DNA from: Amphibalanus amphitrite
Taxonomy: Eukaryota; Arthropoda; Thecostraca; Balanomorpha; Balanidae
DNA: 64,000 nt
Assembly: GCF_019059575.1 (NCBI RefSeq)
Contig: NW_024881531.1
Span: forward strand, 868,001-932,000
Direction of reading: 5' to 3'
Shown here: positions 1-64,000 of the stretch, piece after piece
Numbering within the stretch: position 1 is the stretch's first letter
How the letters are laid out: every line of letters begins with the position of its first letter
Notes under the pieces: generated by a model
What the model was told of the DNA's origin: nothing
What the model saw: only the letters and a program-made list of their open reading frames with translations
Database searches by the model: none
Program-made: the position numbers and the translations under genes

Positions 1-51
1 TTAAAGCATCTCTATATCAGATCTTGGGTTTAACTATGGTCACGTTTTCAG

Positions 52-3000
52 GAAAGTACCGGGTATGCACGGAGAAGACGCTGTTTGCCATGCCGGAGAC
101 GGCCATTGGCTTTCTGCCGGACGTCGGTGGCTCACACTTCCTGCCGCGACTGCAGGGTCGGCTCGGTCTGTTCCTGGCTCTCAGCGGGTACCGACTCAAG
201 GTCAGTCAGAGGTACCTCAGAGCACCCGCACCAAACTCAGATACTTGGTTGTTCTTTGTACTTGGTCACCTCAACCTGTCACCAGTTGTACTTGATGTCA
301 CCAGTTGTTGACTCTTACAATTTGTTCATTTTCTTTTATTTTTCGATACTCTCAGCGTCTAATTCTGCTTTCGATGTACCGTTGATCATGATAGTTTCTC
401 GTGTATCCAGGCAATTAGCGCGTGCTGGTATTTCATATAACGCTTTCTATCCCCCTTCCTCTCCCGGCAGTAGAGACGCTCACCATCCTCCCCTCCCCTC
501 CGTCCCCAGGGCCGCGATAATCTGCACGCGGGGATCTCTACTCACGCGTGCGACTCTGCCTTGCTCGATGACCTGGTGGCAGAGGTGGCTGAGGGGGGCG
601 TCAGCCGACTGCAGGCCATCCTCGACAGCTACACACAGAAGGCCGGTCAGTAAGGTTCAATGGCAGTTAGCGTTCGTGTTTGTTATTAGAGTTGGATGGA
701 GTTCAGTTGGTTTAGCCGCTTAAAACGAGATTACGTTGTTGCTGAACTGTGAACGCTGCTGCATGGCTATTGAGTATTTAATATCATATACAGGAGTTCG
801 CTTATCGATGAAAGCGCGTGGAGGGTGTTGATGTTCATTGCACCTTTTTAGTTACGGAGCGAGCGAAGCGAGCGTAGTCTTTCCTTAGATTAACGGAAAT
901 TTCTGAGTATGAGCGGCCGGCCGGCCGGCCGTGCGGACGCTTTTGCGAGGCTTATATCTCAGCAACCACTTGACCGATTTACATGCGGTAAATTTTGTAG
1001 GGTAGCTTCATTCCTTCTACCAAGTATTGGACTATTCCCGATGCATGTGGGTGACCCCTTATGCACGTGCCACGTGCAAAACGAAGAGGTGTCAGTTTTG
1101 TAATTGTTGCAATATCTCGGTAACTACTTGGCCGATTGCGCTGAAAGTTGGCACGTAGGTAGGCACCCACTAGGCAATGCATATCCATGTGCCAGAGTTG
1201 GGGTGCTGCTGCACGTGCGCACGTGCAGGGGTCGATTCCAGATCTCGAGAACAGCTGGACCGATGGCGCTCAAATCTGGCACATGGTTAGGGACCGGTTA
1301 GTAGGGTGCCGTTCAAAAGTCAGTTGGGACCCATTTTGCACGTGCGCACGTGCAGGGTGCCGCTTCCAGATCTCGAGAACGGCTGGGCCGATTGTGCTCA
1401 AATTTGGCACATTGCTAGAGACCGGTTAGTAGGGTGCCGTGCACAAGTCAGTTGGAGATACCCCCTCGAAATTTCGCACGTGCAAGGCTCACCCTCTCGC
1501 TCGCTCCGTTAGTCGCCCCAAAAGGCGCTATACTGGTACTAGTTACGGAGCGAGCGTAGTCATGGTCTTTCCTTAGATTAACGGAAATTTCTGAGTATGA
1601 GCGGCCGGCCGGCCGGCCGGCCGGCCGTGCGGACGCTTTTGCGAGGCTTATATCTCAGCAACCACTTGACCGATTTACATGCGGTAATTTTTGTAGGGTA
1701 GCTTCATTCCTTCTACCAAGTATTGGACTATTCCCGAAGCATGTGGGTGACCCCTTATGCACGTGCCACGTGCAAAACGAAGAGGTGTCAGTTTTGTAAT
1801 TGTTGCAATATCTCGGTAACTACTTGGCCGATTGCGCTGAAAGTTGGCATGTAGGTAGGCACCCACTAGGTGCTGCATATCCATGTGCCAGAGTTGGGGT
1901 GCTGCTGCACGTGCGCACGTGCAGGGGTCGTTTCCAGATCTCGAGAACGGCTGAACCGATGGCGCTCAAATTTGGTACACGGTTAGGGATAAGTTAGTAG
2001 GGTGCCGTGCACAAGTCAGTTGGGACCCATTTTGCACGTGCGCACGTGCAGGGTGCCGCTTACAGATCTCGAGAACGGCTGGGCCGATTGTGCCCAAATT
2101 TGGCACATCGCTAGAGACCGCTTAGTAGGGTGCCGTGCACAAGTCAGTTGGAGGTACCCCCCCGCAATTTCGCACGTGCAAGGCCCACCCTCTCGCTCGC
2201 TCCGTTAGTCGCCCCAAAAGGCGTTATACTGGTAAATTAAACTTTGAAAAATGAAGCTTATCCAAAAAATCTTCAGTTGCTTTTATTAACGTAAAACGGC
2301 TGGCAGGTGACCCCTGCCAATGACCTCGCGACCGGTGACGTATGGGTCCGGTCAGTGACCCCAAGGTCACTGACCGTCCGCTCAAAGGGACACTTCACGA
2401 GTCGCATGCTAACGTTGCCCAGTTATTACGTAATTAGGGGACAGTGGATCATTGCAGTTTAAAATCGCGTTTCATTGGCGGGCTGATTTGTGAGCGTAGG
2501 CGGTGGATAATTTATCGAATTTATGAGTTCAGGGATTTTCTCGGATGCACTAATTCAAAATCCATGTTCGGAGCTGCGCGTAGCTGCCGCTAGTTTTGCA
2601 ATTTCTAAATCTAGTGGGCGCTTTGACTGTTACCACCACTCTGATTCCAAATAGACTGATGGAGTTTGTGTGTATTATCGACGGTAGTGAGATAAATGCG
2701 TTGTTTCTTCGTCTGTTTCGTCTGTTTTCGTGGTAGCTCAACATCGTGTATCCACCCACGGCCTGTCTTTCGTCGAATTAATACCGAGTTTTTAGGAGAC
2801 GATTTGTTGGCATTAACACCTACGCTGTTCGAGAAAAGTCGGTTTTAGCGAGCGATTTTACCTCCAAATTGTCTTACTCAGAAGTGATTGGCGGCTTCTC
2901 AAGTGAGCGGTATATCCCACGCTAATTCGGGTTGATGCGAGTTTTACTATCAAAGTTGGTTGTAATGTGTCGAAGCATTACTTGCTGGCTTTACATTTAG

Positions 3001-4274
3001 TTCTTTCTCGTTTCACCGATGGCTTGACGTGATATACCTACATTTTTATGACTCATTCACGGAGACGCGGAGACGTTTCTTTTCACCCTCCTCGTTGTAT
3101 TTTGCTAAGTTACATGCGATGGCTCTCGTTTCTTCGTTGATTCATACTTAGCCGGCAGACAATCTTTTAACTTCTCCCGTTACCCACGTCCATTCTTCCG
3201 CGTATAATGACACTTCCGACTGACACGCACCCGTTCCCCTTCCCCAGAGTTCGACAAAGGGAAACCGTTCTCCCTGGAGCCACATATGGAGACAATAAAT
3301 CGGTGTTTTGCCAGCGATTCGGTGCCGGAGATCCTCTCTGCACTGGAGAAGGATGGGTCTGAGTTCGCCAGTAAGGTAAGGAACACTCATGCTTTTTCGT
3401 TTGTTTTATACTTGATCCGGAAAGCTGAACATATAAGTGCATTTTTTCTAACTCAGATCCCTTTCCCCAGATACGTGTTCCCATACAATTTTCCAGTATA
3501 CAGAGCTCTTCAGAGTTAAATACACTTGCCCTACCTCACACCCCTGTTACCTCCCCTCCTCCAGACCTATACCACCCACTGACCCCCCCCCCCCCTCGTC
3601 CGCAGATCCACGCCACGCTGCTGAAGATGTCTCCCACGGCGATGGTGATCACTGCCGAGCAGCTGCGGCGCGGAGCCTCGCTCTCGCTGGCCGACTGTCT
3701 GCGCATGGAGGTGCGACTCTCCGACAGGTTCCTAGAGGATAACGACTTCTATGAGGGTGAGTGTGACGAGTGTAAAAGGGCGAGGGGTGAGTCGGAGAGT
3801 GAAGAGCGATTTACGTGGGTGTGGTGTGAGTAGTGGGTGGGTTTTGCGAGGCTGGAGAACAACATGACATGGGCGATCATTTCAAGGATGGACGTAAGGG
3901 GTAGACATCTTATCAAAGTTGGCACATAATGAGTTACATATGATGAGTTCAATGGAGTAGGATAAAATGTTATGTGAATTTTCTCAAATATACCTCATTC
4001 GCTTATTTGCCGACTTTTAGTCTTCCTTAGCCCGGCCGATGCTGAACCGTTCTTTGCTCTCCGATGTATGTGCATTGGGTGCCATTTCCCTCCTTCGCGT
4101 TGGCCGCCGTGACCCCGTCTGACTGGTCTTTCTCTGCCCACAGGCGTGCGGGCGGTGCTGGTGGATAAGGACCAGAGCCCTGTGTGGAAGCCGGCCACCG
4201 TGGCGGAGGTACCGGCCGACATTGTGGACCGCTACTTTGCCCCGCTGCCCGCCGACCGGGAGCTCCAGTTCTGA
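52..4274 (+). CDS. HIBCH: 3-hydroxyisobutyryl-CoA hydrolase, 3' part (5 exons; 5' end outside window)
   Basis: Mitochondrial enzyme of valine catabolism that hydrolyses 3-hydroxyisobutyryl-CoA to 3-hydroxyisobutyrate and CoA. Exons: 52-200, 510-645, 3248-3375, 3606-3756, 4144-4274. All introns are GT-AG and all phases match, giving 230 residues after a split first codon. The first exon carries the crotonase-fold active-site block [14 protein letters not shown], with the Glu and Asp that are catalytic in HIBCH, followed by [12 protein letters not shown]. Later exons carry the HIBCH-specific C-terminal region: [10 protein letters not shown], the motif [21 protein letters not shown] across the last junction (split here as DFYEG and [10 protein letters not shown]), and the end DRELQF. 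About the first 150 residues of the family, including the mitochondrial targeting peptide, lie upstream of position 1. The reading frame is intact, so the gene looks functional. It runs in the same direction as the next gene but 4 kb away. Confidence 0.95.
849..1538. repeat. Repeat unit A of a tandem pair, with inverted ends and CACGTG motifs
   Basis: The unit starts with AGTTACGGAGCGAGCG and ends near CGCTCGCTCCGTTAGT, which are nearly inverted copies of each other. It contains a GGCCGG tandem run and several CACGTGCGCACGTGC palindromes. Inside are degenerate sub-repeats of about 120 bp sharing the core ATCTCGAGAACGGCTGG followed by a CCGATTG..CTCAAATTTGGCAC segment. Short ORFs here are by-products of the repeat. 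It is probably a non-autonomous foldback-like element, but I could not assign a family. Confidence 0.65.
1539..2234. repeat. Repeat unit B, tandem copy of unit A
   Basis: Nearly the same sequence as 849-1538, directly abutting it. It has the same inverted ends and CACGTG palindromes and the same closing segment CGCCCCAAAAGGCG(T)TATACTGGTA. It differs by single bases, by lacking the GAAGCGAGC repeat just inside the left end, and by a longer GGCCGG run. Confidence 0.65.
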
Positions 4275-5890
4275 TCAGGAACTCCTGGCTCTGAGTGCCG
4301 GGCTGGGATGGAGCGACGGTCGGCGATAGGTATCGATGCCATGGGGCTATAACGGGTCGGGATACTGTGAACTTGTGATGCCGATGTGTTGCTGATTTGG
4401 CATCAATTGTCGTTGACGGTGGTAGTGTGGTAACTTTGTAAACTGTACTATGGAAGGGTGTCTGATGTTGATCTGTTGTTAACCCAGCTGCAGCAGCTAC
4501 TGTGATCGCCATGTGGTTGGTGCAGTAAAGTGCAGTCCGGTCAGTGTGACCAGTGGTCACTGAGTAATAACAGTTTATCATTGATTGTCGGTGGTCATTG
4601 TCCAGTTTATACCTTCCGCCCTAAAACGAGAAGGCTGCTCCAGTACTTTTTCCTAGCGTTAGCTGAATCATGAATGAAATTGGTAGTGGTCATGACCGGT
4701 ATTAGGTACATGTGATAGTGCAATATATACTGACCTTGCGATCTATATTTTCATTCGTTATTCTCGTTTTCTTTTTAGCGTTCGCACTATGAACTTATTC
4801 GCAGGAGTAAACATGAGAAGTGAGAAAGGGCATCGTCTAATTTGCCTGCGCAGTACGTAGTCGAGCGCAGGTGTTGCGGCTGCACTGACGGCGAGTCTCG
4901 TGCTGTCTTCAGTTTTATAATATGTCGTTTTCATTATTTTCGAATAGCGATATAGTCACTCGAAATATGCTTCAATAGCAATTTTGGCCACGGTGTAGCC
5001 TAGGCCAGTGGATCTGGATTCTGGAGGCTCTGGAGGCGGACACTAGGGCTGGCACCACGTCATGTTACTCCGCTTAGGTATTTCTCTGTTTTGAGAGGAA
5101 TTTTGTCAGCGACTGGGATCCTGAGGCTATCAGGCCCGCACACGAGGGCTGGGGTCCTGGTGCCGACGGAATATGAGTATGACGTCGCCCCTTATAGGCA
5201 TGGTTTCAACTTTATATAGCCTTGGTTTCAACGCAACAACTTATTAATTTAGCTATGGCATTTCTTCAGAAAATATTTTCGTCCGCATTTATTTTTTATT
5301 TTTACCAAATTTGGCTTCTGAAACTATAGCAGTGTTGATAAATACAATTTTGTTTATTCTTGAAAATCAATTTTGATAAGACATCAAAGCAAAATCAAAA
5401 TATTTTTGTGGAGGATTCACGGTTTTCCTGTCCGCCATGTTTGTGTTCGCTGAGTGGCGAGCGTGGCGATTCTGAGGGATTGGAGTTAGCGCGATAAAAA
5501 GGATTTTCTTGAGTTTTGTTAAGGATTTTGACTTATTCCTATCTTGTTTTTGTGGTGAACTCTCAAATCGTCCAATAGCTCTCACTTGGAGCACCCTGCT
5601 CACGTATCGTTGATGAGTTATATCGCGCCATTTGTGGTCGATTTCTTTCAAGGCTGAAGGTGGAGTTTTTGGCACTCATCACTGTGCCACTGGCGTGAAT
5701 GTCATATCAAATAAATAGGTAAGGAAAGATGCTTTCACCTTTATCTAGTCATTCATCAGCATACCTAAAATCTGCTGATGATTGTTGTGGAAAATGGTTC
5801 AAATGCATGTAATGGATGTTAGTGTTACAGGCTTTTTAGTTTTTATGTTGTCCTTAGGCTCATTTAATCTTCATGCTGCAGCTGTTTCCA

Positions 5891-6143
5891 GGTATTAGTA
5901 GAGCAGACATCACACGAAGGTTTTCCAACCAAGGAGAGGCGCTATGCCTGGAGATACTTCTTTCTAACAAAACCTAAAGAAACCTAACCTAACCTGACCT
6001 AACCTAGCCTACAACCTACAACCTACAAACCTACAATAAAAACCTACGACCTAAAAACCTACAAACCTACCCTACAACCTACAAACCTACAACGCCTCTC
6101 CTTGGTTGGAAAACCTTTGTGTGACGTCTGCTCTACTAATGCC
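5891..6143. mobile_element. MITE copy 1 with ~51-bp terminal inverted repeats and telomere-like core
   Basis: The left end GGTATTAGTAGAGCAG continues for about 51 bp and is repeated inverted at the right end, closing with CTGCTCTACTAATGCC. Only about three mismatches separate the two arms. The element is flanked by perfect 8-bp direct repeats TGTTTCCA (5883-5890 and 6144-6151), as expected for a target-site duplication of an hAT-like or other 8-bp-duplicating transposase. The core is built of CCTAA repeats, the complement of the arthropod telomere unit TTAGG, grading into CCTACAA repeats. No coding capacity. Confidence 0.85.
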
Positions 6144-6376
6144 TGTTTCCATATGTCAACTCATAATGATGGCCTACAAACTGATGGCATCATTAGATGG
6201 CATCATTAGATTAGATAAAATATGTTTGATTTTTAAAATAAGCTACCCATTTGTAAATAAGGAAAATAGGTAATGATGAAAAGTACGCCCATAGCCCATA
6301 GGTATATCCATGAAATGATTCTTGCTTTTCTGTTCACCTTAGTTGTTTTTGGCACATTGGATAGACTTAAAAATGT

Positions 6377-6628
6377 GGTACTAGTAGAGCAGATGTCACA
6401 CCAAGGTTTTGTAACCAAGGAGAGGTGCCATAACCAGAGATGCTTCTTTCTAACCAAACCAAAACAAACCTAATCTAACCTGACCTAACCTAACCCAGCC
6501 TACAACCTACAACCTACAACCTAAAAACCTATAATCTACAATCATACAACCTGCAAGCCTACAACCTACAAGCCTACAGCATCTCCTTGGTTCGAAAACC
6601 TTTGTGTGACGTCTGATCTACTAATGCC
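6377..6628. mobile_element. MITE copy 2, same family
   Basis: Same architecture as 5891-6143: left end GGTACTAGTAGAGCAG, right end ending CTACTAATGCC, and an internal CCTAA to CCTACAA core. It is more diverged in the arms. Flanks AAAAATGT and ACAAGTGC do not form a clear target duplication, so this copy is probably older or has decayed edges. Confidence 0.75.
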
Positions 6629-8178
6629 ACAAGTGCTAGGCAATTCTTCAGTTACCTCCATTTCTATGCAACTGCTTTCAAGAAAGAAATTTATGAAGGA
6701 GATTTGTTTGGTATATTTTTATGTAGGCACCAATTTTCACTAGCAGCAACTTTGCAGCTTTGCTTGATAAAGATCAAGGTGCTATGACAGCAAATCTCAC
6801 ATGGCATCTGCTCATCTGGTAACCTGGTCACCTGTGACCTGATCATCTTGCCTGGTAGCTTTTCTATCTGGGCCCAGAAACTCAGCAGACCTCTTTACAA
6901 TGTATGTGTGATTTACATGAAATCTGTTTAATAACCATTACATCACATGATGATATAAGAAACTCTGCTTCTAGAGAAGTTACAGTCCCTTTCTCTAAGT
7001 TGTATATGTAAGGCAACTAGTTTTTTACATTTGTTTTTCTGATTACTGGCTGCTTTGGATTTGATGAAAGTGATATACAAGAAAGCTTAACTAATTGCAT
7101 GCCTTCAGTGCTATTTGAACACAGTGCAAGTCTACTGTGCTTGAAAATGTTCTCCATTCTGCTCCTCATCCTGCATATTCTTGCCTAATGCATAGGTAGT
7201 TACTAGTTGTATATATTGATTTATGCTATGCTATGGGTAGATTTGGACCCTACATTAAGTGCTTTCACTGCTCTCTGCTATTCATTTTGGCATCTCTTGT
7301 TTTGTCTATTTGCCTTTGAATGCTTTCATGTTGAGTTTGTTTTATTGTGTTTAGCTGTTGCTTACTTCAAGTGTAGGTACCTAGTTCACCAACAAACCTT
7401 TCTGCATGCCTTTTTCAGCAGTGTCAACTGTCAACTGCCACAAGCCTGGCAAATCTGCATGTATGAATGCTATCTGATATGTTGTCTGTTATCCTTTCTC
7501 AGCCCAGCTGATGCACTGATTGTTTTTTTTTTATAGATATGTTCAATACCTCTTCCTAAGCACTGCTTGTGAAGACGTGTATGTTATATTCTGCTAATGT
7601 ATTGAGTCAGAAAGGTTAATGTTGAAAAATTAAGTGAAAATATTTTCAAAATGTGTGTTTGCCCTTTTAATAGATGGGATCATGTGGATCCTCTAGCCTT
7701 TTCAGTGCAATATATCTCATATATTCTTTCGATTTATATTTGGGCTAATGGGTTAAGACAATTATTTGCTCCTTTCATTTGTTTCACTCATTGAGAAGCC
7801 ACTTGAACTATGCATATTTTCAACAGGTATAACTGCAAAAGCATGCTTTTTGAAGTTGAATAGTGTTGGCTAGAATCATTTGACATAGCATAGTAGCATA
7901 AAAAGACAGATGCTGGCTCAATACATATATCACATTTGTGAAGAAGATTCAATGACTATTCAAATATCACAGGTGTTGAACAAGGTCAATGCTTTAGTCA
8001 GTAGATCTATTACTATGACTTGCTGTTACAGCAGTGTACTGGGGTGCTATTGTGCTAGTGCTCTTTGTCCATGACTGAAGCATGGCATGTGCAGCATGAC
8101 CAGACTAACCTCCATGAGTGCATGGGTGCCCAGGTAAGTGGCAGAGGATCGAACATGATGTTCAATATTTTCTTTCAG

Positions 8179-8251
8179 ACCTTTTGTGGACGCACTTCAG
8201 ATTGGTGAAGTGAATCCATTGGCTTCTCTGCCATCCCCACCAGGCGTTCAG
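8179..8251 (+). CDS. Possible upstream coding exon of RBM5/10
   Basis: The segment is preceded by TTTCTTTCAG and followed by a GT. Read after a split first codon it is open (PFVDALQIGEVNPLASLP and so on) and ends in phase 0, which fits the next exon acceptor at 8764. The region from 8764 to the ATG at 8800 is also open in that frame (LVPNPENPAELI). The peptide matches nothing I know in RBM5/10, so it may be 5' UTR, an alternative N-terminus, or chance. Confidence 0.3.
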
Positions 8252-8799
8252 GTACCAGCCAGGGTTGTCGGCGCGAGGGTGATCACTCACCGTGCTATAG
8301 AGATCTGGCTGTGAATGGATGATAAAAACATGTACCAGTCATATATATTAGCTACATTGCATCACTAATATTTCACAGTTGCCTTGTCTGACCTACACTA
8401 AGCAGTTACTAACAATCTGTAAGCTTGCATTGTTTTGGCAGTTATGTTTGTTCTCTTTATTTTGTAGCTTTAGCTTATAGCAGCCAATTTGCTCGTGCCA
8501 GTCGATTTGCTTATGAATGCTTTGTCGGTGTCAAGGGTTGGGTTTCAGCTTGTTTCACTTTTGCTATGGTTGTTACTGATTCTCTCAGTATATCTTTATT
8601 TTCGTCGCGTGTCGTCTCGTCTCGTGGCAGTACATAGCTTGCACGTGCTGTGTTGTTTGGGTCGTCTCCACCGCGGAAGCTCGGGCACTCTGTCGGGCGT
8701 TTCTATTGGCACTCTATACGTCCATTCAGCGGGAAGTGACCGGTCTCAACCACTCTTTTTCAGCTGGTGCCGAACCCAGAGAACCCAGCAGAGCTCATC

Positions 8800-11700
8800 A
8801 TGATCCCCATCTTCAACATGGGGATGCGGCTGCCGCAGTACGTGCCGCACGACCAGGGCTACCGCGGCGCGCAGGACGACCGCGACTAGTGAGTGCGCCG
8901 CTGGCCGTGGGGTGCCGCGAATCGCTTAGTCTGGGCTCGATTGCTACTAGAGGGGAATTAGTGTCTCATCACACAGAATGTTGTTTGGGAGTGATGATGT
9001 GATGCTTGGCTTTGGGCACTTGCAAGTTCATTGGCGCCCCGGTGTGTAGTTTATCATTGTCGGTGATGTGCGAGTGGTATGTCTTCTACATCGTATGGTC
9101 TACGTTAGCTGTGCCTGATAAATAGACGTGTACCGTCTCCTGTCTTACCTGCGGCCACCTGCGTCCCCTCCGCAGTGATCGCCGTCACCGGCACCGCGAC
9201 TCGGACCGTCGCGACCACCGCGACCGGCGCGACCATCGCGAACGGCGCAGCAGGGACCGCGACGATGATGAGTACGAGTACAGGTCGGTCCTGGGCCCCC
9301 GCTATGGGAGTCATATGATGCTGCAGGGAACACCGCGGGGTGTGGGGCAAGTCCAGGGTGTTTGGTGAAATGTATGGGCTGTACGTGTACGTGTATGCGT
9401 AATATTCCATGCTACAGCTTAGCTTGGATATGCAGTATGCCTTATCTATGTATTGGTGGATTCTGCAGAGTATTTTGTGATCAAGATCGTCTCTCTGTAA
9501 CCTGAAATGAACGTCACGTTTGGGTGATGCTCGTCACACCGGTCTCCGAGCTGGTATTCGGCGGGCCACCTTATATCTGACCTCTCTCCGGTCCCTCTCT
9601 CCCCGTCCTCCTGTCAGTGAGCGGCGCACTGTGTCCATGTCCCGGCGGGAGCCGCGCAGCAGCCGAGACCGCTCCCGGGACCGGGACCGCGACCGGCCGC
9701 GCTCGCGGGACCGCGAGGACCGCGACTGGGACGAGCCGCGGCCGCCGCCGCCGCCGCGCGTCTGGGACATGGAGCCGGACCCGCGCGAGCTCGAGCACGA
9801 GCGGCAGCTGCAGCTGGCGCAGCACCACGCAGCGGCCGCAGCTGCCGCGCACGCTGTGGCTGTCAGTAATGCCCAGCAGCAGCTCTTCATGCCTAAGTGA
9901 GTGGCGTTAGCCGGGATGCCGGGGGCATGCCAGTAATGACCTTTCATGCGTATGGTGTTGTAGCTTGCTTATAGTTAAATGATTCAGTACATTTTTAATT
10001 ATTTAATTTCTCTGGCACCTCTGATTGCCTACCATCTGTGTGCGGCACAAATTCATATTGATCTATGAAAGATTGCATGTAAAAGCATCCAATTGCAAAT
10101 CAATAGCACCATCACCGTAAGCGCAAATCCCTCCGCCCCAATTCCACCCAATGACTGACACCTCTCCGGTTGCCTTGCTCCGGCAGCCTGATGCCGCAGC
10201 CGTTCATGGCGCCCATCCTGCCGGCGCCCACCCCTCTGGACACAGCCACCCTGATCAACATGAACCTGGCGGCGGCGGCGCAGCTCCAGCAGGAGGCGGC
10301 CGCTGCACCCGAGCTGCTCTTCCGCAGTCAGCAGCCCAACAACACCGTCATGATCCGCGGACTGGCGCAGCATGTCACCGAAAATGACGTGAGTCGTCGG
10401 CAGGGAGACGATAGGGAGAATGGGTGTTAGGGCAGAGTTGGGCTAGTAACTGTATCAGTCTTTGGTGGTGATGCGGGAAGACGGCGGGAGAATCTTTCGT
10501 GCCTGCTCTACTGATTTTCACTGATTGTCAATACAGGCGACCAATACTTTTGGATGGATGAGTTTGCTGGTTACTGTCGAACGCCTTTGCTTTTTCAGTT
10601 GGCTGCTGTTTGATACTGTTTTTCTCACAGTGCAATCATCTTCGTGTTTCAGATCCGGCAAGAGATCCTGAACGTCAACCTGACACCGAAGGACATCCGT
10701 CTGATCCGAAAGAAGGACTCTGGTGAGTGCGCGCCCGCGGCCCGATCGCAGTGGTCGTCTCTGCTACCGTCGTCTCTCTGCCCGCCGCGCGCCTCTCTAT
10801 CTTTCTCTCTCTCTGCCACCGGTCTGTGTGAGGCGGCTCTCCCTCCGGCCACTCACAGACGCCGTGTCCCCTCCCTTCGTCACCGCGTGGCGAGCTGAGG
10901 CTCTCCCGGTGCGCGCGGCGCGGACGGTCCTCCCGGCGGCCGGCGGCGGGCGGCGGCGGGCGACTCACACCCTCCCCAACAGCCCCCTGAAAGAGGCCAG
11001 CTGTTTGGCCTGAAAAGGAACAGGCGCACCCTAACGTTTCTTGTTTCAGTGTGCTGGGGTAAATCTGACGGTAAGTGTTTTTGAGTTGTGGGATTAAATA
11101 GCAGCTGGATTAAATAGCAGCTGTGTGTCGTACTTTGTGATTAACTTGAGACGTAACATTGATACATGACTTTGTTTGTAGAAAATGTAGATGTGAACTA
11201 ATGATTGACGGTTGATGCCATTGTCATATCGTGTACTGAATGGATTTACTGAGTTACCGTGTTGTACTTTGTATGATGATTGTCAAATGATTATAGCCTT
11301 TTTTTGTTGTGTTGTATCTGTATGTAGAATAGTTCATAACTGCGATTGGTAGATCAGTTGTAGACTAATGTTGTTTCGTTTTGAACCAGTGATTTCCCAC
11401 ATGTCCAACCATTTGTACATATTGAAACATGCCGGACAGAGAAAACTTCATTTATCTATTGAGAGTCGCCTTGGAAGGCATTTCGGCTAACTATTCAAGA
11501 GGATTTGACAAGATCAAACCGTCATGCCGTTTATTATTCATTTCCGGCCTCGGCAGGCTTTCAATGTAAACGGCTACTTTTGTTGTGTATCTAAAGATCT
11601 TCTAGGTTTGAATGGTTCGTACTTGGAGATGAAGCGCGAAATGCGCTCACTTACATCTCAACGTTCTGAAGGACTGCTTTCCAACGGCTGCAATGTTTCT

Positions 11701-12528
11701 CATTTTCATCGGTCATTCATCTTCGGCAAAGCCCTGCGGCGTTGATTCCGTGCCAGACGGCCTTCAACATGGGATGTAGTTCACAATTTCGCTGGAAATT
11801 ATTGAAGAAATTTCAAGCTCAACATATTTTCATCGTTGATTTTTGTCGACATTCGTCATGCCTGCGTGATGCTATGTTACTTGTTAACCATTTTGACTAT
11901 TATTCTGCCAGAATTTTGAACATCCGACCGCCCCGCCCGCCCCACTGCCGCCGCCGCCGTCCGCCCGCCGCCGCCGGCCGGAGGCGCCGCCCGTGTCGCC
12001 GCTGTGTTCACCGCCGTGTCGCACCATGTTAACACGTGCTCCTGTTGGTCGCTACTCAGGTGCATCGCGGGGTTTTGCTTTCGTCGAGTTTAGCACAGTG
12101 CAGGAGGCAGCTCGCTGGATGGAACTCAAACAGGTATCCGCCAGCCCCCGAGGGCCGAGGCGGCACCGGCCGGCCGCCCGCGCCGACACCAACGACAGTA
12201 TGTCACAATCAGCTCTCAGTAACCGTTCAGCTCTGCTCAGCTTCAGTGTAGAGAGACCGCCCAGTGCCCGTCAGTCAGCTCACTCAGTACCCAGTCAGCC
12301 ACTCTGGCCGACGGCTCAGGGATCGGGGGCGGGCCGGCGGGCCCGCGCGCGGGTCCGGCCCGGACTGGCGCGCGCGCGCGAGCCCGCCCAGCCCGCCGAC
12401 CGACCGCTGCGCCATCAGGGACTTTACAGAGAGAGACAGACAGACAGAATACTCTTGTAGATGTACTGATACCGACACGTCATGTCGCCTTCTGCCCACT
12501 GCTCTGCCCACGTCCGGACACCAACAAC

Positions 12529-12613
<85 letters not shown>

Positions 12614-15600
12614 CCCCATCTTTCCTCATCCTTCTATTTTATCAAATATTTTGCTTCTCTTATGATATAATGGCAATGCTTTACATTAATCTTTTCACTT
12701 TATTCTCTGCAATAGTGGCCGTCTTCCCCTCCGCGACTTCTTTGAGTCTAGCTTTCCGTCATCTCCTGATTCCTGACCTCTGTATCTAATATCTATATCT
12801 CCACTCTCTGTATCCATCTCGCCCGAGCACTCACTCAAAGTTAGCGCGCTGGTTCTATGGTTGCCGCCGCGGGAGTCTCTCCAATGTGTGCGCAGTCTCT
12901 CGGACGGGTACCCGCGCTGCCGTGACAGCTGCGATCGCAGACAGACAGACAAACAGGCGGCTCGGCCGACGGGCAGCCCGAGTGCGCGCTCCTGCGCGGG
13001 TGTGGTGCTCGCGCGCGCGCGCTCTTGTGGGCGTGTCGCCCGTAACGTACTGCATGCTGCGCCGGATCCGGGGAGAGCGGAGGAGCCCGCCGCCGCCGCC
13101 GCCGCTGACCGGTGCCGGGTGCGGTGTTTCAGGGACTGCTGGTGGTACAGGACCAGTACCGCGCCGTCATGCAGTACAGCCTGCCCAAGGACGGTCTGCC
13201 GGCTGAACACCGACCTCTCCAGGACTGGTTCTGCGTCAAGGTGGGCACGAGGCGCCGATGGGACCAATATGAGGGCACCGGAGTGTTGGGATGTTTTAAA
13301 GTGTGCAGTTCAGGTCCCTGCGTCAAATGCTCAGCATCATTATTTGCCTCAGCTGTGATTGTGTGAATCGAACTGCGAATTTTCGGCTGGGTTTCGTATA
13401 ACATTCGTAAATAACGTGCTCGAAGTAAAGGTTTCTCCATCCAGTCGTTTCTGCGTCAGCTAATGTTGTATGACTCTGGTGTGTCGAATTATAGCCGGGT
13501 GTCAGTCTCTCTAACTCCGCTCCTTTCCACCCGTGGCAGTGCGGCGCGCACAACTTCAAGCGCCGCTGCCAGTGCTACAAGTGCGGCTCGGACCGTGCCG
13601 AGTCGGAGGCTGCGGCCGAGGGCAGTGACGAGGTCTCCCCGCACCCGACCAACACGCTGCTGCTGCGCGGCCTGGACCCGCTCAGCTCCGAGGAGACGGT
13701 GCTGTCCGGCCTCCAGCAGCGCACTCAGCTGCCGATCCGCTCGGTGCGGCTGGGCCGCGAGCCGGTGACGGGCGCGTCGCGCGGCATCTGTTACCTGGAG
13801 CTGGCCTCTGTGGTGGACGCCATGCAGCTGAACCAGCAGCTGCAGGCCGAGCCGCTGGTGGTCGAGGGACGCTCGGCGGTGGTGAGCTACTGCCGACTGG
13901 CCGACCAGGCCGCCGGACAGCTGCCCGTCGATACCAGCCGCATGAGCATCCTCGAGCTGGCTGAGTACTCGGCCAAACTGTACGCCAAAACGCCAGAGGA
14001 GTACGAGGCTTACCTCAAGTACTACGAGGACTACTACAAGACACATGTGAGTCGAACGCCGGACTAGCCGCCGAGAGAGTGTTGTGATATGTTTGGCTGA
14101 TCAGTATTAGTTTGATCGATAAGTTAGTTGCGATCGGTGAGTTGACAACAGTTCATTTTGAATGACCAAGTGTAACGTCTCGCCAATAATGGGTCAGGGT
14201 ATCTGCCGTCTCTTCATTGTCTGTGTGTTGCCTTCCTGGAATAACCTCTCCGGCTGATCTTAACCCAACCTCCACCCTCCGTAGGGCACCGGCGCGGCGC
14301 CCAGCAGCGACCAAAGCCAGTCAGACTCTGCCAACGCGGCGGCCGCCGTGGCGCAGACGGCCCTGCAGCGGGTGCAGAAGAAGGTGCCCGGAGCGCGCGA
14401 GCAGCCGACCGCACCGGCAGCGGCGCCCCAGCCGCAGCCCCAGGCGGCGCCGGCGGCTCCGTTTGATGAGGACGCCACCTATCGTGAGTGGTGATGGCAG
14501 ACTGGCCTGTCAGGGCCTGGATAGAGATTTGTAACAAAACACGTCACTGCCATGGTGTTGAAAAGTGTGATGGGTCGACTTGACTAACGGTAATTATTGC
14601 TCGATTCTTCTAAAACGGTCACTCGTGTCTATATGTTTCTTAATTCTGTTACTTTCATCTTAAACATAATGCCATTATTGGCTGTCTACACACAGTCAAC
14701 TACCGGCTATTTCCACAATTGTTACCGAACTATCCTATTTAACACCCCTCCGTTCTTCCCACCGCAGCCACGCCGGACACGGCCTCGTTCCAGTACGACG
14801 AGACGTCGGGCTACTACTACGACGCCACTACGTCACTCTACTACGACGCCAACAGCCAGTACTTTTACAACCCGGCCAACCAGCGCTACCTCTACTGGGA
14901 CGCAGCCAAGTCCAAATACGTGCCAATGCCGACCGATGGCGAGGCGTCCGGAGCCGGCGGCAGCGGCAAGAAGAAGGAGGATAAACATGAAAAGGTCAAG
15001 GTGGCCAAGAAGATTGCCAAGGTAAGCAATCCTTGATGATTGGTTCATAGTTTGTGAAAGTTGGAACATGTGTTGGTTGCCATTTCAACTGCGTGCATTT
15101 ACCGTAATTACATTGTTATTTTTGTCTACTGTCCCTCATTGTTCGATGTTCATTGTCCTGCACCGACCTGCCCAGCGCCGAAACGCCTCTCCCTGACTGC
15201 CCCACCACCCTACCTGACCACTGACACTCTCCCTCCTATCCTTCGACAGGACATGGAACGGTGGGCCAAGTCGATGAAGCGGAAGGAAGCACGCGCCACC
15301 GCCTCTCCCATCATCCCGATCGGCGGCACGGCGCAGGAGCGGGCCGCGCGAGACGCCCGCTCGGCTGACATCGGATACGCCATGTTCGAGAAGAGAGTGG
15401 GAGGAGAAAGCACACCGCAGACGGCGGCGGGAGCGGAGGCAGAGGCGGCGGCCAATGTGAGTGGCGAGAGGGCGGGAGTTGGGACTTCGGGAGGATTGAC
15501 TGGATTGACGATGTTGGAGTTTGGAGGTGGTCTGCCTGCTCAAGCTGTCTCTGCGTGCCTGTCCTCTGCCGTGTCTGGCGCTGTCTGCTTTCTATGATCA

Positions 15601-16628
15601 CGTCAGCTGTCCTCAGTCTTCCTTTTCCCCCATGCTCAGTCGCGTGTGATAGCCCTCTGTCTTCCATAACAGCATCGCTGTGTCTTTTCCCAGTCAAGTC
15701 TGCAGCCTGGCTGTGTGCTATAACTAAGTCCCTCTTGTCTGTCCCCAGTCGAGTCTGGTGGCGGCGTACGGCGGTGAGAGCGGAGACGAGGAGGAAGCGC
15801 CCGAGCTGGACCCCACCCTGGTGGACGTCAACAAACTCGCCTGTCTGCTCTGCAAACGGGCGTTCGCCAGCCGCGAGCAGCTCAACAAACACCTGGAAAA
15901 GTCCGACCTTCACCGGAAAAACCTGGAGGAGCACCAGCGCGCTCAGGGCGGCGCCCCGGCCGGCGGCGGCCAGTACAGAGACCGGGCCGCCGAGCGGCGC
16001 AGCAAGTACGGCGAGCCGAACCAGGCGCCGCGCGCGCCGCACCGGCCGGCCGGACCGCCGCCGCCGGCCGCCGCCACCGCCTCGGCGCCGGCCCGGCCCG
16101 TCGGCGGCATCGGAAACCGGATGATGCAGGCCATGGGCTGGAAGGACGGCCAGGGCCTGGGCAAGAGCAACCAGGGCCGCACCAGCCTGGTGGAGGTAAG
16201 CCCGCCGTCGCGTTGAGCGGCGTCCGTCCCACCGCGGTGGGCGGTCGCTGCGCATGCTCTACTGTCTGTGGTCCCGAGGTTCGTCGGTCGGCCGGTAGTC
16301 GGCGGGGTGTAGCACACCGGCTGTCTCGTGACAGACCTCTGCCGTCCGTCCATCCATCTGCTCGTTACCTTCGACTCCACCCACTCCGCCGGTCTCCGAT
16401 CCTCCGCCTCCCCGGACCCCCGGCTCCGCCCGCGCGGTCGGATCTTGTCGACATGATGTGATAGCTGCTGAACGGTGTGGACTGTGCTGTCGACAGGCGG
16501 AGCGGCGCGCCACCTCGGCCGGCCTCGGCATGGCGGGCAGCACCACCGGCGCCGTGGCCGGCGACACGTACAAGGACTGTGTCAAGAAGACCATGTTCGC
16601 CAGGTACAAAGAGATGAACGAGGAGTGA
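8800..16628 (+). CDS. RBM5/RBM10-like: RNA-binding protein 5/10-like splicing regulator (13 exons, 891 aa)
   Basis: Nuclear regulator of alternative splicing that acts in early (A-complex) spliceosomes. Exons: 8800-8888, 9176-9283, 9618-9896, 10187-10388, 10653-10722, 12060-12133, 13133-13240, 13540-14046, 14285-14483, 14768-15021, 15250-15456, 15749-16195, 16497-16628; phases match throughout. Domains: Arg/Asp-rich N-terminus (about 30-130); RRM1 (about 210-300) with RNP2 VMIRGL and RNP1 RGFAFVEF; RanBP2-type zinc finger DWFCVKCGAHNFKRRCQCYK (about 306-326); RRM2 (about 348-430) with a degenerate RNP1 (RGICYLEL); OCRE domain rich in YYYD repeats (about 550-605); DMERWAKS segment; C2H2 finger from Cys731; G-patch GNRMMQAMGWKDGQGLG (from about 818); C-terminus TMFARYKEM. 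This domain order is diagnostic for RBM5/RBM10. An invertebrate usually has one gene for the vertebrate pair, so I do not choose between names. The ATG at 8800 is the first in frame within exon 1, but the frame stays open upstream. Confidence 0.92.
10723..12059 (+). other. RBM5/10 intron within RRM1 (1.3 kb)
   Basis: This intron interrupts RRM1 between the RNP2 and RNP1 motifs. It carries the candidate microexon at 11050-11070. The rest has a GC-rich CT-tract beginning (10740-11000) and an AT-rich middle. No other element is seen. Confidence 0.6.
11050..11070 (+). CDS. Candidate 21-nt cassette microexon in RRM1 of RBM5/10
   Basis: The segment lies between a strong acceptor (TTGTTTCAG) and a perfect donor (GTAAGT). 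It starts and ends in phase 1, exactly like the junction it would split (exons ending at 10722 and starting at 12060). Inclusion adds seven residues, VCWGKSD, to the loop before RNP1 without a frameshift. Whether it is used cannot be seen from genomic sequence. Confidence 0.5.
12134..13132 (+). other. RBM5/10 intron with CT microsatellite
   Basis: A 1-kb intron between the two exons completing RRM1. It contains the (CT)n tract at 12531-12612 and GC-rich sequence with CAGA repeats near 12940. ORFs on both strands here are products of low complexity. Confidence 0.6.
12531..12612. repeat. (CT)n microsatellite, about 82 bp
   Basis: Uninterrupted CT dinucleotides for roughly 40 units inside an RBM5/10 intron. 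On the transcribed strand this is a long polypyrimidine tract lying about 520 bases before the next acceptor. Confidence 0.95.
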
Positions 16629-17165
16629 GGGCCGTGCACCGCGTCTCACGCGTGTGTGCGGGCCAGACCCTCGTCGCTCACTGGAGAAAGCTGTGGTGTG
16701 ATGAATTATGACGTGTGATGTGCGTTTCATGATGCGGTGTCTCTTGTTGGTTGAATGTGTGAAGCGTGGGGATGCGATGTCGGTATTTCACGTTATTTGT
16801 CATGGACGATGTTAGTTGTGGACAGGATTGGTTGGATGTCTGGTTGAGGGCCGGCACAGCCGTATCGTGCGGCCAATATGTTTGCGTGTGGGTGATTTTG
16901 ATTGGCTTTGCTGTACGCCGAACGCTGCCGGACCCGGGTGTCTGGTGACGGGGCCCGAGGTGCTAAATAGTGTGTCCCGCCCGCACGCTCCGCTCCCGGC
17001 CTCCGCGGTCCGTGAGGGTTGCTGAACATGTGATTTCAGCGCGCCTTTACTTGGCTTGACATTTTTCCTGTGGCGAGTGCGTATTTAGGTGGGCTTGGTG
17101 ATGATAGCCTCCGTTACTAAAGACGCCATTGATCTGTTTTGTGGCGTTGTTGTGTAAATATAAGT

Positions 17166-17171
17166 ATTAAA
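17166..17171 (+). terminator. Candidate RBM5/10 poly(A) signal ATTAAA
   Basis: An ATTAAA hexamer lies 540 bases after the RBM5/10 stop codon and is followed by T- and GT-rich sequence. No AATAAA lies nearer on the + strand. The call rests on the motif only. Confidence 0.45.
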
Positions 17172-17418
17172 CGTGTTTTTTATCGTCTGTTCATGAGGTG
17201 TGTCTCCAGCGGGGTGGGTAGTCGCTAGCTCTGCTCGCCAGGTGGGGGACAAGACCGTGCGAGTTACTCGCTCCAGTAACTGCATATGTTTTGAAACATT
17301 TCTCCAAACGCTGGCTTACGTAATGGCTTCGTTCCTGGAAGTGACCTACCAGGAAAATTCAACAACAATGCAGGCTCGAACATGCAAACCAGGAAACGCG
17401 TCCTGAGTCCTTACTTAG

Positions 17419-17424
17419 TTTATT
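17419..17424 (-). terminator. Candidate poly(A) signal of the minus-strand BIM1-like/DOMON gene
   Basis: TTTATT on the + strand reads AATAAA on the minus strand, about 920 bases after the stop codon at 18345-18347. If used, the 3' UTR end would lie about 250 bases from that of the convergent RBM5/10 gene. Confidence 0.45.
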
Positions 17425-18344
17425 CAGTCAAAACAACGACGAAGCGTTGTCTTCATAGCGCCGTGAGAGGACGAAAAACGCCCAGTCGGGCTTGATACAG
17501 AAAGGCGCCATCACAACGCCTTGCAAAACTCCCGGCCATAGTCCCTCACGACAAATCGAGTCACATCAGATGAAACGGTCACGATGAGAACTTACACAAT
17601 GTCAGACTGAGTACACCGCCACACGTCGCAAAATCCATGATATATCTCGCACTAAACGAAACAGTATCAAGTATCATATAGTATCAGCCAGCCAGGTATC
17701 ATCGCGGCACATCAACGAACGCAGTCAGAGATTCACAAATACATTTACGAATGATGCACAACAGTCCAATCAGTACCGCTCACGCTCATGATAAGATTTT
17801 TCCACGCGCGTTATCCACTCTACATACACGACCACGAGGGGCAGCGGGAGTCCGATCAGTTCTCTCCCGCTAACACAAGGACGGAGTCGGGTACGGACGC
17901 TTTGGTCCGGGTCAGCGTCTCCATTGAGCAGCTGCGACGCTGGTGGGCGAAAACTGAGAAGGGATAAACCCTCCTCTTTCTTCGACAGGTTCACATACGG
18001 GACAGCGTAGATGATGGCGGCTTGACGGGCCCAGGAGCCACCAGAGGGTGAGTTTTCTGGTGCCTTCGCCACCAGCGGACCTGGCTGAATGACAGTTTCG
18101 ACAGACCGCCGCCAGGGGTCCAGGAGTGCGCTTTGGCAGGCTCCGATTGTCAGTTCACATCACTGGTCGTCGCAGATTCCCTTAGCGAGAAACAAGTCCT
18201 CGCTGGGGTGCCTAAAGATTCCACAGAGTCAATAGCTCTAACTGCCCATTTCACCCGAGCGAGCGTCTCTCTGACCCAAAATACTTCTCACAGCGGGTCT
18301 GGACCGGTTCCACTCCAAGCACTCCTCTACCCTATATCCTCTGC

Positions 18345-21300
18345 TCACTGCTGCTTGCTATAGTCCACATACACCCTGACCACCTCCCCGGAATACTTTC
18401 GCTGGCTGGGCATAAAGTAGAAGTCGGGCGCCGCCTCTGGGCCGCCGGCGCCGCGCTGCAGCGTGGCCGAGCGCCGCTCGCCCGACGGGTGGTAGGTGGC
18501 CGCCGAGAACTGGCTGCCTGGCCGCGGCAGGCTGTAGGTGGACCGGTCGCCGCCCGGCGGCGGCCCAGAGCGCGGCCGCTGCAGCGAGCGCGTCTCCACC
18601 ATCTGGGGCGGCGAGGGCGCGTGGGCGGTCGCCGGCGCGCCGCGGCCCCCCTTGGACGGCCGCCCGTTGGTGGCCGCGTCCGCCTCGTAACTCTCGTAAC
18701 CGTAGTTGCTGTGAGCCGCCATGTCACGCCAGGCCGAGTTGGTGATGAGCTTGTCCTGCGGTGGCAGCGGTGGAGGGTTAGCAGGGGAGCGAGGGACCAG
18801 TGGGAGGGTCGGAAGGGGACGGAAGGTAAATAGGAGGGCTAGAAGGGGATGGGAGGTCAGTGGGAAAGCAGAGAAGGGACGGGGGGCAGGGGATCGCAGG
18901 GTCGGTGGCGCGGGGAGGAAAGAGGTGGCAGAGGTAGGATGGGATGAATCGGTAGGCTGGGGCGGGGCCGAGTGAGAGGGTATTGATAGAATTGAACTGA
19001 ATTTTAGAGGAAATAACAGCGGACAACGGACAGCGACAGTCAATGATAAGGACGTTACGATAACTTCGTAAGAACATTCCTCTAGCTAAACGGTAGGAAA
19101 TGCATTTTATAGACGTGCGTTGATGCATTTAAAAGACAAATCACGAGGGCAATCATTATCAAATGATTCAGATAAATGGATTCTATTAAATCGAACTTTT
19201 CACTGCTGACCACACACGTACACAAGTCCCTGGAAACAGTTGCACACCTCAACCTGACTCACTAACAAAAATAATGACGACACACTACCAAGCCATGTGA
19301 CGGTGATGTGCGAGCCGCCTGCCGAGTGCTCTGAGCCCGCGCCTGCCTGTGGTCTAGCCACGCTCGCCACAACCAGGGTTCTCATGCGCCCGTCCGTCCC
19401 TACCATCCAGTGATATTTCTAACCCTAACAGCAGCTGGTGCGCGATCTGCATGCTACGAAGCGGTGCAAAAATGTGACGATGAAACAACGTACTCACAGC
19501 GCGAGAGAGCCTAGAAAAACATGTAGGACTGACCGGAAACCTAAGAAAGAGAGCGAGACAAGATGCGCTGATGTGACTGGAAGGCAGGGGAGCTGCGTTT
19601 CTTGCAATGGTTTGAGATGTAAGCACGCAAGTTCGACACAGCTGGGCGTGTTTGATAAATGATGTAGCGAGAGAAGGCGAAATACGAAACAAGGCAAATG
19701 GCAAAAGTAGCCGATAAGCAGAATAGCTTGTGACAGACAGACAGATGAAGGAGACGCCCTTTTATCGCCTTTCCCATATTCCCCTCAACCCATGATGAGG
19801 GACGGGTACGTAAAGCCATTTCATCCAGGCCTTCCCTAATGATCATGACGCATCAATATCGGATCTAAGAAACCTCCATATATGTCACTCTCCTTCAAGA
19901 GGCGATGCCTGGCCACCTCAGATCTCATTCCCACCTCGCCACCTACCAGTTACCACCCCGGTCAACCCACATCATCTCCCCTTTCCCCCATCCTCCCTAT
20001 TCCTCTCACCTTGGCCGTGGGTTTGGGCTGGCGGGCGGCCGGCGCGGCGCGGCGGTTCCTGGCCAGGGTGCAGGCCGCCTGGATAATGGCCAGGAGGATC
20101 AGCGCCGCCACCGCCGCCAGAATGATGTACAGCTTGACGGCCTCGGCATCCCACTGCTCCTGGGTGATCGGGCCGCTCGCCTCCAGACTGCGGGCTGTGA
20201 GTGAGAGAAGGGAAACGAAGAGTTAGAGATGTGATCCATGGTGGCTACTGATAAGTTGTGCAGAAATAAGCTTTCAACGAAACAGCTATGCTTGATTCTT
20301 GAAACTCGTAAGCAATTTTGGCGATCGGTATTGGTTCAGATCATGTACGAGATCATTGATCTGACCCTCCACAGGACACCGATCGACAGAGGGCAAGTAA
20401 GGAGTTGAGACCGGGATATACTGTGGAAAATAAAGGTTCATCTTACGTTATCTTACAACTTCGGACACTTAGGTCAGATACCCACTGCGAAAAGTAGGGG
20501 CAGTTAAAACGGAAACCTCAAACAAAATCCTTTGATACCTCGATCAACCGCAGCCACTACTCGACCTCACCTTTCCTTGGCTGGACGACCAGGTACTGCG
20601 GGTTGACCTGCAGGTTGCCCACCATACCGGTGGCCACCGACTCGCTGAGCACACGCTCTAGCGTCACCGCCTGCTCCTCGGTCTCCTCGACCCGCTTCAG
20701 CTCGCGGTCCATCCGCTTACGGTCGACTTGGAGGCTCATCTTGGCCACCACGTCGCCGCCGTCACTGCGGGAGGGGGGGGGGGGGGTATGTCAGGTCAGG
20801 TGGGGTCAGTGAGTTGCTACGGGGTTAGAAGAGGTCAGGACAGGTCGAGTGACCGAAGAATAGCTGTGTTTTATATAGCGGGTGCGGAATCAAAGGCCCC
20901 TTTGATTATCAATTGGTAAAAGTTCCAGCATTTACATGTAGTGTAGATAAGTAAATTTAATAGTGCAAACATCATTTAAAAACCGACAGTAGCTGAGTCA
21001 GTCAGCAATCGTTCTACACATCTACTCCCTCTTCCACCCACCCGCCCACCCACCACAAACCACAAACCCAACCCCTTCCAGCCCACCACCGCGGCACTCA
21101 CTCCTTGAACTCCGTGACCTTGACGGAGCTGGTCTTCAGCCCGGGCACCGTCTTCAGCACCGACATGACGTCGTTCCTGATGCGCTCACTGAGGATGTTG
21201 AACTCCTCCGAGCCCTGCTGGGGCACGGCGGCCGGTTCGACCAGACCTCGCAGCTTCAGTTCGACGTCATAGTCGACATTGGGCGGCGGCGGCGGCGGCA

Positions 21301-24300
21301 GCGGCTTCCCGTCCTTCCCCAGCTTGGGAGCTCCGTTGGCTGTGGGTGGGAGGGGAGGAGAGGGAGGTCAGTGAGGGTGCGGGGTGACTGTGGTTACGTG
21401 TATCGCGAGGTTCGCGCCGTGAGGGGCAGTATCTATGAGAATCTGAGTGCAAGTGCGATGGTCGTACCCGGATGCTCCGAAACGTTGAGTACTGAACACT
21501 TGAACAGTATACCGGCTCAGCGACTTTGTACAGTTGATTGTTAAAAGGTCAAATACTCGTAAAAGTAGCCAGAAAGCAGAAATGATCATTACAATGCAAT
21601 TGAATTAGCGCACACTGAACATCGCATATCAACAAAAGCAGTACCTAAGGCATAAGAAAATGATGCTTTTATCGGAAAAAGGATCCAGCAGGCCACCAGA
21701 CAGCGTGCATATAGTTCATAGCTGGTGCAGAAAATATAAAAAACAAAAACAAAAATAAACTTTGAAGAGAAAACGCGAACAGTAGGTATAGCTTCGACAT
21801 TGCGCACAACTAACCTTTCGAGATGTCGTCATATTGTGAGCGAAAAATAAACGACTACAACACGTCAGATATGCATGAACAACAGGTCAACCAAGGTCAA
21901 TCCATTCAGATACCACCACAAATACCTCAAGCAGCTTTATTTCCACATGTGAGTGACATCCAATGTAAAACATGGCCACAAATACAGGACGGATTATGCG
22001 AAAGACACGTATTCAATGTCGCCGAAACACGCCCTCATTCTCTTCGTCGTATTATTAGCTTTGTTTTGAACCGTCCAATAAGATATGTGCACATCTAGTG
22101 TCGATATTTGATTAGAATAGGAGACAAAATGATCAGGAGATATCGATATTTCCGTATGTACAGAGACGATACATCGATCTACACTATACAGATAACATAT
22201 TTGTACTAAATACTAAAAAGCGATGCAGTAAAAAAGTAAATAATCTTGACTACTGGCTGAGTATGCAGAGAAACGAGCAGAAACGAGAATACATTTCGCG
22301 AGACAGTGCCGTGGTAACTAAATGTGACTCCGCCACCCGTAAAAGCCGCAAATAAAAAATATATCTGACATCTGTCGCGACAAAATAAGACTATCAAAAA
22401 CTCATCCAACCCTATTCTCACCTCCATGGTCCACTAAGATGGCACCTGGTGACAATACGCCACAAATACACACTCATCGTATGATCCAATCTTGGATCCA
22501 ATGGAGAAACATGGAAGCTACGAGCCGCATGACTTCGGACAAGCAGACAGACATACAAACAAAGCGGGACTCTGAAAGTAGAGGACGGAACGAGTAACAT
22601 CGGACCCCCGCCACCGATTTCAAAGCTAGCACATACCCGTGTGTGACGAGAAAGACGAGAGGGACCCACCCGAGCAGGGCCAACTCCGTGAGAGGCTACT
22701 GGCGTGACAAAGGCATACAAACGGACGCACGTGAGCTCCTCGAACCCTGGACCGATTATGCGTGATTCTGGCCCTCCGATTATGCGTGATTCTGGTCCTA
22801 TCTGATGAGCACATCAATTAGAAGTGCGTGATTTTGCGTGCGTGCGTGTTCGCGTGTACGTGAATGCGATGATAACGAGTAAGAATGGATAGGTACTGTG
22901 TAGTCAGGCCCGTTCTTTGACGAGAGCAGAGCCGTCTCGCGTCTCCTCTCGCTCCTTAGAAATCTCACAACCCATTGACCTTGCTATCCATCGGCCAAAC
23001 GCTACAACACAACTGCCAGTACTGCTCCAACCGGCTAGCAGATCACTCGGCTAGCACTGCCCGGCTAGCGAGGCGTCCCGCTAACGCCTAGCGAACGCGA
23101 GGAGGACGACGGCGGCCCAGAGGGCGGCGGCGGCACTGGTGGGTCGCAGAGCGCCGGCCGCTCCTTCGCTCCTCTGGTGCTGGAGTCGGGGTGCAGCTGT
23201 AACATAGAGACAAAGGAACGGAGCGCGGTTACCGGCCGCCGGCGCAGACAGACAGACAAACAGACAGACGGGCAGAAGCACCGGGAGACCGCGGATGCAC
23301 AGCGGAGGGGACGTGCGGGGACCGGGCCGGCCGACCGGTCCGGCAGCTACGACAGATCAGGAAGGACCCCGTCCCCGCGAGACAGCCGGCCCACCACGAC
23401 CGGCACCGTCCCCGACCAGGTCCGCCACCGAGCCACCGACAGCCGAGACCGCACGAGCTGACCAGAGGAGCGGCGCGCCGCGCTGAAAGGACAGGCCGTC
23501 ACCGCGAGTCACTACTCTAGTCGCTTTGGGAGGTATCAGCTCGCGTCGCTTGAGATGCTCCGCTAACTGCCAGTTGAATCAGCCGCCACCGACCCATGCA
23601 GGGCACATGATCCTTTCGCCGTCTGTTGCGGCGACGAAGTCTTCACGACTCTTCATCTTCAGAAAACAGCAGTGTTTTCGTGGCATTGATAGTGCAGTTG
23701 TTAGTTAGCACGATTGTTAGTCACGAGGTAAAGCCAGTAATGCTACATCTCTAAAAGCGATAAGCCTGTGCAAGTAACCAGTATCTACACAACAGTCACG
23801 ACTTTTAAACCACTCAGCTGGCATGTTTGACTCTGACTCAATCTGCTATGTAGGCACGAGATAAATCGCAGCTGTTCAAGGCATAAGAGTCTTTTCGATT
23901 CTGAGCATTGTAACTTTTGAGCATTCCGTTTCACTCTTGCAGAGTCAAGAATTCCTCACTTCTCGACCGTCACAAGTCGGCCAATCTCGACAAGTCGATT
24001 GGCCTCCCGTTCTGTCTTCTTTGGGATCTTCACTTATAAATCGCGCCACGCGCCGCCCAAGTGACCCGGTGGAGCGCCTCTGCAGGTCGGCCCGTGACCT
24101 GACCTTGACCTCGGACTGGTCGGGGCAGCCGGTCGGGGACGGTGTCGGTCAGGAGGGCCGGCCGCTCGAGCCCGGCCCCGTAAACCGATCACACTTGCAA
24201 ATCAACTTTCTAACAGACCGGGAAAATGGTTACAGACTTTGAAAATGATATGAACCCGGAGGTTGAGAAAAAAGATCGATAGACGCGCAAGAAAGTTGTT

Positions 24301-27300
24301 TCCGTCTCCAGGCATGTACTTACCACAGGACTTGATGCAGATCTTCTCAGCAGACACGATCGGGGTCTGGACGTGCTTCGAGAAGCGCTTCGACCTCTTC
24401 AGGTAGGCGCCGCCCTTGATCGGGAACAGCATGTACAGGCACTCGTCCTCGGTGAAGGAGAGATCCTGCGGAAAGAGAAGCGATTCAAGGTCAGCATGAG
24501 ATATCGGTCGAAACCTTGGTCATGCCGCGGTGAGAGACGCAATAATCAAGAGAGCAAGAAGGGCGTGTCTGGAGCGACTTTGCTCAATTACGACGAATAG
24601 GTCGTGAAAGGAAAGTGGCCGAGCATTATTGGACTTTTAGAAGGAATGTTACACGATAGACGGTCGTGACGTGTGGTAACAGGCTGCAAGAATCGAATTA
24701 ACAGTTCATTGGGGCCACATCTGCTTCATCCTGACTCGCCTTTTCATTCATACTCGACCATAAGATCCTACTGACAGTAATGTTTATTCCGTTTTGCGTT
24801 TACCCCGACTTCCGAGCGTCTCGTTCTTACCTTGCTGTCTTTAGACTGGCGCGGCCGGACGAACGAGATCTCCTGCCGTCCGTCACGCACCGATCCAGTG
24901 ATGTTCTTCAGGTTCTGCTGCGAGTCCTTGACGGGTGGGAGATGGCCGGCCATCCATCCATCGACCACGACGGGCCGGCCGGAGCCCACCACATACCCCA
25001 GCACCACGTCACTGGCCGGCATACTGGGCGTCTGCGAGAACGCCACGCCCGTCCAGACGTCATCGGAGGCGCTCTGCACGGTGAAGCGGATCTCGTCGCT
25101 CGGCTCCAGCAGCTCCCAGCGGACGGCGTACTCGCAGTCGGCGGCGTCCATGGCGCAGGTGGGCGGCCAGCGCCACTCGGCGCCGCAGAAATCGTACGCC
25201 TGCGGGTTGAACTCCTGGCCGGACTCGTCGCCCTCCAGGAATGAGATACTGGAGACGCCGCGCTGGCCGCCGTGGCCGTGGTACTTGAGCTCGTCGGGAC
25301 GGTAGAAGTTGGGCACCGAGGCGCTACCGGCCTCCAGGCCAGACTTGGGTCGGTGCATGTAGTCGCCAGACTGCTGGCCGCGCGCCCAGATCACGTGCAT
25401 CAGCTCGTCGGCGATCGTGTGGTCAGTCGGCTCCGAGGCTATGGGGGAGACACCGTGTCAGTTGTCGGAAAAAAGTGGAGAATGAAGAAAGAAATAACAA
25501 TATTATATCGATAAACGTAAGCAGCAGGTAGACCAGTGATGAGTAATATCCAGTGGACAGGCACTTAGAGCATGACCTAAGATTCAGCAGAAGAAAGCAG
25601 ATAGCCTAGCAAACATCCTACACTAACCAAAGCCTACCAATTCTCCGATACTTCCTACCGGCGATCTCCCTCTCCGCCAGTCCCCACCCTCTCCCTCCCT
25701 TCTCCCTCTCCCGTCCTCTCACCATCAATCTTCCTTCTGAACGCCACGGTGGTGACACCATCCTGCTCGTAGGCCAGCGCGGCCGTCAGGCTGCCGCTGC
25801 CGCCCCAGAACTCATCCTCGCGCGGGGTGGACCGGTCGCGCGTGTAGAAGTCGCCCACGCGGCCGAACTCGCCGCGCGCAGCACCGATCACGATGTCCGT
25901 GCAGTCCATGGCGTGGAAGTCGCCGCCGGGGTAGTAGCCCACGCGGGCCGTGCTCGCCGGCTTCTTCTTCTTGGCGGCTGGAGATGGGATGGGAGGAGTG
26001 TGAACGTGTGTTGATTTAAGGCAAAATCTGGCTAAACTAATGGCGACTTAATTTCACATCACGAAATACCACACACAGAGGCGTGAAGCAGACTCCTGCA
26101 CAGTTGTACAGAATAGATGACAAAAAAATGCGTGTTTAGACTATTCGACTTTCACATGATCATACGACTCGTATGAACATATGGAAAAACAAACGACACA
26201 TGTATCACGGACCCCTGTATGCTTATCGTACCTCACGGCCTCAGACTGTCAGATAACTTACGCTTGGCCGATGGCTCCGGCTCCGGCTCCGATTTAGGCT
26301 CCGGCTCCGGCTCGTGTTCTGGCTCCGGCTCCGCGGACGGCTCATGTTCAGGCTCTGGCTCCGAGTTTGGCTCGTGTTCGGGCTCTGGCTCCGAGCTTGG
26401 CTCGTGTTCAGGCTCCGGCTCGCTGGTCGGCTCTGGCTCGGAGCTGGGCTCCGGCTCAGAGTTTGGCTCGTGCTCCGGCTCCGGCTCCGGCTCGCTGTGG
26501 GTGTCCGACTCCGCCTGCCTCTTCTGACGAGTGATGACGTCAACACCGCCTGCGGGCATCACAGCCAAAGATCAGCCTCCATGGTCGAAGAAAGATAACG
26601 ATGTAACAGCTGTGAAGTGTGAACATCTACGATCAAGAAAGGATAGAACTAAAACAAGAATGCGGAAGAAGAAGGCAGTGGAAGAAAGGAACACCAACGC
26701 TGATAAAATCAAAAGACAGCGACGGAAGATCGGTAACAGAGTATTTGAAGAACGAAATACCTTGACGAACTTAAAAAATTTATATTTGTCTTGCTGACAT
26801 TCCAAATAAAAATTGGTGTTTAAAAATAAAAGTAAGTAAATGATATAACGTAAGTGTATGTTACAGCAAGTGTTTTTTATGAGCAAGACAACATGCAGCT
26901 GGATGATGCAGCGTGCACGTGCATTTAAAGCCATTTTAGTAGAACATGCTGAGTCAAAGTCAGCAAGATTGTCTTTAGTCAGAAAAGAAATTGATAAAGC
27001 ACAAGTTTTTAGTCAGACTTGTAAGACAATGTCACAAGATCGTGTTTTGGTCATTGATGGTTATTTCGAAATACGAGGAGCGACAACAGGATAGGGAGTC
27101 AAAGTTGCGTCAGGGAACACAGTCGATTCAGCGTAGTTCTTTGGTGACAGTCAACACTCTCATGCGTTTGGTCAGTCAGCTGTGAACGTGAAATAAACAG
27201 TTTCACCACCAAGGGCAGTGAAACGTCTAACCAAGTCGTCGCAAAGAAAAGAAATTTGCATACGCAGACTGCAAGTCATCTTATCGACGGATAGGGCATT

Positions 27301-30300
27301 TTCCGGTCAAAATGGCCACGGTGCATTTGTTTATACAGTGCTAGGTTTCGACAAAACTAACGATTAGCATGCACAAGTATTTGCCACGGCCATACAGCTT
27401 CTAGTATCGCGTTGGTGAGCGACTCTACTGACGCTGTACAATATACATACTAGGTAGCAGGTTTGTCAACTTCATAACATAGACTCTGAAACCCATACTT
27501 CGTGTGAGGCCCGATCAGGCGTCCGATCTATGTCGTTAGCACCGTATATACAGTTCGTTCCACCTCATACCTGTTTCCGATAGGGCCGGGGTCGACCGGA
27601 CGGCGCAGACGGCTGCTTTCCTTTATAAAACAACACCCCTCCCGATTTCACCCCGAGCCGTGAGCGCCGCCCGGCCTGATCCGCCGGCCGTCCCGGTGCC
27701 ACCGCAGGCCCGCAGCAGGTGAGTCGTCCGACCTCCGCCTCCGGTCAGCCGTCAGCCGTGCCGCATGCGCCGGCCGCGCGCCGTCTCACTTACCGATAGA
27801 GCGCACACGCTGCGGCCGATCGTCGTCGCGCACAGTGACACCGCCGGACAGCAGAGCGGCGGGCACGGCGACACGAGTGCGCGACCCCTTCGCCTGACGA
27901 CGGAACCCGCCGGAACGGAACTTATCCATCCGCGAATTACCTGACGCCTGCTTCTCGCCTTCGTCCGCCGGCTCCGGCTGGCTGCTCGGCTCCGGCTCCG
28001 GCTCGCTGGTTGGCTCCGGCTCGCTCGATGGCTCCGGCTCACTGCTTGGCTCCGGTTCTGGCTCACTAGTTGGCTCCGGTTCGCTGCTCGGCTCCGGTTC
28101 TGGCTCACTGCTTGGCTCTGGCTCGGCATGAGGCTCCGGCTCCGGCTCCGCCTCGGCCTCAGGCTCCGGCTCCGACTCTGGCTCCGGCTCCGGCTCCGGG
28201 TGGGCTCCCTCTCCTCCGGTGGAGGTGTGGGTGACCTCGATGGCCGGGAAGTGTTTGCACGTGCCGTCCAGGCCGTTGGGCCGCCAGCCGACGGCGGCGT
28301 AGCTCTGACCGCGGACCTGCATCACCATCTCGATCTCGCCAATGTCGCGCAGCTGGCGCCAGTAGAGGGTGAACTCGGGCGAGAGCTCCTTCTTCTGGTA
28401 CAGGCCCAGGTTCGTGATGGGCTTGCGCATACCGGCAGCTGAAAACGAGGCGGACGTTAACAATATGGAGGATAAGCAGCATGTGAAGCATATTGCTTAT
28501 TTCAACCCGGGATATATGCACATATTCGGTTGTAGAGCTGAAGCTAAAAATTCACGAGCTCATTAGAGTGGCAAATGTTCTTCATTATCACATTTCAGGA
28601 AAATGCAGTAGCATATGATAACCAACGAACTAAAGCACTGCAAAAAACTGCCACATCTTCCCTTTATTGTGTAACTTACGATTTCTCTGCTCGCAGTTTT
28701 TGCCAAAGTAGCCGACGCGACAGAAGCACTGTTTCTTCGGGTACGAGGTGGCAGCCAGGTCGACACACTTGCCGTACCTTCCACAGTGCTTGTCTTCCTC
28801 GCACTCGTTCTGGAAAGATTAGAGGTGATTACAAGATAGCTATATGATTTTTTTCTTTCCTCGCTAATTACCACAATGTCTCGTGTAAATCGTCGTCTAG
28901 TTTTGTAACACCCGTAGCTGGTGCGCCTGACATCAAAAACCCACCACAAACGTCACTATAAACACGCCACTTACACAACCCGCATTCTTCCACGGTTTAC
29001 GCGAATCAACTCGCACAACACGCGATGGGCAGCATGGCGCAACGCCGGCCACGATTCTGGTCCACTTCCCAGCTTATCGTTACATCTGCGAGTGCTCCCT
29101 CCCGCACTCCGGCCGCGTGCGCCCCTGAACGTCACCCTATGGGAGTTGAGTTGACCCGGGCCGGTGGTAGTTACACCATATCACCCTCATCCTCCCACAT
29201 TCATCACAGGAGGGTAAGAAGCGGAGGATGTTGGCCCGTGCGGTCTGGGGTGAGACTGAGGGAGCATCTCCTCCCACCGATCCCCTCTCTTCCCCACAGA
29301 CAGGATCCGTTCCCCCAGATGTAAAAATGTCCTCTATTTTCTTCATCAGGCTGTAATGGGTTGGACTTCTGACATTGTTAAACGACCCCACAGCAGAAGC
29401 TGGTTGCTGGCGATGGCAGGATTGCCAGATAGGCTGAAAACTCACCGAGAACTGGCATCGCTCTCCGTACCAGCGCTTCTCACAGCGGCACTTTCCGAAC
29501 GAGGCACGTCCGTGACCGTTACAGTCCTCCCTGTAGTCGTTACCTGTGGGCGAGACAGGTCAGGTCAGGTCAGGTCAGGTCAGAACGGTGACGAAATATG
29601 AAGGGCAGAGTCGATAAAGGTATCTCAGGTCACAGCAAGGCGGGATATAATATAGAGCCAGATTCTTAGGATTAACAACAAATCATGGGTTTGCCCTTGG
29701 TTGTTACTGAACTCAATTAGAACGGCTTGCATTGGGCCGTCATTCGACTACTATGCCGTTTTCTGCTCAGCCTAATTGCTGTTCGTCATTTCTCTGTCCA
29801 CAGGACGGCCGGCATCCAAGGCGGACCCTCCAAGGTGATCCACCGAGTCACTCGGTCGATCAGTCAGACATAACGAGCGCTACCAACAAAAACGACCGAT
29901 ACCCGACCATTGCAGCGCACAGCGCCAACAGACTACTCGCCGAGCCACACATACCGGCAGGTGGCCTTCACAGGCAGGCACCGCCGGCTGGAGAGGGTTC
30001 AGACGGCCGCAAACCAGGTGCCAAATCCGCTCAGCCGGGCAGCGAGAGGCCGGTCTAAGTCGGATGCCGGCCATTCACAGACGTGATCTGATCACAGCTA
30101 CCCCACGTTTCGCTTAATTTAGACTCAAATTAACATTGGCATTCCCTAAAATAAAACAAACTGTTTCTGGATTCATTGTCGGGGAACAATACAAGACATG
30201 GTGTGAATTGGAAGAAGAGCCGGAAGCCAGAATGCGTTTCAGCGACATCCCAGCGAAAGCTACTGAAATAATTTGCATCAATTTCCATACTGCTCCACCC

Positions 30301-33300
30301 GATGTTGGCTCGCCAGCCTCTCGATTTCACCAGCAAACCGTCCTGGCGCCTGGTACCGTCAATCTGTCTCGACAGGAGGCCGGCGCCTTCCTACACTTTC
30401 ACCCCGTCCTTCGGCGCAGTCCTCCGCACCAGACACGTGCCGGGTGCAGTTCGGGGTGCACCGGCGGGGGCCCGCGGGGCGCCCCTCTGCTGCCAATCCC
30501 TGTGGTGCTGCAGAGGACAGGAGCGGCAGGAGAGGGTGCAGGGCGGGGAAGGAATATCGGAAGGACGCTCCATATTCGGAGCAAGGCGGCGTCCTTGGCT
30601 GGAGCTCAGCTCGGCGGTTTAGCGCTCATGCAGCCGTCCGTGAGATTGTCACGGTTCTAGCTCGTGTGACCTCTTCACGAGCGCACATAAATGACATTCG
30701 AGCAATATATGATGAAATTAGACTTCCCAACGAAAACTCTGAAGAATAAGCCTCAAGTCATCCACGACTGAACATCTGTTAACACGAAAAACGACGAAGA
30801 CGATCAATGAACGCTTTTGAGACAAGGGACGACACACACGCGAAAGACACGCGAGGCGGCGTCCGAAAATTCCCCGACATTTCGCCGTCTCGGAGCGTGT
30901 AGCGCCACCGTTTGACAATCTTCAGCCTATTGACATGGCGTTAGGAACGCTCATAATTCACCTCAGCTGACGGGAAAGGCCCGTGTGAGTCCATTTAGAG
31001 GTCATCCATCGTCTTCGCCATTGAGTTTCGGACGCAGACGATGGACAGGGCTGACAATGGATTCAGACCCATTGTTACGGGTAAGGCAAGGGGCGGTAGG
31101 TCTGAGTGAAGGTCGCCTTTATATCAAGTGGCCATGGCAATCTGGATTCAAGCATGATGCATGCAAATATAATTTCATCACTCTGCACTCCGCTTGTTTC
31201 AAAATACCTACCAACCGACAAGGTTCTACATGTCTGCAAGTATGCCAGTAAAAAAGAACTGTCAAGGACTTGAGAACAGGCATATGGTGATTCAGCACTG
31301 ATGCATGAATTAGGAGACATGGTTCGTGATTCAAAATCTCCATCGTCTATATGACGTCACACCCTCCACCGCGCGTCCCGATGACGTCACGTACCGACGA
31401 TGTCGACGTCAGCGCAGCTCCAGAAGTTGTAGCGCGGGCTCCACTCGTTGGCCTGGCGCACCAGACGAATCGAGCAGTCCAGGCACTCGTAGCCCTCCGG
31501 TAGGGTCACCGTCTGCTCCTGGGCACTGCCGGAGGTCGCCAGAGGTCACACGGGTCACCAGAGGTCAGTGTTAGGGACAGGGTCACCGTCTGCTCCTGGG
31601 CACTGCCGGAGGTAAAAAAGGTCAGAAGGGTCACCAGAGGTCACCAGAGGTCAGACAGGTCACAAGAGGTCAGAGTCGGGGACAGTGTCACCGTCTGCTC
31701 CTGGGCACTGTCGGAGGTCACCGAAGGTCATACGGGTCACCAGACGTCAGACGGGTCATCGGAGTTCAGATGGGTTATCAGAGTCCAACTTAGTCACGAG
31801 AGGTTGATATAAGCTCTTTTGCATTGCGAAAAGCTGAAAGTGCCTGCTATATGTCAAAGTCTTGGCATACATACAATACAAACCATGCAGGAAATGAATG
31901 AACACGTAATTTTCTTCGCATTCGAAAGCCAGCTTTCCATGTTGCGTAACATATTACACAATCTATATGCGTTCGTTTCGTACCCAGATGAGACCCGTTA
32001 CAATTTACATAACGTGTAGATAATGGATTATCTATGACGCTACCGTTTAAGCACTGTCGACAACAATGAAAGTATATGCCTTCATTGTTGTCGCCGCCGT
32101 TACGAAAGGCGACAGCGATTGGAGCGCACGAGGAACGTTAATATTTTATTTATGATTTTACTGAACGTTCCGACGGGTTTCGACGAAAAATACAGTTTTT
32201 TGAGTGCATTACGACGATTCGTTTCCCTTCGCTTTTCGTATTCGTAATATGGGAATTTTTCGCATTTAACGTAATGTATTCATTAACTCAACATTCGTGA
32301 TTGTTGTAACGACAACAATTAATGGTCCTCCGGGCCGGATCGATAAGAATCGATCCTTTTATCGTGTGCTTTTGTCATCGATTGCCATTGACCCCGAGTT
32401 CATTGTAACTTAACGATGACCTACTTTACTCGCTAGCATCTATCTCGCACTTTTACAGTTAAAGTAAATTGTAGCCCTTATCATGGAGACGGCTGAGAAG
32501 AAGTTACGGGCCAGGAAGAAGGGAGCATTTACGAGACTCTGTAATACAGCCGAAACCATTATCGCATCAAACGGAAGCAGAACGCAACTGCAAGGTCTAC
32601 TCGAAAGGATCGGAGAGGCTTTAGACAACGTGGCTGAAGCAAACGATGCGTATATAAGAGGACTCGAAGATGACAATGAAGATATAAGAATATCAGAACG
32701 CTACATGGAAGAGGTGGAGGAGCGTTATAAATCAATTGGTGACAAAATCACGTCGTACTTAATGGCACGTAAGAGCGACGCACCCTCCGAAGCGAGCTCG
32801 CGAAGGGCGGGCTCAAGCATACGATCTCAAGCGTCAATTACGTCAAACCGCTCTACAGCATCTAAAGAAGCCCAAATTAATGCCCGTCTGAAACGGCTGC
32901 AGGCGCAGCAGCTAGAACGGCGCACACAAGAGGAGAGAGCTCTGGAAGAGGCAACGAGGAAAGTGCGTCTGGCTGAGGAAGAGGCGAGAAGAAAGATGCG
33001 TCTGGCTGAAGCGAGGGACGCTGCAGAATTGGCTGCAAAGGAGGCCGATTTACGCCAGGCAGCTGAGGACGAGCTGCAATGGGAAAGAATAAATGACTTC
33101 GACGGAGAAGCTGAAAACCAAAGACATCAGCAATCGAGTGTCATCGAGATGAACGACGAAGGTGCCGCAGCCCCAACAGACGGTCCAGTAACCGAATGTT
33201 TGACGGCGCAGAAACCGGACCAGCCGACGAGCACCATGGCTAACCAACAAGATCAAGCAGAAGAGCACGCACCGAAGGAACGGCAGGTTCAAAATTTAAA

Positions 33301-36300
33301 TCCAAGACGGACTGCTTCTGCAACATCCTGGATTTCCGAGGTGGCAAACAAACCGCAAGATATGACGTCAGCAGGGCAGTACCCACCGGGCGGTCATCAT
33401 CGAAGTGTTCCCCAGATCAAACTACCAATGTTTAGCGGGAAGGCAACTGAATGGCCACAATGGATCGGACTGTTTAAAACGCTCATACACGACCAGCAGT
33501 GTTTGTCCGACGCAGAAAAACTCGCCCATCTTCAGTCTTCTGTCACGGGGCTGGCCAAGCAGACAGTCGAAGGAATGCTGTATGATGGTGCGCTGTATCC
33601 TGTAGCCTTAGAAACGCTCATGGAGAGATTTGGAAAGGAACAGGACATCGTAAATGCCAATCTTTCTGCCGTCTTCTGCACACCACCCATGAAAGAGCTG
33701 GACCCGACGGCGCTGGAAAGATTCCATGCTGTCGTCCGCTGCGCGGTCAAAGTTCTTGAAAATATGGGATTCGAAGGTGACCTCAACAGCACCGAAAACC
33801 TTCGTCGGGTCGTGCTGAAACTACCGAACGAGCTGAAAAGAGAATGGGGGCGTCAAATCGTGGAAATGGAGCCAAAACGACCTGGTCTAAGGGACTTCGA
33901 CAGCTGGCTGAGCCAACAAGTTCGCATCGTCACGGCCCTCCCAGCCAAGCCCACGGACTACGACAGAACGACTCGCTACAAGAGTGACCGCTACAAGAGC
34001 CTCCTAAGAACACCTTCAGCTCCAGCAACCTTGACCACGGCACCGGAGGCCAGCATAAAGAGCGCCAGACCTCCGCACGAGCAGGACGCGCCACACTGTA
34101 GCTGCGGAGAGTCACACGAGCTGTCCGTGTGCCCTTCGTTTCTGCAGCTGTCAAAAGGAGAACGAGCAAAGTTTATCGGTGAAAGTGCTCGCTGCTTTCT
34201 GTGCCTGAAACTAGGACATCGGTCGCGACACTGTCCATCGGTAGAGACATGTGAAGAAGAAAACTGCCGGGGAAGACATCATCGCCTTCTTCACGGCAGC
34301 AGCAGAGTCTTCCCTTCTAAGACTGATGGTTCAACTCGTAGGACAGTCGCGGCTACAACTCCACGGAAGGATGAAATGACCCTGCTTCAGATAGTGCCGG
34401 TTAGGGTTCACGGAGACAATACTTACGTCGACACGTTCGCTATTCTCGATTCGGGGGCTCAGACCTCACTGTGTACCGACCGGCTGGCTGAGAAGCTGCA
34501 GCTGACTGGTGAAGTTCGGCCTCTATCGCTGAACAACGTGGAAGGCAGCGGACCGCAGCGGATGGCCATGAAGACATCGGTGAAGCTCACCGCACTGGCG
34601 GAGGATTCGGAGACACGCTCAGTGACTGTAAATGAAGTATGGACGGTGCCAAGACTGAACGTTCCGGTACCCCAGCTGAGCTCCTCCGCGCGCTCGAAGT
34701 GGCTTCATTTGAACGGGCTGGACATAGCCGATGTTGGCGCAGACCAAGTAGAAGTGCTTCTTGGAGCCAATGTTACCGAAGCGATTCTCCAGAAAGAAGT
34801 ACGTGTCGGGAAAGCAGGCCAGCCAGTCGCCATCAAAACGCATTTCGGTTGGGCTCTGACTGGCTCCATCGCCAGCTTGACTCCGACTGATCAGCACCAT
34901 GTGATGCACATCCACCGCAGCACCTCTCAGGAAGACGAGCTGAACGAGCTGCTGCAGAACTGGTGGAAAACGGACTCATTCGGTACCTCACACGACTTGA
35001 AGAAAGAGACTTCGCACGAAGACAGACGAGCCATTCGAATACTCGAAGACACGACCAGGCTTCAAGACGATGGTCACTTTGAATGTGGTCTCCTGTGGAA
35101 AAAGGACGAAGTGTCGCTGCCGGAGAATCGCATCGGCGCACTCCGTCGCCTGGAACGAACTGAAAAATCACTTCGAAGTAACCCTGACAAGGCGAAGGGA
35201 TACAAACAAGTCATCGACAGTTATGTCTCTCTCGGGCATGCTCGTAAGCTGGGACAAGACGAGGCAGCCAAAGCCAACCCTAAAAGGTGGTACCTTCCTC
35301 ATCATGCCGTCTTCAATCAGAACAAGCCCGGGAAGATAAGAGTTGTGTTCGACGCGTCCGCAGAGTTCCATGGAACTTCGCTGAATGAAGAGCTGCTAAC
35401 TGGCCCAGATCTTCTTCAAGAGCTTCCGGCTATTCTGATGCGTTTTCGCGAGAAGTCGGTGGCTATAGTCGGGGACATCGATCAAATGTTCCATCAAGTG
35501 CGCATCCAGCAGAGCGATCGACCAGCCCTCAGCTTTCTCTGGAGGGACTTGGAGTGTGGCCGACCTCCAGACACATACGAAATGAATGTCGCCATTTTTG
35601 GCGCAAAGTGCTCTCCTGCGATCGCCTCCTACGCGTTACGAAAGGTGATTGAAAGTCAAGTAGAAGTCGGACTCAACAAGCACTCGGCATCTGACATTGC
35701 AAAGCAGTTCTACATGGACGACTACGTGGCCTCAGCAGAAAGTCCTAAGAGTGCTGCCGACCTACTTCACACCGTCACCAAGCTCGTCTCCACAGGCGGG
35801 TTCACCCTGCGAAAATGGACAAGCAACTCAAGAGAGGTGATGGAATCTGTTCAGCCGACCGATAGGGCTCGTTCCGAATTGGACGCATTCACTCCGCTCT
35901 CTCCTGAGCGCGTGCTCGGCCTGATCTGGGACACGGAACAGGACACGATCGGTCTAAACGTTCCGAAGAAACGAAATCTCCCAACGACGAAACGGGGAAT
36001 TCTGAAGGCAATAGCAGCGGTATACGACCCGCTCGGTCTGGTGTCGCCGTTTATGCTGCAGGCAAAGCTGTTGATGCAGGGTCTATGGAGACAGCAGCTT
36101 ACATGGGACAGCCAGCTGGACGAACAGGACCTTCACAGGTGGCGATGCTGGCAAGAGGAAGCCAACATCCTCTCACAGCTACGGATCTCTCGCTGTTACA
36201 CCGCTCTGGATGGACCAGTGAAGAGGTCAGAGCTGCACGTGTTCAGCGATGCCTCGGAAGCAGCCTTCGGCGCAGCAGGCTACCTCCGGCAAATCGACGC

Positions 36301-39300
36301 GACCGGCGCTATCCAATGCGCGCTGGTCATGAGCCGGACTCGAGTCGCTCCTCTGAAGCAGCTGACCGTGGTCCGTCTGGAGTTGCAGGGAGCTGTCTTA
36401 GCTACAAGACTCGCTGAAAGTATCACGTCAGCACTATCTATGTCTATCGACAGCGTCTACTTCTGGACTGACAGCCAGGTGGTGCTTGGCTACATACAAA
36501 ATGAAAGCAGACGCTTTCATACGTTTGTCGCCAACCGCGTAGCGGAAATCAGGGACAAGTCGGACCCCGAACAGTGGCGGCACGTCCCCGGACCGCTAAA
36601 TCCAGCCGACGACTGCTCCAGGGGCCTGGAGGCCTCTGCTCTCACGCCGGACAGTCGGTGGTTCCGCGGTCCGAGCTTCTTATATGACGATGAGACAGAA
36701 TGGCCGAAGTATGAGTCACACTCACATCCGACACAAGAAACCGACCCAGAGGTTAAAGTGGTGGCCTCTGTCAGCGTGCGAGTGAAGAAAGTCGGGCTGC
36801 TGGTCGACCCTGCTCGCTTCTCATCATGGACGCGGTACAAGCGAGTTGTAGCGTGGTTATTCCGTTTCGCATACAATTATGTTGCGAAGCGTCGCCCGCA
36901 GTACAGCCACTGGTCTGTCACCGGCCGCCTATCGACAGAGGAGCTGTGTGCCGCTGAGTCTCACATTCTGAAGAGAAGCCAGCAAGAAAGTTTCACAGAA
37001 GAGATGGACGATATCTCTCAAGGAAGGCCAGTATCCACCAAGAGCGCCCTGGCACAGCTAGCCCCGGCTCTCGACGAAAATGGCGTTCTGCGTGTCGGTG
37101 GGAGACTATCAAAGAGTGATCTGCCGACATCGACCAAGCATCCCATCATTCTACCAAGGCTACATGACGTCACACGCCTCATCGCCATTTCGTACCATCG
37201 CAAGGTCATTCATGCAGGAGTCGAGCACACGATGAACGAGCTCCGTCAGAAGTTCTGGCTTCCGAAGGCTCGCTCGACGCTGAGATCTCTGATCCACTCC
37301 TGCTCCGTTTGCAAGAGGCGACGCGCGCGACCTCAGGCCCCCCTCATGGCTGGCTTGCCAAGTGCAAGATTCGACTGCAAGCATGCCTTCAGCTCTGTTG
37401 GCCTCGACTTCTGTGGACCGGTGTACGTGAGGAGTCGCCGCAGTCGTCAAAAACGATACATCCTGCTAGTGACGTGTCTGGCTTCAAGGGCAGTCCATCT
37501 AGAGATGACGTCATCACTGGACACGGACAGCTTTTTACTCGCTTTCCGCCGATTCATCGCCCGGCGAGGTAGGCCTACTCACGTCTTCTCCGATAACGGC
37601 AAGAATCTGCTGAGGGGTGAAAGAGAAATTCGCGAGGCCCTGCAGAAGTGGAACAAAGCACACATCCATGATGCCTTGGCCCAACAGGATATCACGTGGC
37701 ACTTCAACCCGCCTGCAGCGCCGCACATGGGCGGATCCTGGGAGTCTCTCATCTCTTCGGTCAAGAGAGCTCTGAAGGTCGTGGTGGGAAACAGCCTGGT
37801 GACTGAAGAGGTGCTGCACACAGTCCTCACCGAGGTAGAGCACATCCTCAACAGTCGGCCTATCACCCACGTGAGCTCGGACGCCGGCGACGCCGAAGCT
37901 CTGACTCCAAACCACATCCTTTTGGGACGCAACTGCCCAAGTCTGCCTCCGGGAGTGTTTTCTGACAAAGACCTCTCCATGAAAAGACGTTGGCGTCACT
38001 CGCAACAGATTGCAGACCATTTCTGGCGCAGATGGACCAGAGAATATCTGCCCACACTGATCGGTAGACAGAAGTGGACGAAGGATACCAGAAACATTCA
38101 GATCGGTGACGTGGTGCTAGTTGCTGAGAGTAATGTACCTCGTGGCCGCTGGCCCCTGGCTCGGGTAGCCAAAGTGTTCCCGGGATCAGATGGACGGGTG
38201 AGGTCAGTCGAACTAAACACGCCGAGTGGCACATATGTCCGACCTGTCGTCCGGTTGTGTGTTCTCGAGGAGTCGGAGTGAGCACGCACGTGACGCAGGG
38301 CGTGAGGAATATCGGTGTTGTACATAGGATCCTGAGATCGTCTCTGAGGCGCGCGAGTATATCGTTAGACTGTGCGCTTGTTAAAATGGACAGACGGCCT
38401 CCAAAAGGTACTGGAGGTAAATGTGTCGTGTGTTACTTGACTATATCGGGTATTCGGTTCGATTTCGGGGGGGGGGGAGTGTGTCGCCGCCGTTACGAAA
38501 GGCGACAGCGATTGGAGCGCACGAGGAACGTTAATATTTTATTTATGATTTTACTGAACGTTCCGACGGGTTTCGACGAAAAATACAGTTTTTTGAGTGC
38601 ATTACGACGATTCGTTTCCCTTCGCTTTTCGTATTCGTAATATGGGAATTTTTCGCATTTAACGTAATGTATTCATTAACTCAACATTCGTGATTGTTGT
38701 AACGACAACAATTAATGGTCCTCCGGGCCGGATCGATGTTGTGGAATTGTTGTAACGACAACAATTGTCAACGAAAGCAGGCATTTCAATATCGCAAAAG
38801 AGTTGAATGAAAAGAACATTACTGATACAAAACACAGCCAGCTTCAATATATCTTCTTATGAAACGGCACCTACGCGAACCTTTGGATGACGACGCCTTT
38901 CAAATAAACCACATGTCCTATAGGTATGTACTTATAATATGAATATCGTGAGAATGACGAGTCTCGAAGCGAGCTTTCTCGTGAGATTACATGTCAGACC
39001 CTTCCCAGGGTATTGAAGGTTAACGGGCAATCGGCATCTGTATTGTGACACACCGTCGACCGTTTGAGGGCCAGAGCAGTTTAATGACCCCGCATAGCGC
39101 GCAGAGTTCACAGGGTAGATTTCGAAATAATGAAGTGCCAAACCATATAACCTTGTAAGTGCACTTGGTCGAGCAATTCTCTGACGTAGGCACTCGATAT
39201 CAAAACGAAATACCTACAATCCCCACCCGGGATATTTTGTATGAGCGAATTTACGATATCCCGTGTTGATGACGTCCGAGAACCACAGCTCAATCCACCA

Positions 39301-42300
39301 GCTGTGGCGTCGGCGACCACGCCCTCCTTCCACAGCTGGGCTCGGGTCGAGCCGGGCCGGCGCGTCTCGCCACCCGTGCTGCCGCCGAGGGTCGGCCGCG
39401 TGCCCCAGGTGTGCCCCTGAGCTCGCGCTGGCGCCGCGCCGAGCGACCTCGCCTTCCCCACACCCAGCCGCGGCTCCCAGATATCGGTGGGTGGGGTGGA
39501 GGTGAGCCCAGCGCCGGCACCGAGCCGCCGCTCTCAGTCGGTCCAAGGTCGTCCCCGGGAGGTCAGGGGCGCCCGACGGTCCGCCGCGCTCCCCTGGTCC
39601 AATTCGGTGACCGGCGAACCACACCTTATCCCATCGGGACGCGGCCAGAGTCGGATCGGCGGAGCCGGCTAGCGTCGGGACGGCGTTAGAGCTCCATGGC
39701 CAACTAGACTCATGATGGACTAGCTGTCCATCATGATAACTAGCTGTCCATCGGTAGGTCTAACTCCAGGATATCAGTGACCCAAAGGACAAATAAGGCA
39801 GCATACATTCGTCTGACCGAGTTTAGCAGCACGACCCCTCTCCGGGCCTTCGCCACATCCACCACAACCACCGTCTCCGTGCGTTCGTGACCGCCGGCTC
39901 GTCACGACACGCGTCGCCGTGTCGTCACGTCACACGTGCCTTCGTGTCGTCACGGCCGGCGGTGTTGTCCTCACGCCTGGCCGGGCGCCGTGCGCTGGGC
40001 CGTTTCTGAGGCGGGCCGTCACCCCGACCACACACGCACCGCATACACACCGCCGAGCCGGGCGAGGGCTGGGTAGCTTGAAGCATATTGCGTCGTCGTG
40101 ACTCTTCGACTTTTTTCGACAAAGAAATAAAAAAATATGACTAAACCAGAGGAAAGAGGTATCTAGTGAGCTTAGCTTCACCGCCCTAAATCGTCCATCC
40201 ACCCTCAGTTGGCTACCGCGCGTGCCAGCCTCCGGGCGGCCGTCGTCGGGGCGGTCCGACCTTCATTTTTTCCTCCGCAGGCTCCCGGGCGGCCCGCTTC
40301 CTGCTTCCAGCGGAGCCGGTTCCAGATCTGGAGCTCTGTCGGGGTGCCGCGTCTCCGACCCCAACCGCCGTAGTTCCGGCACCGACCAAGGACAGCCGCC
40401 GTGCTGAACACCTGGCTTCGGTAACCAACCAAGGCGGTACCCGCGGCGGTAATGGGGAGGTGGTGGGTTCTATTTTTTTTTTTTTATAAATTTTGTCCGA
40501 ACCTTTTGATGGGAAGGATTCACAAGGACAGAGCCACCGCTAAGCGAAGCTTGTTGCGATGACCCTCCCCTCTACCCTCCGATCGCGCAATTCCGATTCT
40601 ATGGCAGAATTTGGAGTCCAAAGTTTAACGTGCGCACAAAGCCGCGCACGGCCGGTCCCCTCTCTGACTTCGCCTGGCTACGGCCTGCCACCAACCGCAA
40701 CCATACCTGTCAGGAGGCCCATAAATGTCGAGCGCCCGTCGCGCTTCGAACCCGGACTGTCATAACCGGGAACGCGTGCTCTCACCACGCGGAGTCCAAC
40801 GCTCTAACCAACTGAGCTACGGGACCGGCAAGAAGAAGGTTCTAGAAGGGTAGCGTCCCGGGTCCGATGCACTGGGAACCAGGAGCAAGGCGCATGGATG
40901 CCATTGTTCTAAGCTTGCGTTCCTTCCGGTTTACGAAGCGAGAGACGGCCAAACGACCAAGAAAGACCGGAAGATTATAGCGAGATCGGTAGCAGAGTTT
41001 CAGAAACTGTGCCGTGACCTCCGGAGTGCAGCCAAACGTTTCGGAGGTTGTGCGAGCTAGATTTGTCTATATATTTATCTCGCACGGCCGCTCGTGGTGG
41101 TTAGGTACTGGAAATCCGACGAAACAGATTAATAAAATTCTTAGCATTTCAGGAGTTTTTGCATGCTCATTATCTCTTCGAAAAGGATTAATTGAGAGTC
41201 GAGTACTTACAGCTCACAGTTTAACCGAAACCAGTTTTTAGCATAGGTACCTGCTTGTGGTCTGACTGGTAAAGTCGGCCTCCAATTGTAACGGGTCTCT
41301 GAATCATGGCAATATAATGAATCTGTCCCGGATATCTTTTTACCACCCCCGGCGCCCTCCAAAACCACTAATGACGTCACAGTGACGTCAGCAGACAAGT
41401 CACAGTCTAGCAGCGTCAAATGGGAGAGTCAAAGAGCCGTCATAACGGGGCCATACACATACCACCCATGGGTCCTCAAATTCTGCAAAAGGTGCTACCT
41501 AGTTAGTAGTTAGCTCGCAACGGTGGGCAGCCGACGGACAAAGGCACGGAAAGCACGACGAGGAGAGGAGGTGTACCGAGAAGCGTCGTGACACCTCGGG
41601 TGAAGATAGCCATTAGCAGTCTCACATTGTCCCTGGTATGAGCCTGGCCACCGCCGCGCTGATCATGTGGTCGGATCGCGGTCGTCGCCGTGAGTTTACC
41701 GTGGTCACGCCAATTACCGTCACCACAGCGGTCGCCACGGCGCCACCGAGACAGAGTTGCATGATCACGCTGAGGCCGGGGAGATATATTGCGCCTGGGA
41801 CCGGCCATGAATCATGCATCTAGTGGGGTTGCTTATTTATAAGGCACGTGTCGAAACCCTGTAGCCATGACACCGGCAAGTGTGAGAAAATGTGGCGTCA
41901 AAGTTCAGCCAATGTAACTTATGGCCAAGGTTTGCGGGAATCTTGAAAACACAGCTTATTAACTATAAATGGATCCTGTTTCAGCTCAGGTTTTTACTTT
42001 AATTATCAGACCCTAGTTAACTAGCCCTATAACCAAAAATCTGCGCACGAAGTGCTTCCCATTCAGTGCTTCCCAACTGTGAGTACGGACCCATCCCTCC
42101 CATCACGCGCCGTTTTGTGACGGCCGTGACGCTCGAGGCGGTGTCACCTCCCGAAAGCAGCCACCCACAGCGCCGTCGGCCATAACTTTCCTCGTTTTTC
42201 CCAGCCGCTGCCACCCACCAGGCACGACCCAAACACTAAACACAGTTTCTCCTTCGTTCGCCCGTGGCATGCAGAATAGATGGAGGTGGGAATCCGAGGT

Positions 42301-44566
42301 GGGGAGAGGGTGACCTGGGAACGAATATGGGAGACGATGCTACCTCTCACAGGTGGGGTAGGGGAGAGTGGGGAAAGATGCCCAGGGTTTTACTATGTCA
42401 TATATTATTCGAAAATGACGATGGGAAAGCAAAAACTTGGAGTTTCAACAGAAGCCGACATCATTTTTCTCCAAAAATATCACACTTTCGTGCCTGAAAT
42501 ATTATAACTGTTTTTGCTATTAAGCATTTTCCTGAAGAAGTGAAAGGGGGCATCTTACCCCACAGGGTGGGAAAGACGCCCCCTGACGTTGGGAAAGATG
42601 CCCCCTGCACTATAAGTGACATAAATGGGCACGTGAATCGCCTGAACGAATCAGTAGTCCCTTCGAGCCTGCAGTAGACACCAAACGTCATCATAAGGGC
42701 CCTCAAAAGTAGTCGTGAGGGGCTTCAGAGGTCATCTTTGGGGCCATCATAGTCCAGCACGGCCAAACAAGCCTCCGTGGTGGCGTTCGGAGACCACTGT
42801 GGGGCTCTTATAGGTCTTCATGATGCTTGAGGGCCCTCGAGCCCATCGTGGGGACCTCCGATGCCAGCGCGGCCCGTGGGGCCAACGTGGGAGCCCTCAA
42901 AGGATGTCGTGAGGAGCCTTGGAGCCAATAATGGGGCCCACAGAGGCCGTCGTGAGCGCTCTCAGAGTCAGATGCCGCCCAAAAAGTCGCTATGTGAGCC
43001 AAGAGACCGGCATAGGGAGCACCCGACCGTACTGGACTCTCAGTAGTCCCAGATCGGCTTTTGTCTACATCACAAGTATGTAATAAATGATTTGACGGGC
43101 TGTTTGAAGGACAGCCTATGGATTTAGGGGGGGGCGTCTTTCCCCATCAGGACAGGGGGCATCTTACCCCAAGGTACCGAAGTAACATTAAATCAGTACA
43201 ATTTGTTAGCCATAAAACTACACCCTGAAACAAACTGTTTGGGACACAGTACACGCATGCTAATGTATCACGACTATAGCAAGGGACGCAAAAATTATTT
43301 ACCTTCTTTGATATTTACAATGTTCTGACACCAAAATATTTTTTGAAAGCAGCAAATAAAAAACATGCAATCATCAGCCAGCCGTTGCCCAACTGAGCTT
43401 CGCAATTTTTTGTGCAGTTAACAAGGCAGGCTTCCACTTAACGATAAGAACATTAATTCCCAGGTCCGATTCTTTGTTTCGCCGCTAGAGGGGGTGGGGC
43501 GTCTTTCCCACCCTGGGCATCTTACCCCACTCTCCCCTACAACGGGGTCGAATGAGGTCATAAAAGGTCATCAGGGGTCATAGGGAGTGATGATGGAAGG
43601 TCTTTAAAAGGCAGCGAGTTGCCGGGCCGACGGGCTGAGTGACAGGGATCACGGGTCAGCGGTTGGGTCACGGTCACTGGGTAGTGAGTACTTACGTGGT
43701 GTCCTGGTCGTTGAAGCCCTTCTCGTTGGCGCCCACGGTCAAAGCCATCTTGACCTTTTCGTTGGCGTCCAGCAGCTCGAGCTTGTAGCCACCCTGTGAG
43801 TCAGAACGGCAGCGTTACAACCACATAAAGGAAGGTCGTCAAGCTCGAAATAGGGTCAATTATAAGGTGATTACGCAAGTAGTAAGAGTAGCGTGTTATA
43901 CCTAGCTGTGAACGATGTGAGATTCACTTTCCGGGAAAGTTCAGCGGGACCAAATGACGCCATGATACGTGAAACAGCAAAGTGGTTCAAGCGAGCCGAT
44001 TGAAAATCGAAAACACAGGGGAAATCAATTAGAAGTTCCCAGAGCGAATTTCGTGGGAAAGGGTGGACGGTCGGTCAAAGGCTGAGCTTTCAGCGCGTCA
44101 TGCATTTCACGAAAGCGCTCTGGCTGTATCACGAGGGCATTGTTCAAAGGCGCCGTGTCCGCCTAAAGGCAAGGGTGAGAATACAGGAGACACAGGCTCT
44201 GTGGCACGGAGAAGGCTGCAAAATTACGCCCACATGTGTGCCGCGTTCATGTTCAAAGGGTGGAAATAACAGGACAGCAGGAGACAGTGAGAAAAGGGAT
44301 ATGCGTTGTTATTCAGACAGCAATCTCGATAAAATGCAAGTTGCAACAAATTATTTCACAATTGGCAAAAAGCAGCGTGACACTTAAATAAGGAAAGGAG
44401 TAGAAGACAGCAAGCGAATAATCGACCCGACTGTTGAACCCGTGAACAGGCCGGGGGGGGGGGGGGCATCTCGAGAACAAATCACCGTTTCTCAGTCGAG
44501 TCGAGGACGTTCAGCAAACTTAGCGAGTCGGTCTCAACAATGGGAAGCGGAGAGGGGCGAGGGAGA

Positions 44567-44625
<59 letters not shown>

Positions 44626-47600
44626 GCAAGAGAGAGAGAGGAGAGAGAGAGGAGAGAAAGAGGAGAGAGAGGGAGAGAGAGAAAGAGAGAGGCAAGAGAG
44701 AGAGAGAGAGAGGGGGAGAGGGAGAGGGAGAGGGAGAGGGAGAGGGAGAGGGAGAGGGAGAGGGAGAGGGAGAGGGAGAGGGAGAGGGAGAGGGAGAGGG
44801 AGAGGGAGAGGGAGAGGGAGAGGGGGAGGGAGAGGGAGGGAGGGGAGGTGAGAGCTGAAGAGACGAGACGGACAACAGAACCGGAGACAATAGCGGAGAA
44901 TCCGCAGCATCCCCGCCCAGAAGCGCTGCGAATGGCCGAAACGGCTCGAGAGTGATCAGACAATACGAATAATGAGGTGAAGGGCGACGGCCCACATACC
45001 TCGCCGACAGGTCAAAGAAAGCGAAACAAATAGAGACACAGCCAGAGCGCATGTCCTTGGCAGATCGTGCATGCTGCATCGTCTCGTCAAACATGACCCT
45101 GAGATGGAGTGACGGGATAAGAGGTGCCCGAGCGGTCTCCCTCGCGACTCGCGATCTCACCTGGTGGGGGTATCCCAGATGCCATGACACGTTGAATGAA
45201 GAGCCGGCGCGGATGGACGTTTTTACCTCGCCTGAAACAACAAGAACGCCACGTCAGGGACCGTGTATTAGCATATACGTCGGACGGCGGCGGAGGAGGT
45301 GCGCCTGGCACCGGTCGGACCGGTGCGCAGATCCGCCCTGATCCGACCGCGGGCCTCTCGGAGCAGGCGGCCTTGCGGTCATCCGCTGGCGGCGGTGACA
45401 GTCACCGGATGAGCTCAGTTCCCCGAGCTGCAGCATCGCACAGCGTCACTGCAAAGGTATGATGAGCATCTGCGGCGGGCGCCACAGCCTCTCTGCACAC
45501 ACACAGTCAAAAATACCGTAAGACTGACGAAACAACACAACTCTAACGATGCAATACCACATCTCCCATCACGACCACAAACATCAACACTGGATGGGCG
45601 CTTCATGCTCGGCTCTCTGACAGGAAAATCCTTCAACCGCGGCTGACTGCAGCCTACACTCGGTTCCTCCCCCTCTTCTATCATAACACGGTGCGGCGGC
45701 TAACCACCGGGTGTCAGACAGGCACGCAGCCCTCCCTCTCTCCGGCTCGGTTCCCGTTTGGACCCACTCTACCCGTTCGACCCCTACCGCGCTCGAGTCG
45801 CTCCGACCCTCCGTTTGGTGCGCGGCGGCCCATAATCAGTACCTTACCGCCCGTGCGGCACGTCTGATTGGTCCCCAGGTAGGACAGAACACGCGGGGTA
45901 TGAGGAACGCCACTGCACCAGAACTAGGACAACTGAGTTTACGCAAAACTGAGCCAAAACAACTCTGATGTCATCTATATGGTGAACTTAAAAACTGCCG
46001 TGGGATTTGGGCAGCCAATGCAGTCCAAAAAGCATTAGGTCGCAAAATCTAGGGTAAAATAATCATCTACGTCACGTCTTCATCCAAGAACATTGTAATA
46101 AACCACTTCCTTTCGCCGCACCTTCACCAGAACTGGTGCGAATAAAGCGATCACGTGAGCTGTGACCGACAGCGGTGACATTTCGGCCGTTCCTCCTGAC
46201 ATCTTTACACGTCACCGCGTGACCGTAGATCCCGTGACCCCTCGTAGTGGCCCTGTTACAAGTCACGCGGAGGCGCCGGTTCAGTCGTCACCGCGCCGCG
46301 TCCACCACGGAGCAGGCCAGGTGATAGCGGCCAATCGCGCATTGTAGTCGCCGTGAGTCCAACGCTATCTTCAGGAACAAGACAATAACACCAATCGAGC
46401 CGGCGACTGAATGCTTTTCGGAGCGTAATAGCTTAATGGGGATTAATGACGCCTCACTAGACATTGAATTAGCCTTCGGAAAGAAATCAGCGACAAAAAA
46501 TGTCGGTGTTTTTTCAGGACCATATGGCTCTATTGCCGATTAATCCGAGGGTTTTACGTGCCTGAAGTCATGGTCACGCGGGGAGGGCGGCGGTTCCAGT
46601 GCTGACTCAGCATTATTTGCCGAGACTGGGCGGCGTGGCTGAAGCAGCAACTCCTGGCTGGACTGCGCTCGATACCTCCGGTCACTCTGCCGCCTCCCCC
46701 ACTCTCCACACCTCTTTCCCACCCCAACCCTCTCCCTTCCACTACCCTCCCTCCTGATACCTACAAAGCTAGACGAGGGCCACTCTATTTCTATGGACGT
46801 GACCTGCGCCACTGCAACACCACGTGCCAAAATAACCCAGACCCTCCCTGTTATCCCAGCACCCCGGCCGACTGTGTTATGAGCACGTGACCCAGGCCCC
46901 TGGCGCACGTGACCCAGGCGAGGGACATCTGTCGGCCGGCCGGCGCCTCGCCGCGGGGCGACGCTCGTAACCCGCCATCAGCGTGGGACAATGCAAAGAC
47001 GCCGCACCGTGTTCACGTTGCTCAATGAACGGCGCGGGGGCCGGAGGCGATTGGGCAATGCGTTTTGTGTATAGGAGCCCGGCGGCGGGCCCTGCGCCGA
47101 CCGCGACCCTCAGAGAAGTTCTCAGGACCGGAGCGTCGGGGCGCTGCGGCCGGGAGGAAAATAAACTTAAATGACGCTTATGGGTGATGCAGTTCATGCC
47201 GTTAATGCAAATGAAGAGCCACGCAAGTTAAAGGAGAAAAATAATTGCCAGACGACAAAAACTTTACTTATGACCTCCCAGAACATGGCAGAGTAACGGA
47301 CTTGCTGGGACCAGCGTTGAAGGTAATTGTGCAAAAAGCGCGGCACCAGTTTTTTTTTTTCTAATTGTAAACGTACTGTAATCGCAATCGTGACGGCTGC
47401 GATTCCCGTGCTTACAGTGGTGAAAAGCAAAGGACGACCGTTTTACACCTAACCTTCCATGCATCCCTCTAGTCATCAAATCCGTGCAGGGAATCCCTCA
47501 GCTCCGATTAAAACATCGGATCGTTAGGTCACGTACTCGACCCCGCTCATGAGAGCGTAAGACGGTGTCTTAATTGGCTGACCTCTCAAAGGTCCCGGTG

Positions 47601-50600
47601 GAGCCCAGCACCAGCGATTCACTCAATGGACGCAGTTGCGGAGTGGATGGTTTGTTTTCCAATTACTGAACACCGCCGAGTGTTCCATTCAGACGGGTTA
47701 CGACAGACTCTGTCTGATTTATCACTTCATTTCAACCGCTAAGTGGCAATCGATCAGCTCATAAGCATTTCAAGCAGATAAAAATGGAAAGCATGTGGAG
47801 ATTTGGGGTACTCAAATAATACACGATTAACTAATAAACGATAATCGTGCCCCATTCACAAAACGAGGCGCAAAAACGACGGGCATGTAGCTTCATGTAT
47901 TTCTCCTTCATGCGTTTACCTAATTTCTTTTTATCTACAAACACTCAGGATGGGAACCAACCCACCTAATTCAAGAAGTAAATGGTGCCCAATATAATCG
48001 TTAATGATTTAAAACCAGATGCTGCGCTCGTTCGTAACACTAGCCCTCTAAATTGGCGCTGCGTGACGCTTCTGGCGCTTTTGTGGCGCATCTGACGCTC
48101 GTGGCGCGTCCAATGATAAGTTACAGGGCGGATAATGGCCGCGGCGGCGACAAATGGCGCCTTGGTGACAAACGATGCGCAGGCGGGAGGCACAAACATT
48201 GCCTGGGGCGAACTGGCGAGCTACACGTCCCATGGCGTCCTGCGATGCGCCACACCACAGGGGAGAGGGCGGGCTATAGTGACGTCACTTCTGTCAGGAT
48301 CGAAGGCAGCTGACCGAACACCGGGCAGCGCTAAATATGGACCGGCTAATTTAACGACTGAATTATCTAGGTACTGTACAGTATTTGGATCAGCTGGAGT
48401 GTGAATTAAATAACTACAATTTGCCTTACATTTGATCGTCGTTAAGATGGATAGGATTCTCTTCCTGCAGACCGTTATTAACCAATCAATACATTGTAAA
48501 TTTCCCGTCTTAGTGGACTACACCTATTTTTGGAACACCGTTAATTATAATTTCGGCCCAAATCCAATTACTCCCATCCATAAGTCATCGCCTCAGCCCA
48601 CGTGATGACCACCTGTCCTCTAGTTGGTCGACTCCACCACTAACTCGGCAGCGTTATCGATCTCCCTCTGTCGAGTGTCCAAATCCTCTTAGCGGCTTTC
48701 TAATGGATTAACAAACAGCTCTACGAGGCGGCGAAGCTCCGGTTAACGCCGTCCATCCGTGAAATGAACGTCTCCGTCGGACGGACCGCCGCACGAAACA
48801 ATCGGTCCACAAGTGAGGAGTCACTGGACGACGGGTCGTCGGATTATGCAGGTCAATGACCGCAAGTTGTCGCTCTGCCGCCGGCAGTACGAACAGCGAC
48901 GCTGCCGACAACAGCGAGCGCGACGATAACGATGAGAAAATGGCGATGAGGTCCGCGGAAGAGAAGGCCGATATGCCTTTTTGCTGTCGACGCTCGTTTA
49001 CATAACAATTTTAAGATGGTGTCCAATGATACAGGCAGAGCAGCCAAGTGAACAACGGACTACCTGAGATAAGGAGTGGACGGTCTAGCAAATAGTTGTC
49101 AACTCCAGTGCCTATAAAACAACTCCCTCAAGTCAGTTTGGGGCCAAGTGATTCGTTGCCTGGAGGGAGGAGACCGGATCCGTACTCAGTCTTGAAATGT
49201 CACCAAAATCGTGGCGAGACAGCAAAAGGTTGAGTCGCAGCTTTGCAAACAGCAGGAAATGACAGCGGCACGGGGCAAACTTCATTGGCAATTTTACAGA
49301 CAAATTCTTGCATGGAGATAGAGGTGCTCAAGGCCGTTTATGAAGTGCCAGCGTGGTATAAGATGAACCAGTGCGTTGTATTTGCTGGACGTTCTTTAAC
49401 GTCTCAATATCGAGCATGGAAGTGAAGACAATGTGTGAGCAACAGCTGCATTCTGACCGGCCAGCAATCAGCATTCCTCTAATCTAGCCGACCGAACATG
49501 AATGCTCTGAAGACCCAGACACCTGTTGGCGACCCTTCCCAAGACCACGCCACGTCCCTGCCCCGAAACTAGGCCCTTCCCGAGACGGACGCCGGACGGC
49601 GAAGGCAGCACAGCGGCGCAGACCAGGTCAAGGTTCGGCCGAAGATGTTACGAACGATAGCGTCCTATAGCCCGACAGGTGATACTTTATGAATCGACTC
49701 AAAAGTGAAAAGACTCGGGTAAAAAGGAATCTCGAATATAAACCAGCATAAGTGAATGCCATTTCAATCATCCATTGTACTCAGGATATACGTGTCGTGA
49801 ATGACGCAATTACTATTCGCACCGTGGTTACCTCAAAACATCGCAATGAAACCTAGCAGTTCACTCAATAAACACATTAAAATCCAACAGCAAGTCACAA
49901 TTGGATTCCGGTCTGCCAGCTGTTTCATATTGCTGTTCAGTGGAGCACGCACCCTCCTGCACGCGTCACCCACGAGCTGCGTCCACCACCGGCCGCCACA
50001 CCGCTGCGCTGGTGGACGCTTGTCAGTGGACGCTCGACGGTGGACGCTCGACGGTGGACGCTCGCCAGTGGACGCCCGCCGGCCGGTCGATCAGACTGGC
50101 GGTAAGACGGCTGGGATGGCGACACGCTCCACCGATCAGAGAGAATGTGGCGACGAAACCGCCGGCACTGGTCACAGCCGGCCGTCCAGAGAGGTTGGGG
50201 AACTCTGTCACTACACTCGTCTGGCCGCGGTGGGGTGATATTATTATGCAAGCTACAGGGATACAAATGAAACCACCCAACACCGCCACAGCTACTTGCA
50301 AGCCAGCTACTAATTTTAAGCTAGCTAGCTCTTCTTACAGGTGGGTAGGGTAAAACCAATCGGAAGTTGTTGCAGATTGTAAGTATAGACCATGGATCCT
50401 TCAGAGACGAACCTTCAGTCTTCAGACGAATCCACTAGCACTTGATAACCAGATACGTCTACCAGCCGTCAATCCACAATGCCAGCACGACCGGGAGCCA
50501 CTCGAACCATAGTTTCCGTAATCAATCGCCACGCCCGTGAGACCGTGAGTCGGGCGCCGACCACAGGAAGACAGGCTTCAGCGAGTGGGCGACGACGTCG

Positions 50601-53600
50601 TGAGAGCGGCATCAGCGTGTCCCGGCGGAAATGACGGCACCGCCTCAGTGCCGGCTCTAATGAACTCGGCACGACCAAGGTCTCCTTCGGCCAGCGCCAC
50701 CGATCACAGGGTTCTGAAAATCTGAGGTTCGGTAGGTCCCCTAGGGGGGACAAATAACATGGATGACGAGCTCGGGTTAAAGTGTGTTGCAAGCTCACAG
50801 TGCTTGGAAGGGGACAGGAATCAACTCTTGCGCCATGTTCGCAGCTAGTCTAGTTATCCAGCTAGCTTGCTAGTCGTTAGTGGCTGTCGGGACACATTTA
50901 ACATAATTATCGACGTGCAATCGACAATTAGGTATCGCCGTGACCATTAAAAGCGGACGAGGATTGAAACGGTTCAATAGCTTTGGCCCCACCGCCTGCG
51001 ACCTCTGGCTAAGCTGTCCAGGTCAGCAGGCGAAGCAGGTCGATGGATCAAAGTTGAATTGAACCGACAGGCGACAGGGACGACGGGCACGTCTGTTTTT
51101 AGAGCCAACCATTGACAGGAGATTGGCGAAAACAGCTCCGGCACTCAGCAGAAACTGTCGTCAAGATCGCTTCGTTCGGCAAGAGTGGTCACAAACTGGA
51201 AAGGCCTCCGGTCACCGCATGTTGCAAGTGCGCACCATCGTGTTTTGCAGGGCAGGATATTTTCGCAACATCAGCCACCTGAGCGACACAATGCGTTGCA
51301 CAAAATCAACGTGAGCCATTGTTGAGTCGCCACACGCTTGTTAGCGCCTTCTCCGACCCACACAATCAAGGTAGAACAAAGAGCACACAATGGGCAGCCC
51401 ATGGGTACACGCACATGAAACGCTTCATTCAATAGAGGTTACTTCTGACGTCTCTTCTTTCACCATCGTGATTCTTCCACTGAGTGATATTCGTGTCGAT
51501 ACATGCTCATTATTGCTCATGTCCAGCCGCGCTGGCGAGTCACGGGCCATAATCGTGAAACCAGTTTTTGACTTTAAAAGACGCGTTTACCCGCTAGCCA
51601 GCCCACTTCAGCTCCAGAGCCACACCAAATACCAGGACGGGTAAATCGCACCGGTATTTTATGAGCGCTGCAACGCGTCAGTTTTCCTCGGTTTGTGATG
51701 TACCACCGACAACATGAGCGCAGTGTGCTTCGGTGAAGGCCAATAAAAAGAATGGTGAACAGCTTCACTCGGAGGGAGTTCAAACATCAGCACGTTAACT
51801 TCATCAGATCCTATCCGCGAATAGTGAAGGGTTGCCCCCAAACCACCTATGCACCTGTAGAAGGCGTTCCTTCAAGCACGCCACTCCGTGACCCGTGGGC
51901 AGCCCAATCGCGGCACCAAGCCCACACGGCGACAGCACAATAGAACAATAAATCGACAATCGGCCATCGCGTTTTACCGCCCCGACGGACACGAGTGCTG
52001 TTTACTAACGCCCGTGCAACAAACGAAAAGGCACGCCCGACCAAACCGGTAGGGAAGGGTGTAGGGTGTATCAATAGAGGACCTCGTAAGTACAGCGGAC
52101 TTCAGGGCCATTTCACTAAGCCAGGATGCCGTTATGTGTTGCTGGCTTGGCATAACAGTTATACTAGTCATCGTGAAACATTCACGATCCACAGAGGATA
52201 TGGCTGAAGAACATCACAAAACACACGAGCAAACAAAGCTGTTTGCTAAATTCTTGAAAGCCCACGTCCCACCCATGGGTCCATAGATCCTTTAGTTCCA
52301 TGGTTTTACAGACGCAAGCTCCACGGACTCGTGGCACAAAGCTTAGGCTAACTGTAAGACAAGTTAAGGTCATAAACATGTGCACGAAGCCTTTGAGCGT
52401 GATTCGCTGGGACAAAGGTCAGCCCAACAAAACCCCAGCTGACCGTCAACAACCAGCATTTAGACCGTCTGACGATAGCATCGGGATCCGCAGTCATCGG
52501 GGCAAGGTCAGTCACCTCGCCTGTCTGCAGCCGACATCTCGCCATCTTGCGGCCCACCTCTGGCACAAATACCGGCGGAAGTAAGATCTCAGATCGCTGC
52601 GAGGTCGGCAGGAATAACGGGATCAGCAGGAAACAACATCGCAGGAAACGGACCATGATAGCAACAAACAGACCACTTTAAATGTAGACCAAATGCTCTA
52701 GTGCTTTAGCATATCTGTAGTTAACTTAACGGGCAGCATCGTCGGACAGTGACGAAAATTATATAAACTAGAAGTTGTTAACAGAATATAGAAATCATTT
52801 TTCTGTTGTGCAATAAAATATGAAGAGATTCTACCGTGAGTTACGAAACTATAAACGAGGACAACTTCGCCATGACTGACGCAACCAGGTAAAGCACGTC
52901 CGAATGTAAAGACGTCAGACACGAACGGAGCGGAAGGAGCGGAAAAACACGGTGCCACAGCTCAGTTAAGTCTCAATTCTAACAGGTGTGGTGAATCAGC
53001 ACGGCAGACATCACATCTGACACCACTCGAAGTCGCAATCATCGCGCGGCACCTAGCAAAAGCAGGAGTCATCGCTCGAAGGAAATAGAGGCGAGTTAGC
53101 GAATGGTGAGGCGAAATGGCAGTCGGCCTCTGCGGCAGGGCCTCGGGTCACGTTCAACCGCTCCCCTACCCGACCCGGAAGGCCACCCACCTGCCCGGCA
53201 AACAACGCCGCGGAGCTGTTCACCAACACATCACCTCGCTGCGAGCTGCACGGCCGGCAGTTTTTACAGGAGCACCCCGTGCCCCCACCGCATGCACATT
53301 CTTTGCACATTAATGCACAAGGTACTGCAACGCTCCAGGCGGGGCAGAGGCCACGCTACGGTCCACATTGTTCTCGGAAGCGGCTCGAGAAGCCTTCACG
53401 GCCGGCCGGGTAGCGAGGTGAGGCCTCGGGAGGCGCCTCAGGGGTCGGGCAGCACGAGCGGCAGTGGGGGGCGGAGGCAGAGGTCGGGTGCAGAGGGGTG
53501 ATCGAGGTCGAGCGGGCGGCTGAGTCAGCAGAGCTGCCCACATTCCCGTGCACACGGAGACTGAGGTACGCTGCAGATCCGGGCAGGTATGTTGGAGGAG

Positions 53601-56600
53601 TGGACCCGGCACGCGGCGAGAGACGGGTGGAATGAAGATGTGTTGTAGCACCTCAGGAAGAAAACGATCGGTATGCCGGCACTGCATAACTTCTTAAACG
53701 TTGGTAGTAGGAACAAAAGAATTCCCAAACTCGCGTTGCCTACATGGTTGCAGATCACAACCACTTGTTACATAAAAGAGTGTTGCTTTTTCGCTGCAAA
53801 GTCACTTGAAATCTTTTCGAGTGGCATTTTAGGGAATATCGGATCATTTTCAGCATCGACATAACGCAGCTGTTCGTTCAGCGGAAATCACTGCTAACGC
53901 CTACCCCATCCCTTCCGAGCCTCACCCTGTACCGCAGTTCATCTCGGCACAGAGCCGGGCAGCAGCAAACGAGTCCACTGCACGGGAGGCGGCCTTCGAG
54001 TGGCGATTATTTCCAGTCGGGCGGCGGCCGGTAGCCATGTAATTAAAACGTGACGCAAGGTATACTGCTGGTCACCAGGGCATTCCAAGGGGCTACCTAA
54101 CCACCGAGTGCCCTTGACAGACTCGCCAGGCCTCTGACTGCGACTCTGAGTCGTACTCCGACGGACTCTGAGTAGAGTACATTCCTCACTAATCAAACTG
54201 AACTATAACAATCATCCCGTGAATGACCTGACCGCATTTCTAGTCATTGACCCGGGTGTAACGGTCACCACAGCCAGCTCTCCTCAGCTGGAATTATCAC
54301 AGCCCCGGGGATATCACACCGCACCAAGAGCCGTCGCCGTCGGCCCGCGAACGGCGCCTCGTCAAGGGCCTCAGGCTAAACAGCGCCTCGCCGCGGAGCT
54401 ACAAGCCATCCGAAAAAGCACAGAGGTTGGACGGAGAAGCACAGATTCTGGCCAGTCAGATAGACTCTGTGCAGCTCAAAGCAGCCAGCGTATCTATCCG
54501 ACGATATATATTATTGCCGACGGTCGCTAGCAGCTGCCAGCAACAAATGGTGCCGACTGCGCAGCAATGCAAAGTCGTTGACCAGCCCTGGCGGTGGCTG
54601 CAGCCATGCGTGAACCGCCCGCGGACGGAGGCAAAGCTCTCAGTGCGGTCGGCCGGCAGCTCGGCCGGCTGCAGAGGGAAATGGTGAAAAGGTTTACCGA
54701 GAGCCATTAGACAAACTTATATGATCATTGATAAATTCATCAGACCATCAACCAGTCGTTAATCGTATTCATCAGATGTGTGGAGATAGCGACGAGCCTT
54801 ATTATTAGCGAGAGCACATCTTTTATCGTGTCAGTAGCAGACCAGTGGAAAGTAATGCAGAGCTCGCAGACGCGGAGAAATCTCACTTCCTTCCATAAAG
54901 ACGGAAGTCTGTTACGTGAGGTTCCAAAACCATGCCACTGATTATCAGCGAAAGTTTCCGGTATTCAAAGCGAATCCTCCCCAACGGCACCATCACAAAA
55001 CTCCTGATCAGGCATTTCGCCGGACAAGTGGCAAAACAATTTGCTCTTTGATGAAGACCTTTGAAAAGTAATCACGAAGTGAGTAAAAGGAAATGTCAGC
55101 CAACTCGGTACGACATCGGATAGCAACGGTGAGTTTACCCTCAACGACGGCGATGGAAGGTTCTAGACGGTCACAGCAGCATTTTTTAGTCACGATGCAT
55201 GGGGCATGCTACACCTGTCGAGCCTGCTGAGTGCTGACGCAGCCCATCCTCGTCAGCGTCAGCAGCAGCAGCGGGCTGACTGAACCGGCCGGGGCCTTAC
55301 TTCACCTGCCTCCACCCCACCTCAGCGTAGTCAGGGGTACGACCAGGGTATGCATACAGTCAGCTGGCCCGTCCATGCTGCCCACACCCTGCTCACACGA
55401 CCTTGAAGCCAACGGCTCTGACCACGGCTCCGGCGGCTGGCGGCGGCGGCGCGGTGGCGGTGGTGGCGGGCGCGATGCGAGGCCCGGTTCGCACGCAAAG
55501 TGGTGGCCAATTCTTTTGTGGCGCGGTTGCGGCATCGCGCCGCCGTCACCTTGAGAGGCCGGCGGTGAGAAGGCGTCGCTCCCGACAGAGCCTGGGGCCG
55601 CGGGGAGCCGGCGCGCCGCAGCCACACCCAGTTCACGTGACCGCATATCGAGACCCAGCTGGACATAATTCCGCGGCAACGGAGCCTTGCAATAATGCTA
55701 ATGCGTACCTTCATACGTAGAACTGCTGATCTTTAGAATGAATATTAACTGTTACGTCAGTTAATTTGCCGCAAACTGCACAAATAGATCGTATTAAACC
55801 TTTGAACGACTCTCCACAACGACGACATATAGGCTGAGCTGTCGATCGATGTTTTACAATCAAGCTAAAGCTGATGGCTTTCATCCATGAGGAATCCCGG
55901 GAGCCCCAACACTCATACCAATGTCCGGGCACTGATCATCACGATTGTCCGGCTATTGAGTTGTCTGGTTCGGAACTGGAGCAGACCCTCTCCCACGAGT
56001 TCAATGGCGTCACGCCGCGACCAGTCATCGAACGGAGCGATCGGGTATCACAAGGTATTATCGACCGTCATCGGAAAAAGTCATCGACCGTCATCGGAAG
56101 GCGTCATCAGCGGTGTCATCGCGTTATTGAACAGACGTGCTCAGACAGCGTCATCCGGCACTAGACAAAGTGATCTAGACACTGAAAAACTTGTTCATGA
56201 AGTTCCAATAAATTACATTGCATTCAACTGTCGCAATCAAAGACTGCAACACTATCGCCATTTCGCTGTGCGACATGGCGATATCGACGCCCATCGACGT
56301 CGATGGGCGTCGATGGCGCCCATCGACGCGTCGTTTGGGCGCCATCACCTGCGTCGGCCGCCACCTCAGTGATACTCCCAACCGCCGCCTCCGTCTGTGG
56401 TTACGGACAACGATCACCGGTAAAATGGGACAGTGTTCCGTATTTGGCCGTACACAGGAAGATGGACTACTTTGACGGTGCGTTACAGGTCCGGTTCACT
56501 CCCACGGTTTGGTATTTGCGGACAAGCGCGAGTGAAAATCATGACATACATCGCATGAGAATGTGAAGATGCAGCCGATAAAACAAATAACACGGTTCTG

Positions 56601-59600
56601 AAACCAAACTTGTCCAACATACGGTGCTGATCACCAGGAAACTCGATATTCGCGCCGAGCGTTCGGGCGGGGCACGCTTACACAATTTCTATTACATTTT
56701 TTTTCTTTACGCAACAAGTTCGCACTTCTGCCAAAAGATGGCGTGAAGTGTAAGCGCCTGAAGATATACTGTCCCGCATGACCGATTCCCGCTTGGTTTA
56801 CAAATTCAATTGAAATGGACGATGAATTAGCGCTAGATGGAGGGTGAAAGTAATGCAATAGCCATTTATCACCTTTTGGCTAAGAATGCCTAATTCATAG
56901 TCACCACTAGAACCGTGACGCTTGGCGATGCAGAAAATCGAAATTGAATGCAATGAACTGAGTGAGCCGCCAGTTTTCGCCATTGCATCATTTCACACGT
57001 ATGAATTTATCGAGCGTTTCAATTGCGAAAACACATCACACAGTGCAGTCTAGTTTCCATTGCGACGACCGACTCAGGACGGCCAGCATATTATTCCCGC
57101 GCTCTGCCAGCGCCTGTGGCAGCCGGGCTGAGTCGACCAGAACCCGTCCAATCCAGCGGGTTAGGTACATCGGTCGGTGACACACGAGCCCACCATATAG
57201 TCTCTGTACCAGTGGAGTCTCCAGTCCGGATTATACGACCATCGAGCACACCCTTCTCTACGACTGACAGGGTTGGATTCCCACTTCCCATCCAGCTCAG
57301 GTTGGTAGAGTTCTCAATGACCCGAGCTTCAGTCTCAGCAGCCAACATACCAATCCTAGCAACCCGTCTCCAATGTCGGCTCGGACCGAACTCCATACCC
57401 GCTGATCCCGGCTCACGGGCCGGTGCGGACCTATTCGAGGGTATCCTCAGGACCGGCACGGCGCGGTGCGCTGAGCCGCTTGGTAAATAGTGCATCACAA
57501 TCACGTGCCACCGTCAGCCGGGAGCCGCGGCTGGCGCGGATAACCACACGGTTCGCGGAGGGACCCGTAATAACACCGTCACGTGGATGGCCGCGACCAA
57601 TCGCTGGCAAGCGTGTGGAAAGGAACTAGAACGGGTGGCAGACGGCGGAGTGGCGTTTGATCTAAAAAGTCCAATGCATATAACGCAGACACAGATATCA
57701 TCCCTAGCAACTAACCCATCCCGTCCCCTAATATCGCTAGTAGCAGCAACCCCTGACAGTCATCAGTCGTCACCACCGATCAACCAGTCAGTCACAGGTG
57801 CCGACACACCCACCCGGCCGTCGCCGCCGCCACGCCCCGTCGCGTCGTCGCCGTCGGGCCGACCGTCGCGCGGCGGGGCCGGAGGCAGTCCCACGCTGCT
57901 GCCGCGGCGGCCGGCCGACACTCCACTGACCTCAATACAGAGACTGCAGGCTACGAGCGGCCGGGCAGGCGAGCGGCAGGGCAGGCGAGCGAGCGGAGCA
58001 GACCGCGCCCGGTCCGACGTCGGTAAAGACGTCAGACGTCAGACCTAAGTCGCTCACTGACAGAGAGGCAATCCGGAGACGGAGGGAGGGAGGGAAGGGG
58101 ACGAGCGACCTGAACCGGTTATGATTGAGACGATAAGGACGCTAGCAAATGGGAGCTAGAAAAACAGCTCGATAATATCAAACAGCTAGGGTAGGGTGGG
58201 GCAAAGCGCCCACCCTAACTTTCCAGCCCCAGTATCTCTTTATCTTACAAATTTGAAAGACAACTAGGTAGCTGATCTGGTAGCTCATTACCTTGGCTTT
58301 CTTCGAATAACACATAAGAAACAAGTGGCATGCATGGTTTTTGAGATATGTCATCCGAATTGAGAGGACTACAAATCGGGCGTTTTGCCCCAACCATGGG
58401 GCATAACGCCCATATGAGTGAGACATAACGCCCAGTCCTGAACGTTTCATTACACGTTCGGTACTCTGACAAAAGAATGCAGTATTTATCCATTCTCATT
58501 TCGTTTGACTTTAAATCGATAGATTACACCACTAAACACATCTTGAACACTGTTGTTAGTTGTTACCACCCCACTCCTCATTCAGTCAAAGGGCTGTCAC
58601 CGCCTTGGAGAGCGGAGATTAGTTCGTGCGAATAAATTGTTCCAGGCGATACTAACCAGTATATTGCATATTTCATAAGAATCCTGAGCATTAGAAACGT
58701 ATCCCGACACTCACTTTCAGCCAAAAATGTTAGCAAATTCCCGTACTGTATAACTCCTATTAGGGGTAAAACGCCCATGATGGGCGTTCTGCCCCACACC
58801 AAAGTGGGCGTATTACCCCAACAGCACATTCAAAACGAAGTCCACCAAAATTAAACGTGTGACGATTGTGTTGCAAAACAGTAAATGCTCAAAACATAGC
58901 TTAAATCCGCAGGTTCTCCGTAGCTAAATTCCATTGCCTACTTTAATCTCTATCAGACAAAGTTTTAGTAGTATGAAAACATGTAATATCTAAAAATTGT
59001 CTGAAATCAACTAATCTTTATCTTACGTCCAGAACAACCCACTTGTAGAACCGAAAAAGGGGGCAAAAGTAGATTCCTGCTCGTTCTTGAAAATGGCTAT
59101 CGAGAATTCTTCGAAAAGTCGAACACTTCATAAAAAAGAGGGGTGGGCGTTTGACCCGCCCTGGGCGCTTTGCCCCACTCTACCATATAAATAGCCAGAG
59201 CGGTTGAACTGTGTGTGACAAGCTCCGATGAAGACATGTACGAAATGTTAAACCATATCCTCATCCATGGAGTACCTACTACAGACACAGCCGCTTTTCG
59301 AACCACTGTGAGATGCAGAAGCAGACCCAGGCTTCCCCTCCAACCCGTCCCAGTGAGACAGCTCGGCAGTCGCGAGGCTCGGTTCGGCGAAGGGTCCGGT
59401 CAGCAGACACTTTCGCCTCTCGTCACGCGGCGGACGTATGATGATTTCAAGGACGACCTCAGTGACCAGCAGACCTGACCAGACCGGGCTGGACTGGACC
59501 CTCAGCTGCGTAGTGCGTCCTCACCGGACCAGAAGAAACACAGGGGATTTAAATTCGCCAACGTACGGAGGAGGCTAGCCAAATCAGGGAGTTAAATTGG

Positions 59601-61365
59601 GAACACTGAGGCTGGCTGATACCGGCAACGCATTTAACGCGCACAAGTGCCTTCTTCCGATAGACATTCCCCATGACCATGGTTTCGTCTTAAGGATGAT
59701 GAAGAGAGAAGTAATTTAAAACAAAACAATACATTGTTATTTGAAGCAGCAATGAATCATCGAAAACGAGCATCCGTTGTTGCAACTTGCAAGCTAGTTA
59801 CCTGCTGTAAACAGTCAATAAATAACTATCAAAGGCAATAGAGCTGCAAAATAGACAATGAACAAGCCATGGGAACAAATACGACAACGCAATAACCACG
59901 TGACTCGAGATCACCCGTCTTCCCGACTCGTTCATCTTCGATTTCCAAAGTTCCTTCATCTAATAAGCCATTAGTAAGCCATCCTGTCATTTAGGCAACA
60001 GCTTCTCGCAAAACGAGTTCCATCAATTTCCCAACCCATCACGCGGCTGGCTCTTAGCGCTCCTTCCCGGTGCCATTTTCACTTTTCCATCGCGTTCGCC
60101 CCCTACAGCGGGCTCGCGAGGAGTCTACCCGGTGACGTCATAAAGACGACCCAGTCACGTCATCGACTGGTGTCTGCTCGGGAGACGTTCCCCGGTCCTG
60201 TCCGGCCACTTTTCCTGCCCGTGTCGCAAGCGGAGGCCGCAGCCGGTGCCGGCGGCGGGTGCGATCGACGTGAGGAGGCCGCGAGGAACTAGCGATGAAT
60301 GGTCGCCGGCCTTGGCGGCACCAAACCGGGTCGGTACCAGCCGACGCCTTCCACCTTAGTGCAGTACAGCCGGTAGCGCTGCAACGCATCCATCTGTTCT
60401 TCCTGATCCTGTGCTCTTCTACGACAGAACTTTCTTATAAGCCAGTATCTTTCGTACCTGATGCCCCTCGTAAAACTTCTACGTTACCCTCGCTGTTCTT
60501 ATCCACAGTCCCCAACCGACCAGGAGACCTGAGTACTCGAGACTACCGAGGTCACGTAGGAGAGTGGCCACCGTAGGACTTAACACGGCACATCCTGTTG
60601 GTAGCACGGTGCGGGAATTTCCATAAGGCAGGTGTGGCCAGGTTAACCATATGCCAGTGAGTCAGAAACTCCACGGAATCGGGCCTCTCCCCACGCCTTC
60701 ACTTTATCACGTCATAACGGAAAAGCACCCCCTCGACACGTGACTGTCACAACCAGACCCTCACCAAGATTCCAGGTTTTTTATGCCTCTTGATGTGTGT
60801 TTTCCGATAGCGCAGTCACCACGTGCCCATAACCAGGGCGTCGATTGGATATTCATCGTTACACTTCACTGACGATAACAGCCATTTCCAATTACTCAAC
60901 TGTATCTACGGCAATTATCAAACGCCCGGATAGTTAACGTCTAATCCATGGTAATTAGGCGTCGTTCAAACACCAGCCGCAGCCCGCCTCATGGTACACC
61001 GATGACTAGCTAAACCCACAACTACGCAACGACGCATGCCGGTGACCCCCCCCCCCTCCCCTTCTCCCTGCGCCATGTCAATCGCCGCAGGCATTCTAAT
61101 AACACAGCACGCAACACATTGCGACATGGCACCCCAGTCACTGTGACTTGCATACCACACTCCCTACATGATCGATCCGATCCCAACCCCAAGAGAGGAA
61201 GCAGCGGCCGGACTCACCTTTGGGCATTCCACATGGCGGCTTGGTGCGGAACGAATCCAGAAAGTCCAGGTCAAACTTGCGCGCCGGTGGAAAGGTCAGC
61301 GCGACGTGGCCCCAGGCGATTGGGGTCAGCGCGAGTAGCGCCAGCGGGCACAGCCAGCGGGTCAT
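18345..61365 (-). CDS. Single-pass membrane protein: BIM1/X325-like copper domain, EGF-like, split DOMON, DOMON, SEA (15 coding exons, 1,213 aa)
   Basis: Coding exons in order: 61365-61218, 45231-45161, 43793-43696, 31525-31395, 29543-29446, 28809-28680, 28438-27794, 26549-26262, 25977-25723, 25438-24831, 24465-24324, 21339-21102, 20764-20571, 20194-20010, 18755-18345. All have GT-AG borders and matching phases and total 3,642 nt. Residues 1-19 are a signal peptide ending AWG, so the mature protein starts at His20 ([10 protein letters not shown]). The first domain (20-149) has Cys45, 120, 123 and 143, a WHLGYPH motif (His67, His72) and CADVD (Asp145, Asp147), as in BIM1/X325 copper proteins. 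Then: a four-Cys EGF-like module (150-182), a six-Cys EGF (183-225), DOMON 1 (about 245-295 and 540-621), DOMON 2 (about 720-870), SEA-like (about 890-1015), transmembrane helix (1037-1060) and a Tyr-containing tail (1078-1213). Domain names come from motif reading, and function is inferred: surface copper, redox or glycan binding. No gene symbol recognised. Confidence 0.88.
21340..24323 (-). other. Intron 11 of the BIM1-like/DOMON gene
   Basis: A 3-kb intron containing the candidate alternative last exon (23081-23196). Around it lies GC-rich sequence with CAGA repeats (23240-23275) and further GC-rich DNA at 24050-24180. The part 21440-22900 is AT-rich and shows no recognisable element. Confidence 0.55.
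23081..23196 (-). CDS. Alternative last exon of the BIM1-like/DOMON gene: short hydrophobic C-terminus
   Basis: Located between coding exons 11 (24465-24324) and 12 (21339-21102). It follows a good pyrimidine-rich acceptor (TTTGTCTCTATGTTACAG) and accepts exon 11 in the right phase. It then reads 37 residues to a TAG: a hydrophilic stretch [20 protein letters not shown], then the hydrophobic segment [15 protein letters not shown] and a final RR. The product (909 aa) would keep the copper-like, EGF and DOMON domains but lose SEA, the transmembrane helix and the tail. The C-terminus resembles a GPI-attachment signal or a minimal transmembrane anchor; the final RR is unusual for GPI. A candidate AATAAA lies at 21941-21936 on the minus strand. 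Confidence 0.55.
26274..26505. repeat. Coding minisatellite (GGCTCC/GGCTCG-type), exon 8
   Basis: On the + strand a degenerate hexanucleotide array of GGCTCC, GGCTCG and TCGTGT units. On the minus strand it encodes the EPEPEHEP repeats. The array in exon 7 at 27968-28200 has the same unit. Such arrays are expected to vary in length between individuals. Confidence 0.85.
26550..27793 (-). other. Intron 7 of the BIM1-like/DOMON gene
   Basis: A 1.24-kb intron, AT-rich through 26600-27400 with no recognisable gene. Near the exon 7 donor it becomes GC-rich (27580-27780) and contains CTTTATAAAA at 27621-27630 on the + strand, discussed as a weak promoter candidate. Confidence 0.5.
27968..28200. repeat. 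Coding minisatellite (GGCTCC-type), exon 7
   Basis: A second GGCTCC/GGCTCG array, encoding [16 protein letters not shown] repeats on the minus strand. The matching unit in two neighbouring exons suggests the exons or the array were duplicated. Confidence 0.85.
29544..31394 (-). other. Intron 4 of the BIM1-like/DOMON gene
   Basis: About 1.85 kb. It begins with five GTCAG units at 29559-29582, has a GC-rich segment at 30380-30620 whose overlapping ORFs resemble nothing I know, and is otherwise unremarkable. The neighbouring introns 28439-28679 and 28810-29445 also hold no recognisable feature. Confidence 0.5.
31500..31760. repeat. Tandem repeats copying the start of coding exon 4 with its acceptor
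   Basis: The segment GGTCACCGTCTGCTCCTGGG plus CACTGCCGGAGGT (start of exon 4 and its acceptor on the minus strand, about 31504-31536) recurs at about 31579-31612 and, with small changes, at about 31686-31718. The copies are separated by AGAGGTCA-type short repeats. Only the copy at 31504-31536 joins an open exon. Confidence 0.8.
32089..32344 (+). repeat. 5' LTR of the BEL/Pao element
   Basis: 256 bp beginning TGTCGCCGCCGTTACGAAAG and ending CCGGGCCGGATCGAT. It matches 38482-38737 base for base. The exact edges are uncertain by a few bases because the LTR does not end with the usual CA. If the LTR is trimmed by two bases at the left and one at the right, 5-bp flanks TGTTG appear on both sides as a possible target duplication. 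Confidence 0.92.
32483..38281 (+). CDS. Gag-Pol polyprotein of BEL/Pao retrotransposon (1,932 aa)
   Basis: One frame encodes the whole replication machinery. Approximate regions: N-terminal charged coiled coil (130-210), DUF1759-type gag (310-465), CX2CX4HX4C zinc knuckle (571-584), retroviral-type aspartic protease with DSG at 656-658, reverse transcriptase with YMDD at 1077-1080, the Pao-type (A17) and RNase H-like region (about 1140-1400), integrase zinc-binding HHCC (about 1570-1615), integrase core with Asp1642, Asp1704 and Glu1754, and a C-terminal DUF5641-like region. This order is characteristic of BEL/Pao elements. The start ATG lies 138 bp after the LTR. I see no stop, frameshift or lost catalytic residue. 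Confidence 0.95.
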   Translation: METAEKKLRARKKGAFTRLCNTAETIIASNGSRTQLQGLLERIGEALDNVAEANDAYIRGLEDDNEDIRISERYMEEVEERYKSIGDKITSYLMARKSDAPSEASSRRAGSSIRSQASITSNRSTASKEAQINARLKRLQAQQLERRTQEERALEEATRKVRLAEEEARRKMRLAEARDAAELAAKEADLRQAAEDELQWERINDFDGEAENQRHQQSSVIEMNDEGAAAPTDGPVTECLTAQKPDQPTSTMANQQDQAEEHAPKERQVQNLNPRRTASATSWISEVANKPQDMTSAGQYPPGGHHRSVPQIKLPMFSGKATEWPQWIGLFKTLIHDQQCLSDAEKLAHLQSSVTGLAKQTVEGMLYDGALYPVALETLMERFGKEQDIVNANLSAVFCTPPMKELDPTALERFHAVVRCAVKVLENMGFEGDLNSTENLRRVVLKLPNELKREWGRQIVEMEPKRPGLRDFDSWLSQQVRIVTALPAKPTDYDRTTRYKSDRYKSLLRTPSAPATLTTAPEASIKSARPPHEQDAPHCSCGESHELSVCPSFLQLSKGERAKFIGESARCFLCLKLGHRSRHCPSVETCEEENCRGRHHRLLHGSSRVFPSKTDGSTRRTVAATTPRKDEMTLLQIVPVRVHGDNTYVDTFAILDSGAQTSLCTDRLAEKLQLTGEVRPLSLNNVEGSGPQRMAMKTSVKLTALAEDSETRSVTVNEVWTVPRLNVPVPQLSSSARSKWLHLNGLDIADVGADQVEVLLGANVTEAILQKEVRVGKAGQPVAIKTHFGWALTGSIASLTPTDQHHVMHIHRSTSQEDELNELLQNWWKTDSFGTSHDLKKETSHEDRRAIRILEDTTRLQDDGHFECGLLWKKDEVSLPENRIGALRRLERTEKSLRSNPDKAKGYKQVIDSYVSLGHARKLGQDEAAKANPKRWYLPHHAVFNQNKPGKIRVVFDASAEFHGTSLNEELLTGPDLLQELPAILMRFREKSVAIVGDIDQMFHQVRIQQSDRPALSFLWRDLECGRPPDTYEMNVAIFGAKCSPAIASYALRKVIESQVEVGLNKHSASDIAKQFYMDDYVASAESPKSAADLLHTVTKLVSTGGFTLRKWTSNSREVMESVQPTDRARSELDAFTPLSPERVLGLIWDTEQDTIGLNVPKKRNLPTTKRGILKAIAAVYDPLGLVSPFMLQAKLLMQGLWRQQLTWDSQLDEQDLHRWRCWQEEANILSQLRISRCYTALDGPVKRSELHVFSDASEAAFGAAGYLRQIDATGAIQCALVMSRTRVAPLKQLTVVRLELQGAVLATRLAESITSALSMSIDSVYFWTDSQVVLGYIQNESRRFHTFVANRVAEIRDKSDPEQWRHVPGPLNPADDCSRGLEASALTPDSRWFRGPSFLYDDETEWPKYESHSHPTQETDPEVKVVASVSVRVKKVGLLVDPARFSSWTRYKRVVAWLFRFAYNYVAKRRPQYSHWSVTGRLSTEELCAAESHILKRSQQESFTEEMDDISQGRPVSTKSALAQLAPALDENGVLRVGGRLSKSDLPTSTKHPIILPRLHDVTRLIAISYHRKVIHAGVEHTMNELRQKFWLPKARSTLRSLIHSCSVCKRRRARPQAPLMAGLPSARFDCKHAFSSVGLDFCGPVYVRSRRSRQKRYILLVTCLASRAVHLEMTSSLDTDSFLLAFRRFIARRGRPTHVFSDNGKNLLRGEREIREALQKWNKAHIHDALAQQDITWHFNPPAAPHMGGSWESLISSVKRALKVVVGNSLVTEEVLHTVLTEVEHILNSRPITHVSSDAGDAEALTPNHILLGRNCPSLPPGVFSDKDLSMKRRWRHSQQIADHFWRRWTREYLPTLIGRQKWTKDTRNIQIGDVVLVAESNVPRGRWPLARVAKVFPGSDGRVRSVELNTPSGTYVRPVVRLCVLEESE
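38467..38479 (+). other. Polypurine tract of the BEL/Pao element
   Basis: Eleven G residues followed by AG, two bases before the 3' LTR. In LTR retrotransposons such a tract primes plus-strand DNA synthesis. Confidence 0.8.
38482..38737 (+). repeat. 3' LTR of the BEL/Pao element
   Basis: Base-for-base match to the 5' LTR. Its last 30 bases include ATTGTTGTAACGACAACAAT, and the same motif recurs in the flank at 38748-38767, outside the element. Confidence 0.92.
40472..40826 (-). mobile_element. tRNA-derived SINE
   Basis: Read on the minus strand it begins GGTCCCGTAGCTCAGTTGG, with an A box at 40819-40808. A B box (GGGTTCGAAGCGC) lies at 40753-40741. A tRNA-unrelated body follows, and the element ends in an A-rich tail at 40485-40473. 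The spacing and A/B boxes fit a tRNA-derived SINE. The 3' end cannot pair with the 5' GGTCCCG as a tRNA acceptor stem, so it is not a working tRNA gene. TAGAACC occurs in both flanks but not directly at the 5' edge. Confidence 0.75.
42358..43541. mobile_element. Non-autonomous DNA transposon, ~30-bp TIRs (family 1)
   Basis: The left end GTAGGGGAGAGTGGGGAAAG continues ATGCCCAGGG; the right end is its inverted copy with one mismatch. Inside, near both ends, the motif GGGCATCTTACCCC or its variants recurs in both orientations, for example near 42548-42605 and 43125-43175. No ORF encodes a transposase. I could not define a target-site duplication or a superfamily. Confidence 0.75.
43794..45160 (-). 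other. Intron 2 of the BIM1-like/DOMON gene with long purine repeat
   Basis: A 1.37-kb intron whose main feature is the GA/GGGAGA tract at 44562-44850. A run of G residues lies at 44453-44466. Long ORFs across the tract on both strands are repeats, not genes. Confidence 0.6.
44562..44850. repeat. (GA)n / (GGGAGA)n purine microsatellite
   Basis: About 290 bases of almost pure purine: GA dinucleotides, then AGAGG variants, then a regular GGGAGA hexamer array (44711-44830). On the transcribed strand of the minus gene it is a long pyrimidine tract. Confidence 0.95.
45161..45231 (-). other. Second coding exon of the BIM1-like/DOMON gene (71 nt), carrying the second His motif
   Basis: This exon is too short for ORF-based detection. 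It was found because the flanking exons (ending phase 1, starting phase 0) required a missing piece. Acceptor TTGTTTCAG and donor GTGAGA frame 23 codons reading [20 protein letters not shown] then PHQ. The phases fit on both sides exactly and the peptide continues naturally into [13 protein letters not shown]. Confidence 0.85.
50012..50076. repeat. Short minisatellite, unit about GTGGACGCTCGACG
   Basis: Four to five imperfect copies of a 13-15 bp unit (GTGGACGCTCGACG and variants). Confidence 0.8.
56283..56314. repeat. Perfect 32-bp palindrome
   Basis: The left arm ATCGACGCCCATCGAC is followed directly by its reverse complement, without a spacer. Neighbouring sequence contains further partial copies of CGCCCATCGACG. 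Confidence 0.9.
58190..59184. mobile_element. Non-autonomous DNA transposon, ~22-bp TIRs (family 2)
   Basis: The left end GGTAGGGTGGGGCAAAGCGC continues CC; the right end is its inverted copy with one mismatch (CACTCTACC). Internal motifs of the type GGGCGTTTTGCCCC and GGGCGTATTACCCC recur in both orientations (about 58377-58435 and 58763-58820). No transposase ORF. The layout is like that of 42358-43541 but the sequence differs. Confidence 0.75.
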
Positions 61366-61398
61366 GGCGGGAGGTGTGGAGAGGGCCCTCAGGCCGAG
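61218..61398 (-). other. First coding exon of the BIM1-like/DOMON gene: start codon, signal peptide and N-terminal His
   Basis: The exon opens after the acceptor CTCTGTTGCAG at 61399, so at least one 5' UTR exon lies further upstream (above 61398 or beyond the window). Translation starts at 61365 in a good context (CCCGCCATGA). The signal peptide [19 protein letters not shown] ends with A-x-G before His20. The exon ends in phase 1 with donor GTGAGT. Confidence 0.88.
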
Positions 61399-64000
61399 CT
61401 GCAACAGAGAGGGGGCGAGAGGTTAGCGCGAGATCCTTGTGGAGGTGACGAGGCACACTAAGCCGAGGGAGGGGGCTAGAGGGAAGACTGGAAGGGGTGA
61501 TGGTTGGGCGGTGGCGTGGATGAGGGTGAAGGGAGGGTTGGAGGGTAGAATGGTGTTCCAATACGGGAAAGGAGGGGGCTGCAAGAAGGGGAAAGGAGGG
61601 GGCCACAGGGGGGGGGGAGAATAGATTACGGCTGCGGGGCGCGATAGGGTTGACGGGGGACAGGGGTCGTGGAAGGGGAGCCAGTCACGATCCTGCAGCC
61701 TGGACAGGCAGCTGCGGTGGTCAGGTCTGGACAAACCCTGAGTCACAGGGGGCGAGGGGCGAACCGCCCCAGGGATCGATACATTTTCAACAAAGGGAGT
61801 GAGCTCGTCATGAACTGTCACCAGCCGTTCAGCCGAGTTCGTGATGCGTGACAATATCGTGATTCAACAGTAAAAATACGCAATAAAAATAGCACAAACG
61901 AAATGCGTGCGATTCACTTTTTATACGCAGAGTTTTCCATTTTTATTTCGACGGGTCGATTGAGTCAGGGACGTGCATGCAAATCCACGATATCTCAGGC
62001 GAATTGTGATAAATATCGGTCATTACATCGTCTCTAATGGCTTTTGATTGGTGGCCGAACAAAACACGTCATAATTCATTCAGTCACGATAGCCTTCCAA
62101 AATATGCATCCAAAGCAGTTGAAGCAATTTGCCGTCACATGACCTTTGACCTGCTGAACAAAACAGAGTATTAAGCCAGATTCAATACAGCAAAACCCCT
62201 TCTAGATGAGGCATTCTCAGAATTAAGCATTAACTATGAATATCGCAGAAACGTTTACGCTGTGGACTTTCAAGCAAAAGGTACGTTTTAACTTGGGTAA
62301 CAGGGAACAAATTTATATCGCATCGAAAGTGACAGTCCAACGTTTGTAGGCTTGTGTCAGTCTGCAACTGGAGCCAAAGCAGCATGAATTTAGTCTCAGT
62401 GAAAGCAAGGCTACGATTGCGGTCTTTCCTAATTAAAGAAAGTAGCAATGGCCAATGGCATTGGCCATTCCAATTTCACCGACCAAAAGATGAACGTTGG
62501 ACATTCAGAAACATTTGGGACATTTGGGGCGTGCTTCATAGATAACAGATTGAACATGGTATTCGTGGGGCAACTAATTGCATCATCAATTTAAACTAGC
62601 TGCGCTATTATCGTTTACGGTTCAATAACCACTTTACCGTGACATATTCACAATGACGCAACAGAATCCGCGTCGGAGCAGCTTCCACAATGATCGATAG
62701 AATGACGGTCTCGCCACAGCTCTTTATCGGCCCAGCCAACCACTACACATGGGGCAGACATTATTTCGCACATGGCCAGACACATCGAATTGAGGCATAT
62801 CGTGTTCATCATTTTTGTCAACAGAAGATGTCATTGTCACCTCTATCGATTACACCCGGTCATTCGGCCAATTTGGAACTCTCGACGGGGGTGGCCTCTT
62901 TTTTTGGACGTCCATTCAGGTCAATCAATAGCCGGGCAAGAGGTAATGGAAAGCCAATAGACGTCGCACAAGAGCCCAAGCCGTTCAGACCAGGAAGTGA
63001 GCGGTAACTGAGCCCCTAATCGATAAGTAATCGAGCTTGGATCAAGCTATTGACGTTGCATTTCTGTGCTGCTGATTTCTAGTCAAATAATGTCATTAGT
63101 GAAAGTAATAAGGATATCAAAGTAAAATATCCCCTGACAACTCGCATTTGTTATAACGAGGCTGAGGTATGTTTATTGTTTGCAGCTTTTCAAAACCAGA
63201 AGGAAATACTTCAAGCAAATTGCATTGATATGATGGCTGATTTTGTAACTGAAGTGACGCACTAAGTCAAACACTACTCCGGACCCCACCAACCATAACA
63301 GCAAGCCTCGCATCCCCAGTCCCCGCCCTCCCGTGCCACAGGTCTCCACCCCTCTCCCTCCTCCCATCCCCATGCACTTAGCTCATATCGTCATCATACA
63401 AATCAATCGCAGTGCCATCGAGCCAAAGCCGTCTGTGTCGGGACCGACCAGGCGCACCGATACATGAGCTTCCATAATGCACACGTCGCCTCCGATTACA
63501 GGTCCCATACCGCCCGCGGCGGCGGTGAGGGGGAGAGGGGAGGGGAGGGGAGGGGAGGGCGGCGACCGAGCGGCCTGTATGCATTCCCAGGGGGAGGCTC
63601 GTCGTCTCATCGTTGATCAATAATGGCGGCATTATGCCAGGCAAAACACCACTCAGACACTCGTTAAACATGGAGCAGAGCCGAATGAGGCTCGTTTTGG
63701 ATGATACACAGGTAGCTGCGGCCGGAAAATGTGGTCACTTGTGGTAACTGGAAATCGCCGATCCGTGTGATCCATGAAAAATGTCTCGGACAAGTGAGAT
63801 CAAATAAAACCACTTCTCAAACGGACAGGAATGATATTAACAACAATAACTAGTATGGGAAACTCACCGATAAGGGGAGTGGGAAACTCGTCCACTCAGA
63901 GAACAAGCAATGATCCAAGTAAACAGGTAAGGAGTATAAGTATGTACGAGATTGACAGACGATGTGTCCCAAGAATGCCGCGATCACAAGTCTATTGTCT
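61399..64000. other. Region upstream of the first coding exon of the minus-strand gene
   Basis: The acceptor at 61399 implies that this stretch begins as intron and may contain or precede a 5' UTR exon. There are G-rich runs (61540-61620) and a GGGGA repeat (63529-63559). I see no recognisable coding exon or promoter. Confidence 0.4.

What the first reader, a model, noticed from the sequence alone, without database searches (positions are those of the whole stretch)
18345..61365. Animal membrane protein with an N-terminal-histidine BIM1/X325-like copper domain fused to EGF, DOMON and SEA domains
Fifteen exons assemble with matching phases into exactly 1,214 codons. The predicted mature protein starts with His20. 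His67 in WHLGYPH and Asp145/147 in CADVD could complete a BIM1-type site (N-terminal His, second His, Asp), and four Cys could form two disulfides. Fungal BIM1/X325 proteins are small cell-surface copper proteins; here the module sits on a long ectodomain with two DOMON domains, which in other proteins bind haem or sugar. Together this suggests a surface copper or redox protein not covered by any pathway I can name. Seen: the motifs, phases and transmembrane segment. Known: BIM1/X325 ligand pattern. Inferred: copper binding and function.
Basis: partly seen in the sequence, partly recalled or inferred. Interest (0 to 1): 0.85.

Follow-up and report, generated by a model that had tools for sequence, protein, structure and literature searches.

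The report
Nahoda: LPMO-like copper domain with cytochromes
This crustacean-like gene is the local version of the insect gene nahoda, a cell-surface protein whose tip looks like a copper enzyme of the LPMO type tied to haem-type (DOMON) domains; relatives occur in several invertebrate groups, the function is untested, and the copper site is probably not quite the one first proposed.

The parts
61218..61365 (-). Exon 1: ATG, signal peptide (aa 1-19), mature N-terminal His20 (61308-61306), start of LPMO-fold domain, Cys45
   Evidence: His 94/94 with legal -3/-1 residues in 94/94 homologues
45161..45231 (-). Exon 2: [12 protein letters not shown]; His67 (45181-45179) and proposed second brace ligand His72 (45166-45164)
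   Evidence: alignment to TdAA15 His91
43696..43793 (-). Exon 3: middle of LPMO-fold domain
31395..31525 (-). Exon 4: Cys120-x-x-Cys123, Phe140 (axial position, 31425-31423), Cys143, CADVD with Asp145 (31410-31408); end of LPMO-fold domain
29446..29543 (-). Exon 5: EGF-like domain 1
28680..28809 (-). Exon 6: EGF-like domain 2 (Cys pattern; inside the weak EGF_TEN match)
27794..28438 (-). Exon 7: first half of DOMON1, Glu-Pro repeat linker, basic stretch; alternative donor at 27942 gives the shorter form
25723..25977 (-). Exon 8: DOMON1 core with Met464 (25909-25907), candidate haem ligand
   Evidence: Met 53/53 in A1
24831..25438 (-). Exon 9: end of DOMON1 with His579 (25280-25278) and DOMON2 with Met665 (25022-25020)
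   Evidence: His 53/53, Met 50/51 in A1
24324..24465 (-). Exon 10: end of DOMON2 with His759 (24375-24373)
   Evidence: His 11/11 in A3, 14/14 in A7
21102..21339 (-). Exon 11: Pro-rich linker and first half of SEA-like region
   Evidence: SEA below cut-off
20571..20764 (-). Exon 12: second half of SEA-like region
20010..20194 (-). Exon 13: transmembrane helix (aa 941-963, 20132-20064)
   Evidence: hydrophobic stretch read by eye
18345..18755 (-). Exon 14: cytoplasmic tail ending [26 protein letters not shown] and stop
   Evidence: tail motif with at most 4 substitutions in 42 of 98 homologues, the rest not examined one by one; P0002, P0003, P0004 of six aligned

Best explanation
Orthologue of arthropod Nahoda: a type I membrane protein whose outer tip is a compact LPMO-fold domain. 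After signal cleavage, His20 (amino group and side chain) and His72 should hold one copper as a histidine brace with Phe140 in the axial place. The same chain carries two DOMON domains with Met/His pairs that could serve as in b-type cytochrome domains. Most likely it is a tethered oxidoreductase: DOMON haem passes electrons to the brace copper, which activates O2 or H2O2 and oxidises an extracellular glycan or other matrix target, like the fungal cellobiose dehydrogenase/LPMO pair (recalled) but in one polypeptide. Shown: gene, architecture, orthology, conserved residues, predicted folds of homologues. Inferred: copper, haem, electron transfer, substrate.
Against: No metal, haem or activity was measured. 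The domain is ~130 aa; in the AA15 alignment profile position 26 meets chain position 63, so about 37 residues, from a region that forms much of the substrate face in LPMOs (recalled), are missing; X325 (chains of 150-155 residues), which shows no polysaccharide cleavage, is small too. A Tyr replaces the Ala89 of TdAA15. Foldseek itself did not list 5MSZ or LaX325 in its top 50 for either model, and antibody and receptor chains fill most of its rows. The sequence alignment of the DOMON2 Met to cytochrome Met is weak (E 0.2-1); the strongest DOMON sequence hit, DBH, has Leu there; CDH-cyt is below cut-off in the three molluscs scanned and not reported for the window protein. P0097 has Val for the DOMON2 Met and P0082 Gln for His72.
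Confidence: 0.45

Rival explanations
1. Copper acquisition or presentation: the domain captures extracellular copper like fungal BIM1/X325 and passes it to a transporter or to another protein; the DOMONs reduce or hold ligands but no oxidation is catalysed.
Against: Window domain is below the PF20238 cut-off (19.3 vs 27); the closest solved relative by sequence profile and by VIA is AA15, not X325, though Z differs by only 1.1-1.9; the Asp proposed as BIM1-type ligand maps to a core Asp; a transmembrane helix, where BIM1 has a GPI anchor (passage of PMC10952591).
Confidence: 0.25
2. Non-catalytic surface receptor or adhesion protein: the LPMO-fold and DOMON domains only bind glycans or ligands, and the conserved tail signals or anchors.
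For: EGF, SEA-like and long Glu-Pro linkers; DOMON domains may bind sugar (passage of PMC6950343); conserved cytoplasmic tail.
Against: A pure binder would not be expected to need a near-invariant N-terminal His and conserved Met/His pairs in the DOMONs (inference).
Confidence: 0.2
3. One reading: a BIM1-type His20/His67/Asp145 copper site.
For: All three are conserved in the homologues: 94/94, 93/97, 96/98.
Against: His67 is Arg in 3 of 12 diverse relatives and Ser in P0014 and P0034, all of which keep His72; AA15 alignment. In the tick model Asp lies five residues after the Phe within one predicted strand, so it should face the other way (inference).
Confidence: 0.07

Closest known systems
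Nahoda (Drosophila nahoda, CG12781 by recall) family
   Same: Whole architecture; best hit 53% identical over residues 20-330, most arthropod rows 42-53%, Lepeophtheirus 34%; sources name several hits nahoda
   Different: Nothing essential found; linker length and the exon 7 donor differ
AA15 LPMO of Thermobia domestica (5MSZ)
   Different: About 37 residues shorter before the first aligned motif; Phe for Tyr184, Tyr for Ala89; part of a membrane multidomain protein; no activity known
Fungal X325/BIM1 (LaX325, 6IBI)
   Different: Only 11-12% identity; fourth-ligand Asp not matched here; transmembrane helix instead of GPI anchor; DOMON/EGF fusion
Fungal cellobiose dehydrogenase cytochrome with LPMO partner (partnership recalled)
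   Different: One polypeptide here; no flavin domain among the Pfam matches; animal cell surface
Dopamine beta-hydroxylase DOMON
   Different: No Cu type II monooxygenase domain among Pfam matches of the window protein; DBH has Leu at the aligned Met

Membership tests
Nahoda orthologue | LPMO-like, EGF, DOMON, DOMON, SEA-like, transmembrane, tail in this order with alignable sequence | tested here: met
Histidine-brace LPMO-fold protein | Mature N-terminal His | tested here: met
   Predicted from sequence: 94/94 fit the -3/-1 rule; no cleavage predictor was run
Histidine-brace LPMO-fold protein | LPMO beta-sandwich fold | tested here: met
   Predicted models of two homologues, not of the window protein
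Histidine-brace LPMO-fold protein | Second brace His and axial Phe/Tyr | tested here: met
   By sequence alignment: His72 and Phe140 on TdAA15 His91 and Tyr184; geometry not measured
Histidine-brace LPMO-fold protein | Copper binding and oxidative glycan cleavage | not testable with these tools
   needs protein
AA15 LPMO | AA15-like length of the segment after His1 (my own criterion) | tested here: not met
   profile position 26 aligns to chain position 63
BIM1/X325 (PF20238) | Pfam gathering score | tested here: not met
   19.3 bits for the domain, 17.8 in the full protein, cut-off 27; homologue P0118 passes
BIM1/X325 (PF20238) | Asp as fourth copper ligand | tested here: inconclusive
   Asp145 maps to TdAA15 Asp189; the X325 Asp could not be aligned
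BIM1/X325 (PF20238) | GPI anchor and copper import | tested here: inconclusive
   hydrophobic segment followed by a tail of about 150 residues; import not testable
b-type cytochrome DOMON | DOMON fold with Met/His axial pair | tested here: inconclusive
   fold match; Met/His conserved; haem and geometry not tested
Dopamine beta-hydroxylase/MOXD | Cu type II ascorbate-dependent monooxygenase domains | tested here: not met
   none among the nine Pfam families at E 1 in the window protein

The most novel reading that the evidence does not exclude
Animals from sponges to insects carry an LPMO-type copper-brace domain that, at least in arthropods, molluscs and annelids, is fused in one membrane-tethered chain to its own haem electron donors: a self-sufficient enzyme acting on the animal's own extracellular matrix.
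Probability: 0.3. Interest if true: 0.88.

Novelty: new variant of a known kind. Interest (0 to 1): 0.6.

Why it matters
Nahoda-type proteins occur in arthropods, molluscs and annelids, and the N-terminal domain also in nematode and sponge sequences, yet in the five gene-related papers I could open the name appears only in lists, tables or brief mentions. Recognising an LPMO-type copper brace next to cytochrome-like DOMONs gives a testable chemistry, names the residues to mutate (His20, His72, Phe140, DOMON Met/His), and would extend histidine-brace biology to a broadly conserved animal surface protein that can be tested in Drosophila.

Tried and rejected
Rejected: an extra exon at 30507-30403 (phases fit, no counterpart in the homologues). 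It was still in the 1,103-aa model used; the corrected 1,117-aa protein was rescanned by Pfam with the same families, BIM1-like 17.8 bits, LPMO_10 16.3. Rejected: membership in dopamine beta-hydroxylase/MOXD. Not favoured: the His67/Asp145 site.

Led nowhere: DOMON1 profile against solved structures, no hit to E 10; BIM1 family scan of the own genome, 0 matches, but 0 of 14 controls rang and introns are ignored, so uninformative; LaX325 did not come up by sequence profile, so its Asp ligand could not be aligned; no model coordinates, so no ligand distances. Foldseek alone listed neither 5MSZ nor LaX325 among its 50 rows. Four further window ORFs gave no Pfam match at E 0.01. Chosen subsets: A1 holds 53 of the 98 homologues; A2 26 of 98 plus the window; A3 10 of 14 extracted DOMON2 rows (one of the 14 empty) plus the window; A4 8 of 15 extracted DOMON1 rows plus the window; A7 11 of 24 DOMON pieces plus three DOMON2 rows; of the 13 pieces left out, P0097 608-775 has Val in place of the Met.

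Papers: 8 hold the word nahoda; I opened five at the passage (PMC4321029, PMC3704779, PMC10627254, PMC2099499, PMC4316639); the other three look unrelated by title and were not opened. CG12781 gave one apparently unrelated paper, not opened. DOMON with LPMO terms. The library holds open-licence papers only.

Full report
The observation. Reading frames and splice sites on the minus strand give one gene from ATG 61365 to stop 18345. All 13 introns of the final model are GT-AG with matching phases. A 15-exon version with an exon at 30507-30403 is possible on phases but gives 1,103 or 1,152 codons, not 1,214. Nine residues of that exon (as far as one search prints) fall in gaps in all 98 homologues; without it the protein runs like its relatives. 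I therefore report 14 exons and 1,117 aa, or 1,068 with the inner donor of exon 7. Searches were made with the 1,103-aa model that still held the extra exon; a Pfam rescan of the corrected protein gives the same families. The genome is 807.6 Mb in 2,644 contigs; the best homologue, 53% identical, is from the copepod Tigriopus californicus, so a crustacean is likely but not shown.

What the gene is. Of 1,685 candidates, 98 passed E 0.001; those with names are arthropods and molluscs, some are unnamed metagenome proteins, several are isoforms of one gene, and sources name several 'nahoda'. A mollusc query (67 hits of 1,434 candidates) adds the annelids Owenia and Capitella. A domain-only search (388 hits of 1,311 candidates, 120 listed) adds nematodes (Ostertagia, Strongylus, Plectus) and the sponge Geodia barretti, as short or partial proteins. 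No chordate name was seen in the listed rows, which is no proof of absence. P0093, P0094, P0096 and P0224 (three molluscs, one annelid) have 3, 5, 4 and 4 matched DOMON stretches.

The site. Passages of PMC5823890 give TdAA15A ligands His1 and His91, axial Tyr184, and Ala89. Counting along the HMMER alignment, chain ...LHIQAPH ends at His91 and ...EEYRNCADIAI has Tyr184, Cys187, Asp189. These fall on window His72, Phe140, Cys143 and Asp145. His67 falls on TdAA15 His86, which the passage does not name as a ligand. Conservation agrees: in 98 homologues His67 is 93/97 and His72 94/97, with Ser at 67 in P0014 and P0034 while His72 stays, and Gln at 72 in P0082 while His67 stays; P0084 and P0098 look like broken gene models there. 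Among 12 diverse sequences His72 is 12/12 and His67 9/12. Passages of PMC7529816 and PMC10952591 describe the X325/BIM1 site as brace plus Asp. I could not align that Asp, so an Asp ligand elsewhere in the domain, for instance Asp34 (94/94), is not excluded.

How it may work. Putting the brace next to cytochrome-like DOMONs resembles the fungal CDH/LPMO pair (recalled). That is the favoured mechanism at 0.45. Its weak point is the missing loop region and small size, shared with X325, for which no polysaccharide cleavage was detected (passage of PMC7924993), so copper handling stays a serious rival (0.25).

What is known. In the held open-licence papers, the word nahoda occurs in 8; the five gene-related passages I read are gene lists, tables or brief mentions: a deletion interval, an early response list in S2 cells, an accessory-gland marker overlap, an abundant earthworm EST, and a positive-selection list that ties the gene to 'heterocyclic catabolic processes'. 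PMC6950343 (passages only) says that an early LPMO-tree branch holds DOMON/EGF and LPMO_10 sequences and asks how these domains relate; this is most likely the same kind of protein, though no gene is named in the passages I saw. I found no functional or structural study. So the fusion was noticed before; the ligand reassignment, conservation counts, structural placement and the cytochrome-in-cis proposal are what this adds.

Noticed in passing
window 32483-38281 (+), within intron 3 (43695-31526): A BEL/Pao-type retrotransposon reading frame of 1,932 aa (Pao peptidase, RT, integrase matches), flanked by a repeated stretch seen near 32103-32287 and 38496-38680.
   Followed up: partly
window 18425-18348 (-): The tail end ([19 protein letters not shown], at most 4 substitutions) recurs in 42 of 98 homologues; several of the rest end differently or are partial. 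It suggests a conserved intracellular partner.
   Followed up: partly
window 28196-27794 (-): A Glu-Pro repeat linker inside DOMON1, followed by two in-phase donors (27942 and 27794) whose difference adds a 49-residue partly basic stretch; possible alternative splicing and a protease-like basic site.
   Followed up: partly
window about 31640-31490 (-): The acceptor region of exon 4 is partly duplicated upstream: a 34-base stretch across the acceptor occurs twice.
   Followed up: no
P0082 (Halyomorpha): A true-bug homologue has Gln at His72 and has lost Glu133/Trp134: possible loss of the copper site in one lineage.
   Followed up: no
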